Assembly: GCA_902784435.1 (NCBI GenBank) | Contig: CACZUR010000006.1 | Location: 28,727-92,726, forward strand | DNA: 64,000 bases | Source: an uncultured Bacteroidia bacterium | GTDB lineage: Bacteria > Bacteroidota > Bacteroidia > Bacteroidales > UBA932 | Direction: 5' to 3' | Part shown: positions 1-64,000 of the stretch, in pieces | How positions within the stretch are numbered: the first letter of the stretch is position 1 | Layout of the letters: each line of letters starts with the position of its first letter | The notes under the pieces: model-generated | Database searches by the model: none | Told to the model about the DNA's origin: nothing | What the model saw: only the letters and a program-made list of their open reading frames with translations | Translations under genes and position numbers: made by a program

Positions 1-1
1 C

Positions 2-679
2 AGCGTGGACCTCACGGCGGAAGGCACCTTCGCCCAGGCAAGCCAGGACGGCGGCAATGTTCCGCTCGCCGGCACCTTCCGGGTGGTGTACAACGCCAAC
101 AACGAAACCATCGGCACCCTGGTATGGGGCGTGGTGGGCTCCATCAACGGCTGGGGCGGCGACGTTCCCATGAACCTGGCCTCCGACGGCAAGTGGTACA
201 GCGTGCCCGTCACCCTCACGGCCGACGATGAAATCAAGATCCGCAAGAATTCCGCCTGGGAAGAGAACTTCGGCGGTGCCTTTGCAGAGGCCGAAGCTGC
301 CTTCGCAGCCGAAGCCGGCGGCAGCAACATCAAGCCCGGTGAAGGCACGTTCCAGGTCATTTACGATCCCGCTGCAGCTACGCTCACCCTGAGCAAGCTC
401 TACTGGGGTCTCGTGGGCGAGTTCAACGGCTGGGGCGGAACCCCCGACGTGTTCATGCTCCCGCTGGGCGACGGCAAATGGGCGGCTTACGGCCAGGCCA
501 TCACCGGTCCCTGGAAGGTCCGTCAGGGCTCTTCCTGGGATGTGAACCGCGGCGGTGTCTTCACGGAGAAGGGTACGGCCTTCGAGGCCGTTGCCGGCGG
601 CGACAACATCTCCGTGGCGGGTGAAACCTCCTTCGATGTTATCTACGACGCTGTGGCAGAGACCATCACCGTCCTGTAG
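2..679 (+). CDS. SusE/SusF-like outer-membrane starch-binding protein, C-terminal part (5' truncated)
   Basis: The reading frame is open from the window edge, so the true start lies upstream. The visible 225 residues hold the end of one module and two homologous modules of about 95 residues. Each module opens with a W-G-V/L-V-G-x-x-N-G-W-G-G pattern and a DGKW strand, and closes with a F-x-V-I-Y-D strand. This is the pattern of the Ig-like starch-binding modules of SusE and SusF, surface lipoproteins that hold malto-oligosaccharides beside the SusC/D importer. The GH13 amylase follows 47 bp downstream, as expected for a Sus-type locus; susC and susD would lie to the left of the window. The family call is firm. 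Whether it is E or F, and the exact glucan bound, cannot be decided here. Confidence 0.8.
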   Translation, partial: SVDLTAEGTFAQASQDGGNVPLAGTFRVVYNANNETIGTLVWGVVGSINGWGGDVPMNLASDGKWYSVPVTLTADDEIKIRKNSAWEENFGGAFAEAEAAFAAEAGGSNIKPGEGTFQVIYDPAAATLTLSKLYWGLVGEFNGWGGTPDVFMLPLGDGKWAAYGQAITGPWKVRQGSSWDVNRGGVFTEKGTAFEAVAGGDNISVAGETSFDVIYDAVAETITVL

Positions 680-685
680 TTTTTT

Positions 686-717
686 CAGGCGGGCGCCCCT
701 GACCGGACGCCCGTCTG
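686..717 (+). terminator. intercistronic GC-rich hairpin before the amylase gene
   Basis: An inverted repeat of ten pairs (686-695 with 708-717, one G-T) sits between the SusE/F stop and the amylase start. It has a T run before it (680-685) and ATTTTT after it (721-726), so it could stop part of the transcription or protect the upstream mRNA end. The amylase ATG is only 9 bp beyond the stem, so complete termination here is unlikely unless a promoter has been missed. Confidence 0.5.
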
Positions 718-726
718 CCAATTTTT

Positions 727-2994
727 ATGGATATGAAACAGCTGAAATACATCCTTTTGGCCCTTGTGCTGCTCTGGAACTGCGAGGGCAAGAATCCCGG
801 CGGCGATGCTTCCGTCTCCCTGGGCGTGAATCCTGTGGATCTGGCTTTCGGCAGTCAGGACCATGCCGTGAAATACGTGAACGTGGCTACGCAGGCTTCC
901 TGGACGGCCACGGTCAGTGAGAGCTGGGTGCATCTGAAGAATGCCTCCGGGGCGGGCAACGGCGCCTTCTCCGTGTCCGTGGATGCCTTTGAAGGCGCTT
1001 CGGAGCGCAGCGCTGTCGTCACCGTGAAAGCGGCCGACCAGTCGGCCACCGTAAAGGTGCGGCAGGGCGCAGGCGATGCGCCCGTGGCCGGTGCGCTGGT
1101 TCCGCAGCCGGCGGCCTTCGACGGCACCAAGCGCTCCAATACCGCCTATCAGCTGCTCATCTACAGCTTTGCCGACAGCGACGGCGACGGCGTGGGCGAC
1201 TTCAAGGGTATCCAGAACAAGCTGGACTACCTGGACGCCCTGGGCATCACGGCCCTGTGGCTTTCCCCGGCCCATCCTACCAGCTCCTATCACGCCTACG
1301 ACGTGAACGATTACTATGCGCTGAATCCGCTGTATGCAGTAGGGGAGAAGACATCGGCCAAGGCCGAGCAGGACTTCCAGGACCTGCTGGCGGCCGCCCA
1401 TGCCAAGGGCATTGCCATCTATATGGACTATGTCCTGAATCACAGCGGCAAGGACAACCCCTGGTTCAAGGAAGCCGTTTCCAATCCTTCCAGCAAGTAC
1501 CGGGACTACTATTTCATCTGCTCCAACCCTTCTTCCGAATACAAGAACTTCCCCATGCTCAAGGGCACCTCTTACCAGTCGGGGGAATGGAAGAGAGTTA
1601 CCAGCGGAGCGCCTGTCCTCACCATTACCAAGACAGAAGACCCGGTCAAGTCCGGCAGTGCCGAATGGAACATCTGGATGTGGAAGGAGGGCGGCAACGG
1701 TGCCATGGTTCAATTTGTAAATAACGGCGACGGTACCTATTATGCCGTGGTGGAAATGAATGGCAAATATGGCCTTCTGATCCGCCCGAAAGACAACTGG
1801 GATGCCAAATTCGGTGCCGGTCAGGCAGGTAACCCCGTGGAGGGTACTCCTTACCAGCTCACCACCGGGGGCGACGACATGTGGTTCACCGGGAACGGCC
1901 GCTACAAGATCGAACTCACCAACGTATCCACCCAGACCCTGTATTATATGGGCTGCTTCAGCGACTGGATGCCGGACCTGAACTACGGCGACGTGTCCAC
2001 CGCAGAGAACAACGCCTGCTTCCAGGATCTGGCGGCATCGGCCGACAAGTGGATCAACATGGGTGTGGACGGTCTGCGCCTGGATGCCGTGAAGCACATC
2101 TGCGGCGGCATCAACTCCTACAACAATACGTCCAACCAGACCCTGCTGGACAAGTGGTACAACCGCTGCAATGCCACTTACAAGGCTGCCGGCAAGTCCC
2201 TGGGCCAGACACCGGACATCTTCATGGTGGCCGAGGCCTGGGACGGGCACAACATCGAAAAAGGCTACTACAAGGGCATCAATTCCTGCTTTGAGTTTGA
2301 CTACGGATACAAAGTGCGCGACATGCTGAACAACCAGAATGCCAGCGGCTTTGCATCGGCCGTGGCGGCCTATGTCACCGACCATACGGCCGTGCGCCCG
2401 GATGCCATCACTTCCTTCTTCCTGTCCAACCACGACCAGGACCGCTTCGGCTCCAACGTGAACAAGAATGCCGCCCGCATGAAGCAGGCCGGCGCCATCC
2501 TCCTGTCCGGCGGCGGCAAACCCTTCATCTACCAGGGCGAGGAACTGGGCTATTACGGAAAGAAGGACGGCGGTGACGAGTATGTACGTACGCCCATTCT
2601 CTGGGACAAGGCCGGTCAGCAGTGCGCCAAGAAGGGCGTGAACAACAAGGTGGACAACGCCATGCTCAAGGCCGAAATCTCCGTGGAGGCCCAGTCCGGT
2701 ACGGAAGACTCCATGCTGGAGGTATACCGTACCTGGAGCCGCCTGCGCAACACCTATCCGGCCCTGGCTACCGGCACCATGAGCGTCGCGCCTGTTTCCG
2801 GCAGCACCATCGCCGCCTGGTACATGACCGCCGGTTCCCAGAAACTGCTGGTGATCCACAATGTCGCATCGGCCCAGAAGAAGGTCACGGTTTCCGACTC
2901 CATGGCCCAGCCCGTGGCCGTGCTGGGCACCGCCGCCGCTGCCGGAACGGAGCTCACCCTGGGCGGCAACTCCTCCGTGGTGTTTGCGCTGTAA
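727..2994 (+). CDS. SusG-like GH13 alpha-amylase with N-terminal BACON domain
   Basis: A 755-residue cell-envelope alpha-amylase that would cut alpha-1,4-glucans for the adjacent SusE/F-like binder. A short hydrophobic N-terminus ends in LLWNC, an imperfect lipobox. Residues ~30-118 form a BACON domain (SWTATVSESWVHL, then SATVKVRQGAG). The GH13 barrel follows, with the nucleophile in GLRLDAVKH (Asp453), acid/base in VAEAWD (Glu503) and stabiliser in NHDQDR (Asp570). Roughly residues 285-400 interrupt the barrel at the position where B. thetaiotaomicron SusG carries its CBM58 module, and the GEWKRV/IWMWKEGGNG sequence there fits a binding module. Translation could start at ATG 727 or at ATG 733. 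Substrate is inferred from family and neighbours. Confidence 0.9.
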   Translation: MDMKQLKYILLALVLLWNCEGKNPGGDASVSLGVNPVDLAFGSQDHAVKYVNVATQASWTATVSESWVHLKNASGAGNGAFSVSVDAFEGASERSAVVTVKAADQSATVKVRQGAGDAPVAGALVPQPAAFDGTKRSNTAYQLLIYSFADSDGDGVGDFKGIQNKLDYLDALGITALWLSPAHPTSSYHAYDVNDYYALNPLYAVGEKTSAKAEQDFQDLLAAAHAKGIAIYMDYVLNHSGKDNPWFKEAVSNPSSKYRDYYFICSNPSSEYKNFPMLKGTSYQSGEWKRVTSGAPVLTITKTEDPVKSGSAEWNIWMWKEGGNGAMVQFVNNGDGTYYAVVEMNGKYGLLIRPKDNWDAKFGAGQAGNPVEGTPYQLTTGGDDMWFTGNGRYKIELTNVSTQTLYYMGCFSDWMPDLNYGDVSTAENNACFQDLAASADKWINMGVDGLRLDAVKHICGGINSYNNTSNQTLLDKWYNRCNATYKAAGKSLGQTPDIFMVAEAWDGHNIEKGYYKGINSCFEFDYGYKVRDMLNNQNASGFASAVAAYVTDHTAVRPDAITSFFLSNHDQDRFGSNVNKNAARMKQAGAILLSGGGKPFIYQGEELGYYGKKDGGDEYVRTPILWDKAGQQCAKKGVNNKVDNAMLKAEISVEAQSGTEDSMLEVYRTWSRLRNTYPALATGTMSVAPVSGSTIAAWYMTAGSQKLLVIHNVASAQKKVTVSDSMAQPVAVLGTAAAAGTELTLGGNSSVVFAL

Positions 2995-3042
2995 TAGCAA
3001 ATGACGCCGATTAACCCGTGTTTGAAAGAACCTTAACTTTCG

Positions 3043-4227
3043 ATGATGAAAAAACTGATGTGTCTTGCCGCCATTTTTGCGGTATTTGCCTGCGGGGGCG
3101 GCAGTAAGGAGGGACCTTCTTCGGGATCCGGTCCTTCTTCCGGCCCCGAAGGTCCTTCGACGGGCCCCGGGGACGGTCCCACGGCCATCGCCACGCCCGC
3201 CTTTGCCAAGGGGGCCGATATCAGTTGGGCCTCAGAAATGGAGGCCGGTGGCCGCAAGTTCAAGAAGAAGGACGGAACTTCGGCCGATTTGCTCTCCGTT
3301 CTGGCGGATTGCGGCGTCAACGCCATCCGCTTGCGCGTCTGGGTAGACCCTTACAAAGGCTACAGCGGCAAGGCCGATGTCGTGGCCATGGCGCGGCGTG
3401 TCACGGCCGCCGGCCTGGCGCTCATGATCGACTTCCATTACTCCGACTTCTTCGCAGACCCTTCCCGGCAGCAGATTCCTGCGGCCTGGGCGGCCGATAA
3501 GGCCGATATCGGCAAGATGGTGCAGCATGTCTCCGACCACACCACGGAGGTGCTGCAGGCCCTGAAAGAGGCCGGCGTGACGGTGCACTGGATCCAGATC
3601 GGCAACGAGACGCGGGGCGGCATGCTCTTCGGCTGCGGAGACCTGGCGTATGCCAACAAGGGCAGCGAGTTCAACAACTACGTGAAACTCTCCAATGCCG
3701 GCTACGATGCCGCCAAGGCCGTGTATCCCGGGGCCCTGGTGATGCCGCATATCAACAACGCCTTCGTCGACAGCAACAATACCTGGTGGTTCACCAACTT
3801 CAAGAACCAGGGCGGCAAGTTCGATGCCCTGGCCCTGTCGCACTATCCGCAGGAAGCCTGGGCGGGCAATACGCACCTTACGGCAGACGATGCCAACAGC
3901 CGGGCCATCGCCTTCCTGAAAAAGGCCGTGAGCCAGTTCAAGGTGCCGGTCATCGTCTCTGAAGTGGGCGTCAAAACCCCGGCAGGGGAGGCCGAGGCCA
4001 AGCGTGTGCTGCAGTCCTTCCTCACGGAAGCGCGCAAAATCACCGGCGTGACGGGCGTGTTCTACTGGGAACCGGAGGTGGACGGCCAGTGGAAGCCTGC
4101 CGTCTACGGTGACGCCGCCGCCATCAAGAAGTACACCGACAAGTCCGAAACCTGGAACGCCTACTCCATGGGCGCCTTTACCACCACCGGCGCTCCCACC
4201 TCCGTCATGGACGTCTTTGCCGATTAA
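3043..4227 (+). CDS. GH53 arabinogalactan endo-beta-1,4-galactanase lipoprotein
   Basis: A 394-residue lipoprotein: signal peptide with lipobox FAC at Cys17, then a Gly/Ser/Pro-rich linker (GPSSGSGPSSGPEG) that tethers the enzyme to the membrane. The catalytic domain starts at FAKGADISWASEME and follows the GH53 pattern throughout: NAIRLRVWVDP, MIDFHYSDFFADP, acid/base Glu189 in IQIGNETRGGML and nucleophile Glu307 in VIVSEVG. GH53 enzymes cut beta-1,4-galactan side chains of pectin. It lies 48 bp after the amylase on the same strand and is probably co-transcribed, although it acts on a different polysaccharide. The second Met (3046) is an equally possible start. Its stop codon lies in the first unit of a 33-bp tandem repeat. 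Confidence 0.93.
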   Translation: MMKKLMCLAAIFAVFACGGGSKEGPSSGSGPSSGPEGPSTGPGDGPTAIATPAFAKGADISWASEMEAGGRKFKKKDGTSADLLSVLADCGVNAIRLRVWVDPYKGYSGKADVVAMARRVTAAGLALMIDFHYSDFFADPSRQQIPAAWAADKADIGKMVQHVSDHTTEVLQALKEAGVTVHWIQIGNETRGGMLFGCGDLAYANKGSEFNNYVKLSNAGYDAAKAVYPGALVMPHINNAFVDSNNTWWFTNFKNQGGKFDALALSHYPQEAWAGNTHLTADDANSRAIAFLKKAVSQFKVPVIVSEVGVKTPAGEAEAKRVLQSFLTEARKITGVTGVFYWEPEVDGQWKPAVYGDAAAIKKYTDKSETWNAYSMGAFTTTGAPTSVMDVFAD

Positions 4228-4320
4228 TGGCCAGGGGCGGTGCTGACTGCCGGAGACTAATGGCCAGGGGCGGTGCTGACTGCCGGAGACTAATGGCCAG
4301 GGGCGGTGCTGGGTGAAGAC
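4225..4320. repeat. 33-bp tandem repeat, about three copies, starting in the GH53 stop codon
   Basis: Units begin at 4225, 4258 and 4291 with TAATGGCCAGGGGCGGTGCT. The first two are identical over 33 bp; the third diverges after ~21 bp. Degenerate pieces (TGCCCTGGCCGG, GGTGAAG) continue to about 4390. The TAA of the first unit is the GH53 stop codon, so slippage duplicated the end of the gene. Confidence 0.85.
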
Positions 4321-4469
4321 TGCCCTGGCCGGATGTGGCGGAGGGTGAGTACTGCCCTGGCCGGTGTTGATGCTGGGTGAAGGCGGTGATAATTAATTAC
4401 TTATCGTCGTTTGACTGGCTTTCAATCTGAAACTAAAATATTTTATTTTCTTATAATCGACCTAAAAAT

Positions 4470-4499
4470 TTGTTTTGCAAATAAAAGATTGTAACTTTG
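4470..4499 (+). promoter_or_regulatory. Bacteroidetes-type promoter with no protein gene downstream
   Basis: TTG at 4470-4472, a 19-nt spacer, and TAACTTTG at 4492-4499, a full match to the Bacteroidetes sigma-ABfr consensus. Transcription would begin near 4504-4506. No convincing open reading frame follows, so it probably drives a non-coding RNA. Confidence 0.6.
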
Positions 4500-4503
4500 C
4501 ATT

Positions 4504-4580
4504 GGACTTCGGTCCATTTGTTAAGTTCGTTTTATATACCGGAAACGCGTCCTTGGGGAGGGGCGCGTTTCTCATTTATA
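4504..4580 (+). ncRNA. candidate small RNA
   Basis: Directly behind the promoter, the predicted transcript opens with GGAC-TTCG-GTCC (4504-4515), a four-pair stem closed by the very stable UUCG tetraloop. A second hairpin of eleven pairs lies at 4542-4552 with 4561-4571 (one G-T), followed by a U-rich tract (CTCATTTAT) that could end a ~75-nt RNA. If termination fails there, the RNA could run to the strong hairpin at 4786-4820. The 5' coincidence of promoter, start and tetraloop is what supports an RNA gene. No known RNA family is recognised. Confidence 0.45.
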
Positions 4581-4785
4581 CATGGCGTTAGCCTCCTCAT
4601 ACGGGCTTTGTGGTGCTTTGTGGTGCTCAATGCAAGCCCTTTTGTGTGGGACATCGTGGTGCTCAATGCAAGAGTCTTCTCTTTGTGCCAGGCGCGGAAG
4701 GGGCCGACTCATGCTAGATTGCTTTGTATGGCAGCACTAAACTTTTTGTTGTGGCTTGTAATTAACTGATATTCAGCATATTACT

Positions 4786-4820
4786 GATTTTTATCGGAGC
4801 AAATAGCGCCGATAAAAATC
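4786..4820. repeat. dispersed hairpin element, copy 1
   Basis: A perfect 12-bp inverted repeat, GATTTTTATCGG and CCGATAAAAATC, around an 11-nt loop AGCAAATAGCG. The same 35 bases recur unchanged at 20783-20817. A CTGATATTCAG mini-palindrome precedes this copy and CTGATAATCAG precedes the other, so the shared unit is ~60 bp. The T-rich/A-rich arms could act as a bidirectional terminator. Confidence 0.8.
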
Positions 4821-4915
4821 AGTGACTCGTTGATTTTCAAGCACTTATTGATCATGGACAAAATGTCTCCCTGTGCTTTGTTGGCGCTATGCTTCGTCGG
4901 ACTTGCTGGGCTAAT

Positions 4916-5228
4916 GGGGAAGGTCAACGGGGCGAATGGGGAAGGTCACGGCAGTATTTGGGAAAGGTCTCTTTTTAGTAGGGGGACCTTCCCCACTAAC
5001 TATGCGTCGCAGATGCCTCTGTAGCCTTTTTCGTGGGGAAGGTCCCGTCACAAAAATGACACCTTCCCCGTTTGTTCAGGGGACCTTCCCCATCTGACTG
5101 GCACCTTCCCCGTTTGTTTAGGGGACCTTCCCCATCTGACTGGCACTTTCCCCGTTTGTTCAGGGGACCTTCCCCATCTGACTGACATCTTCCCCATCTG
5201 ACTGGTGCCTTCCCGTTCTCTCTGGCAC
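4916..5228. repeat. array of GGGGAAGGTC / GACCTTCCCC words including a 42-bp tandem repeat
   Basis: GGGGAAGGTC occurs at 4916, 4938 and 5035. Its reverse complement GACCTTCCCC occurs at 4985 and within each unit of a 42-bp tandem repeat (units at 5061, 5103 and 5145; each contains CCGTTTGTTCAGGGGACC and CATCTGACTG). The opposed orientations can fold into several long stems. Reading frames across it encode only a 14-residue repeat and look accidental. No gene is visible between 4228 and 5659. Confidence 0.75.
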
Positions 5229-5429
5229 CTTGCGGTGCACATGCGTTGCTTATGCGGTGCACATGCGAATAGAATGGCATCAAGTCGGGGATTGCCGTTT
5301 TTCTTAACTGGCTAGTAATGAATTGTTTATGTGTTATGCTCCCGGCCAAAACGTCCGGAGTAAAACGTATAAGTTCCTGATTTTTAATTGTTTATCGAAA
5401 ACGCTGTTCTGCAGCTCCAGCAGGGGCCC

Positions 5430-5655
5430 ATCCATCAGGGCCACTGCTGTATAGCCACACTGCAGCAGAACACCACCGGGGGCGCCGCCGGGACACTACC
5501 GCACTGGATACGACAGCTGAGCGGCGAGGGAAACGGCCGCTGGGCCACCACGGCAACGGGGCCGCCACTGCAGCAGAACACCAACGGGGCACCACCGGGG
5601 GGGGGGCACCGCCGGATCGCCGCCGGATTGCCGCCGGGGCGCCGCCCCCCGCCGA
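5430..5655. repeat. low-complexity GC-rich tract downstream of the LytTR gene
   Basis: Imperfect repeats of CTGCAGCAGAACACCA (about 5462 and 5571), many CCGCCGG words, and a run of ten G at 5597-5606. It lies between the end of the leftward LytTR gene and the GGGGAAGGTC array. No gene or intrinsic terminator is recognised in it. Confidence 0.6.
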
Positions 5656-5659
5656 AACC

Positions 5660-6469
5660 CTACAGCAGGGCGGTGACGGACTCGTAGTAGCGTTTGGAGA
5701 CGGGGATGGGTTTGGCGCCGTCGTGGTCCAGTTTGGCCACGAAGTAGCCGTTGGCATCCTTTTTCAGGAGGTCTACCCGGGCGGGGTTCAGGAAGTAGGA
5801 ACGATGGCAGCGGACCAGGCCGTGGCGCTGGAGCATTTCCTCCAGGGAACGCATGGAACTGCGCAGGGTGAAGTCCCGTACGCGACCGTTGTCCAGGTGC
5901 ACCACATGCACGTAATTGTCTTCCGCCTCCACATACAGGACACTTTCGGACGAAACCACCAGTTTGATCCGTTTTTGCTCGTCCTGGAAGCGGATGAGCG
6001 TTTTTTCGTCCACCACCGGCCGGGCATTCTTGTTCAGGACATACAGCTGCACGGCCATGGAAAGGATGGAGAGCGGATAAACCAGGATGCCGCCCATGTA
6101 CAGCAGGCACAGGGACATGACCGTGAAGTAGGGCTTTTCCCCGGCCCAGCCGATACCCATGGGAATGGACATGAACAGGCCGCAGGCCACGGCTTCTCCC
6201 AGGCACCAGAGAATGTACAGCGCCCAGTTGAGGTCGATGATATGCCGAAGGATAAAGAGCAGCATCCGGGACAGCACCATGACGCCCAGTACGATGAGCG
6301 TGCAGATAATCAGGTTCAGGGTGTATCCGCTGCCTTTCAGCGGCTCCAGGAAGGTGGCCAGATTATAGGGTTCGTAAATGAGTACGAAGAGGAAAAAGAA
6401 CAGGGGCACCGTGACAATGAACATGGTGTTCACCGGCATGCGGTAAAAGGTTCTGGAGATGGTTTTCAT
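5660..6469 (-). CDS. membrane-anchored LytTR-domain transcription regulator
   Basis: A 269-residue protein with four hydrophobic segments in the first ~150 residues (for example MFIVTVPLFFFLFVLIY and LYMGGILVYPLSILSMAV), then a C-terminal LytTR DNA-binding domain: VLYVEAEDNYVHVVHL, RSSMRSLEEML, VRCHRSYFLNPARV and a final IPVSKRYYESV. There is no receiver domain, so phosphorelay input is not expected; the membrane part probably senses the signal. It is transcribed away from the GT8 and acyltransferase genes. Direct repeats between them (6511-6572) are candidate binding sites. A TAACTTTG promoter lies just upstream. Confidence 0.85.
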   Translation of the reverse strand: MKTISRTFYRMPVNTMFIVTVPLFFFLFVLIYEPYNLATFLEPLKGSGYTLNLIICTLIVLGVMVLSRMLLFILRHIIDLNWALYILWCLGEAVACGLFMSIPMGIGWAGEKPYFTVMSLCLLYMGGILVYPLSILSMAVQLYVLNKNARPVVDEKTLIRFQDEQKRIKLVVSSESVLYVEAEDNYVHVVHLDNGRVRDFTLRSSMRSLEEMLQRHGLVRCHRSYFLNPARVDLLKKDANGYFVAKLDHDGAKPIPVSKRYYESVTALL

Positions 6470-6488
6470 AATCCCAATGTTGATGGGA

Positions 6489-6520
6489 CAAAGTTACGAA
6501 AAAACTTTCATTCGTCCCAA
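6489..6520 (-). promoter_or_regulatory. promoter of the LytTR regulator
   Basis: Read on the minus strand, TTG (6520-6518), a 21-nt spacer and TAACTTTG (6496-6489). Transcription would start ~6482, 12 nt before the ATG. The TTG overlaps the first TTCGTCCC repeat. Confidence 0.6.
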
Positions 6521-6572
6521 AAACGGCATTTTCGTCCCAAAATAGGTGTTTTTGTCACATTCCGTTCGTCCC
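6511..6572. promoter_or_regulatory. direct repeats of TTCGTCCC, candidate LytTR operator
   Basis: TTCGTCCCAA at 6511 and 6531, a degenerate TTTGTCAC at 6551 and TTCGTCCC at 6565. The first three are spaced 20 bp apart, close to two helical turns. LytTR proteins typically bind two direct repeats on one DNA face. The cluster lies upstream of both divergent promoters. Confidence 0.5.
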
Positions 6573-6607
6573 TATAACATTTATTTTTCTGCGTGGGAGA
6601 ATCGGCC

Positions 6608-6615
6608 TAATTTTG
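6608..6615 (+). promoter_or_regulatory. -7 box of the GT8 operon
   Basis: TAATTTTG matches TAnnTTTG. The predicted RNA start near 6621 leaves a leader of ~20 nt before ATG 6642. No clear TTG at the right distance. Confidence 0.45.
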
Positions 6616-6641
6616 CAGCGTACCCAAACAAAAGAAAAGTG

Positions 6642-7613
6642 ATGAAAACCGTTATTCCTATCTTTTTTTCTGTGAACGACGCCTACTCGCCGTTCGTGGC
6701 TACAGCCATCGCCTCCATCAAGGCCAACGCCTCCCGCAATTACAATTACCATATCCATATCCTGGCCGACGACATTTCCCCTGACAATGAAACCCGGCTG
6801 CAGCAGTTCTCCGACGACATTTTCGAGGTAAAGGTGTGCCCTCTCACGGAGCGCATCCAGCAGCTCCCGGGCATTGACAAGCTGCAAAGACACCGTTTCC
6901 AGGCCTTCGATTCCCTGACCATTTACTTCCGCCTGTTCATTCCGGACCTGTTTCCGGAGTACGACAAAGCCATTTATCTGGACGCCGACCTGGTGGTTCC
7001 GGGCGACATCTCCCTCCTGTACCGCGAAAAGCTGGAAAGCAAGCTGGTGGGAGCCGTGGCCGATTATTCCATCCAGAAGATCAGCCCTTTCATGCATTAT
7101 ATAGACACGTATGTGGGGGTGGACCATCAGAATTACGTGAACTCCGGTGTGCTGCTGCTCAACTGCAAGGGGCTGAGGGAGGAGCGTCTGCTGCCCCGTT
7201 TCCTGAGCTGGCTGGACAAGTACGGCCTGGAGACCGTAGCCCCCGACCAGGACTATCTGAACGCCCTGTGCTGGGGTTCCATCCACTACCTGGACCCGGA
7301 ATGGAACGCCATGCCCTCCGAATGCCTGAGCGTGATGGACGACCCCCAGATCGTGCACTTCAACCTGGCGTCCAAGCCCTGGCTCAACGAGAGCGTTCCC
7401 TTTGACGACTTGTTCTGGCACTATGCCGCCCTGTCAGGCTACGAGGCCGAAATCCGTACCCGCCAGCAGCGTTTCCTGCAGGACGCTTCGGCCGTAAAGA
7501 AATACAAAGGCGCCATCCGGACGCTGATGATGATGGCGGCCCGGCTGTGCCACAGCGAACGGTCTTTCCGCAGCATCATCGAGACCCGGCAGGAGCTTAG
7601 GCTATGCTGCTAG
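6642..7613 (+). CDS. family GT8 glycosyltransferase
   Basis: A 323-residue retaining glycosyltransferase of the GT8 type (LgtC/RfaJ-like), probably adding a sugar to lipopolysaccharide or capsule. It opens with IPIFFSVNDAYSPF (nucleotide-sugar fold) and has the metal-binding DxD in YLDADLVVPGD (Asp114, Asp116). The C-terminal YVNSGVLLLNCKGLR and IVHFNLASKPW motifs also fit. An open frame runs 96 bp further upstream, but ATG 6642 is chosen because it sits at the start of homology and behind the TAATTTTG promoter. It overlaps the acyltransferase by 10 bp, so the two are translated together. The acceptor cannot be inferred. Confidence 0.87.
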   Translation: MKTVIPIFFSVNDAYSPFVATAIASIKANASRNYNYHIHILADDISPDNETRLQQFSDDIFEVKVCPLTERIQQLPGIDKLQRHRFQAFDSLTIYFRLFIPDLFPEYDKAIYLDADLVVPGDISLLYREKLESKLVGAVADYSIQKISPFMHYIDTYVGVDHQNYVNSGVLLLNCKGLREERLLPRFLSWLDKYGLETVAPDQDYLNALCWGSIHYLDPEWNAMPSECLSVMDDPQIVHFNLASKPWLNESVPFDDLFWHYAALSGYEAEIRTRQQRFLQDASAVKKYKGAIRTLMMMAARLCHSERSFRSIIETRQELRLCC

Positions 7614-8497
7614 TTACGCCGGAACGCCCCGCTGCCATCGAAAACATCCGCCGGGCGTCGGCAGAAGGCCGGTTCAACGACAGCGTAGAACCGCTGGACC
7701 CGGTCCTGGACCCGGAGGAACTCAAGGCCGATATCCTCCGCTACGTGGCCCGTCTGGACAGCCCGGTATTTGCTATGAAAAACTTCCTGGCCCGCCTGAT
7801 CGTAGACGGGTGGATGCACCGCTTCAGCGAAGGGATTGACGAAATCATCGGCCTGGAAAAGCTCTCCGGCCTGCAAGGCCCTGCCTTTGTGACCGCGAGC
7901 CACTTCAATCCCTTCGACAGCGGCATCCTGCGCACCCTGAGCCGCCTGAGCGGCCGCGACCGCCTGGTGGCCGTGAGCCAGGGCGCCAACTTCCGGATGC
8001 CCGGTCTCAACGGTTTCGTGCTCCGGAACATCGACGTCATTCCCCTGCTGGGGGAGCCCTCCTACATGAACGGGCCCTTCCGTGCCCTGCTCCAGCGTCA
8101 TCTGGACAAAGGCCGGTTCATCCTCATCTACCCCGAGCAGTCCATGTGGTTCAACTACCGGAAGCCCCGCCCCGGCAAGCGCGGGGCCTACCTTTTCGCT
8201 GCACAGCACCGCCTGCCCGTCATCCCCACGTTCGCCCAGCTGCAGGAGTATGGCGGGGAATCGGCCCCGGGCTTCGGGAATGTGCGCGTGGTCCTGCACG
8301 TGCTGGACCCTCTTTACCCGGACCCTTCCCGCACCGACCGCGAGAACAGTTTCGCCCTGTGCCGGCAGGACTACGAGGCCCGCGTCGCCTGCTATGAACG
8401 CTGCTACGGCAAGCCCCTGGACTACAGCTTTACGCCCTGGGATATTGCCGGATGGCGAGGAAACACAGATTCTTTTCCGATTTGCCGAAAAAAATAG
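7604..8497 (+). CDS. PlsC-like 1-acylglycerol-phosphate acyltransferase family protein
   Basis: A 297-residue acyltransferase. The catalytic HX4D motif is SHFNPFD (His100, Asp105). A second motif, FILIYPEQSMW, fits the substrate-binding PEG/PEQ block, and the RLPVIPTF strand follows. These enzymes move an acyl chain onto lysophosphatidic acid or another lipid-linked hydroxyl at the inner membrane. The ~70-residue N-terminal extension before the conserved part is not recognised. Translational coupling to the GT8 enzyme suggests a shared lipid or glycolipid product, which is an inference. The ppdK promoter begins immediately after the stop codon. Confidence 0.8.
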   Translation: MLLVTPERPAAIENIRRASAEGRFNDSVEPLDPVLDPEELKADILRYVARLDSPVFAMKNFLARLIVDGWMHRFSEGIDEIIGLEKLSGLQGPAFVTASHFNPFDSGILRTLSRLSGRDRLVAVSQGANFRMPGLNGFVLRNIDVIPLLGEPSYMNGPFRALLQRHLDKGRFILIYPEQSMWFNYRKPRPGKRGAYLFAAQHRLPVIPTFAQLQEYGGESAPGFGNVRVVLHVLDPLYPDPSRTDRENSFALCRQDYEARVACYERCYGKPLDYSFTPWDIAGWRGNTDSFPICRKK

Positions 8498-8505
8498 TAT
8501 ATTTG
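8498..8505 (+). promoter_or_regulatory. -7 box of ppdK
   Basis: TATATTTG, a full TAnnTTTG match directly after the acyltransferase stop codon. It predicts a leader of ~50 nt before ATG 8561. No TTG at the usual distance, so ppdK may also be read through from upstream. Confidence 0.5.
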
Positions 8506-8560
8506 CATGTTTGTAAAGCAAATTATTTAAAATTAATCATAAACCAATCATAAAACCTTT

Positions 8561-11284
8561 ATGGCAGACATTAAGAAAAGAGTCTATCGTTTCGGTGGAA
8601 AGCACGCCGAGGGCGATGGCAAAATGAGAGAGCTTCTGGGTGGCAAGGGTGCCAACCTGGCAGAGATGAACCTCCTGGGAATGCCCGTTCCCGCCGGTTT
8701 CACCATCACCACCGAGTGCTGCACCGAGTATTATCGTCTGGGCGGTGGCTACACCCCCGAACTCCGCGCAGAGGTGGCCGATGCCCTGGCAGCCACGGAA
8801 AAGATCATGGGCAAGAAGTTCGGTGACCCGAACGATCCGCTCCTGGTCAGCTGCCGCTCCGGCGCCCGCAGCTCCATGCCCGGCATGATGGACACCATCC
8901 TGAATATCGGCCTGTGCTCCGCCACCATCCCCGGCATGATCAAGAAAACCGGCAACCCCCGCTTCGTGTACGATGCCTACCGCCGCCTGATCATGATGTA
9001 CTCCGACGTCGTGATGGAGAAGGCAGAGGGCATTGAGCCCGCCGACGGCATGGGCATCCGCCAGCAGCTGGACCGCATGATGGACGACGTGAAGAAAGCC
9101 AACGGTTACAAGAGCGACACCGAGCTCACCGCAGAGCAGCTCAAGGACCTGGCCGAAGCTTTCAAGGTGCGCATCAAGGAAGTGCTGGGCGTAGAATTCC
9201 CGGACGATGCCAAGGCGCAGCTTTGGGGTTCCATCGGCGGCGTGTTCAAGAGCTGGAACGGCAAACGCGCCATCCGCTATCGCCAGATCGAGCATATTCC
9301 GGACGATTGGGGCACGGCCGTGAACGTGCAGTCCATGGTGTTCGGCAACATGGGAGACACCTCCGCTACCGGCGTGGCCTTCTCCCGCAACCCTGCCAAC
9401 GGTGACAACAAGTTCTATGGCGAATGGCTCATCAACGCCCAGGGCGAGGATGTGGTGGCCGGTATCCGTACCCCCAACCCCCTGAACGAAGCCACCAAGA
9501 GCGAAAAGAACAAGAATCTGGCTTCCCTGGAAACCGCCATGCCGGAGGTTTACAAGGAACTGGACGACATCCGCAAGCATCTGGAAGACCACTTCCAGGA
9601 CATGCAGGACATTGAATTCACCATCCAGGAAGGCAAGCTGTGGATGCTGCAGTGCCGCATCGGCAAGCGCACCGGCCTGGCAGCCCTCCAGATGGCCGTA
9701 GATATGGTGGAGGAAGGCCTCATCGACGAAAAGACCGCCGTGATGCGCGTAGCCCCCGCCCAGCTGGACGAGGTTCTGCACCCCATCCTGGATCCCGCTT
9801 CCGAGAAGAAGGCCGCCGTCCTGGCACAGGGTCTGCCCGCTTCCCCGGGCGGCGCCGTAGGCCAGATCGTGTTCACCTCCGAGGATGCCATCGCCTATGC
9901 CAAGGCCGGCAAGAAGTGCATCCTGGTCCGTGAAGAGACCTCTCCCGAAGACATCGACGGTATGCACGCCTCCGTGGGTATCCTCACCGAGCGCGGCGGC
10001 ATGACCTCCCACGCCGCCCTGGTGGCCCGTGGCTGGGGCAAGTGTTGCATCGTGGGCTGCGACGCCCTCAAGATCAACTTCAAGGACAAGACCGTGAGCT
10101 TCGCCGGCGTGGACAAGAAGTTCAAGGAAGGCGAGTGGCTGTCCCTGAACGGTGCCAAGGGCCTGGTGTACGAAGGCGCCATCGAAACCATGGATGCCAG
10201 TGAGAACCCGCTCTTCGCCAAGTTCATGGGCATGTGCGACAAATTCCGCAAGCTGGGTATCCGCACCAATGCCGATACGCCCGAAGATGCCGCCCGCGCC
10301 CTCAAGTTCGGCGCCCAGGGTATCGGCCTGTTCCGTATCGAGCACATGTTCTATGGCCGCAACTCCGAAACCCCGCTTTCCAAGCTCCGCAAGATGATCC
10401 TCTGCGACACCGACGCCGAGCGCAAGGCCGCCCTCTCCGAGCTGGAGCCTTACATGAAGGCCGCCGTGAAGGAGACCCTCCGCGTGATGGACGGCAAACC
10501 GGTCGTGTTCCGTCTGCTGGATCCGCCGCTGCACGAGTTCGTGCCCCAGGGCGAAGACAAGAAGAAGGAACTGGCCAAGGATCTGGGCATTTCCGTGAAG
10601 GAAGTGGAGAAGCGCGGCGAAAGCCTGCACGAGGTGAACCCCATGATGGGTCACCGCGGCGTACGTCTGCACGTGAGCTTCCCGCTCATCGCCGAAACCC
10701 AGTACCGCGCCATCTTCACCGCCACCGCAGAACTCCAGAAGGAAGGCCTGCACCCGCACCCGGAAATCATGATCCCCGTGACCATCAGCGCCCGTGAGCT
10801 CAACTTCCAGAAGGTCATCTGCGACCGCATCAAGGCAGAGGTAGAGGCCAAGACCGCCCAGCTCATCGACTACCAGTTCGGTACCATGATCGAAATCCCC
10901 CGTGCCGCCCTTACGGCAGACCGTATGGCCCGCACCGCGGAATTCTTCAGCTTCGGTACCAACGACCTCACCCAGATGACCTTCGGCTTCAGCCGCGACG
11001 ACATCGGCACCTTCATGGGTGACTACCTGGGCAACAAGATCCTGGATTCCGATCCGTTCCAGACCATCGACGTCAAGGCCGTGGGCCAGTTGGTGAAGAT
11101 GGGCGTGGAGCGCGGCCGCAGCATGCGCGCCGGCCTCCAGTGCGGTATTTGCGGTGAGCACGGCGGAGACCCGAAGTCCATCGAGTTCTTCAACACCATC
11201 GGCATCGACTATGTGTCCTGCAGCCCGTTCCGCGTGCCCATCGCACGTCTGGCCGCTGCCCAGGCACAGATCAAGCAGGCCTAA
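8561..11284 (+). CDS. ppdK: pyruvate, phosphate dikinase
   Basis: A full-length 907-residue PPDK, which interconverts pyruvate + ATP + Pi and phosphoenolpyruvate + AMP + PPi in the cytoplasm; in anaerobes it links glycolysis and gluconeogenesis. The N-terminal ATP-grasp domain begins with KMRELLGGKGANLAEMN. The swivelling phosphohistidine domain has GGMTSHAALVARGWGK (His484). The C-terminal PEP/pyruvate barrel has ELNFQKVICDRI, FGTNDLTQMTFG and the proton-donor motif CGICGEHGGDP (Cys864). No key residue is missing. It has its own promoter-like box upstream and a strong bidirectional terminator downstream. Confidence 0.98.
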   Translation: MADIKKRVYRFGGKHAEGDGKMRELLGGKGANLAEMNLLGMPVPAGFTITTECCTEYYRLGGGYTPELRAEVADALAATEKIMGKKFGDPNDPLLVSCRSGARSSMPGMMDTILNIGLCSATIPGMIKKTGNPRFVYDAYRRLIMMYSDVVMEKAEGIEPADGMGIRQQLDRMMDDVKKANGYKSDTELTAEQLKDLAEAFKVRIKEVLGVEFPDDAKAQLWGSIGGVFKSWNGKRAIRYRQIEHIPDDWGTAVNVQSMVFGNMGDTSATGVAFSRNPANGDNKFYGEWLINAQGEDVVAGIRTPNPLNEATKSEKNKNLASLETAMPEVYKELDDIRKHLEDHFQDMQDIEFTIQEGKLWMLQCRIGKRTGLAALQMAVDMVEEGLIDEKTAVMRVAPAQLDEVLHPILDPASEKKAAVLAQGLPASPGGAVGQIVFTSEDAIAYAKAGKKCILVREETSPEDIDGMHASVGILTERGGMTSHAALVARGWGKCCIVGCDALKINFKDKTVSFAGVDKKFKEGEWLSLNGAKGLVYEGAIETMDASENPLFAKFMGMCDKFRKLGIRTNADTPEDAARALKFGAQGIGLFRIEHMFYGRNSETPLSKLRKMILCDTDAERKAALSELEPYMKAAVKETLRVMDGKPVVFRLLDPPLHEFVPQGEDKKKELAKDLGISVKEVEKRGESLHEVNPMMGHRGVRLHVSFPLIAETQYRAIFTATAELQKEGLHPHPEIMIPVTISARELNFQKVICDRIKAEVEAKTAQLIDYQFGTMIEIPRAALTADRMARTAEFFSFGTNDLTQMTFGFSRDDIGTFMGDYLGNKILDSDPFQTIDVKAVGQLVKMGVERGRSMRAGLQCGICGEHGGDPKSIEFFNTIGIDYVSCSPFRVPIARLAAAQAQIKQA

Positions 11285-11300
11285 GCGGGCCTCTGCTCCT

Positions 11301-11338
11301 AAAAAAACTCCGGCTTTTCAACGAGCCGGAGTTTTTTT
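11301..11338. terminator. bidirectional intrinsic terminator between ppdK and the PhoH gene
   Basis: A perfect 15-bp inverted repeat (11301-11315 with 11324-11338): an A run, then ACTCCGGCT, an 8-nt loop, AGCCGGAGT, and a T run. It serves both convergent genes; its last base is part of the PhoH-family stop codon. Confidence 0.92.
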
Positions 11339-12684
11339 TATAGCAGTTTGGAAGCGATTTCCGAGAGCATGGAGCGCTCGCCTTTGCGCAGGAACACGTG
11401 CTGGAACAGGAACTGCCCCCGCATCTTTTCTCCCAGGTGGGTGAGGCCGTTGCTCCACTGGTCCAGGTACGGCTGGTCTATCTGGAACACGTCTCCGGTG
11501 AACACCATCTTGGTGCCTTCGCCGGCGCGGGTGATGATGGTCTTCATCTCGTGCGGCGTCAGGTTCTGGGCTTCGTCCACGATGAAGAACACCTTTCCCA
11601 GCGAGCGGCCGCGGATATAGGCCAGGGGCAGGATAAGGAGGCGTTCCTCCTTGATCAGGTTGTCCAGCCGCTGTGCTTGCCGGCTGCCCGGCTTGAAGCA
11701 GTGCCGGATTACCTCCAGGTTGTCCATCAGGGGCTGCACATAGGGGCTCATCTTGGACTTCTGGTCTCCCGGCAGGAAGCCGATGTCCTGCCCGCCCAGC
11801 ACCACGGTGGGGCGTGTAAGGAGGATTTGGTCGTATTGGTCTTCCTGCTCCAGGGCCGATGCCAGGGCAATCAGGGTCTTTCCCGTACCGGCCCCGCCGG
11901 TGAGGGAAACCAGCGGGATGTGCGGGTTCAGGCAGGCATCCATGGCAAACTTCTGCTCGTCGTTGCGGGGCTTGATGCCATAGGCCTGCTGGGTGCGCAC
12001 GAGCACAATCATCTCTTCCCGGGCATCGTAACGGGCGCACACCGTAACGCCGCCGTAATTGAACTTGTAAAGCTGGTTGGGGACGGGTTCCTTGTCTCCC
12101 ACCTCCAGCCAGGGAATGCAGTTGTCCTGGCCGTAGCACAGGCGCTGCAGGGCCTCCGAAGACGCCTCTACCTCAATGACTTCCCGCTCCAGGGAGTCCA
12201 TGACCTCGTTGTCCATGCGGTCCGTGAGGTAATCCTGGGCCTCCATGCCGGCCGCCATGGCCTTCAGGCGCAGGTTGATGTCCTTGGTGACCAGGGCCAC
12301 AAAGCGGTCCGGGTTGTTGTCCCGCACCCAGATGGCCGTGGACAGGATGCGATGGTCCGGGATATCGTCCCGGAAAAGGGTCTGCAGATCCTCGGAGAAA
12401 GGATGGTTGGGCTCGATCTTGATGTAGCCCAGCTTTTTTCCCAGCGCAAAGCCCCGCGGTCCGGGCTTCTGCCCTTCCGACAGCAGGTCAATCTCCCGCA
12501 TGAACGCACGCGCGTTGAAATTGATGGTGTCGTCTCCTTTTTTGAATTTGTCCAGTTCCTCGATGACGGCGATCGGGATCACGATGTCGTTGTCCTGGAA
12601 CTGTTTTACGCTTTGGTAGTCGTGCAGGACGATGTTGGTGTCCAGCACAAAGATTTTGGACTTGGTTCTGGTCTTAGTCTTCAC
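11338..12684 (-). CDS. PhoH-family ATPase with N-terminal PIN domain
   Basis: A 448-residue protein of the YlaK/PhoH2-like type. Residues ~10-150 are a PIN nuclease domain (IFVLDTNIVLHD with Asp15; VTKDINLRLKA). Residues ~240-448 are the PhoH P-loop ATPase with Walker A GGAGTGKT (263-270), Walker B VFFIVDEAQNLTP and a GDVFQID motif. PIN-PhoH proteins couple RNA unwinding to sequence-selective RNA cleavage; the cellular target is not known here. Its 5' end overlaps the upstream PurL-like gene by 11 bp, so the two form an operon. Confidence 0.92.
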   Translation of the reverse strand: MKTKTRTKSKIFVLDTNIVLHDYQSVKQFQDNDIVIPIAVIEELDKFKKGDDTINFNARAFMREIDLLSEGQKPGPRGFALGKKLGYIKIEPNHPFSEDLQTLFRDDIPDHRILSTAIWVRDNNPDRFVALVTKDINLRLKAMAAGMEAQDYLTDRMDNEVMDSLEREVIEVEASSEALQRLCYGQDNCIPWLEVGDKEPVPNQLYKFNYGGVTVCARYDAREEMIVLVRTQQAYGIKPRNDEQKFAMDACLNPHIPLVSLTGGAGTGKTLIALASALEQEDQYDQILLTRPTVVLGGQDIGFLPGDQKSKMSPYVQPLMDNLEVIRHCFKPGSRQAQRLDNLIKEERLLILPLAYIRGRSLGKVFFIVDEAQNLTPHEMKTIITRAGEGTKMVFTGDVFQIDQPYLDQWSNGLTHLGEKMRGQFLFQHVFLRKGERSMLSEIASKLL

Positions 12685-13804
12685 CTTCCAGTGTATTTAA
12701 CAGAGATTCAAGGATTTGCGGAATGTCTACCTTCTGGGTGAGGCGGATGCCCTCGCGCCCGGGCACGGGATGGCCCAGGGGATAGTACACGACATCCTGG
12801 AGGATGAGTTCTGCGTCTACGTAATCATAGTCTATGTTGGCAATCTGGATCACGACGCCGGGCACCTCCGAGAAAAGCACGCGGACGGGCATTTCGTCGC
12901 CGTAGGCCTTGCAGATGTCGTGGATGCAGACATCGGCCCCGGTGATGGGCGCCATGGAACGGAGGGCCGTCAGGAGGCCGCCTTCGCCCACCGTGACGCC
13001 GGCCTTAACAATGCCGTCTTCCACCAGTTCCCGCACCACCTCATAGCAGTCCATGAAATAGTCTGCGTCCTGGATTTCCGGGGCCGTGGAAGGGCTGGTG
13101 CCCAGCGCCTGGGCCAGGGCCGACCCGCCCAGCCGGTAGTCGCAGGGGTCGAAGGGAATGTAGATGAGCCAGTCCGATGCTTCCGGGAACAGCCCGGCGG
13201 GAATTTTGCGGCGGCGGGAGATGCGGGGGTTCACCGTGCGGTAGGGAAGGTCCCTGAGGAGGCTTTCCTCTTCCGGGACATCCAGTTCTTCCTCCTCCGC
13301 CACCGTGGTGGCTTTGAACGAGACGGAAGGCTGGCCGCTCACCACGCTGTAGCGGTTGATTTTCACCCCCAGGGCGTCTATGTAATTGCAGGCATCCTCT
13401 ACGGAAAAATAGAAAGACGCCGGCAGGCCGATTCCCTTGTCCGTCCACTTCCAGTCCGCCTTCAGGCTCAGGTCCGGCAGGCGGAAGTGCCCGCCCATCC
13501 AAATGGCGTCCACGAGCGCCTGGGCCACTTTCCCTACCGTATAAGGTCCGGCAAAGGGCAGCGGGAAATCCCGCTTTTCCAGCGCTTCGATGGCCGATGC
13601 ATACGCCTCTGCCAGGTTTTCGTCGTAGGTTTGGTTGTCCGGTGCCGGGTCCGGGCTTTCGTCCGCCAGCGTAGGGGCGTCTCCGTCCGCTTCCAGCGGA
13701 GGGTCTGCCATACATTCCCGCAACATCTTCTCCGGAGTAAGCGTCATTTGCACCCCGTCGATGATGTAATTGCTGCTTAACAGGTCCGTTTTCCCCATAT
13801 TCAT
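12674..13804 (-). CDS. PurL/AIR-synthase-like protein lacking catalytic residues
   Basis: A 376-residue protein that I recognise only by motif resemblance. SDWLIYIPFDP followed by YRLGGSALAQAL (207-234) corresponds to the pGDxI...LGGSEYL block of PurL. VRELVEDGIVKAGVTVGEGG (257-276) corresponds to the 'LIEEGLIxxAHDxSxGGL' block, but with the HD and S positions replaced. LFSEVPGVVIQI (310-321) corresponds to LFSESQxRxxV. It therefore looks like a PurM/PurL C-terminal fold that has lost phosphoribosylformylglycinamidine synthase chemistry. The first ~60 residues are acidic and Pro-rich. It heads an operon with the PIN-PhoH gene. Start ATG 13804 is just 4 nt from a -7 box; ATG 13798 is the alternative. 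Confidence 0.6.
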   Translation of the reverse strand: MNMGKTDLLSSNYIIDGVQMTLTPEKMLRECMADPPLEADGDAPTLADESPDPAPDNQTYDENLAEAYASAIEALEKRDFPLPFAGPYTVGKVAQALVDAIWMGGHFRLPDLSLKADWKWTDKGIGLPASFYFSVEDACNYIDALGVKINRYSVVSGQPSVSFKATTVAEEEELDVPEEESLLRDLPYRTVNPRISRRRKIPAGLFPEASDWLIYIPFDPCDYRLGGSALAQALGTSPSTAPEIQDADYFMDCYEVVRELVEDGIVKAGVTVGEGGLLTALRSMAPITGADVCIHDICKAYGDEMPVRVLFSEVPGVVIQIANIDYDYVDAELILQDVVYYPLGHPVPGREGIRLTQKVDIPQILESLLNTLEGED

Positions 13805-13808
13805 ACGC

Positions 13809-13816
13809 CAAATGTA
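13809..13816 (-). promoter_or_regulatory. -7 box of the PurL-like/PhoH operon
   Basis: TACATTTG on the minus strand, 4 nt before the annotated ATG. RNA made from it would have almost no leader. Confidence 0.5.
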
Positions 13817-13829
13817 GCGATAATTTTTG

Positions 13830-13837
13830 TAACTTTG
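13830..13837 (+). promoter_or_regulatory. -7 box of folC
   Basis: TAACTTTG, ending 6 nt before ATG 13844, so the transcript would start at or near the start codon. The divergent box at 13809-13816 is 13 bp away. Confidence 0.5.
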
Positions 13838-13843
13838 TGCAGC

Positions 13844-15286
13844 ATGGAAGAAAGTTTTACCGAATTAGGCTACCAGAAGCTGGTACAGGACATATTCCGC
13901 CGCTTTCCCTCCGTCCAGAAGGACGGCTTTACCGCCGGTGCATACAAACCCGGCCTGGAGCGGATGGAAGCCTTCGACCAGGCCCTGGGGAATCCCTCCC
14001 GCAAGTTCCGCAGCATCCATGTGGCCGGCACCAACGGCAAGGGTTCCGTGGCCAACATGCTGGCATCGGCCCTGAGCGCCTGCGGCCTCCGGACAGGGCT
14101 TTTCACCAGCCCGCACCTCATGGACTTCCGTGAGCGCATGGTCATCGCCGGCGGCACCAGCAAGGGCGAAGAGGCCCCTAAGGGAGCATCGGCAGCTTCA
14201 CTCATCCCCAAGGAATACGTCTTCCAGTTCCTGAACCGCTGGATGCCCTGGATCATCCAGTACGGTCTTTCCTTTTTCGAGATCACTACTGCCTTGGCTT
14301 TCAAGTGGTTCGAAGACATGCAGGTAGACGTTGCCGTCATCGAGGTGGGGCTGGGCGGCCGCCTGGATTCCACCAACATCCTGGTGCCGGAGCTTTCCAT
14401 CATCACCACCATCGGCCTGGACCACTGCGAGCTGCTTGGAAATACCCTCCCGCAGGTGGCCGCGGAAAAGGCCGGCATCTTCAAACGCGGCGTGCCGGCG
14501 CTGGTGGGGGAGACGCAGGCGGAAACCGCGCCCGTTTTCAAGGAAAAGGCCTGGATGTTCTGCCCGCTCACCTTCGCGGACGAGCAGTCTCCCACCCTGT
14601 GGAACCGCCACAGGGAAATCCTGAAAGAGATGGATCTCAGGGCCGATGTCCAGGAAAAGAACCTCCGTACGGTGCTCTGCGCCCTGGATATCCTGCGCGA
14701 CGGCCCGCTGGGCCTGGCCCTGGGCCGGGGCCTCTTCGGCATGGCGCCGGACTGGGAAGACACCCTCGTCGACGGCATCGTCCATACGGCCGCCCGCATG
14801 GGGTTCCACGGCCGCTGGGAGCGCCTGTCCACCCAGCCTTACGTGCTGGCGGATATCGGCCACAATCCCCAGGCGCTGGACAACAATTTCCGACAGCTGG
14901 AAAAACTGGTGGCCCGGGGGGATTTCTCCTCCCTCATTATCGTATACGGCATCATGGCCGACAAAGACCTGGACGCCATCCTGCCGCTGATGCCCCGCAA
15001 CGCCACCTACATCTTTACCACGCCCCAGACGCCCCGCGCCCTTCCGGCCGACGACATCCTGGAAAAATTCCGTGCCTTCAGCGAGGCCGCCGGCGACAAT
15101 GCAAAAGCCCGTACCTTCGCCTTCTCCTCCGTGCGCCAGGCCGTCCAGATGGCCATTCAGCTGGCCCAGCGCCTGGGGGTGCAGCTCAGCCGCAGCGCAT
15201 CGGCCGAAACTCCGGCCCCGCCGCTCATCTATATCGGCGGAAGCACTTTCGTGGTGGCCGAAGCCCTGCCGCTTTTCCGGCGCTGA
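13844..15286 (+). CDS. folC: dihydrofolate synthase / folylpolyglutamate synthase
   Basis: A 480-residue Mur-ligase-type enzyme that joins glutamate to dihydropteroate or to folates. The P-loop is GTNGKGSVA (residues 62-70). TGLFTSPHLMDFRERM, AVIEVGLGGRLDSTNI and TIGLDHCELLGNT follow, and the C-terminal ligase domain contains DIGHNPQALDNNF. ATG 13844 is preferred over an upstream TTG (13835), which lies inside the -7 box. Residues ~106-119 (SKGEEAPKGASAAS) look like a foreign insert: the DNA (14168-14193) matches, in reverse complement, a repeat found in the next gene. It falls in a loop before the helix YVFQFLNRW, so activity is probably kept. Confidence 0.95.
   Translation: MEESFTELGYQKLVQDIFRRFPSVQKDGFTAGAYKPGLERMEAFDQALGNPSRKFRSIHVAGTNGKGSVANMLASALSACGLRTGLFTSPHLMDFRERMVIAGGTSKGEEAPKGASAASLIPKEYVFQFLNRWMPWIIQYGLSFFEITTALAFKWFEDMQVDVAVIEVGLGGRLDSTNILVPELSIITTIGLDHCELLGNTLPQVAAEKAGIFKRGVPALVGETQAETAPVFKEKAWMFCPLTFADEQSPTLWNRHREILKEMDLRADVQEKNLRTVLCALDILRDGPLGLALGRGLFGMAPDWEDTLVDGIVHTAARMGFHGRWERLSTQPYVLADIGHNPQALDNNFRQLEKLVARGDFSSLIIVYGIMADKDLDAILPLMPRNATYIFTTPQTPRALPADDILEKFRAFSEAAGDNAKARTFAFSSVRQAVQMAIQLAQRLGVQLSRSASAETPAPPLIYIGGSTFVVAEALPLFRR
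14168..14193. repeat. intragenic repeat in folC (reverse orientation)
   Basis: The 26 bases are the reverse complement of 19208-19233 in the alpha-2-macroglobulin gene, with one mismatch. They contain CCCCTAAGGGAGCATCGGC and are in frame, adding the peptide EEAPKGASA. Confidence 0.75.
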
Positions 15287-15337
15287 GCCCGGAGGCACAG
15301 TAATTGAAATAGACAGAGTAATCAATGTCGCTTTGCC

Positions 15338-18300
15338 ATGAAACGCATCCTCCTCTCTGCAGTGATGGCCCTCATTGCGGCCGTTCTGCCTGCCCAACAC
15401 CAGATTGCTAAAGCCCAAACTATGAACGGATATCAACTTGCGTCGCTCTGGAAAGAGTACACGGCCGCTTCCAAGGCGGACCTCCCGAAGAAAGAAGCCG
15501 CTGCCCTGGAAAAAATCAAGGCCGAGGCTCTGGCAAAACACCTTCCGGTAGACTTCTACGACGCCGCCACGCTGTACGTGAACGTGGTGCAGCGGCGGGA
15601 CTGGAAGCAGCACGATGCCCTTCGCAGCACCCTGGCCAAGGAAGTGGAGCAGTTCAATGAGCCCATTGTCACCTTCCTGTGGATGATGGAGTGGGACAGC
15701 GCCTCCAAGTCCCGGCTGCTGGACTATGTGAAAGCCCATCCGGATGGCTTCCAGGGCAATCATCCATCCCTGCACAAGGGTATTGACGGCATGCTGAACG
15801 GAGCGCTGCAGCACTTCGTGCAGACGGATAAGGAGTATGTGCTGTGGCGGCTGTATTCCCGCAATGACGACGTCTACAGCCTACTGAAGGCAGAACTGGG
15901 CGGAAGATATCCCGCGGACGGCATCCTGGAGTATATCAAGGCGTCCGACAAGTACTATTCCACGCGGGAGGAAGAATGCGCTGTGATGCAGGAGCTCATG
16001 GACCGCTACCAGGGTACAGCGCTGGGACTTTTCCCGGAGTCGGCGCTGCTGAGCCTGCGTTTCGACGCCCTGGACAGCCGCAAGGCCCCCGCCGGGGACT
16101 ATGAAGCCCTGTATAAGGATTGTCGGGCATTTGAAAAGCGGCGCGCCGCCTTCAAGGGGGAGGAAGCCGTCCTGGCCAAAGCCTGCGAGCGGGTGGAAGG
16201 CCTTGTGGACAGGCTTACCCAGACGGGTCTGTCCCTGGACGCCAACCAGCAGGAAATTTGCCTGGTGTTCCAGAACCTGCCCGGGGCCGAAGTCAAGCTT
16301 CGGCAGGAAAAGAAAGTGCTCCAGACCTGGAAGGTGAAGAATACCGCCCGCAGTTTTTATCTGAGAGATACCGTGAAACTGGCCATGCCCGTGCTTCCGG
16401 ACGGCAGTTATACCGTTGAGGCCGTCCAGGGAGACGATCTGGCCACCGACGAATTCGAGCAGTATACCCTCTCCATCGCCACCCGCACGGACAGCCGCGG
16501 CCGGTGCGTGTACGTGACCGACTATGAGACGGGCGTTCCGCTGCGCAGCTTTACCCTGCGCCTTTATAAAAACGGCAGGGAACTGGCCTCCTCCACCATG
16601 GCACAGGACGGGTTTACGCCCATTCCCCAGGCCTTCCTCCGGCACATGGACAAGTCCGACGCCACTTTCCGCGTGGTGGCGGAATCCGGCACGCGCAAAA
16701 CCCGCCGTCTGGCCCTGCAGAGCAGTTTCAGGCCCTCCAACCATCACTACGACTACACCCGCTGCAACATTTACAAAGACCGGGGCGCCTACAATCCCGG
16801 CGACACGGTGAAGTTCAAGGTCATCGTGTATAAGGGAGACCCGGAATACAGCCTGGAAGTGGAGAGGGACAAGAAAGTGGAAGTGCGCCTGCACGACTCC
16901 GAAGACAATGTCCTGGAAACCCTGACGCTCACCACCAATGCGTGGGGCTCGGTTTCCGGCTCCTTCGTACTGCCTACGGGGCTCCGCAACGGCCGCTTCG
17001 AACTGGAAGTGGTGGGTATCGGGGCCGATTGGTTCCGCGTGGACGAATTCGTCCTGCCTTCCTTCGACCTCAGCTGGGACCGGCTGGACGACGTTTACTT
17101 CGTGGGCTCACAAGTGCCTGTGAGCGGAAAACTCATCAGTTATTCCGGTCACAAGCTCAGCGGTGCCCGCATCCACATCCAGGTAAAGCATTACGGCTCC
17201 ACCATCCTTCAAGAGGATATCCCTGTGGCCGATGACAACACGTTCCGCTTTGCGTTCAAGGCCAAAGACACCGGCTACTATAGTATAGAAGCTGCCGTGA
17301 CGGACGCCACCGGTGAGACGCTGGAATTCACTCAGGGGTACTACATCGGTGACGAACTCCAGATAGAGGCCACTGTCCCGGACAAGGCCGACGACAACCT
17401 GCTTCCGGCCGAAGAAAAGGATCGGGAACGGTATTGGATGCGCTCCACGCCGCGTTACACCATTGAAACCACCCTTTTGAAAATGAAACTACAAGCCCGG
17501 GACGAGGGCGGCAACCCCGTTCCGCTGCAGGTGCACTATGAAGTGCTGGACGGTGCCGGACTGGCCATTGCCAGCGGGGACACCCCCTCCGGAGAACTGT
17601 TCTCCGTGCAGCTTCCCGGCGCGGGCCTGTACCGCGTGAAAGCCCGGGTCCAGGCGCTCAACGCGGCCGGCGCCACTGTGAGCAAAGAGCAGATTTTCCG
17701 CATCTTCTGCATTCCTGAGGGGAGCCGTACGCTGTTCAAGGACGTGGCCCGCGTGTTCCTCGCCGGCCCCCTGACGGTCGCTTCCGGCGCCAATATATCG
17801 GCCCGGATGGGTACCACCGAGGGCGATGCCTGGGCCGTGGTCACCCTGTACGGGAAAGAGCGCCAGGTGCTGTATCACCAGATGCTGCACGTCTCCAATG
17901 ACGCAGTGGCAGACATCTCCCTGCCGTACCTGGATTCCTATCCGGATGCCGTGCGCCTGCAGGTGTTCTATTTCATTCACGGAGACAGCGTGAAGTTCGA
18001 CCGACAGTATCGGCGCGAAAAGGATAAATACACCCTGCCGCTGCAGTTCACCCGCTTTGTGGACAAGGCCTTCCCCGGCGTGGAATACAGCTTTGCCGTG
18101 AAAACGGCCGTGGGCGTCGAGGCCCTGGCTGCCGTCTGGGACAAGAGCATGGACGCCATCGCCACCAACGACTGGCCGCTGGTAAACACCCGCGACGTCA
18201 ATGTGGAGAGCGTATACGTGAGTTCTGTCTGCGGCCACGTGGGAACTGGCAGTAACGACGATGTGGTGGCCTATGGCTACGGTGGAATACGGACCAAGGG

Positions 18301-20665
18301 CCTTGGGCGCGCCAGAAATAGTGCCGTGATGATGGACGTGGAAATGGCCGCCGCTCCCGCTCCCATGGAGGGAATGGACATGGAAGAGGCCGTGCCCTTC
18401 CAGTTGGCGGAATCCAAGCCGCAGTTCGGCGTGCTGGACGATGTCCAGGTGCGCGAGGAATTCTCGTCGGCCCTCACCTTCCAGCCGCATCTGTATCCGG
18501 CGGCCGACGGCACCGTGAACTTCAGTTTCCGCACCTCGGACAAACTGAGCACCTTCTATGTACGCGTGTATGCGCACGACGCGCTCATGCACAATGCCAT
18601 CTGCGAGGGTGAAATGGTGGTGTCCCTGCCCGTGAAAGTATCTCTGCTGGAGCCCCGTTACCTGTACGCCGGAGACAGCTGGCAGGCCGCCGTCACCTTG
18701 TCCTCCATGGCCGATGAACCGGTTTCCGGCACCATCGCCCTCAAGGTAGGGGACACCGAGCAGCAGCTGCCCGTCACGGTAGGTCCCGGCGAGACGCTGG
18801 TGAGAAGCTTCACCGTAGCCGCTCCCGAGACGGCCGGCGAACTCACTGTCACCGCGGGCTTCAAGGCGGCCGATTTCTCCGACGCCGTCCGTGTGAAGAT
18901 TCCCGTGAGTCCCGCCGCCCAGGTTCTCACCGAAGCCCATTCCGCCGTGCTCCGCGCCGGCATGGACCGCGAGGCCCTGCTGCAGGAACTCCGCGCCCGT
19001 TTTGTGAACGTGCCTGGCGGAAAGGCCTCCCTGAAGGAAATTACCATCCTGGACATGGTTCGCGAGGCCATTCCCGCCCACGTGGAGCCCTCCGGCGCCG
19101 ACGTTCTGTCGCTCTCCGAGGCCTGGTACATCCGCCTGATGGCGGATCGCCTGAACGGCGCCGAATCCGATGCGGAGGAAGATGCTCCTGCGGTCGCTGA
19201 TAAGAAGGCCGATGCTCCCTTAGGAGCCTCTTCCTCTGATAGCGTCTCTGATGCGGAGCTTTTGGAGAAGGTCATGGCCTGCAGGAATGCCGACGGCGGC
19301 TTCGGCTGGTTCGAAGGCATGAATTCCAGCCCCGTGATTACGGCGGTGATGCTGGAGCGCTTTGCCAAGTTGCGGGATCGTGGATTCGCGGTGCCGGATG
19401 TGGTATCGGCCGTGACGTTCCTGGATAAGGTGCAGTTCGGCGACGTGCCGCCCGTGTGGCGCGGCGGCCTGTCTGACGACCAGTATGTATACGTGCGTTC
19501 CATGTACTCCGAGGTGCCGTTCCAGGTGTCGCCCAACACGCAGGGCGGCAAGAAGCGCCTGGCGGAATTCAAGAAGAGCGTAAAGGCCAACCTGACGCCT
19601 TCCAAGGCCGATGGCCGCGGCCTCAAGGGCCAGATTCTGGCCAAGGCCCGCCGGCTGCTCACCCTCCGCAACCTGAACGGGCGCGAGGGCGGCATCGCCC
19701 TGGCCAAGGCCTGGGGCATCACGCTTGGGACATCGGCCAAACTGTCGGCCTCCATCAAGGCCGATGTGGCCTCCCTGCTGGAGTATGCCGTAGAGCACCG
19801 CGACGGCGGCTGGTACTACCCCAACGCCGTCATGCCGTGGCGCGGCCTGCTGGAGAGCGAGGCCTATGCCCACGCCCTGCTTTGCGACCTCATGAAGGTG
19901 GAGGCTTCTGGCGGGGCCGTCGGGAACGCCCCTTCGGTCGCTGATAAGAAGGCCGATGCTCCTTCAGGGGCGTCCCCGTCGGCCAGTAATAAGAAGGCCG
20001 ATGCTCCCTCAGGGGCGTCCCCGTCGGCCGCCGAAGTGGCCGATGGCGTGCGCCTGTGGCTGATGCTCCAGAAGGAAACGCAGAAGTGGGATGCCGAGCC
20101 TGCGTTCATCGACGCCATTACCGCCATCCTGGATGGCTCCGAGGCCGTCCTGAACACCCGGGTGCTGGCACTTTCCGCCACGTTCGAGGCCCCGTTCAAG
20201 GACATCAAGGCCAGCGGGAACGGGTTCACCATCGGCAGGACCTTCTTCCGTGACGGCGTGGAGATCAAGCCCGGAGACCCGGTGAAGGTGGGCGACAAGA
20301 TCCAGATCCGCTATAGCGTCTGGAACGCCGAGAACCGCTCCTTCGTGAAGGTGTCCGCCGGCCGAGAGGCTTCCCTGAGCCCCGTCCAGCAGTTGTCCGG
20401 CCACGTGGGCTACGGCTTCATCCGCCCGCTGCGGTCCGGCTTTATCTGGGGCTTCTACCCCCAGGGCTACCGCAATGTGAAGGCCGCCTGCACGGAGTAC
20501 TACTTCGACAGCTATCCGGAGGAGAAATCCGAGCTCTCCGAGGAGTTCTTCGTGGTCCGCTCCGGTGCCTTCGTGGCCCCTGTCGTCACCATCGAGTCGC
20601 TGTACGCCTCCCACTACCGTGCCAACGCCGCCTATCACGGTATCCTCACCTCCACGGCCGACTAA
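15338..20665 (+). CDS. alpha-2-macroglobulin-like large secreted protein, no thioester
   Basis: A 1775-residue envelope protein. It has a type I signal peptide (MKRILLSAVMALIAAVLP), an alpha-helical N-terminal region of ~300 residues, and a string of macroglobulin beta-domains; KDRGAYNPGDTVKFKVIVYKG is the typical MG motif. A C-terminal alpha/alpha-barrel segment (GGFGWFEGMNSSPVITAVML) matches the thioester-bearing domain. The CxEQ thioester is absent, as in YfaS-type bacterial macroglobulins, so any protease trapping would be non-covalent. Two low-complexity insertions of the intragenic repeat (KKADAPxGAS units, residues ~1285-1300 and ~1533-1567) flank the barrel. The gene starts 51 bp after folC with no clear promoter of its own. 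Confidence 0.85.
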   Translation: MKRILLSAVMALIAAVLPAQHQIAKAQTMNGYQLASLWKEYTAASKADLPKKEAAALEKIKAEALAKHLPVDFYDAATLYVNVVQRRDWKQHDALRSTLAKEVEQFNEPIVTFLWMMEWDSASKSRLLDYVKAHPDGFQGNHPSLHKGIDGMLNGALQHFVQTDKEYVLWRLYSRNDDVYSLLKAELGGRYPADGILEYIKASDKYYSTREEECAVMQELMDRYQGTALGLFPESALLSLRFDALDSRKAPAGDYEALYKDCRAFEKRRAAFKGEEAVLAKACERVEGLVDRLTQTGLSLDANQQEICLVFQNLPGAEVKLRQEKKVLQTWKVKNTARSFYLRDTVKLAMPVLPDGSYTVEAVQGDDLATDEFEQYTLSIATRTDSRGRCVYVTDYETGVPLRSFTLRLYKNGRELASSTMAQDGFTPIPQAFLRHMDKSDATFRVVAESGTRKTRRLALQSSFRPSNHHYDYTRCNIYKDRGAYNPGDTVKFKVIVYKGDPEYSLEVERDKKVEVRLHDSEDNVLETLTLTTNAWGSVSGSFVLPTGLRNGRFELEVVGIGADWFRVDEFVLPSFDLSWDRLDDVYFVGSQVPVSGKLISYSGHKLSGARIHIQVKHYGSTILQEDIPVADDNTFRFAFKAKDTGYYSIEAAVTDATGETLEFTQGYYIGDELQIEATVPDKADDNLLPAEEKDRERYWMRSTPRYTIETTLLKMKLQARDEGGNPVPLQVHYEVLDGAGLAIASGDTPSGELFSVQLPGAGLYRVKARVQALNAAGATVSKEQIFRIFCIPEGSRTLFKDVARVFLAGPLTVASGANISARMGTTEGDAWAVVTLYGKERQVLYHQMLHVSNDAVADISLPYLDSYPDAVRLQVFYFIHGDSVKFDRQYRREKDKYTLPLQFTRFVDKAFPGVEYSFAVKTAVGVEALAAVWDKSMDAIATNDWPLVNTRDVNVESVYVSSVCGHVGTGSNDDVVAYGYGGIRTKGLGRARNSAVMMDVEMAAAPAPMEGMDMEEAVPFQLAESKPQFGVLDDVQVREEFSSALTFQPHLYPAADGTVNFSFRTSDKLSTFYVRVYAHDALMHNAICEGEMVVSLPVKVSLLEPRYLYAGDSWQAAVTLSSMADEPVSGTIALKVGDTEQQLPVTVGPGETLVRSFTVAAPETAGELTVTAGFKAADFSDAVRVKIPVSPAAQVLTEAHSAVLRAGMDREALLQELRARFVNVPGGKASLKEITILDMVREAIPAHVEPSGADVLSLSEAWYIRLMADRLNGAESDAEEDAPAVADKKADAPLGASSSDSVSDAELLEKVMACRNADGGFGWFEGMNSSPVITAVMLERFAKLRDRGFAVPDVVSAVTFLDKVQFGDVPPVWRGGLSDDQYVYVRSMYSEVPFQVSPNTQGGKKRLAEFKKSVKANLTPSKADGRGLKGQILAKARRLLTLRNLNGREGGIALAKAWGITLGTSAKLSASIKADVASLLEYAVEHRDGGWYYPNAVMPWRGLLESEAYAHALLCDLMKVEASGGAVGNAPSVADKKADAPSGASPSASNKKADAPSGASPSAAEVADGVRLWLMLQKETQKWDAEPAFIDAITAILDGSEAVLNTRVLALSATFEAPFKDIKASGNGFTIGRTFFRDGVEIKPGDPVKVGDKIQIRYSVWNAENRSFVKVSAGREASLSPVQQLSGHVGYGFIRPLRSGFIWGFYPQGYRNVKAACTEYYFDSYPEEKSELSEEFFVVRSGAFVAPVVTIESLYASHYRANAAYHGILTSTAD
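19191..19233. repeat. intragenic repeat in the alpha-2-macroglobulin gene, copy 1
   Basis: CGGTCGCTGATAAGAAGG then CCGATGCTCCCTTAGGAGCC and CTCTTC. The first 28 bases recur exactly at copy 2, and the last 26 match folC in the opposite orientation. In frame, encoding DKKADAPLGASS. Confidence 0.8.
19935..20035. repeat. intragenic repeat in the alpha-2-macroglobulin gene, copies 2 and 3 in tandem
   Basis: Two near-identical in-frame units of 48 bp. Each contains AATAAGAAGGCC or GATAAGAAGGCC, then GATGCTCC, TCAGGGGCGTCCCCGTCGG. They encode two KKADAPSGASPSA peptides. The unit carries internal dyad symmetry (GGGGCGTCCCC and GGCCGATGC/GCGTCC parts). Confidence 0.8.
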
Positions 20666-20670
20666 CGGGC

Positions 20671-20743
20671 TTTGGCGCCTGGCCTGCCTGGTCCCGTAGA
20701 CTGCACGGCCCGTGGCCTGCCTGCGCCAAATGCCTTTCGGCAT
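20671..20743 (+). terminator. hairpins behind the alpha-2-macroglobulin gene
   Basis: TTTGGCGC (20671-20678) pairs with GCGCCAAA (20723-20730), enclosing GC-rich repeats of GGCCTGCCTG. Directly after it, ATGCC-TTTC-GGCAT (20730-20743) forms a second small stem. No long T run follows, so this is an mRNA 3'-end structure rather than a proven terminator. Confidence 0.4.
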
Positions 20744-20782
20744 CGGCATGGTTTATAATTGGCTGATAATCAGCGAGTTGTT

Positions 20783-20817
20783 GATTTTTATCGGAGCAAA
20801 TAGCGCCGATAAAAATC
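20783..20817. repeat. dispersed hairpin element, copy 2
   Basis: Identical over 35 bases to 4786-4820: arms GATTTTTATCGG / CCGATAAAAATC, loop AGCAAATAGCG. CTGATAATCAG precedes it. Confidence 0.8.
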
Positions 20818-20853
20818 TATAAGTGCCTGATATAGATGCATTTACGTATCATG

Positions 20854-20889
20854 AAAAAAGCGCCGGCGGAAAACCGCTGGCGCTTTTTT
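20854..20889. terminator. bidirectional intrinsic terminator beside tRNA-Val
   Basis: A run of six A, then GCGCCGGCGG, loop AAAA, CCGCTGGCGC and six T: a 16-pair stem with one G-T. It ends leftward tRNA-Val transcription and would also stop rightward transcripts. Confidence 0.9.
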
Positions 20890-20892
20890 GTG

Positions 20893-20967
20893 TGGGCGGT
20901 ACTGGATTCGAACCAGTGACCCCCTGCTTGTAAGGCAGGTGCTCTGAACCAACTGAGCTAACCGCCC
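20893..20967 (-). tRNA. tRNA-Val, anticodon TAC
   Basis: On the minus strand the acceptor arms are GGGCGGT and ACCGCCC, the D-arm is AGCTCAGTTGGTTCAGAGC, the anticodon stem-loop is CCTGC-CTTACAA-GCAGG with anticodon TAC, and the T-arm is CACTGGTTCGAATCCAGT. The structure is complete at 75 nt including the discriminator A. CCA is not encoded (CAC follows). Confidence 0.97.
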
Positions 20968-21019
20968 GAAAGGGAATGCAAAGGTAGTAAGAATTCCCGA
21001 AATTCCAAATTTTTTGTGC

Positions 21020-21442
21020 CTAAATGTGCCCGCCGCCTTCGGCTTCCAGTTCCTTGTCCACTTTGTTCTTTTCTGCCATCAGCAGGTCCAGGAGCCAGTC
21101 TTTCTGTTCATCTACAAGGCCCAGGTCGCGGCAGGCACTCTCGTAACGGGCCAGGACGGCTTCCTGGTAGCGGTGATAGCGCATGGACTTGAGGATTTCC
21201 TCTTCTATGGTTTCGTGTTCAATCTCGTAGCTGTCTTTGTAGTACTGTTTGTACACTTTCTCCGAACTGTAACGGAGGCAAAAGTAAAACAGCCCCGTTG
21301 CCAGGATTACGATTCCCAAAATGCCTACGACAAGGGGGACTTTCTGGATAAGGCCCAGCAGCCCCAGCGTAGACCCGGCAAGGAACATGACAAGGGCAGC
21401 GAGTTCGGCGCGATGCCGTTTAACTATTGAGGAAATCTTCAT
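21020..21442 (-). CDS. small membrane protein of unknown function
   Basis: A 140-residue protein. A basic N-terminus (KISSIVKRHRAE) is followed by two hydrophobic segments (LAALVMFLAGSTLGLLGLI and VPLVVGILGIVILATGLFYFCL), then an ~75-residue charged, helical cytoplasmic tail (EHETIEEEILKSMRYHRYQE, KNKVDKELEAEG). I do not recognise a family. Its start overlaps the end of the upstream TPR gene by 23 bp, making it the last gene of the AraC/receiver/kinase operon. A role beside that signalling system is inferred from position only. Confidence 0.75.
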   Translation of the reverse strand: MKISSIVKRHRAELAALVMFLAGSTLGLLGLIQKVPLVVGILGIVILATGLFYFCLRYSSEKVYKQYYKDSYEIEHETIEEEILKSMRYHRYQEAVLARYESACRDLGLVDEQKDWLLDLLMAEKNKVDKELEAEGGGHI

Positions 21443-22751
21443 AATCGGGGAGCACGTTGGTGGTGCGGTTTTGTAAAATCTTTATCTTGAAATCGTTCTC
21501 GGACTCTTTGGAATCCATGGCTTTCTGGAAGGCTCGGCGGGCTGCAAGGGCCTCGTTGTTCTTGCGCCGCATATCGTCCAGATTTTCCCTTAACTGCCAC
21601 TGTTGCACCAGGATGGAAGCGAATGCTATGGCAAACATCACCAGGAAACCCAGAAGGATGGTGAGCTGATTCTGGGACTTCAGCCGCTGGGCCTCTTCCC
21701 GCAGCTGGGCATTGTTCATTTCGGCATCCAGGATGGCCAAGTCTTCATTCTGCACCTTGATATAGACGGAGTCTTTGTCGTGCATCAGCCGCTCCAGTCT
21801 GTCATAGGCCTGGTCGAAGGCCCCCATGTCGGCATAAATCCCGTGGATTTGCTTGTTGCGCGAGAGGCGGGAATCCAGGGAATCGGCCATGGAGAGCGCC
21901 TGCTGGAACAGCCGCTTGGAGCGAAGGAAAGTGACATCCAGGCCGAAGCGGGTATTGGGATCCATCTGCAGCGTGTACAGCGGATCCTCTGAGATGGCCT
22001 GATAGCACTTCCAGAAATGCTCCATCCGGCCCTGTGCATAGGCCAACTGTGCCTCTGTGAACAGGACTTTCAGGCGGAGGGAGGGGAAGAAAGACAGGTA
22101 TTGCCGGGCCTTGTCCAGGTAATCCTGCGCCTGGATAAACTGCTCCATCTTCACGTTTTCCTGGGCCAGCAGGATGTACAGGTTGGGAAGGTCCTGCTCT
22201 GCCCGGGCGTCGCGGCTCAGATGGGCGGCCTTTTCCAGGTTCTGAATGGCCAGAAAGGAGTTGTCGCGGTAGCTTTGAATGAGCCCCAGAATGCGGTAGG
22301 AGTACATTTTTCCCACCGGTTTTTTCTCGGCCGATGCCAGTCTTTCCATGGCCCTGGCCTCCAGCATGGCCTCCGAGATGCGGTCCAGTTCTACCAGGAA
22401 TTCACAGTACTCGTGCAGGGTGGAAAAATAGAACTCCCGGAGGTCCTTCCTGTCGGAGAGCAACTCTTTGATTTCCGCCACGCACGCATCCATGCGCCCG
22501 TATTCTCCCAGGTGATAGCGGACGGGCATTTCCAGCGACAGCGCCAGGCACTTGTAGCGGAAATTCCCCTGGGCGACGCCGGCCTGGTACAGGGAATCGG
22601 CCAGGAACAGATTCTCCGGATTGAACTCCTGCATGCGCCCGTAAGCGTAACGCAGGAAGGTTTTCTGGTCTACCCGGAGGCGGTTCACAATCTGCCCCGG
22701 GGCGGCCAGGCACAGAAGTGCGGCCAATGCCGATATAAGAATCTTTTTCAA
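21420..22751 (-). CDS. TPR-containing membrane protein resembling a histidine-kinase sensor without kinase domain
   Basis: A 443-residue protein: signal peptide (MKKILISALAALLCLAAPGQ), TPR-type helical repeats over residues ~20-330, one transmembrane helix (LTILLGFLVMFAIAFASILV, ~365-385), and a charged coiled-coil tail. This is the layout of Bacteroidetes TPR sensor kinases, including the post-membrane coiled coil, but no H-box or ATPase follows; the protein ends in a short tail (TTNVLPDYEDFLNS). It sits 6 bp after the real TPR kinase in the same operon. It may be a diverged sensor partner or an accessory periplasmic receptor. There is no sign of a frameshift. Confidence 0.75.
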   Translation of the reverse strand: MKKILISALAALLCLAAPGQIVNRLRVDQKTFLRYAYGRMQEFNPENLFLADSLYQAGVAQGNFRYKCLALSLEMPVRYHLGEYGRMDACVAEIKELLSDRKDLREFYFSTLHEYCEFLVELDRISEAMLEARAMERLASAEKKPVGKMYSYRILGLIQSYRDNSFLAIQNLEKAAHLSRDARAEQDLPNLYILLAQENVKMEQFIQAQDYLDKARQYLSFFPSLRLKVLFTEAQLAYAQGRMEHFWKCYQAISEDPLYTLQMDPNTRFGLDVTFLRSKRLFQQALSMADSLDSRLSRNKQIHGIYADMGAFDQAYDRLERLMHDKDSVYIKVQNEDLAILDAEMNNAQLREEAQRLKSQNQLTILLGFLVMFAIAFASILVQQWQLRENLDDMRRKNNEALAARRAFQKAMDSKESENDFKIKILQNRTTNVLPDYEDFLNS

Positions 22752-22757
22752 AGTGGC

Positions 22758-24698
22758 TTACTGGGAAGGAGGCGTTGTGGGGAGGAGGAAAATGAAGCGT
22801 GCGCCGCCGGCCGTGTAGGAGGGATCTACATAGATTTTGGCGCCCATGAGGGTGGCGATTTCGCGGCAGATACTCAGGCCGAGGCCCGTTCCCTGCGCGT
22901 ATTCATTGAGCTTGGTGAAGCGCTCGAAAATCCTTTCCACATCTTCCGGCGGAATGCCCGTACCAGTGTCGGTTACGGCGTAGGTAAGATAACCGGGATT
23001 GGAAGCAAGGGAGCTGGAAACCACGATGGAGCCCTGTGCAGTGTGCTTGCAGGCGTTGGTAATGAGGTTGATCAGGATTTGCTGCACGCGGCGGGGGTCC
23101 GTGGTGAAAGTGAAGGGCTCTTTCTCCTCCGGGACATAGGTAAGGGTGACACCGGGCTGCAGCCGGTGCTCCGAGCTGGAGATGGCCGCCAGGGCCATGG
23201 CGTCTTTTTCTCCGGAATCGTAGGAGATGCTGTATTTCCCGCTGTCCATGTCCGACGCATTGAGAATGTCGTCCAGCAGCATGGTGAGCATATGGGTGTT
23301 GTTCACGATGTGGGAGGAGAACTCGTCCTTCTCTTCTGGTGCGAGGGCTCCGTCCGGGAGGGACAGCAGCTGGGAGAAGCCTACGATGGCGTTCAGGGGC
23401 GTACGTACCTCGTGGCTCATATTCTGGATAAAGCGCGTCTTGGCTTCATCGGCCAGCTTTACCTTCCGGTTGGCTTCCAGGAGCTCCTCGTTGTGACGGC
23501 CGAGCGCCCGCATATGCACGACGAGGAAGGAGATGATGGCCACCAGGATGGCGATGGCCAGCAGGAGCACCAGGCGGTTGATGTTGGCCATTTCCTCTTT
23601 CTTGCTGGCCAGTTCTTCCTGCAGGGCGACATTCCGGAGACGGGAATCCATCTCGGCTATCCTGGAGCGGTTGGACTGGGCAATCTGCCGTTCGAATTTC
23701 GCGACAATCAGCCGTTCAATCTCAAAGCCCTGCTCCTTGTAGTCGTATTGTTCGGCCACATTGGCAATGTACTTGATTTCCCTGGTCCGCGCTACGGAAA
23801 GCTTGCTGATGGAACTGGCGTCGAACTTTCCGTCCATGATGGAGTCCAGGGTTTTGAGCACCAGTTCCGCCGTGGGGCTGATGCTGATAAGCTGCGGATC
23901 CCTCAGGCAGTAATCCCTGTACCGATGGAAATCCTGCCTGCGTTTCTCGTAGGCGGCTATCTTGGCCAGGTGGTAGGCGCAGCGCAGGCTGTCCAGATGG
24001 GTGATGGCGCTATTGACGGCTTTGTCTACGTTGATTTTAACGGAGTCTGCGCCAATCACATAGGTGTCTGACAGGTCGCAGTACATCCGGGATGCGCTCT
24101 GGCGCTTTACCACTGGGTCTTTGGACTCTTCGTAGATCTGGAGACCCTTCAGGATATAATGCTTGGCATTGATATAGTCTCCCTGGGCCACATACAGTGC
24201 CACCATGTAACGCTGGCTCATCCAGATACCGTAGGTGTCTTCCCTTTGCTGGGCCGTCATCTGCAGCTCCTGCAGCAGCTCCATGGTGCGGAGCGTCTTG
24301 TCGTGGTTGTAGAAATAATTCTGGAGAATCTCGTAGGAATAATAGAAGTACTGCGGGTAGCCGTTTCTGTCGGCGGCCGCCTTGGTTTCTTCCTGCAAGG
24401 CCAGCATGGCGGCATCCTGCTCGTCGGTGGTGACGGTATGGTTGGGAATATGCCGACTGGCGTCCTTCAGGCGCTCTACATAATATAAGGTCTCGGATTT
24501 TTTGTCTTCATAGAGCAGAGCGCGCTGGAGCAAGGCCTCGTTCACCTCCTGGAATCCTTCTTTCCCCACCATCTTATCGGCCTGCATGAAATAGGCATAG
24601 CAGGAGTCGTGCAGCTGGTAAGGGTTGTTTTGGGCAAAGGAAAGGGAGGCCGTTCCCAGAACGGCCGTTAACCAGGCTGTGAGGCGGAGGTGTCTCAC
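22758..24698 (-). CDS. TPR sensor histidine kinase
   Basis: A 646-residue membrane kinase. A signal peptide (RHLRLTAWLTAVLGTASLSFAQ) precedes a TPR-like helical sensor to ~residue 370, then a transmembrane helix (VLLLAIAILVAIISFLVVHM). The kinase core follows: H-box NMSHEVRTPLNAIVGFSQLL (His429), N-box ILINLITNACKHT, G1 DTGTGIPPEDVERIFERF and G2 GTGLGLSICREIA. GTG 24698 is chosen as the start because it overlaps the receiver gene's TGA (GTGA) and begins a clean signal peptide; a longer frame from 24740 would spoil it. Its expected partner is the adjacent receiver protein. Confidence 0.9.
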   Translation of the reverse strand: MRHLRLTAWLTAVLGTASLSFAQNNPYQLHDSCYAYFMQADKMVGKEGFQEVNEALLQRALLYEDKKSETLYYVERLKDASRHIPNHTVTTDEQDAAMLALQEETKAAADRNGYPQYFYYSYEILQNYFYNHDKTLRTMELLQELQMTAQQREDTYGIWMSQRYMVALYVAQGDYINAKHYILKGLQIYEESKDPVVKRQSASRMYCDLSDTYVIGADSVKINVDKAVNSAITHLDSLRCAYHLAKIAAYEKRRQDFHRYRDYCLRDPQLISISPTAELVLKTLDSIMDGKFDASSISKLSVARTREIKYIANVAEQYDYKEQGFEIERLIVAKFERQIAQSNRSRIAEMDSRLRNVALQEELASKKEEMANINRLVLLLAIAILVAIISFLVVHMRALGRHNEELLEANRKVKLADEAKTRFIQNMSHEVRTPLNAIVGFSQLLSLPDGALAPEEKDEFSSHIVNNTHMLTMLLDDILNASDMDSGKYSISYDSGEKDAMALAAISSSEHRLQPGVTLTYVPEEKEPFTFTTDPRRVQQILINLITNACKHTAQGSIVVSSSLASNPGYLTYAVTDTGTGIPPEDVERIFERFTKLNEYAQGTGLGLSICREIATLMGAKIYVDPSYTAGGARFIFLLPTTPPSQ

Positions 24699-25114
24699 TT
24701 CTGTTTGCTTTCCACGATGGACATCTGCGTTACCACGCAAGTAAGCAGCTTCTCCATGATGATGGGCTTGGTAATGAATTCGTTGGCGCCCTCGTTAAAG
24801 CCTTTGACAATGTCCTCGTTGGAGTTCAGGGCGCTCAGGATGACAATCTGGATGTCGGCAGTGGCCGGGTTGGCCCTTAAGCGGCGGATGACTTCGAATC
24901 CGTCGATGCCCGGCATCATCAGATCCAGCAACATCAGGTCCGGTTTTTCCTGGGCAACGGCATCCAGCGCAGCCTGGCCGTTGGCGGCCGTGCGCAGCTT
25001 GAAATTGAAACGGGAGAGCATTTTCTGGACCAGGAGCAGGTTCAGCGGGATATCGTCCACTGCCAGTACGTTGTACTTGGAATAGTCGTGGTCTTGTGCG
25101 TAAAGAGGAACCAT
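24695..25114 (-). CDS. stand-alone response-regulator receiver protein
   Basis: A 139-residue CheY-like receiver with no output domain. Acidic pocket VDD (Asp20-21), phosphoacceptor Asp64 in LMLLDLMMPGIDG, switch residue in ILSAL (Ser94) and Lys116 in FITKP. A ~15-residue N-terminal tail precedes it. It lies between the AraC regulator (8 bp gap) and the kinase (GTGA overlap), so it presumably relays phosphate from that kinase. The output must be another protein; the membrane AraC regulator next door is an obvious candidate but this is unproven. Confidence 0.92.
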   Translation of the reverse strand: MVPLYAQDHDYSKYNVLAVDDIPLNLLLVQKMLSRFNFKLRTAANGQAALDAVAQEKPDLMLLDLMMPGIDGFEVIRRLRANPATADIQIVILSALNSNEDIVKGFNEGANEFITKPIIMEKLLTCVVTQMSIVESKQK

Positions 25115-25122
25115 ATATCAGT

Positions 25123-26463
25123 TTACAATGTTTTCTTGGCTACCCAAACCTTTGGGGTGTACCCGGTAATGCGCTTGAAGGTGGTATTGAAGGACGGAGC
25201 GCTTACGAAACCGCAGGCTTTGGCTATCTCTTCCTGCGTAAAGTCCTCGTGCAGTGGAATGAACTGCTCTGCGTAGTCTATCCTGAGGATATTCAGCAGT
25301 TCCGGGAAACCCAGGTTATAGGTTTTGTTCACCATCTTGGAGATGTAGGTCTTGTTGGTGTGCAGGCGGTCTGCCACGTCTGCCAGGGTAAGGCCGGGCA
25401 TCAGGAAAGCCTGCTCGTCTATCATCAGGTGCTGGAAGCGCGATACCAGGCTTCCATCGTCCCAGGATTTGCTCACGGCGTTGAAGATGGCCGATGCCAA
25501 CTGGGGCGCCCCCGGTACTTTGGTGCTGGCGTGCAGGGTGTCGATGTCGCCCTGCGTGCCCAGTTTGGCCAGTACCTTGGACAGGGACGGGGCATCCAGT
25601 TCACCGGCCATGTCCAAAATCATCTGCTGGATGACTTCGTTCTTGTCTACGGAAGAATAATTGTAACGGAAGGCGGAATAGGCCTCTTCCCGGCTGACGT
25701 CCATCTTGGAGCTGAACAGGGCCCAGAACGACGCCCAGGCCACATTGACGCCAAAGATGGCCGATAAAATGGCGGGCACCCAGTCTGCAGTTGCGTAGGG
25801 AACGATTTCCTGCAGGGCGCTCTTGAGGACCACGACGGTGGCCGACAGGGCGATGATAATGATCTGGAGCTCCAGCACCCGGACGCGGCCTTTGTGACGG
25901 AAATAATCCCGCAGCACCTTCAGGCTCAGATTCTCGGAAATCCAGTTATAGATGCACAGTCCGTAGAAGAACAGCAGTTCCGAAAGGAGCGCGATACGGT
26001 AGAATTCCACCGAGCACAGATAGTAAATGCGCTCCAGGCTGGAAGGAAACAGCAGCGGGTCCCGGTGACCATATTTATATAGATTGGTCAGAAACAGGTT
26101 GGTACGCTCCAGCCCCATCATGTTGGTAAGGATGAAGCTGCAGCAGAACAGACTGGCCGGGATGATGATCCACAGCATGTACTGCGGCTTGTGCACATAG
26201 CCGGGTTTCAGGTGAATCAGGTACATGGCCGCTACCGGCAGCAGGGAAAGGGCGCACAGCTGCATCAGGAGCACCGACAGGGCATACTGTCCATAAACCT
26301 TGCCGATGATGTCGTCTGCGATGCAGGTGAGCAGCGCAATGACCAGCAGCCACATGAAATTGCGATGTGTGCGCGGGCGTTTGGCCAGCAGGGCATGATA
26401 AATGATGCCGGAGATGCACATCACCGCGGGCATGAGGAATATGGGGGACAGGGCGTTATTCAT
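25123..26463 (-). CDS. membrane-bound AraC-family transcription regulator (A)
   Basis: A ~446-residue protein with about seven hydrophobic helices over the first ~260 residues (IFLMPAVMCISGIIYHAL, WLLVIALLTCIADDIIG, LQIIIIALSATVVVL) and a C-terminal AraC-type double helix-turn-helix: LADVADRLHTNKTYISKMVN and EEIAKACGFVSAPSFNTTFK, closing with RITGYTPKVW. The sensor is thus in the membrane and the DNA-binding part is cytoplasmic. ATG 26463 is favoured over 26496 because a TACCTTTA -7 box (26490-26483) lies between them. It heads a five-gene leftward operon and is a paralogue of the divergent gene at 27837-29150. Confidence 0.87.
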   Translation of the reverse strand: MNNALSPIFLMPAVMCISGIIYHALLAKRPRTHRNFMWLLVIALLTCIADDIIGKVYGQYALSVLLMQLCALSLLPVAAMYLIHLKPGYVHKPQYMLWIIIPASLFCCSFILTNMMGLERTNLFLTNLYKYGHRDPLLFPSSLERIYYLCSVEFYRIALLSELLFFYGLCIYNWISENLSLKVLRDYFRHKGRVRVLELQIIIIALSATVVVLKSALQEIVPYATADWVPAILSAIFGVNVAWASFWALFSSKMDVSREEAYSAFRYNYSSVDKNEVIQQMILDMAGELDAPSLSKVLAKLGTQGDIDTLHASTKVPGAPQLASAIFNAVSKSWDDGSLVSRFQHLMIDEQAFLMPGLTLADVADRLHTNKTYISKMVNKTYNLGFPELLNILRIDYAEQFIPLHEDFTQEEIAKACGFVSAPSFNTTFKRITGYTPKVWVAKKTL

Positions 26464-26482
26464 CTTGCCAGGTTTTCGGGGG

Positions 26483-26490
26483 TAAAGGTA
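26483..26490 (-). promoter_or_regulatory. -7 box of the leftward regulatory operon
   Basis: TACCTTTA on the minus strand, one base from TAnnTTTG, 19 nt before ATG 26463. Upstream it reaches the AT-rich repeats at 26525-26545. Confidence 0.4.
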
Positions 26491-26524
26491 GGGCAAGATT
26501 TTTACTCGTGCAATTATAATTTAG

Positions 26525-26545
26525 ACAATAATTGATAATAATTGT
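26525..26545. promoter_or_regulatory. candidate operator in the divergent AraC/fimbrillin intergenic region
   Basis: ATAATTG occurs twice exactly 10 bp apart (26528 and 26538), and ACAAT...ATTGT gives dyad symmetry over 26525-26545. One-turn-spaced repeats are typical of AraC-type binding. The rest of the 285-bp gap is AT-rich and otherwise featureless until the rightward promoter. Confidence 0.35.
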
Positions 26546-26680
26546 GCATTTGTTAAATTTTGTTTTTGAAACGTATAATATTGGCCCTATAAGCCTGTAT
26601 TTGATTGAATTTCGGGCCTTCATGACGGGCTTTTCCGGCGGCTTTTCTCTTTAAGAATTCAAAATTTTTAACAGATTATT

Positions 26681-26710
26681 TTGATTTGAAAAATATTATG
26701 CATACCTTTG
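26681..26710 (+). promoter_or_regulatory. promoter of the fimbrillin-like/AraC pair
   Basis: TTG (26681-26683), 19-nt spacer, TACCTTTG (26703-26710): a full consensus match. The RNA would start near 26717, leaving ~32 nt before ATG 26749. Confidence 0.75.
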
Positions 26711-26748
26711 TGTCGGGGCGTTCCCCGCATGTCATTTTTTTACGAAAT

Positions 26749-27837
26749 ATGAAAGCACAGTCCTTTTTTTGTTTGGCCCTCTTAATCCTTTCAGGTGTCA
26801 CCTCCTGTTCTCAGAAGGAGGACCTTCCTTCGCAGCGCAATGACAATGACCAGCGGAAAATGGGCTTCGACATCACTGTAACACGTGAAGGAAAGGCTGT
26901 CCAGGCCAAGTCCATTGCCGGCAGGGCCGCTACCAAGGGCAATGTCTCCGAGGAAGAGAAATTGGCCACCATGAACGCGGACATTCCCTTCGGTCTGGTG
27001 GGCATAGACCTGGAAACCAATACCCTCTTAATCGACAACAAGTCCGTTTTCAACCACGGTTCCGGCTACACCGGTCTGCTGGATGGGGGGCTTTGGGAGC
27101 TTCCTGCTACGGTGGCGTTCAGTGCGTATTACCCTTATGTACACAATGTGGAGTATGACGACGAACTCACATCCTACTCCATTCCTTTTACCGGCAATGA
27201 AACCCAGGCCGGTCCGTTGGTGTCCAAGACAGTGGAACGCGCCATCAACCAGCTCAATATGCTCCCGTTGGAGTTCCGGCACATTACCAACGACATCGGC
27301 TATAAGATCTGCGACGTCACCACGGATTCCCAGCTGCAGGGGCTCATCCACCTGCGTAAGCTCACCGCCACCAACGTGGCGTCGGCCGGTATCTTCGTGA
27401 ACGATATCACGCTCAGTCGCGGCATCTGGCATCGGCAGGGTTATTACCGGGATATTGTCCTGTTCGAGGGAGACGCCGTGCTGGGCGTGGGCTCCCAGAA
27501 CGAGAAATTCGTGGGCGCAGACTCCCTGACGGACCGGATGGCAGACAGCAACCGTTATTATTCCATTCCGGACGAGATAGAAGTGGGCAAGCAGTGCGTA
27601 GAGCTTCTCTACGATGTAGATGCCTTCACGGTGGGCGGTTTTACCTATCCGGCCATGAAAAACCAGGTTGCCCGCTACATGCTGTATGGCGTACTGCCGG
27701 ACAACCTGTTCGAATACGGGAAACAGTACACCTTCCACCTGGGACTGGACACCGGCAAACTTTACAGTCAAATCGCGTTTTCCGCCAGTGTTAGTGATTG
27801 GGAAACCAAGATCTACGAGAACAATGACGAATTCTGA
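26749..27837 (+). CDS. fimbrillin-family (Mfa-like) lipoprotein
   Basis: A 362-residue lipoprotein (lipobox SGVTSC, Cys20, followed by SQKED). It resembles the N-terminal part of FimA/Mfa1-type pilins: AATKG (Lys63) at the expected maturation site, PFGLVGID, and VAFSAYYPYVHN matching the 'sFfAYyPY' strand of the fimbrillins at 38-45 kb. It lacks the FMYNQ strand of those major-type subunits. ATG 26749 is chosen over 26686 because only it starts a lipoprotein signal, and the promoter TACCTTTG lies between the two. Its stop overlaps the next start (TGATG). Being coupled to a membrane regulator, it may serve in surface sensing rather than in a pilus; that is an inference. Confidence 0.7.
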   Translation: MKAQSFFCLALLILSGVTSCSQKEDLPSQRNDNDQRKMGFDITVTREGKAVQAKSIAGRAATKGNVSEEEKLATMNADIPFGLVGIDLETNTLLIDNKSVFNHGSGYTGLLDGGLWELPATVAFSAYYPYVHNVEYDDELTSYSIPFTGNETQAGPLVSKTVERAINQLNMLPLEFRHITNDIGYKICDVTTDSQLQGLIHLRKLTATNVASAGIFVNDITLSRGIWHRQGYYRDIVLFEGDAVLGVGSQNEKFVGADSLTDRMADSNRYYSIPDEIEVGKQCVELLYDVDAFTVGGFTYPAMKNQVARYMLYGVLPDNLFEYGKQYTFHLGLDTGKLYSQIAFSASVSDWETKIYENNDEF

Positions 27838-29150
27838 TGCTGTATAACCTGGTCATCTTCCTGCCCGCGTTCACCTGCCTGTTCTGGGCCATTTTGCATG
27901 GCTTTCTGGCATCCAGGACGGGCACTTTTTTCCTGGTTCTTATACTCCTTTTCTTTCTGGGCGGCTTCCTTTTTACGGACGCCTGTTATACTGCAGAGGG
28001 GCTTTCCCTGCATGCACAGTCCCGTGTGGCCATCCTGGAAATGGGCACGGCGCCCTGTGTCATCCCCTTTCTCTGGCTGTATCTGGACAAACAGCGTAAA
28101 GACAGCGTGTACGATCCTCTCTGGATGGCCTGGCTCATTTTCCCGGCCGCCCTTCTCGCGGCCAGCATTCTCCTGAACTTTGTGTCGGGAGATGCAGTGC
28201 TGGAAGAATTCCTGCAGCGCCTGAACACGGAAGGCCCTGCCGCCGCCGCTTCTTATATAGGCAAGCCCGTGTATTCCTACTATATCTGGACAGAATGGGT
28301 TTTCCGGGGTTCACTGCTGTTGGAGTTCCTGATATTTCTGGTCTATTTTATCCGCGTGGCGGCCAAAGCCGGATGGAAATTCCTTGCCGTCCGGGCGTTT
28401 TTTGTCAAGGGAGGCCGAATCCAGGTGGCGCATGTACAGTTTGCCCTGTCATGCTTCTTCCTTTTTCCGCTGCTGATAAAAGTATCTTTTTTCAAGTCTT
28501 ATCTGAACCTGCATCCCTGGATTCCTCTCCTGGAAAGTGTGCTGGTCTTTGTGTTCCTGTTCCTGTTTGCCTTTATAGCCCTGTTCAGTGCCCGTGAAAC
28601 CATTTCGCTGGAAGAAATCCTTAGCGTCATGCGTTACAACTATAACCGGGAAACCAAGGCCAATGTCGTGGGGCGCCAGATGGAAGACTTGCTCTCTGAG
28701 GCGGAAGAAGACACCCTGGAAAGCCTCAAACCCAAGGTGAGCGGTGTTTCCGGCAACCAGGATGGAAAAGTAGCTAAAGCCATTCTGTCGGCCATGACCA
28801 CATCCTGGGACGAAAAAAGCCTGCTGGCGCGTTTCCAACGGCTTATCGTGGAAGAAAAATTGTTCCTGGTACCCGGCCTCAGCCTGGATGAAGTCTCAGA
28901 GAAACTGCATACCAACCGCACCTATATTTCCAAACTGGTAAACACCTCCTACGAGATGGGATTCCCGGAATTCCTGAATCAGCTAAGGATAGATTATGCA
29001 GAGGAATTCCTGCTTTCCCATCCGGAAATGAGCCAGGCCGATGTAGCCAAGGCCTGCGGCTTCCTCAGTGCTTCGTCTTTCAATGTGGCCTTCAAGCGTA
29101 TTACCGGCATGACCCCGCGTATGTGGATGGCCAGCCATGTGCGTAATTAG
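27837..29150 (+). CDS. membrane-bound AraC-family transcription regulator (B)
   Basis: A 437-residue paralogue of regulator A: about seven hydrophobic helices in the first ~250 residues (VIFLPAFTCLFWAILHGFL, FLVLILLFFLGGFLF, LESVLVFVFLFLFAFIALF) followed by an AraC DNA-binding domain with LDEVSEKLHTNRTYISKLVN and ADVAKACGFLSASSFNVAFK, ending RITGMTPRMW. The linker (SWDEKSLLARFQRLIVEEKLFL) also matches A (SWDDGSLVSRFQHL). It is translationally coupled to the fimbrillin-like lipoprotein upstream, so the two are made together and may act together. Confidence 0.88.
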   Translation: MLYNLVIFLPAFTCLFWAILHGFLASRTGTFFLVLILLFFLGGFLFTDACYTAEGLSLHAQSRVAILEMGTAPCVIPFLWLYLDKQRKDSVYDPLWMAWLIFPAALLAASILLNFVSGDAVLEEFLQRLNTEGPAAAASYIGKPVYSYYIWTEWVFRGSLLLEFLIFLVYFIRVAAKAGWKFLAVRAFFVKGGRIQVAHVQFALSCFFLFPLLIKVSFFKSYLNLHPWIPLLESVLVFVFLFLFAFIALFSARETISLEEILSVMRYNYNRETKANVVGRQMEDLLSEAEEDTLESLKPKVSGVSGNQDGKVAKAILSAMTTSWDEKSLLARFQRLIVEEKLFLVPGLSLDEVSEKLHTNRTYISKLVNTSYEMGFPEFLNQLRIDYAEEFLLSHPEMSQADVAKACGFLSASSFNVAFKRITGMTPRMWMASHVRN

Positions 29151-29185
29151 GACGGCCGTTTGAAGGGGGGGATGCCTCTTTTTTT

Positions 29186-29222
29186 TTGCATTTTTCAAAA
29201 ATCGTACATAAATTTGTACAAA
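29186..29222 (+). promoter_or_regulatory. promoter and palindromic operator of the toxin-antitoxin-like pair
   Basis: TTG (29186-29188), 20-nt spacer, TAAATTTG (29209-29216). The perfect palindrome TTTGTACAAA (29213-29222) overlaps the -7 box, and GTACA/TGTAC (29204-29219) adds a second dyad. A Phd/YefM antitoxin repressing its own operon would bind such a site. Confidence 0.65.
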
Positions 29223-29232
29223 ATTTTGAACG

Positions 29233-29487
29233 ATGCAAGTAACTACCATTTCGAGTTTTCGGGCCAATATTAAGCAGTACTACGACAATGTGCTCCTCAC
29301 AGAGGAGCCTCTCATCATTACCAAGGGAGAGACAGGAGCTGTACTCATCCCGCTTCCGGAATACAATGCCATGCAGCGCCGGCTGGAAATCCTTAGTAAC
29401 AGCTCCGTAATGAAGGATATCCGGGAAGGTATCCTTCAGATGGCTGCGGGGCAAATGATAGAGGTAACGGACATTGACGCGCTATGA
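29233..29487 (+). CDS. Phd/YefM-family antitoxin
   Basis: An 84-residue protein with the Phd/YefM N-terminal DNA-binding fold: TTISSFRANIKQYYDNVL, then EEPLIITKGETGAVLIPLPEYNAM matching the 'xxPvxItrxxxxxvVlis.xeYxsl' pattern. The acidic C-terminus (MIEVTDIDAL) would hold the partner. It overlaps the next gene by ATGA. Base composition is lower in GC than the neighbours, suggesting acquisition. Autoregulation is expected through the TTTGTACAAA palindrome. Confidence 0.88.
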   Translation: MQVTTISSFRANIKQYYDNVLLTEEPLIITKGETGAVLIPLPEYNAMQRRLEILSNSSVMKDIREGILQMAAGQMIEVTDIDAL

Positions 29488-30233
29488 AACTGTACCTGAG
29501 CCCCAAAGCCCAATACCAGTATCAGTGTCTGAAAGGCCGGAGTGTGCCGTATGCAGAGCAGGTAAAGTCACTTCTGAAGGATATTCAGGCGCATCCGCTC
29601 TCCGGCCTCGGATCTCCTGCCCCGGTAAATCCCTCCATTCCCAATTACTGGGAACGCCGCTTCAATGGAAGCGGTATGCTGCTGTATTGTTATGAGGAAG
29701 GGGAAGATTTTGTAGTGGTCATCTCTGTCATCAACGATCTTCTGCCTTCCCATGAAGAATTGCCGGTAAAGCTACAGGCATATTCAAAACAGGATTATGC
29801 TGCAGTCATCAGGTTGATGGAAGCCAACCGGCACCATGGAGACGATCCCAAAGTGGGAATATTCTGGTATAATGTAGCCTGGAAAGAGCTCTTTGGAGTG
29901 GTTTCCCATCCAGTAAGGGACTATACAAGAGCCAACGCCTCCGATGGACGTATTACCTGTTCGGAGATGCATGAAGATATCTGGCGCAAAGAGTATAACC
30001 GACAAAGATTCCACGGAGATGGGAAAGGCCCTTTTATTGGAGCCTATGAAAATAAGCCCCGTGGAAGGGTCTTTTATCTACCGGATCAAGATAGGTTTGA
30101 GATTGCCGTAGGTCAGTGGTTTAATGATTACCCGGAGGCGAAGCAACTGATAATGGAGGAGTTCAACCTTCCTGAAGAAAAGACGGTGGTTAAGTACGCC
30201 GTCCATTGGGATATCGGCCAAAAGTGGATGTAG
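29484..30233 (+). CDS. degenerate YoeB/RelE-like domain fused to an unknown C-terminal domain
   Basis: A 249-residue protein in the toxin position. Residues 1-88 resemble YoeB/Txe: LLKDIQAHPLSGLGSP fits 'LLKdI..nPf.GiGkPe', NYWERRFNGSGMLLYCY fits 'GyWSRRI...hRLvY', and FVVVISVINDL fits 'iiIlsCRgHY'. By that alignment YoeB Glu46, Arg65 and His83/Tyr84 are replaced (Ala, Leu, Asp/Leu), so classic mRNA cleavage looks lost. Normal YoeB proteins are ~85 residues; here ~160 more follow, with features such as GPFIGAYENKPRGRVFYLPD, EIAVGQWFNDYPEAKQ and VVKYAVHWDIG. I do not recognise this domain. It could be the active part, or the pair may be a regulator rather than a toxin. Confidence 0.65.
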   Translation: MKLYLSPKAQYQYQCLKGRSVPYAEQVKSLLKDIQAHPLSGLGSPAPVNPSIPNYWERRFNGSGMLLYCYEEGEDFVVVISVINDLLPSHEELPVKLQAYSKQDYAAVIRLMEANRHHGDDPKVGIFWYNVAWKELFGVVSHPVRDYTRANASDGRITCSEMHEDIWRKEYNRQRFHGDGKGPFIGAYENKPRGRVFYLPDQDRFEIAVGQWFNDYPEAKQLIMEEFNLPEEKTVVKYAVHWDIGQKWM

Positions 30234-30264
30234 CCGTTTTTCTTAAACGACTGAATTACTGTTA

Positions 30265-30312
30265 TTTACGAATTTTCCTCCCGGCAAAACTGCCGGGAGG
30301 AAAATTCGTAAA
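30265..30312. terminator. very strong bidirectional terminator between convergent operons
   Basis: A perfect 22-bp inverted repeat (30265-30286 with 30291-30312) around the loop AAAC. The arms contain TTTACGAATTTTCC and TCCCGGCA. It separates the toxin-antitoxin-like pair from the end of the leftward fimbrial operon. Confidence 0.92.
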
Positions 30313-30362
30313 AGTCTTATAATCAAAGACTTGGCAGAAACGCTACGGCAAGGCTTGATACC

Positions 30363-33300
30363 TTAGTACTGCACCCGCTCCTTGATTTCCACATTCCGGA
30401 TTTCCCAGGTGCCGGCTCGGCCGGGATTCTCCTTGTCTATAACCATGACGGGATATCCGGTATTCTCCGTAGTCTCCGTAGTCAGGATGCGTTCGGTCCC
30501 TCCTTCTCCACCGTTATCCACAGCATAATACAGCGGATGGCCTTCCGCGTCCTCTTTTTGGACTTCGGTACCGCCTACGCTCGTGTAGTCGAAGAGCAGA
30601 CGGAAGTGTTCGGTCAGATAGTCTGCCGGAATGTCTACGGAAGTACGTACAAAGACCCAGTTGTAACCGTCCGGATAGTGCTTGATGGTAGCGTCTGCCC
30701 AGTTGGCACCGCCGTCCTTGGAGATCATCACTTTAACGTCATTCCTCATATGGGTTCCGGCCTCTTGCATGTCGGAGAACGTTACGGAGTTGTAGAAGTA
30801 TTCGCCGGTGTGCTCGAAAATGAGCGTTGCACCTGCCGAGGACGAAAGATCAATCTCCTTGGAAATCAATTGTGCATGGGACGCAAGACTCTTGTTGTGA
30901 TAGTCCGTAACAGTCTTTGCATTTTCCGGATCCCATCGGCTGGTGGGAGCTTCGACAGAACCGTATGCCGATGCGGCAGCTCCGTTACCGGAGTTTTGCT
31001 GCTTGTTATAGTAGGCATACCATACACCGCGCGGCTCGTAGCTGTTGCCGGCATTGTATGTAGTGTAGGTGTCAAAGTCTTCGTGACGGTCAACGCCTTG
31101 GACGGTCACCGTTTCGGTGTATGTATAGTCTCCCAGCGTCGGACCCAGGAAGGTTTCGCTGTGATAGACCGTACCCGGTTCCGGATGATTGGCCACCACC
31201 TGGATGTCAAACGAGATGGACTGGCTTGTGGCGGCGCAGTCTCCGCCGGAAGCCGATGCGGTAGCGGTGACACGGACCGTTCCGGCCGTGGTGCCTCGCA
31301 GCTGTACATATCCGTCAGAATCTGCCGTAGATTCGTTCAAAACGGCTACCGCTCCTCCATCGCTGCTAGCAGTCGAATAAGTGAATGTCACCGTTCCGGT
31401 ATAGCCGTCCTTTGTGCTTGCAACGGCCAGCGGTCCCTGCACGATCTGGTCGACGCGGATAACGTGCGGCGGCTCGTAGTCCCACTGGACGGACAGTTCG
31501 CTCGGGGTGCCGCTTGTTACGTTGACGGTATAGGAATCCGAGGCCGATGCATAGGCGCCCGTAGCGGCAACGGAGGCCGTGACCGTGGCGGTGCCGGCTG
31601 CGACAGCCGTGACCAGGCCCGTCGTCGGATTCACCGTTACAACGCCCGAGGGAGAAACAGAATAGGTAATGGCACCACTGGAAGTGGTTGTGGCCTTTAC
31701 TGTTGCGCTGCCTCCCACGGCAAGCTGCAGCCCCTTGAACGGGAATTTCACCTCCGGAGTGATAAAGTCGTTGGTGAAGGTATCCTTGTTGATATAGTCA
31801 TTCTCCACATCGTCGAAGACAACGAAGTAGGGAGCGTCTTCTGTCGGGAACACCCAGACCGTAGTGGCGCTGTTGGCCTGAAGAGTCCGGAATTGACATA
31901 CGAAGGTCTTGTTACCTTCGGAATCGGTTGCCGCCCGGTTGTACTCATTCCAGGTCACAGTCCGGCGGAAGTAATACCCGCGGTTGGACGTATTGCCCGG
32001 AATATGGGAATAACCGTACGCCGCCACAAGAGCCTTGTCCTTGTCCGCTGCCGGGAGAGCCTTGGGATAAAGTGTATTATTCTCTTGTTCCACATAGAAA
32101 ACCAGCGGGAACCGATGCTCCGTCAGACCGGCGGGGATGGTGAAGCGGACATTGAAGTCCGTATCTTCCGTCTTGGCCACGATATCGTCGGCATCCACCT
32201 TAAGCGCGAAAGGATGACGGAGAGTCAGGGTGAGCACACGCGAAAGCCCGTCGTTGTTTTTGATAACGAGATCCTGCTTGTAAACATCGCCTTTCTTGAG
32301 CGAGGAGAGGTCGGTCAGCCTTACCGTAACCTTGCGCCAATCCTCCCACGTGGCCGAAGTTTCGTCTGCATCAGAAATGACGATGTCCGGCCGCAGGGTT
32401 TCCACCTCTTCTACCACTACCGAATTCCGCTTCACAACCCAGTTGCCGTCCGAGGGATCGCGCGGCTTGATGGTCACATCGCCGTTGGCGGGAGTGCTGC
32501 CGCTCAGGTTCTTGTAGTAAAAAACGAATTCCGTTCCGCCGGTGATGAGCGCATCCGTAGTACTCACAAACAGATGGCTGTCGCCGGAAGAGATGTTGGT
32601 CAGTTCCTGTGCCAGGGTGGAGCCATGGAAGTTATTCAGGGCGATGCTGTGCACGGCTTCATAAACCGTATTCTTGCCCGGCCCGGTGACCTTAGAAATC
32701 GTGAATACGTATTGGAAGTTGCGAAGGATGTCGTAATACTCCGTAATCCCAAATTCTTCGTTATTGAAAACGAAGTCTGCCTTATAGTAGTAGGTCCCGG
32801 AGCCATACTGGGCCTTCATGATGATAAAAGGATTACGCTTGGGACGGTAAGAGCATTCATACAGGTAGTCCGCGCCGCTTGGCGAAATCCAGAGAGATTC
32901 CATTCCGGCCGAAGAGGACTCATTGTAATAAGACGTCAGGGCGTCGTACTCAAAATCGGCTGGCATGTACCCGTGATATCCTTTGCTTTCGGTGAGCCAG
33001 GTATAGGGGTTGGCCTGTCCGGAGGCCGATGCATAATCTGCGAAACGGTCGTATTTGATGCGGATCAAGTCTCCGGTAATATAGTCGTCGGCGTTGTTGT
33101 TGAAGGGGGCGACAGTGCCTTTGCTGGGCGCGTCGAATACCTTGAATCCCAGCAACGTGAAGTTGGGAATGCCGCCATCGGGCAGTTTTACCAGCACCTT
33201 GGCAAAATTGCGGATCATCTGGATGTTGCTGAAATGGGTGTTGCGGGTAATGGTGTTCACATACATGCGGCCCCAGTAGGCTACATTGGTGTTTTCCGTT

Positions 33301-33773
33301 ACCAGATCGTGGACGAAAGAGGCTTCGTCCACCCTCGCGAAGTCCCCATTGATGGCACGTTCCAGACCGTCGTCGGCTGCACTGAGGGCAATGAACTGGA
33401 TGTAGCAGTCCCGCTGTGCTTCTCCGGTGAGCTGCACGTGGAAGGGATAGCCGCTTACGCCGGGATCGTAGGTGAATGTGGGGTCCGTATCAGCCTCGGA
33501 CGGGCCAGGACGGGCAGCGGCCACCTCACGGAGGATGTCGCTGTCGTCGAAGACGGCAACATAGAGTTTGGCGATGGTTACGTCACCTACCTCGCCGAAG
33601 GCCTTGGTGGCCCAGCCGGTTTCCCCTTCGGGAAGGTCCAGCGAGCCGCTGATGAACACTTTCCCGTCTACGGGGCCGTTGTCAGGCTCTTCGATTTCCT
33701 CCCTGATGCAGGAAACGAGCGTCAGGGCCAGGAGCAGGAAAGCGTATCGTAAATATCCTAGTGTGTTCGTCAT
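30363..33773 (-). CDS. large fimbrial tip/adhesin-like lipoprotein with Big_2-type Ig domain
   Basis: A 1136-residue lipoprotein (lipobox LVSC, Cys22), last gene of the fimbrial operon. The N-terminal ~450 residues resemble fimbrial minor subunits, with WATKAFG (Lys57), an AKLYVAVFDD strand and GYMPADFEY. Next comes an ordinary beta-rich section, then residues ~690-770 with a bacterial Ig-like (Big_2) signature: VGGSATVKATTTSSGAITYS, VNPTTGLVTAVAAGTATVTA. A second related Ig-like repeat follows. The C-terminal ~270 residues (WEIRNVEI end, SAGATLIFEHTGEYFY, VKVMISKDGGANWADA) look like a jelly-roll adhesin domain. Size, position and domain make-up suggest a tip adhesin; the ligand is unknown. 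Confidence 0.7.
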   Translation of the reverse strand: MTNTLGYLRYAFLLLALTLVSCIREEIEEPDNGPVDGKVFISGSLDLPEGETGWATKAFGEVGDVTIAKLYVAVFDDSDILREVAAARPGPSEADTDPTFTYDPGVSGYPFHVQLTGEAQRDCYIQFIALSAADDGLERAINGDFARVDEASFVHDLVTENTNVAYWGRMYVNTITRNTHFSNIQMIRNFAKVLVKLPDGGIPNFTLLGFKVFDAPSKGTVAPFNNNADDYITGDLIRIKYDRFADYASASGQANPYTWLTESKGYHGYMPADFEYDALTSYYNESSSAGMESLWISPSGADYLYECSYRPKRNPFIIMKAQYGSGTYYYKADFVFNNEEFGITEYYDILRNFQYVFTISKVTGPGKNTVYEAVHSIALNNFHGSTLAQELTNISSGDSHLFVSTTDALITGGTEFVFYYKNLSGSTPANGDVTIKPRDPSDGNWVVKRNSVVVEEVETLRPDIVISDADETSATWEDWRKVTVRLTDLSSLKKGDVYKQDLVIKNNDGLSRVLTLTLRHPFALKVDADDIVAKTEDTDFNVRFTIPAGLTEHRFPLVFYVEQENNTLYPKALPAADKDKALVAAYGYSHIPGNTSNRGYYFRRTVTWNEYNRAATDSEGNKTFVCQFRTLQANSATTVWVFPTEDAPYFVVFDDVENDYINKDTFTNDFITPEVKFPFKGLQLAVGGSATVKATTTSSGAITYSVSPSGVVTVNPTTGLVTAVAAGTATVTASVAATGAYASASDSYTVNVTSGTPSELSVQWDYEPPHVIRVDQIVQGPLAVASTKDGYTGTVTFTYSTASSDGGAVAVLNESTADSDGYVQLRGTTAGTVRVTATASASGGDCAATSQSISFDIQVVANHPEPGTVYHSETFLGPTLGDYTYTETVTVQGVDRHEDFDTYTTYNAGNSYEPRGVWYAYYNKQQNSGNGAAASAYGSVEAPTSRWDPENAKTVTDYHNKSLASHAQLISKEIDLSSSAGATLIFEHTGEYFYNSVTFSDMQEAGTHMRNDVKVMISKDGGANWADATIKHYPDGYNWVFVRTSVDIPADYLTEHFRLLFDYTSVGGTEVQKEDAEGHPLYYAVDNGGEGGTERILTTETTENTGYPVMVIDKENPGRAGTWEIRNVEIKERVQY

Positions 33774-33787
33774 ATCCCAAGAGGCAG

Positions 33788-36265
33788 TTATAGCATCGGA
33801 GTGAATTTGTAGGAATTATCCCCAAGCGGGGGCGTATCGCCCCAGTACCAGGCGTCGTAGACACAACGGCATGCGCCGTCAGAGTAATTCGTCGTGTTTT
33901 TAATAATTTTACCCTGATTATAATAGTAGCCGCTTGCCGCCCAGTAGCACGCGCTTGCGTCAGTGGTGTTAAAGAGAACTGGGATAGTTTCGTCCGCCTG
34001 TCTGGAAATAATAAACATAATCTCCGCTTCTGTCGGCAGTCTCCACCGGCCGGCCGGATATCCGCCTTCCTGGTAAGTGGCACACTTCTTTTTGGCTTCC
34101 TCAAATGAGAGTCCGAAACCATCTGCACCATATTGGGAAGCATGGGCGGAATTAACTAGATAGTAGGGGGCAATGATATTGTTTTTACTATGGTCCGTCT
34201 GCCCGATTTTTATCTGGTTTGCCATTTCGCCCCAGGCTGCTGTGGTAATTGCATACCGCCTGACCTCCGTGTAAGGTGTAGTATAAGCACCCATCCCGGT
34301 AAGGTAATCCACCAATTTGGGCGTTCCGGTAAAATCGTTATCAACCCTGGGGTCGCCAATGCGATACTTCGGGTTTGTGGCGGTTGTCGATGCGCCCTCC
34401 ACGACATTGACCGAATAACTGTCGTTGTTTTCATGGAAAGAGGACAAATGGACGGCCGTCAGTTTATTCATCGTCAGATTCGCCCCGGTAGGAGTACTAT
34501 ACATATTTCCATAGGGGGTGTATACCATGTAAGAACTTTCTCCATTTTGGAGATCACGGTTCTGTTCCATACGATTCCTTGTACCTACAAAGCCATATCC
34601 CGCGGCAGGCGTCGTATAGTTAGCCCCCCTATAATAAGAAGCGCTTCTGTAATAGCCTGTCCATCCAGCAGCCGTGTGTGCGTAGGCGTTGGCAAAAGGA
34701 GCCGGCGCAACAAGCCTGAAATAGCCGTCTACAAAAGCATTTCCACCGTCCTTCGTATCAATATAGATAGGCGGTCGCTGCGTGAGTTTGATGGTCTCCG
34801 TTTTCCCATCGGCGTTTTGGATAACGGCCTCTATGTCCCAGGCTACGTACATGTCGCTCAGGGAATGCTCAATCTTCAGGTACGAATTGCCGTCGTCGTC
34901 CCATTCATTCCAGCTTGTGGTAATGCCCAGGGCGCTGATGGCGTCGTCCGATGTGGCCGTGTAGGTTTCCATGTCAGTTCCTGCGGCAGTCCTTCGGATA
35001 TACTGTACCTTGGTAATTTTGCTGCGGGATACACCCGTTTCTACCAGCGGGGAGGACGAGATATAGTAATAGCGGGCCGTCGTCTCATTGTCGATGGTCT
35101 GCTCCGGCTCATCTACCACCAGATACTGGTAGGTATGAAGGTCTGCCGGAATGTCTCCCTGTCCGCCGGCGCTGATGGAGAAATTAATCCAGTTCATTAC
35201 CGAATAAGAGCACTCGTTTACCCAGACGGGATCTTCCTCCTCCCGGGCCCCCAGAGTGTTAATGTTCACAAGGATGCGATAGTAGTGGTTGCCTTCTATC
35301 TGTGTATCGTCCAGGGTGGGGCTCAAACGGTAGGTCCTGTACTCCACATTCTGTCCGCCTGCCTTGATACGCCAGGGGATGCGGATGCGGATTTCGGGAA
35401 CCTTGGCACCGGAACCGGAAAAATCCAGCGGGTAGGTATAGAAGGGAATATGGCTGTAGATATAGTCTGTCTTGCCCGTTATCCGGTTTTCTTCCGGCAG
35501 TTCCGTCAGGAGTCGTTCGGCCGTGGTGAAGTAGTCGGCATCCTGCAGGGTATAGTTTCCGTCTACGGCGCCGCGCTTGGCAGCGTTGGCCATCCGGATG
35601 TACATCGGGGCACCGGCGGGACGTTCCCATTTCTGGTTGAGTTCGTCCGTGGTTTCCGTGGCAATACGGAAATAAAGCTGAATCCTGGCCGCCGAGCGCC
35701 GTACATCTACGGAACCGGTAGCTGTGACAATGTCCTCGGCGTCTACGTGGAGCGTCACGGTGCCGGCCTCTACTGCGGACATCACAAAACTGTTCTGTAC
35801 GCCCTGTACGGCGAAGTCCGTGGTAAGCACTTTGGCTTTGAGCTGTGCCATGGTGGGGGAAGCGCCATAGTCCAGCGAGGCATTGCAGATGACATAGACC
35901 TTGCAGGTGTTGCCGTCCGCGATGCTTCCGAACATGCTTTCGCCCACGCTGTTGGGGAAGGCCACCCTTACACGATAGCCCCCGGTGATGGCCTCGGCAC
36001 TGCGTCCCTTTACCTGGAAAACGGCAGGGGTGTTTTCGTTGGCGCCCGCCGGGAAGAAGAAACAGTCTACCGTATGGACCGTATTCTCGTGGAGGGCGTC
36101 GTCACCGGCTTCGGTATCCGCCTTCGTTTGCATCACCGGAGCCAGATTGGAGATGGTGAGCTCGATGCAGTGGTCCGGGATGGCGCTGTCCGACGGCTCC
36201 AGGCCGTCCTTGCAGGCGACCGGAAGCAGCAGGAAAAGGAAATATGCCAGGTATCTTGTTTTCAT
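33788..36265 (-). CDS. fimbrial minor/tip lipoprotein with C-terminal lectin-like (Lcl/FGE-type) domain
   Basis: An 825-residue lipoprotein (lipobox PVAC, Cys18). The N-terminus resembles fimbrial minor subunits, with QTKADTEAG (Lys48), VDCFFFPAG and MNWINFSIS. The last ~200 residues resemble the DUF1566/Lcl C-terminal or FGE-like fold: EEAKKKCATYQEGGYPAGRW, RLPTEAEIMFIISRQ, CYWAASGYYYNQG and ARCVYDAWYW-like ending with paired Cys (ACYW, GACRC). Such domains are found on carbohydrate- or matrix-binding surface proteins. This half is lower in GC than the other end of the gene, hinting at a swapped-in module. It starts 6 bp after the preceding fimbrillin. Confidence 0.7.
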   Translation of the reverse strand: MKTRYLAYFLFLLLPVACKDGLEPSDSAIPDHCIELTISNLAPVMQTKADTEAGDDALHENTVHTVDCFFFPAGANENTPAVFQVKGRSAEAITGGYRVRVAFPNSVGESMFGSIADGNTCKVYVICNASLDYGASPTMAQLKAKVLTTDFAVQGVQNSFVMSAVEAGTVTLHVDAEDIVTATGSVDVRRSAARIQLYFRIATETTDELNQKWERPAGAPMYIRMANAAKRGAVDGNYTLQDADYFTTAERLLTELPEENRITGKTDYIYSHIPFYTYPLDFSGSGAKVPEIRIRIPWRIKAGGQNVEYRTYRLSPTLDDTQIEGNHYYRILVNINTLGAREEEDPVWVNECSYSVMNWINFSISAGGQGDIPADLHTYQYLVVDEPEQTIDNETTARYYYISSSPLVETGVSRSKITKVQYIRRTAAGTDMETYTATSDDAISALGITTSWNEWDDDGNSYLKIEHSLSDMYVAWDIEAVIQNADGKTETIKLTQRPPIYIDTKDGGNAFVDGYFRLVAPAPFANAYAHTAAGWTGYYRSASYYRGANYTTPAAGYGFVGTRNRMEQNRDLQNGESSYMVYTPYGNMYSTPTGANLTMNKLTAVHLSSFHENNDSYSVNVVEGASTTATNPKYRIGDPRVDNDFTGTPKLVDYLTGMGAYTTPYTEVRRYAITTAAWGEMANQIKIGQTDHSKNNIIAPYYLVNSAHASQYGADGFGLSFEEAKKKCATYQEGGYPAGRWRLPTEAEIMFIISRQADETIPVLFNTTDASACYWAASGYYYNQGKIIKNTTNYSDGACRCVYDAWYWGDTPPLGDNSYKFTPML

Positions 36266-36271
36266 ATTGTG

Positions 36272-38425
36272 TCAGTTCGCATTCTGAATCAGGGTCCATT
36301 CCGTTACACCGGCTTTGTCCACCATATCCAGCGCCACAATCACGTCGCCGTTGATGTCCACGTAGTACATACGCAGTTTGGCACGGCTGCTCACGTCGGC
36401 GGCATCGTTTCGTGCCCGGACATAAATGCTGGTTTCTACGCCCGGTTCGATGGGACCGCCCACGGCCGAAACGGGCGTATTCTCGGCATCCAGGAGGATG
36501 TTGCCGCTTGCATCGGTGAAGGCGAAGGCCGGGTCTCCCACCAGCGAAGCCTGCCAGCGGACATAGCGTCCTGCGCCCAGGGTGAAGTAGAAACGGGCCA
36601 CGCGTCCGCCGATGTTGATGTTACCCAGGGCATCGGCGCTTTCCACGGTTGTTCCGTCGTAGGTCAGGTGCTGGATGAACTGGTTTTTGACATTGGTGAA
36701 GTCAAAATCCTGATTGGCCAGATCCCAGGGTTTGGGAATGACATTCAGTGTGAGAGCATCGCTGTTGATCAGGAGATTCACCGTGTAGGCGTGCCCGCCC
36801 TGGAAGGGCGATGTAATTTCGCCTTCCAGCTCGGTTTCAGTGATGCTGTTCACGGTAATGGACGAGAGGGTCGGCGTACCGCCGGAAGTCCAGGGTACGG
36901 AATCTCCGTTGTCTGAGATGGGAACATTAGGCCAGTCTGGGGCCTGATTGGTAATCCGGTTTCCCCAACTTGGGTCATGTTCATCCTTTACGTAATTATT
37001 TACGTTCGGACGTGGATAATCGTTTTCGTTAGGCGTGTCCCATCCTATAAACCTCGTAACTGTGACCATTGTTGTTACATCTTGCGTCCACGTTTCCGTG
37101 CGGGTACGGGTGCGTGTTTCCGTAATGGTACGGGTATCGGTGGTCTGGTATTTGCCCGAAAGGTCGAGGGTTTGGTAGGTCAGATTCACCGAAACCGCAT
37201 CTCCATCCTGCGCCCGGGGAATGACGTACAACGAATGATCCGAGAGCAGAGTAGTGGGGGTAACCGATATACCGGAATGAGCTTCATACTGAGCCTGGGT
37301 GATTTCTGTTGGCGCCGGGTTAAAGTCGTAGCGGAGTGAAGGTGTGAGCGCCCCGAAGTCCGCCGCCTGCGGCAAGGCATAATCACCTGGCGTAGTATTA
37401 GTCCAGGAAGGAACACCAGCGGAGGCGTTATCCAGCAAGAGCGTTCCACCACGGTTGAAATGCTGAAAACGGATGTCAGACAGTAAGTAGCGTTTGCCAC
37501 TGGCTGTGGTCGTGGTTGTACTGGACTGATCCACAGTACGGGTCTGGGTCTCCTGTGTTGTTTTAGTTAGTGTGAGTGTCCAATGGTGGTAGTAATCTCG
37601 TGTCGGGCGCCAACTTAAATCCGCTCCGTGTTGAACAAACTCTCCATAACTACCACTCGTGTATGTAATACTATATTCCGCTTCGGTCTCGTAATTATCA
37701 TCATCCGGCCAGTCTTCTTCAACTCTTTCGACACGCGTCTCAGGGTTACCCGGCTCACCCATACCATCCAAGTCTCCGGAAATGGTGAAATCAACCTTAG
37801 CCAGGGCATGGTGGAAGTGCATGTCCACGAAGCCGCTGGGGAAGTCCGTTTCCTTTACGTCCTTGTGCGGGAGGCCGTCGGCATTGGTGCCCCAGAGAAG
37901 GTCGTTCTGGGCCTCCAGGCTGGCCTCGGTAAGGTCGGCAGCCATGGTGTAGGGAATCTGCGGCACGCCACCTTTCGTGTAACTGGCGGCGGCCTGGAAC
38001 GGCGCGTACGGTGCAAAGGCGAAGAAGGAGAGCCGGTGGCCTTCGGCCGTGGGCCAGTACTCTTCCGGCGTTAGGTATTTCCACTGGGAGGCATCCCAGT
38101 AAAACTGGCGCTTGTCCAGTACCACGCCAAAGTCTGTATAATCCGTCTTCCCGTTCTGGAAATCCTCGGCCCCGGTGTACAGGGCATATACCCCGAATCC
38201 GCCGTTGGCGCCGGACTGTCCGTCCTTAAGGTCTTCCAGACCGTCTATGTTGCTGCCCTTGGTAACCGGAATCCAGTCCTCGTCCAGGAAAGGGGAGATG
38301 TGAATCCGGCCCGTTCCCGCAAGGGGAAGTTCCGGCTCAAGCGTCCGTTTCCCGCAGGCGGTCACAAGCAGGGCTGCCAGCAGGAAAAGACAAGACGGAA
38401 TATGTAAAACTCTTTTGGTCATCAT
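36272..38425 (-). CDS. fimbrillin-family (Mfa-like) lipoprotein, enlarged
   Basis: A 717-residue lipoprotein (lipobox VTAC, Cys24), roughly 1.7 times the size of the neighbouring fimbrillins. It keeps PVTKGSN (Lys56), GGFGVYALYTG, YWPTAEGHRLSFFAFAPY, NDLLWGTNA and FHHALAKVDFTISG, all conserved strands of the family. The extra length is a central stretch (~residues 240-480) rich in Thr and Arg, including TRTITETRTRTRTETWTQ and SSTTTTTASG, encoded by DNA visibly less GC-rich than the flanks. It overlaps the upstream gene by ATGA. Likely an accessory or adaptor pilin. Confidence 0.8.
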   Translation of the reverse strand: MMTKRVLHIPSCLFLLAALLVTACGKRTLEPELPLAGTGRIHISPFLDEDWIPVTKGSNIDGLEDLKDGQSGANGGFGVYALYTGAEDFQNGKTDYTDFGVVLDKRQFYWDASQWKYLTPEEYWPTAEGHRLSFFAFAPYAPFQAAASYTKGGVPQIPYTMAADLTEASLEAQNDLLWGTNADGLPHKDVKETDFPSGFVDMHFHHALAKVDFTISGDLDGMGEPGNPETRVERVEEDWPDDDNYETEAEYSITYTSGSYGEFVQHGADLSWRPTRDYYHHWTLTLTKTTQETQTRTVDQSSTTTTTASGKRYLLSDIRFQHFNRGGTLLLDNASAGVPSWTNTTPGDYALPQAADFGALTPSLRYDFNPAPTEITQAQYEAHSGISVTPTTLLSDHSLYVIPRAQDGDAVSVNLTYQTLDLSGKYQTTDTRTITETRTRTRTETWTQDVTTMVTVTRFIGWDTPNENDYPRPNVNNYVKDEHDPSWGNRITNQAPDWPNVPISDNGDSVPWTSGGTPTLSSITVNSITETELEGEITSPFQGGHAYTVNLLINSDALTLNVIPKPWDLANQDFDFTNVKNQFIQHLTYDGTTVESADALGNINIGGRVARFYFTLGAGRYVRWQASLVGDPAFAFTDASGNILLDAENTPVSAVGGPIEPGVETSIYVRARNDAADVSSRAKLRMYYVDINGDVIVALDMVDKAGVTEWTLIQNAN

Positions 38426-39681
38426 GGCTCATTGGAGGTGTGGTGAAGGAAGACATCTTCGATGCCGGTCTCCCAGTCTGTTACCGATACGGCCTGCACC
38501 CGGATGGCATGGAGGGTGAGGTTAATCCGGTAAGTGTAAATCTTGCCGGGCAGCCATTCGTCCAAATCGTCGGAATGAAGCGGAGCGGACAGGACGTTGT
38601 CGGCGTATCTGTATTCATAGTAGGCCGGGTCGGGGGTGCCGTCGGCCAGGTAAACCTTGTTGTTTTTATCTTTCCAGCGAGTGATGTCAAATGTGACTTC
38701 GATTTCTGCGTCGCCGTCGGCCGGGAAAGACTGGGGAATCATCAGGAGCACATCCTCGGGATCGTCTCCGGTGCGGTCCGTGACAATGCTGGCTTCTTCG
38801 ACGTCGCTGCTGGTACGGTAGCGGGAATGCTGGGACCAGGTCAGGTTTACATGTTTGCGGCCGGTGTCGGTGTTGTTCTCTGCGTGTGCAGCCGCCGGAA
38901 CGGGAATGCAGCGCGCACGCACCGCCACGCCGGTGAAACGGATAGAGCGCACGTCCACGGTGATGTTGTCGTTGTTCACGGTAGAAGTGTTAACCGATTC
39001 TATTCGAACCTGGCTGAGGGCATGGTGGAAGTAGAATTTCACCTTCCCGTTTTCCAGTCCGGTGAGCCCCTGGGTATGGCTGCTCTCTTTCCAGAGCGCC
39101 CGGCTCTGATCCATGCACAGGTCGGAAACCATGAAGTCTACATGCTCCGAGACATCTTCCGGCACAATGTATTTGAAGCCTACCAGACCGTTGCGGCTGC
39201 CGTCGCTGTCCAGGAAGGGCTCCACGCTGAATCCGGTATCGGTAGAAGCATCTTCTCCGGTGCGCGAAACATTCTCGCTGTAAGGATAATAGGCAATGAA
39301 GGAGATGCGGTCGTTCACGTTGCTGGGCCAGTAGCGGGAACGGTCGTAGGTGTAGTCAGGGGTACCCACCGTCACCTGCTCGTTATAGAAGAGGTTGGGC
39401 CGGTTGGCGTTTACGCCGTCCTCCCAGCTGCCGTGCTGCGTAGTGCCGCCGCCGTCTTCGTACAGCGGATGGAAATAGCCGAACACACCCATGCTGGTGC
39501 CTGTGGACAAATCGTGGCCGCCCACGAACAGGTCGGTGTCTGCCTTGGTGGTAGTGGGACGGGGGGTGTACCAGGAGAAGCCGATGGGTTCTTCCTGGGA
39601 TACCTCGTCCACACTGATCCTGGCGCAGGACAGTGCAGCCAGAGTGGCAAGGGTCAATATGAAGATTTGCTTTACGTGCAT
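38422..39681 (-). CDS. fimbrillin-family (Mfa-like) lipoprotein
   Basis: A 419-residue lipoprotein (lipobox ALSC, Cys19). Family signatures in order: TTTKADTD (Lys46), MGVFGYFHPLY, PNLFYNEQVTV, SRYWPSNVNDRISFIAYYPY, VDFMVSDLCMD, VKFYFHHALSQVRIESVN, and a terminal VSVTDWETGI, which in this family corresponds to the final strand that becomes the donor strand after maturation. Two bases separate it from the upstream fimbrillin, and ATGA overlaps the downstream one, so subunits are made in coupled fashion. Which subunit is the shaft cannot be told. Confidence 0.87.
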   Translation of the reverse strand: MHVKQIFILTLATLAALSCARISVDEVSQEEPIGFSWYTPRPTTTKADTDLFVGGHDLSTGTSMGVFGYFHPLYEDGGGTTQHGSWEDGVNANRPNLFYNEQVTVGTPDYTYDRSRYWPSNVNDRISFIAYYPYSENVSRTGEDASTDTGFSVEPFLDSDGSRNGLVGFKYIVPEDVSEHVDFMVSDLCMDQSRALWKESSHTQGLTGLENGKVKFYFHHALSQVRIESVNTSTVNNDNITVDVRSIRFTGVAVRARCIPVPAAAHAENNTDTGRKHVNLTWSQHSRYRTSSDVEEASIVTDRTGDDPEDVLLMIPQSFPADGDAEIEVTFDITRWKDKNNKVYLADGTPDPAYYEYRYADNVLSAPLHSDDLDEWLPGKIYTYRINLTLHAIRVQAVSVTDWETGIEDVFLHHTSNEP

Positions 39682-39683
39682 GG

Positions 39684-40868
39684 CTAGTTGCTCAAATCGG
39701 TTGTTACGTCAACAGTCCATTCTTCCACCACGGTTGCGGTGAATTCTATCCGGTCCAAGCCGGCCTGGATGTAGTAGATGTATCGGTGGCCGGGTTCCCA
39801 GCTGGTTACGCCATATCCGTCTGCGCCGGTCTTGAACAGACGTTTCTCGGCATGGTTGTCGCTGTACAGGATGGCGTCTGCGACAGGGTCTGCGTAAGGC
39901 TCCTGGGATGCGAAGAAAATGTCGTAGGTGATGTCGATGGTGGCATCGGCACGGATTTCCTGCGGCATCAGGATGAATGCTACCAGCGGTTCATGACGGT
40001 CGATGGCAATGGGCTCCGTAATCACGGGGTCGTAGGTGAAAAGGTTGGCCGGCGTGTCCGGGACGCTCCAGCTGAGGGGAGCAGCCGTCGGATCTGCGCA
40101 GGTTCCCGATTTCTTGAGCTGGGAGATGGAAATGTCCTTGATACGCACTTCGGAGTCCTCCTTCAGCCGGAATTCCACCAGCGACAGGGCGTGGCGGAAA
40201 TTGAGCAGGACGTTTCCGTCCAGACTGGGCTTAGTGAGGTCCTTGATGGGGCTGGCAAACATCAGGTCCACCATCTTTTCGGGGTCTGTACTCTGGGTGA
40301 AGGTCGCCGCGGGCAGGCCGGACGTGGTGTTGGCATACGGGACAGATGTACTGCCGGACTGCCAGAACTGGAGTACTGCGTCCGTACCGGTGTACATGGC
40401 TGCGCCGTCACCCGTATGGCTGGTGTGGGGATAGTAGCCCCAGAAACTCAGTTTGTCGGCGTGTGCGCTGGTGGCGCCGTTTCCGTCCGTGCGGGTTTCG
40501 TTGGGCCAGTATTTGATGGGACTGTAGGTCCAGGAGCCGTCGCTCTGTTTGGTTACAGCCTGATTGTACATGAAGTCAGGAATATTGGAGGCGCCGTCTG
40601 CCGCCCAGGAACCATCGGTATTGCCATTCCCGTCGTGGTAGAACCCGAACACGCCAATCTGCGCATCTGTGGCGAACTGCGTAACGCCCGGAGCCACGAA
40701 GCTCCCGTCCGCCTTGGTGGCACGGGCTGCATAGGTGGAGAAGGTTACGGGAACATTCTCCCTGGCGGTGTCGCCCACCAGGTCTATTTTCCCGCACCCC
40801 GCCAGAACCGCTCCGGTAAGGAGGACCGTCAGGTACCTTAATATATATATATGAGTTGTCTTTTTCAT
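39684..40868 (-). CDS. fimbrillin-family (Mfa-like) lipoprotein
   Basis: A 394-residue lipoprotein (lipobox LAGC, Cys25). Conserved stretches: RATKADGSF (Lys52), IGVFGFYHDGN, PDFMYNQAVTK, PIKYWPNETR, KLSFWGYYPH, VDLMFASPIKD, LNFRHALSLVEFRL and a terminal VEEWTVDVT strand. It is very close in layout to the two fimbrillins upstream. A 48-bp gap with a GC-rich imperfect hairpin separates it from the preceding gene. Function as a pilus subunit is inferred from family and operon. Confidence 0.88.
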   Translation of the reverse strand: MKKTTHIYILRYLTVLLTGAVLAGCGKIDLVGDTARENVPVTFSTYAARATKADGSFVAPGVTQFATDAQIGVFGFYHDGNGNTDGSWAADGASNIPDFMYNQAVTKQSDGSWTYSPIKYWPNETRTDGNGATSAHADKLSFWGYYPHTSHTGDGAAMYTGTDAVLQFWQSGSTSVPYANTTSGLPAATFTQSTDPEKMVDLMFASPIKDLTKPSLDGNVLLNFRHALSLVEFRLKEDSEVRIKDISISQLKKSGTCADPTAAPLSWSVPDTPANLFTYDPVITEPIAIDRHEPLVAFILMPQEIRADATIDITYDIFFASQEPYADPVADAILYSDNHAEKRLFKTGADGYGVTSWEPGHRYIYYIQAGLDRIEFTATVVEEWTVDVTTDLSN

Positions 40869-40916
40869 ATGGTACCCCGGAGGGCGGTCAGGCCCGCCGG
40901 GATAAAAAGCACGTTA

Positions 40917-42302
40917 CTACAGGTTGGCCGGGAGGTCAACGGTAACGTCATCGTAGTCGTCGATGACACCGTCGGGAACACCGGCGGGGCCGCTGATGTC
41001 AGCTCTGCCCAGCGTCCAGTCTTCTACGGTGGCTTCGAAGGCGGCATCGTTCAGGCCCAGGATCATCTTCAGGTTGTATTTCTTGTTCTCCTCGATGGTG
41101 GGGAACTTGATCTGCTTGAACACGGTCTGGGGAACCTCGGTGAAGGTCTTGGGCAACTTGGCGTCGTAGGTGCGCACCGTGTAGGTGATGGTCACGTTGA
41201 GGACGGGAGCGGTGCCGGGGATGAGGATGATGGGGTTGGCCTCGTCCTTATAGGCGTTCACGGGCTGCTTGGTAACACCCTTGTTCACGGCGGAGAACTC
41301 GGTTACACCGGGAACTTCCTTCAGCCATTCGGCCAATTCGCTGGCGCCGGCGGCCACCTCAGTGGCATCGGCGGAAATCTCCTGACGGAACTGGAGGGCC
41401 TTGGGGGTGTCGGAATCCAGCGTGAATTTGCCGGTGTACAGGTCCAGCGTAGCGGTCTGGGGCTCGGTGGCGTAGGACACGATGTTGCCGTTGATGTCCG
41501 TCAGGACGCCGTCGGCCGGAGCGCTCTCCAGGATAATCTTGGAAACGGTGATTTTGGTACCGGTGGCGGTGCCGAAGTCGTCGATGGTGCCGGCAATGTA
41601 GTCGTCGGTGGGACCGGCGGTGGGGTTGGCCACAATGATCAGGCCGTTGGCCTTGTAGGCGGGATCATCGGGGTCGGTGATGCCTTCCTGGGAGCCGGCC
41701 AGCTTGGACAGCAGGTGACGGAAGGTGAACTTGATGGTTTCGGCGGTGCGGGTGAGGTCGATGTTGACGTCTTCATCCTTGTTGGCGTCGGTCAGGTTTG
41801 CACCGGTCTTGTAGCCCCACAGGAGGTCTACGTTGGGAGCGTCGGGAGCAAAGGCGTAGTTCACCAGGTTGTGCTTGGAGGTGGCGTCAATGTCGAAGCC
41901 CTTGATGCCGGTGGTCTCGGTGGTACCGGGTTCGGCATACGGAGCATAGGCAAAGAAGCTCACATACTGGTCTTTGGCTTCCTGTCCGTTGGTGGGGTTG
42001 GGCCAGTAGCGGATGGGGCTGTATTCCCAGGCGCTGGTGCCATAGGCCACCTTCTGGTTGTACATGAAGTTGTTGTCGGAGGCTTCATACTCGTCCGTAC
42101 CGGTGAAGGTGGCGAACACACCGAAGCCGTGCTCTTTCAGGGCGTCCAGATTGATGTCATCCGTAACGCCGGCTTTGGTCTGGACGCGTCCGGTGTAGGC
42201 GCCGAAGGAAACGGCGTTTTCCGGAACGAAGGTCTTCACTTCGTTCTTGGCGCATCCGGCCATCACAGCTGCAAAGGCAGCAAAAAGGATAATCTTTTTC
42301 AT
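40917..42302 (-). CDS. fimbrillin-family (Mfa-like) lipoprotein
   Basis: A 461-residue lipoprotein (lipobox VMAGC, Cys16). VQTKAGVT (Lys43), FGVFATFTG, NNFMYNQKVAYG, SPIRYWPNPTNG, YVSFFAYAPYAEP, VDLLWGYKTG and IKFTFRHLLSKLAG run in the order seen in the next two paralogues, followed by a final VEDWTLGRAD strand. The sequence NFMYNQKVAYGTSAWEYSP is nearly shared with the 42331-43587 and 43673-44983 products, so the three arose by recent duplication. 28 bp separates it from the upstream gene. Confidence 0.9.
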   Translation of the reverse strand: MKKIILFAAFAAVMAGCAKNEVKTFVPENAVSFGAYTGRVQTKAGVTDDINLDALKEHGFGVFATFTGTDEYEASDNNFMYNQKVAYGTSAWEYSPIRYWPNPTNGQEAKDQYVSFFAYAPYAEPGTTETTGIKGFDIDATSKHNLVNYAFAPDAPNVDLLWGYKTGANLTDANKDEDVNIDLTRTAETIKFTFRHLLSKLAGSQEGITDPDDPAYKANGLIIVANPTAGPTDDYIAGTIDDFGTATGTKITVSKIILESAPADGVLTDINGNIVSYATEPQTATLDLYTGKFTLDSDTPKALQFRQEISADATEVAAGASELAEWLKEVPGVTEFSAVNKGVTKQPVNAYKDEANPIILIPGTAPVLNVTITYTVRTYDAKLPKTFTEVPQTVFKQIKFPTIEENKKYNLKMILGLNDAAFEATVEDWTLGRADISGPAGVPDGVIDDYDDVTVDLPANL

Positions 42303-42330
42303 GTTTGTTTTATATAGCTATATATTTGTG

Positions 42331-43587
42331 TTATTCTACGTTCTTGGGCCAATAGTTTTCCAGGTTGGTACCGGTTTCCCAGTCCACGACTTCTCCGGAC
42401 AGGGCTACTTCGCTCAGGCCCAGGATCATCTTGATGTTGTTCTTGGTGCCGGCCTTGAAGCCGTTGGGGAAGTTGATGGTCTTGCTGATGATGTTCTCCA
42501 CGCGGCTGTAGCCGTCGTCCAGATGGTCGTCGTCCGTGGTGACATAGTAGGTAACCTTCACGGTGACATCCGTGCTTACCTCGCGCGGCAGCAGGGTGAA
42601 GTACTTGTTGGTGGCCAGTACGGGGCCTTCGGTGGCGATGACACCGGCGGGCTGGGTGGCCACTTTACCGGCACCGGCATCCAGCACGTTCTCGTGCAGT
42701 TTGGTGCCGTTCACAACCAGGTCCAGGTCTGTGTCGGTGGCATCGTCAAAGTCCCAGAGGGGCTTCTTGGCCTCGGTGTTGTTCAGGTTGAGCACACCTT
42801 TGTCGTACATGCCGGGAACCAGGAGTTCCACCTGGGCGATGGTGATTTTCACGCCGTCCTGGGCAGTGCCGCCTGCACCTATAATATTATAAGACATCTG
42901 GGCGGTCAGGTTCAGCTGGGCCAGGGCATGGTAGAACTTGAAGTTCACCTTGGTGTTGATGGCGGGCTTCTGCAGGTCGATGTAAGGGAGACCCTCAGCG
43001 CAGGTGTTGGTGCCGCCGGCCACGTTATTCCAAGTGGCGCCGTTGGAGGTGCCCCATACCAGGTCTACGTTCTTGTCCAGATCGTCGGAGACGGCGTAGG
43101 TGACGGTGGGGTCGCCGGCGGTGGAAGCCGGGCTGATGGCGGTAATGCCTGCGGTCTCGGAAGCACCGGGCTCGCAGTAGGGAGCGTAGGCAAAGAAGCT
43201 TACTTTGTGGGCATCGGCCGACAAAGCGCCGCTGCCGTCCGTGGCGCCGTTGTCCGTGAGCTGGTTAGGCCAGTATTTGATGGGATGGTACTCCCACTTG
43301 GAGGCGGTGGTATTGTAGGCCACTTCCTGGTTGTACATGAAATTGGGCTTGATGCTCTTGTCGTATCCGCCGGCCTGCTCGAAGGCGATGACGCCGAAAC
43401 CGGTGGCTTTGAGCTTGGCATCGTTCATTTCACCGGCGCTGCCGGCCTTGGTCTGGGCCACATATACGCCGAAGTCCATGGCCAGGTCTTTCTGGTTGGC
43501 CGGGGTGCTGGTGGGCACGGTGTCTACCTTGGCGCAACCCGCCAGGACCATCGCTGCCGCTGCAGCCAGAATCACAGTCTTTTTCAT
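42331..43587 (-). CDS. fimbrillin-family (Mfa-like) lipoprotein
   Basis: A 418-residue lipoprotein starting at ATG 43587 (MKKTVILAAAAAMVLAGC, Cys18); an ATG 12 bp upstream would add four residues to the signal. Conserved blocks: AQTKAGSAG (Lys47), FGVIAFEQAGG, PNFMYNQEVAYN, HPIKYWPNQL, VSFFAYAPYCEPGA, VDLVWGTSNG, NFKFYHALAQLNLTAQ and a terminal VVDWETGTN strand. It follows an intercistronic hairpin (43632-43657) behind the first fimbrillin gene. Confidence 0.9.
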   Translation of the reverse strand: MKKTVILAAAAAMVLAGCAKVDTVPTSTPANQKDLAMDFGVYVAQTKAGSAGEMNDAKLKATGFGVIAFEQAGGYDKSIKPNFMYNQEVAYNTTASKWEYHPIKYWPNQLTDNGATDGSGALSADAHKVSFFAYAPYCEPGASETAGITAISPASTAGDPTVTYAVSDDLDKNVDLVWGTSNGATWNNVAGGTNTCAEGLPYIDLQKPAINTKVNFKFYHALAQLNLTAQMSYNIIGAGGTAQDGVKITIAQVELLVPGMYDKGVLNLNNTEAKKPLWDFDDATDTDLDLVVNGTKLHENVLDAGAGKVATQPAGVIATEGPVLATNKYFTLLPREVSTDVTVKVTYYVTTDDDHLDDGYSRVENIISKTINFPNGFKAGTKNNIKMILGLSEVALSGEVVDWETGTNLENYWPKNVE

Positions 43588-43631
43588 AAGGCTAATCATT
43601 TATGTCGGTTGTTTTATATCAATTATTGTAC

Positions 43632-43657
43632 CCATACGGCCGGTCGGGGCCGTATGG
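43632..43657 (-). promoter_or_regulatory. intercistronic hairpin between the first and second fimbrillin genes
   Basis: CCATACGGCC and GGCCGTATGG form a perfect ten-pair stem with a six-base loop. No T run follows on the transcribed strand, so it is better read as an mRNA-protecting or partial-attenuation structure than as a full terminator. Confidence 0.5.
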
Positions 43658-43672
43658 ATAAAAGAGTGTGGA

Positions 43673-44983
43673 TTAGGAAGCATTTGCAGGGAGTTCAACC
43701 TCGTTATAAGGGTTCGGGGTCGCGGCATCCCAAGGAGTGACTGCGGTCACATCGAAGTCAACGCTATTAAGACCGAGGTCTACGAGGATATTATGCTTTT
43801 TGCCTGCTGCAAAAGAGATTTTAGCAGCGTTACTCTTAGTAATAACCTGATGTACAGTGCTGTAACCAGATTTCAAAGCAGGATCCTTGGTAATTACCCA
43901 GTAGTCTGCGGTAATAATGAAATCACCAATGGCAATACCGCCATCCTCGGTGATGGGGATAATCATGGGAGAGATATTGCTGTTGAGATCAAGAGCGGTC
44001 TCGATAACTTTGAAGCCTTCCTTACTGTCTTCCGATACGGTAATTGTGTTATCGTTTGCATCGTAATTCCATGTGGCACCGCTTTTTCCGAAGTTAAAGG
44101 CAGCTTTGTCATAAGTGATAATGGAGTTACCAGGGGTGCTTGGCCTTGTCCAGGTCCCATCATTCAAGTTAAGGGTGCCGGTTTTTGTTCCGTTAGCTTT
44201 AACGGTGAGGGACTGAAGGATGACCCAGGTTTCATTATTTTCAAGAGTGGCATCTTTGTCATCGGTAATATTTGTGGTGGGACCAGAGACGGCGTCGACA
44301 ACGTTACGTACCTGTACATTCAGTTTGGCCAGAGCGTGATTGAAAGTAAAAGCGACTCTTCCGTTAAGATTCTTGTGCTGCTGATCTTTCATGGGAGTTG
44401 CCCAAAGAAGGTCAATTTGCTCTTTAGCATTGGCCGGAACAGTAAACGTAACGGTAGGAACATTTGTGGCTGCGTTGGTAGATACAGCAGTGATACCCTC
44501 GCCGGCAGCGGGATATGCAGTCGCAGCAACAGTTTCGCCATCTTCAGGGGTAACAGCCGTGTGCGGAGCATAAGCGAAGAAACTGACGTAATCTCCAAAT
44601 GTTCCAGAAGTGACTTCCGTGTTATTGGTGCCATTAGGCCAATATTTCAGAGGAGTGTACTCCCATTTGGACGGGTACTTAGCAGGATCGGCAGACGCGT
44701 TATACTTGACCTGCTGGTTGTACATAAAGTTAGGCGTCGCTGTTGTGGCAGCTGAGGCCCAGGCAGTACTCTGCGTGTAGTAAGCAAATACACCAAAGCC
44801 ATCCGTGGACCCTTTGATGTTTTCAGTAGTGAGGTCGCCATAGGTGGCCTTGGTGGCAGTGTTGCCAGCATAGACACCAAAACTGACAGCGTTCTCGTCA
44901 TTGGTGTTCTGGATGACGTCGTTCTTGGCGCAACCGGCCAGGACGAGGGCGGCGCAAGCCGCGAGGAAAACTAATTTTTTCAT
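43673..44983 (-). CDS. fimbrillin-family (Mfa-like) lipoprotein, first pilin of the operon
   Basis: A 436-residue lipoprotein (MKKLVFLAACAALVLAGC, Cys18). TATKATYGD (Lys45), GFGVFAYYTQ, PNFMYNQQVKYN, TPLKYWPNGTN, VSFFAYAPHT, IDLLWATPMKD and VAFTFNHALAKLNVQVRN mark the family; VTPWDAATPNP closes it. It is the first fimbrillin after the DUF3575 and DUF5119 genes and is followed by a stable hairpin, which would favour its accumulation over downstream subunits, so it may be the main shaft subunit. Its DNA is notably more AT-rich than the two paralogues downstream, suggesting replacement by recombination. Confidence 0.88.
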   Translation of the reverse strand: MKKLVFLAACAALVLAGCAKNDVIQNTNDENAVSFGVYAGNTATKATYGDLTTENIKGSTDGFGVFAYYTQSTAWASAATTATPNFMYNQQVKYNASADPAKYPSKWEYTPLKYWPNGTNNTEVTSGTFGDYVSFFAYAPHTAVTPEDGETVAATAYPAAGEGITAVSTNAATNVPTVTFTVPANAKEQIDLLWATPMKDQQHKNLNGRVAFTFNHALAKLNVQVRNVVDAVSGPTTNITDDKDATLENNETWVILQSLTVKANGTKTGTLNLNDGTWTRPSTPGNSIITYDKAAFNFGKSGATWNYDANDNTITVSEDSKEGFKVIETALDLNSNISPMIIPITEDGGIAIGDFIITADYWVITKDPALKSGYSTVHQVITKSNAAKISFAAGKKHNILVDLGLNSVDFDVTAVTPWDAATPNPYNEVELPANAS

Positions 44984-45049
44984 AAAGCTTTAATGAATTT
45001 GGTTGTTTGTTAAATTTGTTTGTTTTACTATATGATGTTGTGAATTATC

Positions 45050-46165
45050 TTATAGGGGAACTTCCACGGTTTCGCCGTTTTCCCAGTCGCTCACCGTGGC
45101 ATCCATGCCGGAGGCGGACCCGCCTTCCGGCGCAACGTCCGGCGGTGTAATGGAAGGCTCCTCCACCGAACCGAAGATGAGCCGGTACAGATTCCTGTAG
45201 CCCGGGTTGGGGGTAAGCACCTGGATTTTATCACCCACCTCGAACTTGTAGTTGGCGATGGTGGCGTTGTCTACCAGCAGGGCGCTCACGTTCAGGGAGG
45301 AGTCGCGCTGGACGGTGGGGACTTCGCCGTTAGGAAGGCCGAAGGTGGTGATGATGCCGTCGATGTGGCCTACGCGGCGTGCCGCATCGTCCATGGTCAG
45401 GCGCCATTCGCTCATAACCTGCGTGGCCTTTTCTTTACCGGTGGTGTTCTGGGTGAGCTCGAAGGTACGTGCCATGCCCGAAGTGGAGGCGCGCACGGAT
45501 TTCAGTACATCGGCATTGCCGGAATAAATGGTGATCCACAGCTGGGATACGATGTTATGGGGATACACGGGGATGGTGAGTGTGTGGTAGCGCACCTGCT
45601 CCTCGTAGTAAACTTCTTCGTTGTTATTGTCGGCCTTGGTGGCGGCGTTGGAACGCAGGCGCTTCAAGCGCGTATAGTAGTATTGGAATTCCTCGGTCAT
45701 TTCTTCCGTGACCTCGAATTCGTCGGCCACGCCGGCGAAGAGGATTTCCGGATTCTCCACCGTCATGTCCGGTTCCGAGCGGGTCCAGGCTACGTCGTTG
45801 CGGCGCAGGATGGTTTCGGCGCCCTGGAAGTCCGTCATGTGGTCGAATTCCATCTTCCAGAACTCTTCCGGGCTCTGGGAAATCATGTACATCTTGTAAC
45901 GGCCTTTCTCCAGCTGCACTTCGCAGGAGTCTACGTTGGCGGTAGTGAACGAATTGTAGAACTGTCCGTCGCGGAAGAAGTACAGCGTGATACCCGTGGG
46001 CTTGTTGTGCACGTCGATGTCTGTCTGGGCATTGATTTTCCAGACGCACTTGACGATGGTGCGCACGGTGGGCTGGTACATGAGTTCCAGCGGCCTTCTC
46101 TGGCAGGAGAGGGCAGACACGGCCAGAAGCAGCGCGGCAAACCATATGACTCTAGTGTGACGCAT
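45050..46165 (-). CDS. DUF5119-type (Mfa2/FimB-like) fimbrial anchor lipoprotein
   Basis: A 371-residue lipoprotein (SALSC, Cys21). Features of DUF5119 proteins are visible: an early VKCVWKIN strand, PTGITLYFFRDGQFYNSFTT, the Cys80-containing VDSCEVQLEKGRYKMYMI, HTLTIPVYPHNIVSQLWITI, and a final ATVSDWENGETVEVPL. In type V pili, proteins at this position anchor the fibre and limit its length. ATG 46165 is chosen because it starts the lipoprotein signal and overlaps the upstream stop (TAATG); a longer frame to 46588 only runs over the neighbouring gene. An internal AATKADNN (Lys177) repeats the pilin maturation-type motif. Confidence 0.82.
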   Translation of the reverse strand: MRHTRVIWFAALLLAVSALSCQRRPLELMYQPTVRTIVKCVWKINAQTDIDVHNKPTGITLYFFRDGQFYNSFTTANVDSCEVQLEKGRYKMYMISQSPEEFWKMEFDHMTDFQGAETILRRNDVAWTRSEPDMTVENPEILFAGVADEFEVTEEMTEEFQYYYTRLKRLRSNAATKADNNNEEVYYEEQVRYHTLTIPVYPHNIVSQLWITIYSGNADVLKSVRASTSGMARTFELTQNTTGKEKATQVMSEWRLTMDDAARRVGHIDGIITTFGLPNGEVPTVQRDSSLNVSALLVDNATIANYKFEVGDKIQVLTPNPGYRNLYRLIFGSVEEPSITPPDVAPEGGSASGMDATVSDWENGETVEVPL

Positions 46166-47550
46166 TACTTCCGCTTGTGTTTTTTGGTATAATGGAACAG
46201 ATACTGGATGCCCACGCTGGCTTTGGTGGGGCCGATCCAGTTCAGGTTGCCGTTGTGCTGATAAATCAGGTGCTGGTCGTCCTGGGTGCCCTGGTAGGCG
46301 CGGTACTGCGGGGAGTACAGCCAGCCGGCGCCGATGCAGGCGCTCAGGCGCCAGTTCTTGCCCAGACGCCAGGAATAGCCGTATTCCAGGGTGGCCACCA
46401 CGGCCTCTCCCTGCCAGCCGCTGTGCTTGGGCTCCACATCGTAGTAGCCGGCGCTCAGTTCCAGACCCACGAAATGGCCGCGGAGCACGTCCATGGGGTT
46501 GAACAGGTTCTTGGGCGAGAACCAATAGCGGGCGCCCAGATCCCACTTGAGGATTTGCCAGGCCATGTCGTTGGCACGGTTCACCCACCAGGGGAAGGTA
46601 TAGGCCGCCTGGATGCTCCAGTGGTGGCCCAGGGGCACTTCCACGGAGATGTTGGGCGTGATGAGGGCGTCGTACAGCAGGTTGGTGCCCACGGCGAAGA
46701 GCGGGCGCTCGATTTCCCGGGCCGATGCCACCAGTGCAGGAATGCCCGAAAGGGTGGGGCGGAGGCTCTCAGGGAGTACGACCAGGCTGCTCATGAGACC
46801 GGCGATGCCAAGGTTGGCACCAATGCCGTTCTGCTTGTCGGTATCGTTGTTGTTGTCGTTGCTCCGGGTGACGGGTTCGTAGTAGAACCAGATATCGGCC
46901 TTGCGGAGTTTCGGGAAAATCTGGCTTTGCATCTGGCGCCAGGTTTCGCCGCGGTTCAGCTGCATGAGCTGACGCTTGCGGCTGTCCACCAGTTTCCCGC
47001 CATTATTATATATGTGCAGCGGGGTGTTTTCGATGATGGAGAGGGCTTCTTCCTTGCCGATGATATCGGACTGCTCCAGCAGGCGGGCGGCACCATCCCA
47101 GTCTTCCACGACGATGTCTTCCAGGTAAAGGGAGGCGGGAATCTCCGGGAACTCGCTGCGCAGGAAGCCCAGCACGCTGTCGTGGCGGCCCTGGGCGAGG
47201 ATCTGGTTGCGTGCGCGCAGACCGTCCGGGGAAGAAACGCCCTGGATGCGGATCTGGCGCAGCCGTAGCATGCCCTCGCTCCGGAAGGAATCCATATATG
47301 TGTGCACGATTGCCAGCGCTTCTTTGTTGGAAGGAAGGGAGCTGTGCGGAACATCCAGGGTGAAGTCTGTCTTGTTTACAACAAAGTGGAAAGTGACTTT
47401 GGCGGAATCCGCCTCTGCCATGCCACTGGCCGCAGCGGTGTTGGCGGCGCTGGAGGTGTTGCTGCTGCCAGCGGTGCTTGAGGCTGCCATTGCGATGGAG
47501 CAAACGAACCCAAAAACGACGGAAATGGCAATTCGTTTTCCGATCGCCAT
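46165..47550 (-). CDS. DUF3575 outer-membrane fimbrial assembly protein
   Basis: A 461-residue secreted protein (signal MAIGKRIAISVVFGFVCSIAMA). An N-terminal half with OmpA-like features (IRIQGVSSPDGLRARNQILA, SVLGFLRSEFPEI) precedes a C-terminal beta-barrel of the DUF3575 type: GTNLLYDALITPNISVEVPL, WSIQAAYTFPWW, LGARYWFSP, GHFVGLELSAGYYDVE and a terminal NWIGPTKASVGIQYLF strand. DUF3575 proteins open many Bacteroides fimbrial loci. It is the first gene of the operon, ~145 nt behind a consensus promoter. ATG 47550 is preferred over 47583 because it begins the signal peptide. Confidence 0.83.
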   Translation of the reverse strand: MAIGKRIAISVVFGFVCSIAMAASSTAGSSNTSSAANTAAASGMAEADSAKVTFHFVVNKTDFTLDVPHSSLPSNKEALAIVHTYMDSFRSEGMLRLRQIRIQGVSSPDGLRARNQILAQGRHDSVLGFLRSEFPEIPASLYLEDIVVEDWDGAARLLEQSDIIGKEEALSIIENTPLHIYNNGGKLVDSRKRQLMQLNRGETWRQMQSQIFPKLRKADIWFYYEPVTRSNDNNNDTDKQNGIGANLGIAGLMSSLVVLPESLRPTLSGIPALVASAREIERPLFAVGTNLLYDALITPNISVEVPLGHHWSIQAAYTFPWWVNRANDMAWQILKWDLGARYWFSPKNLFNPMDVLRGHFVGLELSAGYYDVEPKHSGWQGEAVVATLEYGYSWRLGKNWRLSACIGAGWLYSPQYRAYQGTQDDQHLIYQHNGNLNWIGPTKASVGIQYLFHYTKKHKRK

Positions 47551-47701
47551 GAAGATTACGTGCTGATGAGTAAAGATGCTCACTTCTTTTTCGTCCGTCT
47601 ATCGGGTTTCCCCGTTATTGATAACGACTTTTATCTTTTAAAAATGCCTTTTAATGGCCTTTTAAGCAGCTCCTCACATTTCCCACCCGCTCAAATTGAG
47701 G

Positions 47702-47731
47702 CAAAGATAAGACATTTTTTTTACTTTTCAA
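47702..47731 (-). promoter_or_regulatory. promoter of the ten-gene fimbrial operon
   Basis: On the minus strand TTG (47731-47729), a 19-nt spacer, TATCTTTG (47709-47702): full consensus. The RNA would start near 47695, giving a ~145-nt leader that includes the small palindrome GTTAT-TG-ATAAC (~47618-47629). Leader length leaves room for post-transcriptional control. Confidence 0.75.
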
Positions 47732-48440
47732 AATATTTTCTACTTTTTCCGTAAAAATTATGGATTATTTCGGATTTTTCTTCCAGATTGCCGTTTTTAA
47801 CTAAAATCGTGTCCCCACATGCTTCAATTGCCGATTTTTGGTGTTGTTCCATTTTGTGATGATGCACTTTTTACGCTTTTTGACCCGATTTTGTGCATAG
47901 GGGGGGGGATTTCGCGATTCGTAAAAATAATTTGTGGTTTCAGAACTTTTGTTGATTCGTAAATTTGATTTTTTATTCTTCAACATGCTATTTGTCTTTT
48001 GCCACAGCATTTTTAAGCATATTTAATGAGGGAATTTGGTTAAGATTAGGCCCAGAATGCTGTTGTTTTTTTAGTTGTATTCTATGTCGCTGCACAAAAA
48101 TACTCCTTTTCCTTGTTCTAAAATCCTCCGTTCCCCTCCCCATTTTCTGTGCGTTTCTCCAATTATCGGTCTTTCTCCCACATTTGTTACCCACCTTTTG
48201 GGTGGTTGCAACGGATTTTTAACTATTTGCAAGTTTGTTTAATTTGCTTCTTTTTTCTATCGGCCAGTTTTTCCTCTTTTGCATTATGCGGTTTTGCATT
48301 TATTGCAAGTCATTTTGGCGTTATACGCTTGTGAGTTATTGTTTGCTTCGTTATTTTGCTATAATCGTGCCAAACTTTTTAGCGCCTTTTAGCAGTTTCC
48401 ATCCTCTCCGCCGAAACCCCTGTCCGGCCCCATCCCGGCC
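47732..48440. other. AT-rich non-coding gap upstream of the fimbrial operon
   Basis: Strikingly T-rich and poor in GC compared with the rest of the window. A run of nine G lies at 47900-47908. Open frames here are short, low-complexity and without start signals, so none is annotated. Either a remnant of transferred DNA or a regulatory region for the fimbrial operon; I see no recognisable element. Confidence 0.5.
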
Positions 48441-48463
48441 GCTGCACATACCAGGTATGTACA
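48441..48463. repeat. 23-bp dispersed element around ACATACC-A-GGTATGT, copy 1
   Basis: GCTGC, then the 15-bp palindrome ACATACCAGGTATGT, then ACA. An exact second copy lies at 48791-48813, and its exact reverse complement occurs repeatedly at 58.7-59.1 kb. Confidence 0.75.
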
Positions 48464-48470
48464 CGCCCCC

Positions 48471-48735
48471 ATGCGATGTGTAACGCGAAAAACGCCCAAA
48501 AGTGCGTAATAGGGTGCACCCCCATGCGACGTGTAACGCGGAAAACGCCCAAAAGTGCGTTACAGGGTGTGCCCCCATGCGACGTATAACGCGAAAAACG
48601 CCCAAAAGTGCGTAATAGGGTGCACCCCCATCCAACGTGTAACGCGGAAAACGCCCAAAAGTGCGTTACAGGTTGCACCCCCATGCGACGTGTAACGCGG
48701 AAAACGCCCGAAAGTGCGTTACAGGGTGACTCCTA
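48471..48735. repeat. 53-bp tandem repeat, five copies
   Basis: Units start at 48471, 48524, 48577, 48630 and 48683, each exactly 53 bp apart. Each contains GTGTAACGCG (or a close variant), AAAACGCCC and AAAGTGCGT(T/A)A. The 53-bp period shifts frame between units, so the repetitive open frames across it are not convincing genes. Confidence 0.9.
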
Positions 48736-48790
48736 GGTCGGTCAATGTGTACACTCCTCCCCGAAAATGCTGCCCAACACCACCTCGCTC

Positions 48791-48813
48791 GCTGCACATA
48801 CCAGGTATGTACA
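48791..48813. repeat. 23-bp dispersed element, copy 2
   Basis: Identical to 48441-48463, so the two copies flank the 53-bp array. A tandem GTACAGCAAC pair (48809-48828) follows it. Confidence 0.75.
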
Positions 48814-48880
48814 GCAACGTACAGCAACGAAATTGGTCCAAATCCCGGCCCTGGGGGCACCAACATACACCTTTTTTTAT

Positions 48881-48888
48881 TATATTTG
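48881..48888 (+). promoter_or_regulatory. -7 box of the DUF3737 gene
   Basis: TATATTTG, full TAnnTTTG match, only 6 nt before ATG 48895, so the mRNA would be leaderless or nearly so. No TTG is found at the right distance. Confidence 0.55.
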
Positions 48889-48894
48889 TGCATT

Positions 48895-49743
48895 ATGCAA
48901 ACCATCATCAAAAACCAATATTTCGAAGGTGAACGGCCCCTGTACTGCAGCAGGGAGGGGCTGTACCTGGAGGGGGTTACCATCGGCCCCGGAGAATCGT
49001 CCATCAAGGAATGCGCAAACGTAGAAGCTGTCCGGTGCGAATTTCAGGGGAAATACCCCTTCTGGGAGTGCGACGGCTTTGTGATCCGGGACTGTGTCTT
49101 CCGGGAAGGGGCCCGTGCCGCGCTGTGGTACACCCGCGGCTGCAAAATGTACAATACCCTTGTGGAGGCGCCCAAGATGTTCCGCCGCATTACGGATACC
49201 TACCTGGAGAACGTGAAACTGCCCAACGCCCAGGAAACTTTCTGGGACTGTGACAAAGTGGTCATGAAAAACGTAGAGGCCGCGAATGCCAACTACATCT
49301 TCATGCACACGGACAACATAGACATAGACCATTTCCGGCTGCAGGGCAACTATTCCTTCCAGTACTCCCGGAACGTGGTTATCCGGAACGCGGACATGGA
49401 CACCAAGGACGCCTTCTGGGAAAGCGAGAACGTTACGGTGTACGATTCCCGCATCCAGGGGGAATTCCTGGGCTGGTATGCCAGGAACCTGCGCCTGGTG
49501 CGCTGCCACATCGGCGGCACGCAGCCCCTGTGCTACTGCGAAAACCTGGTGCTGGAAGACTGCACCTTCGAGCCCGACGCAGACCTGGCCTTCGAATACA
49601 GCAGCGTGGAAGCCACGGTGAAAGGCCACATCGTCTCCGTGAAGAACCCCCGCTCCGGCCACATCAAGGCGGATTCTATCGGCCAGGTCATCCTGGACCA
49701 GAACATCAAAGAACCCGGCAACTGCATCATTCATGGAATGTAA
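48895..49743 (+). CDS. DUF3737-family right-handed beta-helix protein
   Basis: A 282-residue cytoplasmic protein without signal peptide. DUF3737 blocks are clear: IIKNQYFEGERPLYC, GKYPFWECDGFVIRDCVF, ALWYTRGCKMYNTLVEAPKM, GNYSFQYSRNVVIRNADM, KDAFWESENVTVYDSRIQGE and AFEYSSVEATVKG. The regularly spaced V-I-R-x-C/A and aromatic positions indicate a solenoid of short strands. Biochemical role is unknown. ATG 48895 lies behind TATATTTG; the longer upstream frame runs into repeats. It is followed at once by the PLP enzyme, and their junction carries a 34-bp tandem duplication. Confidence 0.88.
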   Translation: MQTIIKNQYFEGERPLYCSREGLYLEGVTIGPGESSIKECANVEAVRCEFQGKYPFWECDGFVIRDCVFREGARAALWYTRGCKMYNTLVEAPKMFRRITDTYLENVKLPNAQETFWDCDKVVMKNVEAANANYIFMHTDNIDIDHFRLQGNYSFQYSRNVVIRNADMDTKDAFWESENVTVYDSRIQGEFLGWYARNLRLVRCHIGGTQPLCYCENLVLEDCTFEPDADLAFEYSSVEATVKGHIVSVKNPRSGHIKADSIGQVILDQNIKEPGNCIIHGM

Positions 49744-49778
49744 CGACCCCGACAACTGCATTATTCATGGAATATAAC
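49711..49778 (+). repeat. 34-bp imperfect tandem duplication at a gene junction
   Basis: 49711-49744 and 49745-49778 share AACTGCAT(C/T)ATTCATGGAAT(G/A)TAAC and most other bases. The first copy is the end of the DUF3737 gene; the second carries the ATG of the PLP enzyme. Confidence 0.85.
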
Positions 49779-50954
49779 TTTGAAACAGCCCCCGACCGCA
49801 GGGGCACCGAAAGCGTAAAGTGGGACCTGTATCCCGGAACCCTTCCCCTGTGGGTGGCCGACATGGACTTCCCCGCCGCCCCGGAAATTCTGGAAGCCCT
49901 TCGCCGGCGCCTGGACCACGGTGTCTTTGGCTATGAACTCATTCCGGACGATTACTACACCTGCATGGACCGCTGGTTCACTCAAAGGCATGGGTGGAAA
50001 GGGATAGGCCGAAGCACCATCGTGCCCACCACCGGCGTCATTGCCGCCTATTCCGCCGCCATCAAGGCCACCACCCGGCCCGGCGGCAAGGTGCTGGTGA
50101 TGACCCCCTGCTACAACGCCTTCTTCCCCGCCATCCGCAACAACAAGTGCGAGCAGCTGGAAAGCCCCCTGAAATTTGACGGCAAGCAGTACATCGTGGA
50201 CTGGGACGACTTCGAGCGCAAGTGCCGGGAGGCCGATGTCTTCCTGCTGTGCAACCCCCACAACCCCGTGGGACGTGTCTGGACGCGGGAGGAACTGCTG
50301 CTGATGGCCACCATCTGCGAGCGCAACGGCGTGTTCGTGGTTTCGGACGAAATCCACTGCGAACTCACTTACCCGGGCCACGACTACACGCCCTGGGCCA
50401 CGCTCCCGGAAGCCTTTGTCAGGCGCTCGGTCACCTGCTTCTCCCCCACCAAGAGCTTCAACCTGGCCGGCATCCAGATAGCCAACATCTATGCGGCCGA
50501 TCCGGATGTCCTGGCCAAGATGGACCGGGCCATCAACGACAACGAATGCTGCGACGTGAACGTGTTCGGCGTCGCGGCCCTGAAAGCCGCCTACAGCCAG
50601 GGCGGACCCTGGCTGGACGCCCTGCGGCAATACCTGTATCACAACGCCCGTACGGTGTCCTGTTTCCTGGAGGACGAAATGCCCCAGGTGAACGTACCCC
50701 CGCTGGAAGGCACCTACCTGATGTGGCTGGACTGCCGCGCCCTGGCAGGGCCGGACCAGCCGCTGGAGGGCCTGAGCGAGCGCTTCGGCCGGCACCTGAG
50801 GGAAAAGCACGGCCTCACCCTGAGCGACGGCAGCATTTACGGCGCCGCCGGCGAAGGTTTCATGCGGCTGAACATCGCCTGCCCCCGGACCCGCCTGCTG
50901 GACGCCCTGCAGCGGTTCCAGGAGGGGTGGAACAGCTTTCAAGCCGTAGAGTAA
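49767..50954 (+). CDS. MalY/PatB-family PLP-dependent C-S lyase / aminotransferase
   Basis: A 395-residue fold-type I PLP enzyme. The N-terminus has SVKWDLYPGTLPLWVADMDF, the MalY/PatB signature. Later come STIVPTTGVIAAYSAAIKA, LLCNPHNPVGRVW, VVSDEIHCELTYPGH and the PLP-lysine motif CFSPTKSFNLAGIQIAN (Lys229). Members act as cystathionine beta-lyase-like enzymes that release thiol, pyruvate and ammonia. ATG 49767 is at the start of homology and inside the second copy of the 34-bp duplication. The upstream open frame to 49530 is a shadow of the DUF3737 gene. Co-transcribed with DUF3737. Confidence 0.92.
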   Translation: MEYNFETAPDRRGTESVKWDLYPGTLPLWVADMDFPAAPEILEALRRRLDHGVFGYELIPDDYYTCMDRWFTQRHGWKGIGRSTIVPTTGVIAAYSAAIKATTRPGGKVLVMTPCYNAFFPAIRNNKCEQLESPLKFDGKQYIVDWDDFERKCREADVFLLCNPHNPVGRVWTREELLLMATICERNGVFVVSDEIHCELTYPGHDYTPWATLPEAFVRRSVTCFSPTKSFNLAGIQIANIYAADPDVLAKMDRAINDNECCDVNVFGVAALKAAYSQGGPWLDALRQYLYHNARTVSCFLEDEMPQVNVPPLEGTYLMWLDCRALAGPDQPLEGLSERFGRHLREKHGLTLSDGSIYGAAGEGFMRLNIACPRTRLLDALQRFQEGWNSFQAVE

Positions 50955-50987
50955 AACAACTGACGATAAACATATAAGTCATAAGTT

Positions 50988-53900
50988 ATGAAACACTTAC
51001 TTTCACGCTTAAGGAGCCTGTCGGCACAGGCCATCCTGCTTATGGCCGCCGGCGCACTGCTCATCACCGCCTGCGGGCCCAAAAAGAAGGCCGTCACGCC
51101 GTCGGCCCAGGATTATGCCAACTATGTGAAGGCTTACACCGGAGGAATCGTCACCGACGATACGCCTATCCGCATAGAACTGGCCGAAGACGCCCTGGAG
51201 CAGCCCGCCGAGGGCCTGTTCAGCTTCAAGCCGGCCGTGAAGGGCAGCATCCAGTGGAACAACACCCAGTCCGTGTCCTTTGTCCCGGAAGAGGGCCAGC
51301 TCAGGCCCGGCCTGGTGTACCAGGTGACCTTCGCCCTGAACAAGGTGCTGCCGGACGCCCCCGCCCAGTTCCCCTTCAGCATCACCGTGAAGGGCCGGCA
51401 GGAAGCCCAGGCCGCCGTGGAACCTGAGCCGGACAACGGCCAGCCGTTCCGGGTGGTATCGGCCAGCCTGCAGGGAGACTGCATTGACCTGGAACTGAGC
51501 CAGGCCCCGTCCAACGCCGCCAACAAGGGCATGATCGAACTCAGCGGCGTGTCCCGGAGCTATGTCCAGGTGCAGGACAAAAACGTGAAAGTGCACTTTG
51601 AAGGCCGGAAGGGTGACATGACCCTGACCCTGGACAGCGGCCTCAAGAGCGTGGAAGGCCTTGCCCTGGGAGAAAGCTTCTGCAAAGTATTTGCAGAGGA
51701 AGAAGAGAAGCCGGCCGTGGAGATTCCCATCAAGGGCAACATCCTCCCGGACAAGCAGGCCCTCATCCTTCCCTTCCGGGCCGTGAACCTGGACGCCGTG
51801 GAACTGCGGATTATCAAGATCTATGAGAACAACATCCTGATGTACCTGCAGGACAACGACCTGGGCGGCGACGTAAGCCTCAAGCGCAGCGGCCGCCTGG
51901 TGTACAAAGGCGACATTCCCCTGGACAGCAGCAAGGACCTGCACCAGTGGAACACCCACAGCGTAGACCTGAGCGGCCTGTTCAAGCAGGAGCCCGGCGC
52001 CATCTACCGCATCCGCATCAACTTCCGGCAGGACCAGAGCCTTTGGGGCGGCAAACAGCCCCGTCAGGTGCTCCAGAGCCCGTCCGGAAAGCCCTCCAAG
52101 GCCGATGACGCCATGTGGGACACCCCGGACTCCTACTGGTGGGAAAGCTACATAGACTGGGAAAACTACGACTGGGAGGAGACCGATGACCCTTCCAAAC
52201 CTTCTTATTATATGGAGAGCGAGCGCTTCCCGGCCATCCAGCTCATGAGCAGCGACATCGGCCTTCTGGCCGAATATGCCGGCGGCAAGGACCTCTGGGT
52301 GGCGGCCACAGACCTCATTACCGCCAAACCCCTCTCCGGCGCCAGCCTGGAAGTATTTGACTACCAGCTGCAAAGCATCGGCAAGGGCAAGACCGGCAGC
52401 AACGGCATGGCCACGCTGGAAGTGTCCCGCAAGCCTTTCGCCGTGGTGGCCAAGGCCGGCGGAAGCACCTCTTACCTGAAAGTGACCAGCGGTAATGAGC
52501 GTTCCCTGAGCCGCTTCGATGTGGGCGGCGAGGTGCTGCAGCAGGGCGTGAAAGCCTTCATCTACGGCGAGCGCGGCGTGTGGCGCCCCGGCGATACCCT
52601 GCACGTGACCGCCCTGGTGGCAGACCGCAGCAAGAACCTCCCGGCCGCCCATCCCGCCACGCTGGAAGTGTACACCCCGGAAGGCCAGTTCTACAGCAAA
52701 CTCACCCGCAAGGGCGTGGACGGCTTCTATCAGTACGACATCCCCACCCGGGCCGATGACCCCACCGGCTACTGGAACGCCTACCTGAAAGTGGGCGGCA
52801 GCAGCTTCCACAAGACCCTGCATGTGGAAACCGTGAAGCCCAACCGGCTCAAGATCCAGACCTCCCTCGCAGACCTTCCGCTCCTGCAGGCCGGCCAGAC
52901 CGTAAAGGTGTACAACAGCGCCACCTGGCTGTCCGGCGGTCCCGCCTCCAACTTCCCGGTGCGGGCCCAGATTACCATCCGCAAAGCCGGCGGCAGCCCC
53001 TTCAAGGGCTTCGAGCAGTATAGCTTCTACCAGCCCCAGAGCCAGTTCTCCTCCCAGGAACAGGAACTCTTCAGCGGCCGCCTGGACGGCAACGGAGAAC
53101 TGAACGCCCAGTTCCAGCTGCCGGAGACGGACCAGGCCCCCGGCATGCTGCAGGCCTTCGTGGTCACCTCCGTAGAGGAACCCGGCGGTGACGAAAGCTT
53201 CACCACCCAGACCCTTCCCTATTCGCCCTACAGCGCCTACGTGGGCGTCCGCGTACCGGAAGGCGACTATCTGGAAACGGACAAGGAACACAGCTTCCAG
53301 ATTGCGGTGGTGGGCCCGGACGGCAAGCGCCTGAGCGGCCACAAAGTGGACTACATCGTGTTCAAGACCGGTTGGAACTGGTGGCTGGACAGCAGCGGCG
53401 AAGACCTGGCCGCCTATGTGAACGGCTCCAACGTGCAGCAGGTGAAGAGCGGAACGCTCACCCCCGGCAAGGCCGATGCCACGTTCAGCTTCAAAGAAAC
53501 GTATCCCAACTGGGGCAACTACCTGGTGCTGGCCCGGGACCGCCAGAGCGGCCACGTGAGCGGCGCCTCCTTCACCATAGACTGGCCGGATTACGCGGGC
53601 CGTGCGGGCCGGCGGGACCCGGAAGCCCTGACCATGCTCAGTTTCTCCACCGACAAGCCTTCCTACCGGGTGGGCGACAAAGCCACCGTGTACATCCCCG
53701 CCGCTCCCGGCGGCCAGGCCCTGGTTTCCGTGGAGAACGCCGGCGGCGTGCTGTCCCGCGAGTGGGTGAGCACCTCGGACAAGGATACGCCCTGGCAGTT
53801 TACCATCGGCGAGGAAATGGCGCCCAATGTGTATGTGCACCTGACGCTGGTGCAGCCTTACGGCGCCGTGAAGAACGACCTCCCGCTGCGCCTGTTCGGC

Positions 53901-56114
53901 GTGCAGAAGGTGAAAGTGGAGAACCCCGGCTCGCACCTGGAACCCGTGGTGCAGCTGCCGGATGTGATTCATCCCGAAGAACCGTTCCTGGTGAAGATTT
54001 CGGAGAAAAACGGCAAGCCCATGACCTATACGCTGGCCATCGTGGACGAGGGCCTGCTGGACCTCACGGCCTTCAAGACGCCGGATCCCTGGAGCAAGAT
54101 GTACCGCGACGAGGCCCTGGGCGTGACCACCTGGGACCTGTACGACCAGGTGATCGGGGCCTATGGCGGCGTGCTGTCGCCGCTGGCAGCCATCGGCGGT
54201 GACGAAGATGCCCTGCGCAGCGCGCGCAAGGACAACCGCTTCAATCCCGTGGTGCTGTTCCGTGCGCCCAAGACGCTGGAAAAGGGCACCGACATCCTCA
54301 AGCTGCAGCTTCCCATGTACGTGGGCAGCGTGCGCCTGATGCTCATCGCCGGCCACGAAGGCGCCTACGGCAACGCAGAGAAAACCGTCCCCGTGCAGAA
54401 TCCGCTCATGGTGGTGACCACCCTGCCGCGGGTGCTGGGCTGCGGAGAGGAGACATCGGCCGTGGTGAACGTATTCGCCATGGAGAAAGGCCTGGGACAG
54501 GCTTCCGTGACGGTCAAGGCCGACGGCCCCCTGAGCGGCGGCGGCACCCAGACCCTGAAACTGGACGGCGAGAGCGGCGTGCTTCGCTTCCCGCTGAAAG
54601 CATCTGACGCAGAGGGTGTTGCGCACGTGACCATATCGGCGAGCGGCGGCGGACACAAGGCCGGCGAAACCATCGCCCTGGAAGTGGTGAACCCCAACCC
54701 TGCCATTACCAATGTAGAGCGCCTCACCCTGGTGAAGGGCGCCGCGCAGGAGGTGAAGGGCCATACGCTGCAGCTGGCGGCCTTCCCGGCCGTGGATGTG
54801 CGGCAGATGTTCCTCCAGATGAAGAACTACCCCTACAACTGCGGCGAGCAGCTGAGCGCCCGCGGCATCACCTTCCTGAACCTGCTGCCGCTGCTGCCGG
54901 AGGCCGATGCCGCCGATGCCAGGGCCCTGATTCCGGATCTGATCAATAAACTGTACTCCCGGCAGGGGGCCGACGGCGGCTTCGCCTATTGGGAAGGCGG
55001 CAAGTCGGATACCTGGGTTTCCTCGATGGCCGGCCTCTTCCTCACGCAGGCTTCCAAATCCGGTTTCGAGGTGAATGCCGGCGTGCTCAAACGCTGGAGG
55101 GACTACCAGAAAAAGATGAGCCAGGTGTTCCGCGTGGCCGGCGACAACTTCTTCCCGCAGCTGGACGAGGCCTTCCGCCTGTATGTGCAGGCCATGGACG
55201 GCAACGCCAACCTCTCGGGTATGAACCGCCTGAAGGAAGCCGCTTCGCTGGGGCAGCAGGCCCGCTGGATGCTCTCCAGCGCCTATGCCCTGAGCGGCAA
55301 GGCCTCCCTGGCCCAGAGCCTGCTGGACGGCGCCGCCCGCGAATTCCCGGAATACGAGCCCGACATGCTCACGTACGGCACTTCGACCCGTGACCTGGCC
55401 CTGGCCGTGGAAGCCATGGCCCTGAACGGACGCGTGGCCGATGCCATCGCCCTGGCCCAGGACCTCCCGTCCAGAATCTATTCCACACAGGAAACGGCCT
55501 TTACGGCCCTGGCCCTGGGACGGCTGGCCGGCAAGACCGGACAGGCCGTTCACGCCAAGGTGGGTACGGCCGATATTGCCTCGGCAGCCTCCATGGTGGC
55601 CGTGCCGCTGACGGGCAGCGTGAAGGTGCAGAACCTCTCTGACGGGCCGCTGTACGCCACGGTACTCAGCGAATCCCGCGAGGGCGCACGGGCTGCGGCC
55701 GCCAACGGGCTGCAACTGTCCGTGAGTTACCTGGACGAGAAGGGCGCACCGGTGAATCCCGCCTCCCTGGAGCAGGGAACGCGCTTTACCGCCCGCCTGA
55801 AGGTCACCGGACATGCTACGCGGTCCTTCGCCAACCTGGCCCTGTCCATGGCCATCCCTTCCGGCTGGGAAATCCTGAACGAGCGCCTGCTGGGCGGTGC
55901 CGCGGAAGACGGCTACGACCACAAGGACATCCGGGACAAACGGGTGGACTGGTTCTTCGGCCTGCCCGCCGGACGCTCCAAGACGTTCACCGTGCAGCTG
56001 AGGGCCGCCTATCCCGGCACCTACGTACTGCCTGCGGCCGTGTGTGAGAACATGTACGATCCGGCCGTGAACGCCAGCACCGCCACCGGCAAGGCTGTGG
56101 TAGCGGCTCGATGA
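50988..56114 (+). CDS. alpha-2-macroglobulin lipoprotein with intact thioester (YfhM-type)
   Basis: A 1708-residue lipoprotein (lipobox ITAC, Cys29) facing the periplasm. MG-type beta-domains include FIYGERGVWRPGDTLHVTAL and FSTDKPSYRVGDKATVYIP. The bait-like and receptor-side region contains LAIVDEGLLDLTAFKTPDPW. The thioester motif is NYPYNCGEQLSARG (Cys1285, Gln1288), followed by an alpha/alpha barrel (GGFAYWEGGKSDTWVSSMAG). Bacterial proteins of this type trap proteases that breach the outer membrane. The ATGA overlap with pbpC reproduces the yfhM-pbpC pair of proteobacteria: protease trap plus peptidoglycan repair. No clear promoter in the 33-bp gap after the PLP gene. Confidence 0.95.
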   Translation: MKHLLSRLRSLSAQAILLMAAGALLITACGPKKKAVTPSAQDYANYVKAYTGGIVTDDTPIRIELAEDALEQPAEGLFSFKPAVKGSIQWNNTQSVSFVPEEGQLRPGLVYQVTFALNKVLPDAPAQFPFSITVKGRQEAQAAVEPEPDNGQPFRVVSASLQGDCIDLELSQAPSNAANKGMIELSGVSRSYVQVQDKNVKVHFEGRKGDMTLTLDSGLKSVEGLALGESFCKVFAEEEEKPAVEIPIKGNILPDKQALILPFRAVNLDAVELRIIKIYENNILMYLQDNDLGGDVSLKRSGRLVYKGDIPLDSSKDLHQWNTHSVDLSGLFKQEPGAIYRIRINFRQDQSLWGGKQPRQVLQSPSGKPSKADDAMWDTPDSYWWESYIDWENYDWEETDDPSKPSYYMESERFPAIQLMSSDIGLLAEYAGGKDLWVAATDLITAKPLSGASLEVFDYQLQSIGKGKTGSNGMATLEVSRKPFAVVAKAGGSTSYLKVTSGNERSLSRFDVGGEVLQQGVKAFIYGERGVWRPGDTLHVTALVADRSKNLPAAHPATLEVYTPEGQFYSKLTRKGVDGFYQYDIPTRADDPTGYWNAYLKVGGSSFHKTLHVETVKPNRLKIQTSLADLPLLQAGQTVKVYNSATWLSGGPASNFPVRAQITIRKAGGSPFKGFEQYSFYQPQSQFSSQEQELFSGRLDGNGELNAQFQLPETDQAPGMLQAFVVTSVEEPGGDESFTTQTLPYSPYSAYVGVRVPEGDYLETDKEHSFQIAVVGPDGKRLSGHKVDYIVFKTGWNWWLDSSGEDLAAYVNGSNVQQVKSGTLTPGKADATFSFKETYPNWGNYLVLARDRQSGHVSGASFTIDWPDYAGRAGRRDPEALTMLSFSTDKPSYRVGDKATVYIPAAPGGQALVSVENAGGVLSREWVSTSDKDTPWQFTIGEEMAPNVYVHLTLVQPYGAVKNDLPLRLFGVQKVKVENPGSHLEPVVQLPDVIHPEEPFLVKISEKNGKPMTYTLAIVDEGLLDLTAFKTPDPWSKMYRDEALGVTTWDLYDQVIGAYGGVLSPLAAIGGDEDALRSARKDNRFNPVVLFRAPKTLEKGTDILKLQLPMYVGSVRLMLIAGHEGAYGNAEKTVPVQNPLMVVTTLPRVLGCGEETSAVVNVFAMEKGLGQASVTVKADGPLSGGGTQTLKLDGESGVLRFPLKASDAEGVAHVTISASGGGHKAGETIALEVVNPNPAITNVERLTLVKGAAQEVKGHTLQLAAFPAVDVRQMFLQMKNYPYNCGEQLSARGITFLNLLPLLPEADAADARALIPDLINKLYSRQGADGGFAYWEGGKSDTWVSSMAGLFLTQASKSGFEVNAGVLKRWRDYQKKMSQVFRVAGDNFFPQLDEAFRLYVQAMDGNANLSGMNRLKEAASLGQQARWMLSSAYALSGKASLAQSLLDGAAREFPEYEPDMLTYGTSTRDLALAVEAMALNGRVADAIALAQDLPSRIYSTQETAFTALALGRLAGKTGQAVHAKVGTADIASAASMVAVPLTGSVKVQNLSDGPLYATVLSESREGARAAAANGLQLSVSYLDEKGAPVNPASLEQGTRFTARLKVTGHATRSFANLALSMAIPSGWEILNERLLGGAAEDGYDHKDIRDKRVDWFFGLPAGRSKTFTVQLRAAYPGTYVLPAAVCENMYDPAVNASTATGKAVVAAR

Positions 56115-58408
56115 GCCGTGCCATGCACATGACTGCCCGAATCCGTGCACTGGGGGCCCGCCTGGGCCGTGCGGTGCGCGGATTTGGGCTTTTGAGTGCA
56201 CGGCGGTGGTGGCTGTGGGGGCTGGCGGCGCTGCTGCTGGCATGGCTGTGCTGTCTGCCCCGGCAACTGTTCAAGGGCGTATCCTATTCTACGGTGGTGG
56301 AAAGCGCCGAGGGAGAGCTCCTGGGCGCACGCATCGCGGCCGACGGCCAGTGGCGCTTTCCGCCCTCCGACACCGTGCCGGAGCGTTTTGCCACGGCGCT
56401 GGTGCAGTTTGAGGACCGGCATTTCTGGTGGCACCCCGGCGTGGACCCGGGGGCGCTGGTGCGGGCCACTGTAGACAATCTGCGGAGCGGCCATGTGGTG
56501 AGCGGCGGCAGCACCCTCACCATGCAGGTGATGCGCCTGTCCCGCCAGCGGGAACGCAACCTGTGGCAGAAAATGATCGAAGCGGTGCAGGCCACGCGCC
56601 TGGAACTGCGGTATAGCAAAAAACAGATTTTGGCCCTGTATGCCTCCCACGCGCCCTTCGGGGGCAATGTGGTGGGGTTGGAGGCCGCTGCGTGGCGGTA
56701 CTTCGGCCGGCCGGCTTCGGAGCTGTCCTGGGGTGAGGCCGCCACCCTGGCCGTTCTTCCCAATGCGCCGGCGTCCCTGCATCTGAGCCGGGGCCGGGAC
56801 CAGCTGCTGGCCAAACGCAACCGGCTGCTCAGGCGGTTGCTGGAGCACGGGGACCTGTCGGCCGAAAGCTTTGAAGCGGCCTTGGAAGAACCCCTGCCGG
56901 AGGCACCGCTGCCCCTGCCGTCCTGGGCATCGCACTATGTGGAGCGCTGCCCCAGGGGCGTGCGGACGCGTTCTTCGCTGTCCTTCCCTGTACAGAAAGC
57001 CGTGGAAGAGGCGGTGAACCGGCGCTCCGACGCCCTGGCCCTGGAAGGCATTGCCGACATGGCCGCGGTGGTCATCGACAACGCCAGCGGTACGGTGCTG
57101 GCCTATGTGGGGAATGCCTCCCCCGAGCGGGAAAGGCCCGGGCGGCAGGTGGATATTGCATCGGCCCCGCGCAGTACCGGCAGCATCCTGAAGCCGTTCC
57201 TGTATGCCGCCGCCCTGCAGGAGGGCGTTATCCTGCCCCGGACGCTGCTGCCGGACATTCCGGTGAATCTGGGCGGCTTTGCGCCCCAGAACTTCGACCG
57301 GCAGTTCTACGGCGCCGTCCCCGCCAACGAGGCCCTGGCCCGTTCCCTGAACGTGCCGTCAGTGTTCCTCCTGCGGGCCTACGGCGTGCCCAAATTCCAC
57401 GCCCTGCTGCAGGCCGCCGGGCTCACCACCCTGCCCCGGGAGCCCCACCACTACGGCCTGTCCCTGATCCTGGGCGGCGGCGAGGGCCGCCTGGACGAAA
57501 TCACGGCGGCGTACGCGGCGATGGTGCGGGCGTATGGCGACGCCGTCTCCGGCACCTCCCGTCCTTTGCCTGATTCCTGGAGCGCGGTGGCATCGGCCTG
57601 TCCCATCACGGAGCCGCTGGCGTTGTGGTATACGTTCGAGGCGCTGAAGGAGGTGAATCGGCCCGACGAACTGGACTGGCGGCTCATCCATTCCGTCAGG
57701 AAGGCCGCCTGGAAGACCGGCACCAGCTACGGATTCCGCGACGCCTGGGCCGTGGGCATGACCCCGGAATATACTATAGGTGTTTGGGCCGGCAACGCCC
57801 AGGGCCAGGGCGTACCGGGCCTCACCGGCGCCCGCACCGCCGGCCCCGTGCTCTTCGACATCCTGAACCTCCTTCCCTACTCCGGCGCCTGGTTCCCGGA
57901 GCCCGATGCCGGGAGCGCGGCGGGTGCGACGGGTGTGGCGGCGGTGTGCACGGATTCCGGGATGCTGGCAGGTCCGGAGTGTCCGGCAGAACAACAGCTC
58001 ATTCCAGTGGCCGGGCTGGACAGCAAACCCTGCAAGTACCACCGCAGCGGCGAATTCGTGCTCACGCCGGCCATGGAGTGGTACTACAAGCCGCATCACC
58101 CCGAATACCGTGGCGCCACGCAAACAGCCGGGGGCGGAAGCCAGCCGATGGAATTCATCTACCCCGCATCCGGGAGCATCCTGCACCTGCCGCGGCAGCT
58201 GAGCGGCCAGGTAGAAGGCGCCGTATTCCGCGTGGCGCACCATCGCTCCGACGCCACCCTGTGGTGGCACCTGGACAACACCTATGTGGGAGAGACCCAC
58301 CTGCTGCACGAGCTGCGCCTGGCCCCCGCCCCGGGGAAACACCACCTGACCGTTGTGGACGAGGATGGCCATACCGCCAGCGTAGCGTTCACCGTGGAAG
58401 GGAACTAG
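56111..58408 (+). CDS. pbpC: penicillin-binding protein 1C
   Basis: A 765-residue bifunctional murein synthase. A transmembrane anchor (WWLWGLAALLLAWLCCL) is followed by the GT51 glycosyltransferase domain with Glu101 in QFEDRHFWWHPGVDPGAL, GGSTLTMQVMRLSR, and YSKKQILALYASHAPFGGN. The transpeptidase domain has SxxK in STGSILKPFLYA (Ser358), SxN in SLNVPSV, and KTGTSYGFRDAWAVG (Lys535). The last ~100 residues are the BiPBP_C beta-domain typical of PBP1C. Translation is coupled to the alpha-2-macroglobulin by ATGA. All catalytic residues are present. Confidence 0.97.
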   Translation: MSRAMHMTARIRALGARLGRAVRGFGLLSARRWWLWGLAALLLAWLCCLPRQLFKGVSYSTVVESAEGELLGARIAADGQWRFPPSDTVPERFATALVQFEDRHFWWHPGVDPGALVRATVDNLRSGHVVSGGSTLTMQVMRLSRQRERNLWQKMIEAVQATRLELRYSKKQILALYASHAPFGGNVVGLEAAAWRYFGRPASELSWGEAATLAVLPNAPASLHLSRGRDQLLAKRNRLLRRLLEHGDLSAESFEAALEEPLPEAPLPLPSWASHYVERCPRGVRTRSSLSFPVQKAVEEAVNRRSDALALEGIADMAAVVIDNASGTVLAYVGNASPERERPGRQVDIASAPRSTGSILKPFLYAAALQEGVILPRTLLPDIPVNLGGFAPQNFDRQFYGAVPANEALARSLNVPSVFLLRAYGVPKFHALLQAAGLTTLPREPHHYGLSLILGGGEGRLDEITAAYAAMVRAYGDAVSGTSRPLPDSWSAVASACPITEPLALWYTFEALKEVNRPDELDWRLIHSVRKAAWKTGTSYGFRDAWAVGMTPEYTIGVWAGNAQGQGVPGLTGARTAGPVLFDILNLLPYSGAWFPEPDAGSAAGATGVAAVCTDSGMLAGPECPAEQQLIPVAGLDSKPCKYHRSGEFVLTPAMEWYYKPHHPEYRGATQTAGGGSQPMEFIYPASGSILHLPRQLSGQVEGAVFRVAHHRSDATLWWHLDNTYVGETHLLHELRLAPAPGKHHLTVVDEDGHTASVAFTVEGN

Positions 58409-58571
58409 CACCGGCCGCCGGGGTTCGGCAGCGGAGGTATGTGCATCGGGCAGGGCGGTACGGCGGGCAGGACGGGATCGCAGGGCCAAAGGCAACGTCT
58501 GCGCAACCGCCTTGGGTAATTTCTGCAAGCCGCATGGCAATCTCTGCGAACCTATGGCAATCTCTGCGAGC

Positions 58572-58711
58572 CACGTTGACGCGAAAACGGCATTCTGTGC
58601 GTTCTACATGTCAACGCGGCAAGGTTTTCCGGCAAAAAGGCCGATTTCGTTGCCACGTTGACGCGAAAACGGCTTTCTGTGCATTCTGCATGTCAACGCG
58701 GCAAGGTTTAG
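58572..58711. repeat. two copies of an 82-bp-spaced hairpin repeat
   Basis: CACGTTGACGCGAAAACGGC at 58573 and 58655, each followed after ~25 nt by CATGTCAACGCGGCAAGGTT. CGTTGAC and GTCAACG pair to form a stem in each copy. Located 165 bp after pbpC. Confidence 0.75.
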
Positions 58712-58731
58712 CGTCAGAGAGTCCGCTTCTA

Positions 58732-59101
58732 TGTACATACCTGGTATGTGCAGTAGCCTGGAGAGGGCTGGCCGGGGTTTCGGGGGAGGTATGTACAGCT
58801 GGAAGGCGCTGGGAGGCCGTTTTCGTGTACATACCTGGTATGTGCAGCGGCTGGGCCGGGGTTTCGGGGGAGGTATGTACAGCTGGAAGGCGCTGGAGGG
58901 CCGTTTTCGTGTACATACCTGGTATGTGCAGCACCCAGGATGGGGTTCCGGCAGAGGTATGTACAGCTGGAACGCGCTGGGAGGCTGTTTCTGTGTACAT
59001 ACCTGGTATGTGCAGCGGCCAGGACGGGGTTCCGGCGGAGGTATGTACAGCCGGAAGGCGCTGGGAGGCCGTTTTCGTGTACATACCTGGTATGTGCAGT
59101 G
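58732..59101. repeat. 84-bp tandem array carrying the 23-bp element in reverse orientation
   Basis: TGTACATACCTGGTATGTGC occurs at 58732, 58826, 58910, 58994 and 59078 (spacings 94, 84, 84, 84). Between copies lie GGTATGTACAGC and GGAAGGCGCTGG. Because 84 is divisible by three, both strands stay open and encode 28-residue repeats such as LHIPGMYT (minus strand), but there is no start signal or signal peptide. No gene is recognised from 58409 to 59475. Confidence 0.88.
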
Positions 59102-59395
59102 GCCTGGACGGGATTGGACGGGGACGGACGGAACCAGAACATGCCAGGATGACCAGGACGGAACCAGAACATGCCAGGGACGAGTTTAGGAGTGGAATGA
59201 ACGCCCCCCGGAATGCGGGTCTCTCCAGGCGCGCTGGATGGAACGCGATCCGTTTTCCCGGCCGATCGATCCGTTTTTCCGGCCGGTTCTGCCAAATTGT
59301 CAGTTTGAATCGAATGGCACATGTGTTGATTGTTTTCAGACGCCTGCCATTCTGAGCCGCCAGTTATTCCGGGCAAAGCGAAGGATCCGGCAGGG

Positions 59396-59460
59396 CAAAC
59401 GCTTAAACCAAACGCTTTAACCAAACGCTTTGAGCAAACACTTTAAACAACCGCTTTAAA
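59396..59460 (+). promoter_or_regulatory. five tandem 13-bp repeats just upstream of groES
   Basis: CAAACGCTTAAAC, CAAACGCTTTAAC, CAAACGCTTTGAG, CAAACACTTTAAA, CAACCGCTTTAAA, back to back, ending 15 bp before the groES ATG. No CIRCE element and no consensus -7 box is seen, so this array is the most conspicuous candidate control region or leader. Confidence 0.6.
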
Positions 59461-59475
59461 CCAAAACACAATATT

Positions 59476-61367
<1,892 letters not shown>

Positions 61368-61388
61368 TAGCAGGCATATATCACTCTC

Positions 61389-61425
61389 AGGAGGCTGTTC
61401 CCAAAGCGGGGGCAGCCTCCTTTTG
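61389..61425 (+). terminator. groESL terminator
   Basis: AGGAGGCTG (61389-61397) pairs with CAGCCTCCT (61413-61421), followed by TTT. The T run overlaps the TTG of the next promoter. Confidence 0.75.
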
Positions 61426-61453
61426 CAAAATGGCCGAATTATGCCTATTTTTG
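61423..61453 (+). promoter_or_regulatory. promoter of the GH2 gene
   Basis: TTG (61423-61425), 20-nt spacer, TATTTTTG (61446-61453), 17 bp before ATG 61471. Full consensus match; predicts a very short leader. Confidence 0.65.
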
Positions 61454-61470
61454 GAAAAAATTGAATAGTT

Positions 61471-63294
61471 ATGAGAAAGATTCTGGTATTATTGCTGGTG
61501 CTCACAGCGGTCTCCTGCGGTCAAAGACAGCCCGGATGGGCCCCGCTGCGGGACCATATCCTCACGCGCTGGGCGCAGGATGTGGATCCGGAGAATCCGC
61601 TGCCGGAGTATCCCCGGCCGCAGCTGCAGCGGGAAGCGTGGCTTTCGCTCAATGGGCTTTGGGACTATGCCATCGGCCCCAAGGACGCGGAGCAGCCCGC
61701 GGCGGAAGGCAAGATCCTGGTACCGTATCCCCTGGAGAGCGCCCTTTCCGGCGTAGGGAAGCACATTACGGCCGATGAAGCCCTGTGGTACAGCACCACG
61801 TTCACGGTACCCCGCCGGTGGAAGGGGCAGCAGGTGTGGCTCAACTTCCAGGCCGTGGACTGGAGCGCGGAAGTGTGGGTGAACGCCCAAAAGGCCGGTG
61901 CACATACGGGCGGCTACACCGCTTTCTCTTTCAATATTACGCCGCTCCTGAAAAAGGGCAGCCAGCAGCTGGTGGTAAAAGTCCTGGATGCCACGGACAA
62001 CGACGAGCAGCCCCGCGGCAAGCAGGTTTCCCATCCGGAAGGCATCTGGTACACGCCCGTCAGCGGCATCTGGCAAAGTGTGTGGCTGGAGCCTACGCCC
62101 ACGGAGGCCCGTCTGGTAAACTATAAGGCCGTTACCCGGGCCGATGGCAAATCCCTGCAGGTAACGCCCCTTCTGGAAGGCGCCGGGGAAGGGGACCGGG
62201 TGCTGGTCCGTCTGCTGGAAGGTGAAAAACAGCTGGCCGGGCATCGGCTTGCCCCCGGGGAGAGCGCCGACCTGGTTCCGGAAGTCCCGCAGCTGTGGTC
62301 TCCGGAGCATCCTTTCCTTTACGGGCTGGAGTTCTGCCTGGAGCGCGGCGGCAAGGTGATTGACCGGGTGCAGGGGTATGCCGCCCTCCGCGAGGTAAAG
62401 GAAATCACGGATGATGCAGGCCACAAACGCCTGTCCCTCAATGGGAAACCGTACTTTCAGTTTGGTCCGCTGGACCAGGGCTGGTGGCCGGACGGCCTGT
62501 ACACCGCCCCCACGGACGAAGCCCTGCGTTACGATATCGAGCAGACCAAGGCCTTCGGCTATAACATGATCCGTAAGCACATCAAGGTAGAACCCGCCCG
62601 CTGGTACTACTGGTGCGACCGCCTGGGCGTCCTGGTGTGGCAGGACATGCCCAGCGTCACCGACAGCCGCCATGGCGGGTGGGAGCAGTGGAAATGGGCA
62701 TCGGCCCGGGACGACTCCCGCCTCACTGACACCGCCAAGACCACCTATTATAAGGAATGGGGAGAAATCCTGGACCAGCAGCAGGTGTTCCCTTGCATTG
62801 TGGTATGGGTGCCCTTCAACGAGGCCTGGGCGCAGTTCGACACCTATGACGTAGTGGCTTTCACCAAGGCGAAGGACCCGACACGCCTGGTGAATGCGGC
62901 CTCGGGCGGCAATTCCTATCCCGGCGCCGGGGACATCTTCGACAGCCACAATTATCCGGATCCCCACATGAAATTCCGCTCCGGCGGCATGCAAATTGAT
63001 GTTTTAGGCGAGTACGGAGGCATCGGCTGGCCTGTGGAAGGCCATCTGTGGCAGCCGGACCGCAACTGGGGCTACGTGCAGTTCAAAAGCGGCCTGGAAG
63101 TCCTGGAGCAGTACCGCACGTATGCCTTGCAGCTGAAGGAGACCATCGCCAGTGGCGTGAGCGCCGCCGTATACACCCAGACCACCGACGTGGAAATCGA
63201 GGTGAACGGCCTCATGACCTACGACCGCGAGGTCACCAAGATGCCTGCCGATGAACTATACAAGATTAACCGTGAAGTGATAGAAGCCTTATGA
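61471..63294 (+). CDS. GH2-family glycosidase lipoprotein
   Basis: A 607-residue lipoprotein (lipobox AVSC, Cys16). The N-terminal sugar-binding jelly roll has WLSLNGLWDYAIGP and VWVNAQKAGAHTGGYTAFSF. The immunoglobulin-like and TIM-barrel parts follow, with YNMIRKHIKVEPARWYYWCD and WQDMPSV. Acid/base Glu451 lies in VPFNEAWAQFDT, and the nucleophile Glu514 in VLGEYGGIGWP. It is short compared with the ~1000-residue LacZ type, as for many Bacteroidetes GH2 enzymes. The released sugar (galactose, glucuronate, mannose) cannot be told. Followed by a small secreted protein with ATGA overlap. Confidence 0.88.
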   Translation: MRKILVLLLVLTAVSCGQRQPGWAPLRDHILTRWAQDVDPENPLPEYPRPQLQREAWLSLNGLWDYAIGPKDAEQPAAEGKILVPYPLESALSGVGKHITADEALWYSTTFTVPRRWKGQQVWLNFQAVDWSAEVWVNAQKAGAHTGGYTAFSFNITPLLKKGSQQLVVKVLDATDNDEQPRGKQVSHPEGIWYTPVSGIWQSVWLEPTPTEARLVNYKAVTRADGKSLQVTPLLEGAGEGDRVLVRLLEGEKQLAGHRLAPGESADLVPEVPQLWSPEHPFLYGLEFCLERGGKVIDRVQGYAALREVKEITDDAGHKRLSLNGKPYFQFGPLDQGWWPDGLYTAPTDEALRYDIEQTKAFGYNMIRKHIKVEPARWYYWCDRLGVLVWQDMPSVTDSRHGGWEQWKWASARDDSRLTDTAKTTYYKEWGEILDQQQVFPCIVVWVPFNEAWAQFDTYDVVAFTKAKDPTRLVNAASGGNSYPGAGDIFDSHNYPDPHMKFRSGGMQIDVLGEYGGIGWPVEGHLWQPDRNWGYVQFKSGLEVLEQYRTYALQLKETIASGVSAAVYTQTTDVEIEVNGLMTYDREVTKMPADELYKINREVIEAL

Positions 63295-63674
63295 AAAAAA
63301 TCCTTTTGACCTTTGCCCTGCTGGTAGCGGCCCTTTGCGCCGGCGCCCAGAACATCCGGATGGCCGAAGATATCCCCGCCGCTGCGGCCGATATCCTGCG
63401 GCCCCGCCTGGCCCAGATGCTGGAAGCCGGCGGCATTACGCTCTCCGGAGATGACAGTCTGCGCGTGAGCGCGTGCATTATGAAACGGGTAGAAACCCCC
63501 GGAGGCCAGGTGGCCCTGGAAATCGAGCTCAAGACCGCCCTGGGAGAGGCCGATGAGGTTTTCCCGATCAAGGGGGTCGGGGACAATGACGAAGATGCCT
63601 GGAGCCGGGCTGTAAAACAGTTTCTGCCGCGCTCCAAAAATGCCCAAAAATTTATTGAAAAGCTAAAACAGTGA
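63291..63674 (+). CDS. small secreted protein of unknown function
   Basis: A 127-residue protein with a signal peptide (MKKILLTFALLVAALCAGAQ). The mature part has a short alternating helix/strand pattern (ILRPRLAQMLEAGGITLSGD, LRVSACIMKRVE, VALEIELKTALGE, AWSRAVKQFLPRSK). I do not recognise a family. Translation is coupled to the GH2 gene by ATGA. No terminator is evident before the rRNA promoter 60 bp downstream. Confidence 0.75.
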   Translation: MKKILLTFALLVAALCAGAQNIRMAEDIPAAAADILRPRLAQMLEAGGITLSGDDSLRVSACIMKRVETPGGQVALEIELKTALGEADEVFPIKGVGDNDEDAWSRAVKQFLPRSKNAQKFIEKLKQ

Positions 63675-63683
63675 TTTTTAGCG

Positions 63684-63761
63684 GTTTATAAAATTTTTAA
63701 AAATTTCTTGAAAATTTTCTCCTGAAAAATTTGCAGAATCAAAAAAAGGTAGTACCTTTGC
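63684..63761 (+). promoter_or_regulatory. rRNA operon promoter with AT-rich upstream element
   Basis: TTG (63732-63734), 19-nt spacer, TACCTTTG (63754-63761). Just upstream, 63684-63731 is almost pure A/T with phased A and T tracts, as in UP elements. RNA would start ~63767, giving a ~170-nt pre-16S leader. Confidence 0.8.
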
Positions 63762-63936
63762 AGTCCCGTTCGGAAACGAGCGGGTTTTTACGCCCAAAAG
63801 CCGAAAGGCCGGGGCAATAAAAAGTTCATTGAAAAGACTGAAAGGAAAGTACAAGAAGCAAGTACAAACGAGCGTCAGTTTCTTTAGGAAACTAGGAAAC
63901 CAAGAGCGTCGGGAACAAGCTAAGAATTATAGAATA

Positions 63937-64000
63937 TACAATGAAGAGTTTGATCCTGGCTCAGGATGAACGCTAGCGGCAGGCTTAACACATGCAAGTC
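63937..64000 (+). rRNA. 16S ribosomal RNA, 5' end (cut by the window edge)
   Basis: AGAGTTTGATCCTGGCTCAG, the universal 27F site, begins at 63945 and is followed by GATGAACGCTAGCGGCAGGC and TTAACACATGCAAGTC, a Bacteroidetes-like start. The mature 5' end is set by analogy with E. coli and may be off by a few bases. Confidence 0.97.

Follow-up and report, generated by a model that had tools for sequence, protein, structure and literature searches.

Introduction

Uptake words are known from two proteobacterial families and are pilus-based in both. Neither the DUS of Neisseriaceae nor the USS of Pasteurellaceae show strand polarity, the latter being composed of a 9-base core with AT-rich flanks and depending on a pilus-based machine. 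Chi sites display an orientation bias with replication.

As described in PMC3630211, DUS are short words (10–12 bases) with thousands of copies and an exceptional over-representation, built on a common core with drifting ends and forming dialects in related species. According to the account given in PMC4390886, HIP1 of cyanobacteria occurs at about one site per kb, with alternative words in some lineages, and HIP words are palindromic and generally paired with a cognate methyltransferase. PMC3784561 presents Chi as short and non-palindromic, with an excess of copies in resident DNA (in E. coli, O/E 2.29, 0.2/kb). In Bacteroidota, natural transformation proceeds with no pilus machine known to serve it (PMC8459023, PMC11532111): Riemerella needs ComEC, DprA, ComF and RecA, plus four proteins without known counterparts (PMC8459023), while Porphyromonas needs ComEA and ComEC, its outer-membrane step being unclear (PMC11532111). 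The term “uptake sequence” has no occurrence in the main text of either source, and we found no paper in the open-access collection searched on uptake sequences in Bacteroidota, nor any with the bare 7-mer GGCCGAT as a whole word.

Here, we describe the word GGCCGATD (D = not C), which is repeated along the genomes of one clade of Bacteroidales. Like the USS of Pasteurellaceae, it occurs about once per kb and is unpolarised. It shares with DUS, as characterised in PMC3630211, the shortness, the thousands of copies and the exceptional over-representation, as well as the common core, the drifting ends and the dialects in related species; unlike them, it has 7–8 bases and lies mostly in genes as silent choices, its host belongs to Bacteroidota and no pilus ATPase was found, so that no ComP-type receptor is expected. 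We do not file it as a DUS because the pilus ATPase was not found over cut-off in the word-rich genomes and because an uptake role is putative. It resembles HIP1 in density and in having alternative words in some lineages (PMC4390886), but it is not palindromic and is accompanied by no common methyltransferase among five families, which also speaks against a restriction-modification site. Like Chi (PMC3784561), it is short, non-palindromic and over-represented in resident DNA, but it is unpolarised, denser and more over-represented than its E. coli counterpart. Finally, ComEC, needed in Riemerella and Porphyromonas (PMC8459023, PMC11532111), is present here.

Results

The word in the window

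The window, i.e., the whole stretch of 64,000 nucleotides that was analysed, corresponds to bases 28,727–92,726 of contig 6 of an uncultured Bacteroidia bacterium (genome of 2.23 Mb in 42 contigs, 83% complete). Its gene set (SusG-like amylase, fimbrillins, PEP-utilising dikinase, alpha-2-macroglobulins, chaperonin) is consistent with gut Bacteroidales, and the closest named relatives of the dikinase are records from rumen MAGs (e.g., RUG173, RGIG4871), Candidatus Cryptobacteroides being more distant.

According to the original prediction, which was made from the letters of this window, about 75 copies of GGCCGAT occur over both strands, against a dozen expected from composition, and the word overrides codon choice. 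This observation is confirmed: 80 copies were counted (45 on the forward and 35 on the reverse strand), whereas base composition predicts 11.6 (0.29^5 × 0.21^2 × 128,000). The eighth base is G in 47 of them, A in 19, T in 11 and C in 3, GGCCGATG itself being found 47 times. On the forward strand, GGCCGAT starts (with the eighth base) at 3213A, 3282T, 3372G, 3492A, 3501A, 7058T, 7726A, 8776G, 11854G, 13426T, 13592G, 14641G, 17023T, 17227G, 18709G, 18868T, 19207G, 19606G, 19759G, 19951G, 19996G, 20038G, 22329G, 25489G, 25759A, 29036G, 31542G, 33024G, 46230C, 46720G, 50231G, 50495C, 52100G, 52751G, 53471G, 54902G, 55436G, 55568A, 58639T, 59260C, 60761A, 61770G, 62139G, 63386A and 63548G. For the reverse strand, the low coordinates of ATCGGCC (again with the eighth base of the word) are 1353G, 2037G, 2355G, 2868G, 6601T, 7847G, 8260T, 8906A, 10322A, 12932G, 14065G, 14411G, 14855A, 15199G, 17797A, 19405A, 19732G, 21882T, 22596T, 23448G, 24576A, 30213A, 43213G, 46894A, 48259A, 48982G, 49678A, 51458A, 52257G, 54455G, 57160G, 57592G, 57657T, 61672G and 62700G. 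The words at 19951 and 19996 are copies of one another, since each sits in one unit of a 45-bp tandem repeat (19944–20029, forward strand, 1.9 copies).

The 12 codon contexts quoted in the prediction all carry the codons given there, at positions that are right to within 5 nt, the codon before TCG GCC being GCA six times, ACA three times, GTA twice and ATA once. Thus, the word is written GCA TCG GCC (Ala-Ser-Ala) on the reverse strand at 2036–2043 in the SusG-like amylase gene (727–2994), at 14064–14071 in a Mur-ligase gene (13835–15286), at 57159–57166 in a gene at 56111–58408 and at 62699–62706 in a GH2 gene (61471–63294), and twice on the forward strand, at 31542–31549 and 33024–33031, in a single minus-strand gene (30363–33773), the latter copy being the last before a long word-free stretch. 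The form ACA TCG GCC lies on the reverse strand at 1352–1359 and in two alpha-2-macroglobulin-like genes (19731–19738 in the gene at 15338–20665; 54454–54461 in the gene at 50988–56114), GTA TCG GCC at 19404–19411 and 51457–51464, and ATA TCG GCC, with its rare Ile codon, at 17796–17803, all three also on the reverse strand.

Over-representation beyond composition and codon usage

In a sample of 464 kb of this genome (the window and 20 further stretches, with 296 called genes), GGCCGAT occurs 518 times, against 127, 156 and 239 expected under Markov models of order 2, 3 and 4, respectively; the enrichment over order 2 is 4.1-fold for GGCCGAT and 7.5-fold for GGCCGATG. When synonymous codons are shuffled within the 296 genes, 126.5 copies of GGCCGAT (sd 9.5) and 55.6 of GGCCGATG (sd 6.3) are expected, while 461 and 286 are observed, and the word becomes the top 7-, 8- and 9-mer of the sample. 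Its excess is not shared by unrelated words (z of about 30, vs. less than 10 for the next unrelated 8-mer and less than 14 for the next unrelated 7-mer). When only the window is ranked by a maximum-order Markov model, the 7-mer GGCCGAT is not prominent, because its own 6-mers are enriched; this ranking was superseded by the lower-order and codon-shuffle tests on the larger sample.

Under the same synonymous shuffle, the three main frames are all in excess, with G GCC GAT found 192 times vs. 43, ATC GGC C 120 vs. 65, and A TCG GCC 130 vs. 8 (CA TCG GCC alone: 90 vs. 1.9); the remaining three frames, which are less frequent, amount to 10 vs. 1.3, 9 vs. 4.2 and, for.GG CCG AT, 0 found with 4.5 expected. 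These main counts also exceed a model keeping both codon pairs and protein sequences, which expects 107, 74 and 17.9, respectively. Intergenic or uncalled DNA holds 57 words in 58 kb (0.98/kb), the density being 1.04/kb in this genome and up to 1.84/kb elsewhere. Genome-wide, GGCCGATG is found 719 + 713 times, against 70 + 103 for the reversed word. The spacing of the words is Poisson-like (CV 1.13), i.e., not even, and the palindrome ATCGGCCGAT has four copies in 406 kb of genes. In the pooled clade loci, the base following GGCCGAT is enriched 5.0-fold for G, 5.7-fold for A and 4.8-fold for T, vs. 1.1-fold for C, so that the word is GGCCGATD rather than an 8-mer ending in G, as initially thought. 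Beyond the eighth base, the flanks have no clear base preference.

The effect on codon choice is pronounced in the 296 genes. Ala immediately before TCG GCC is encoded by GCA in 87.8% of 74 cases, vs. 9.3% of 12,068 elsewhere, while Ser before GCC is encoded by TCG in 45.5% of 606 cases, and in 80.2% of the 162 that are preceded by A; Ser is TCG in 24.3% of 185 cases before other Ala codons and in 11.0% of 7,575 before non-Ala codons. Synonymous near-misses are depleted: GACCGAT reaches 0.24 of its expectation both in this genome and in the pooled clade loci, vs. 0.92–0.99 outside the clade (sister clade and farther relatives), and GTCCGAT reaches 0.28 and 0.35, respectively, vs. 0.76–0.97 outside. 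GGCTGAT was rejected as a clade marker, since it stands at 0.35 in the pooled clade loci, at 0.48 in the sister clade and at 0.73 in the genome of the window. Likewise, Vsr-type conversion was considered, as GACCGATG seemed specially depleted (2 vs. 13.6), but its transversion neighbours are depleted too, and nothing can be drawn from this depletion because codon shuffling itself shifts TCG codons out of the word. At the proteome level, Ala-Asp and Asp-Ala are both raised in the clade, whereas Ser-Ala is not, which leaves no clear effect.

Conservation of the words at their sites

Conservation was studied in blastn alignments (at least 300 bp, below 92% identity) that involved the initial 24 kb of the window together with 29 loci of the clade; the comparisons are not independent and involve 79 GCA and 190 TCG query codons. 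Inside the clade, GCA is kept in 62% of cases within the word vs. 30% elsewhere, and TCG in 67% vs. 37%; in comparisons with 13 loci from outside the clade, GCA is kept in 21% vs. 12.5% and TCG in 38% vs. 30%. GAT is kept at 0.588 in the word and at 0.582 after GCC outside the word (49% elsewhere), and GCC after TCG at 0.764 with the word and 0.744 without. Hence, two of the four codon classes, GCA and TCG, are about twice as conserved in the word inside the clade, while GAT and GCC are not. At 84–90% identity, the complete word is retained in 80% of comparisons, vs. 43% for any 7-mer, which ranks the word about 125th of 3,410 common 7-mers, and in 55% vs. 37% outside the clade.

Taxonomic distribution and dialects

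Related genomes, whose comparison had been proposed along with the prediction, limit the word to one clade with dialects. Across a panel of 233 genomes of the genus (at least 85% complete, own genome excepted), the copy number of GGCCGATR per genome lies between 14 and 3127, and this word is at least three times as frequent as the reversed one in 44 of them by hand count, five more lying at 2.86–2.97, whereas none of 107 genomes from other genera of the family reaches this ratio. Elsewhere in the phylum (391 genomes), the density peaks at about 310 per Mb (G441) vs. 887 here, sizes being rounded; as the ratio exceeds 3 in a few distant genomes (e.g., G518, G558), the ratio control at the phylum level is weak on its own. 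In a tree built from dikinase DNA (65 rows: the window and 64 of 80 loci, 16 partial or distant ones having been dropped), the word is at least three times its order-2 expectation in 32 of the 33 rows within one clade (SH-aLRT 100) and in one of the 32 rows outside it (L080, with a single copy), while the nine rows of the sister clade show it at 0.3–2.8 times expectation. A loss of the word in L083 (2.6-fold) was rejected, a broader dialect being found there. A ComEC tree of 30 genomes (16 word-rich vs. 14) needs two changes and does not reject a single clade (p-AU 0.67). The word thus probably took off only once.

Changed words are found in several word-rich species of intermediate count. TGCCGAT is in excess in G095 (118 vs. 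27.8 expected; GGCCGAT 55 vs. 16) and G058 (80 vs. 20.7; GGCCGAT 54 vs. 17.6), while in G135 the word is chiefly GGCCGATG (31 vs. 5.7), A and T at the eighth base giving weak signals (7 vs. 2.8 and 1 vs. 2.4, respectively). Before GCCGAT, G251 accepts G and T alike (about fourfold), the corresponding values in G183 being 5.7 and 3.4, and G242 combines GGCCGAT and GGACGAT, with a C two bases past the word. In L062 and L083 taken together, GGACGAT reaches 16/4.2 and TGACGAT 16/5.3 (observed/expected), and the word of this pair, as of the L029 group, is KGMCGAT. The first base is strictly G in the sub-clade of the window (the L022, L023/24, L026, L032 and L034 groups) and in G019, T being there at 1.0–1.7-fold, equal to background relatives; L021, L038/L048 and L042 also accept T, and the L027 group is intermediate. 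Placed by eye on the dikinase tree, the dialects seem to follow it broadly, but G095, G058 and G135 are absent from that tree. The sampled word-poor relatives (G224, G212, G060, G013, as well as G163 over 25 kb only) have no word of such strength, the nearest candidate being TTGCCGAT (24 vs. 6.7, in G013); the stretches of G003 are mostly N. A fixed core with drifting ends is the trace that a binding protein with changing specificity would leave.

Regions and phages poor in the word

With 10.2 kb, the stretch at 33,031–43,212 is the longest in the 464-kb sample to have no word; it corresponds to a fimbrillin-like (FimA/Mfa) surface cluster. Its probability is 0.0028 by random placement, for a stretch chosen for being the longest. 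Per kb, Ser-Ala and Ala-Asp dipeptides number 2.13 and 3.31 in the cluster vs. 1.94 each elsewhere, and Ile-Gly 0.71 vs. 1.34. In four other pieces, ten genes that are word-free or nearly so (RHS, IS110, LRR, BACON/PEGA and TIR, along with glycosidase-like genes) were chosen for that state rather than systematically; they are suggestive of foreign DNA, though the glycosidase-like ones need not be foreign. Gene codon atypicality does not correlate with word density (rho 0.008, p 0.89), and only the lowest tenth of genes by codon score is poorer in words (0.74/kb).

The word-rich genome G251 (L226) carries a CRISPR array of 29 repeats and 28 spacers, six of which were searched as 20-mers in IMG/VR. 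Five gave no match and one led to five contigs: L269 and L271 match all 29 bases, while two contigs differ at 3 positions and one at 7 (the set-aside L270, L272 and L273, with 2, 8 and 2 words). Because L269 and L271 have 4.5 kb in common at 96.5%, they count as one phage lineage. KGCCGATD is found 2 and 3 times in them, vs. 3.2 and 4.2 by shuffle, whereas the host density of 1.30/kb would give about 29 words over their summed length. This one CRISPR-matched lineage is thus at the background level.

Strand polarity

Strand skew, which the prediction had also singled out for checking, was absent: over 1414 sites in 65 pieces of nine genomes (pieces with fewer than 6 sites left out), no polarity was found (chi2 68.9, p 0.35). 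In the sample of this genome, GGCCGATR is oriented 219 vs. 213 (heterogeneity p 0.47), with a power of 0.99 for a 65:35 bias and 0.70 for 60:40, a Chi-type orientation bias of 60:40 or less being compatible with these data. The words number 170 on the coding strand and 218 on the template strand, a difference due to the codon frames. Taken singly, G005 (p 0.02) and G183 (p 0.05) are nominally uneven, and the other seven genomes are not.

Candidate machinery

We examined a panel of 44 genomes of the genus (25 word-rich, 19 others), which are incomplete. None of five Pfam families of DNA methyltransferases is common to the 25 word-rich genomes (PF00145 in 8, PF02086 in 5, PF02384 in 6, PF01555 over cut-off in 4, PF07669 in 12, or 18 at E 0.001), and four of these (G000, G081, G166 and G186, 83–92% complete) match none of the five. 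The ATPase of the T2SS and type IV pilus (PF00437) passes the cut-off in none of the 25 word-rich genomes, vs. 13 of 14 controls, and in a single one of the 44 (G130, word-poor), most of them having weak sub-threshold matches. ComEC is found in 43 of the 44 genomes, including all 25 word-rich ones; as it is also present in 18 of the 19 others, nothing here ties the word to competence.

Discussion

Taken together, the excess over frames, strands, intergenic DNA and codon pairs, the use of rare codons and the limitation to one clade strongly support selection or drive at the DNA level, as proposed in the original prediction, and the same claim is strengthened by the GCA and TCG codons of the word being kept mainly inside the clade. 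Among the functions it listed, an uptake-type word is favoured, whereas the absent polarity argues against a Chi or segregation motif oriented with replication, and the fact that no methyltransferase of the five Pfam families is common to the word-rich genomes argues against a methylation motif.

A codon-pair or translational preference, or composition, acting without any DNA-level cause, has next to no chance of being correct. To its credit, GCC GAT is a favoured pair (hence 107 of the 192 copies expected in this frame), and TTCCGG/GGAAA-type words are in excess in every group sampled; but the excess of our word affects three frames, both orientations and intergenic DNA, it goes beyond the codon-pair model and is limited to one clade, so that such a preference is refuted as the sole cause. 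A binding site for a nucleoid, segregation or packing protein would agree with the genome-wide spread and with dialects of the kind expected for a protein site, but FtsK-type sites (KOPS, origin-to-terminus) need the polarity that is missing here, the 10-kb stretch without words is unfavourable, and the word at about 1/kb is far denser than the much sparser parS, matS or Noc sites, all of which makes this option improbable.

Two further mechanisms, each of which would account for much of the pattern, deserve attention, although we consider both unlikely. If an AddAB- or RecBCD-type nuclease were to read 5'-GGCCGATD-3' on one strand and then switch from degradation to recombination, a drift of its recognition might have produced the dialects. 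Such a role is in line with a non-palindromic 7-mer that varies by species and is over-represented in resident DNA, and with its background level in one phage lineage, yet it is at odds with the lack of polarity over 1414 sites and with a density five times the 0.2 Chi per kb given for E. coli in PMC3784561. Moreover, the phage result is in fact neutral in this respect because, according to the same source, phages differ in their use of Chi: those without a recombinase over-represent it, whereas those with a recombinase and an inhibitor avoid it (PMC3784561). Rather doubtful as well is a functionless by-product comparable to HIP1, in which a word-specific repair or mutation bias (e.g., methylation-directed mismatch repair) would turn near-misses into the word. 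Poisson spacing, a density near one per kb, the exhaustion of synonymous near-misses and the maintenance of sites mainly inside the clade all speak for it, but the word is no palindrome, none of the five methyltransferase families is common to the word-rich genomes (four of which match none of them), and the depletion extends beyond deamination and Vsr-type transitions, GTCCGAT and GCCCGAT falling too.

Our preferred reading, held tentatively and at a little less than an even chance, is that GGCCGATD is a self-DNA recognition word, a dialect of KGMCGATD (K = G/T, M = C/A, D = not C), which by analogy would most likely work like uptake sequences in one rumen Bacteroidales clade. Its dense, unpolarised, non-palindromic, silent-site, clade-bound and dialectal distribution, at background in phage, is the profile of an uptake or self-recognition word, from which we infer both uptake as the process and the existence of a binding protein of drifting specificity. 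Under such a mechanism, a surface or periplasmic protein would bind the word on incoming DNA, and word-bearing fragments from kin would be preferentially imported and recombined, thereby restoring and multiplying the copies; the words would be spread and kept by drive or selection across the genomes of the clade, while phage and newly acquired genes would be without them. As no T2SS or type IV pilus ATPase was found over cut-off in the word-rich genomes, a standard pilus with a ComP-like minor pilin is not expected to provide this receptor, and the reading of the word would fall to the outer-membrane uptake apparatus of Bacteroidota; a word-specific receptor at that step would account for the pattern. 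Several results weigh against this reading: the pilus machine that serves known uptake words appears to be lacking, ComEC also occurs in most other genomes of the panel, GAT and GCC are no better conserved in the word than next to the same codons outside it, the spacing is Poisson-like, word density is in general not linked to codon atypicality, the word-free genes were chosen for that state, and the phage result concerns one lineage.

It is conceivable, if on balance somewhat doubtful, that these genomes document a new pilus-free system of self-DNA recognition in Bacteroidota, where the KGMCGATD dialects would be kin marks read by an outer-membrane or periplasmic receptor and the DNA itself would carry the barriers that limit gene exchange between species in the rumen. 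If the word does serve uptake, its occurrence with dialects in Bacteroidota would represent an independent origin of uptake words and offer a handle on the outer-membrane step of transformation in this phylum, the dialects predicting which protein must covary with them. A Chi-like function would make it an exceptionally strong Chi without polarity, and an origin by repair would amount to a HIP-like drive that has no common methyltransferase. Whichever applies, the entry or the retention of DNA in these uncultured rumen bacteria could depend on the word.

Avoidance of the Word and Codon-Context Biases

The word GGCCGATR, which is over-represented throughout the genome of the window, is nearly absent from some of its relatives: in 12 of the 14 genomes of genera g24, g35 and g36 and of genomes G284 and G290 taken together, it occurs in 1–23 copies only and is outnumbered by the reversed word, which served as a control. 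We regard this scarcity as avoidance, perhaps directed at GGCC and due to restriction. Regarding other words, an excess of the TTCCGG/GGAAA type over codon shuffling was observed in the genes of the sampled groups, both those rich in GGCCGATR and those poor in it, and is a general codon-context bias.

Repeats and Genes of the Window

The genome holds two families of dispersed intergenic repeats. The first, which recurs at a number of sites along the genome, has an 84-bp unit holding the inverted words TGTACATACC/GGTATGTACA, and forms a tandem array in an intergenic region of the window (58773–59112), as well as on L008, L009 and L010; in the 464-kb sample of the genome (the window and 20 other stretches), 55 of the 61 copies of GTATGTACA are intergenic. 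The second, with a 53-bp unit, is repeated in tandem at 48466–48728, again between genes, and also on L006, L007, L015, L017 and L018 (AGTGCGTTA: 30 copies in the same sample, including 25 intergenic ones).

Large genes lying inside or adjoining the fimbrillin cluster (36272–38425 and 43673–44983) have no Pfam match and a low coding score. The window ends within a 16S rRNA gene, of which it includes the first 63 bases (63938–64000).

ComEC and a Spacer-Matched Phage

Across the ComEC loci of the genus (L175–L204), the frame is mostly of 360–430 residues and stops at around position 240 of the Competence profile, which has 270 positions. L179 and L203 have a longer frame, of 741 residues.

The word-rich genome G251 carries a CRISPR array of 29 identical 36-base repeats (L226, about 6.2–8.1 kb), of which one spacer matches a phage lineage represented by contigs L269 and L271. 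On L269, the match falls within a large protein (9323–10939, minus strand), close to a reverse-transcriptase-like frame (7622–8617, minus strand). The end of this large protein varies between L269 and L271, and we take the two frames together to be a putative diversity-generating retroelement.
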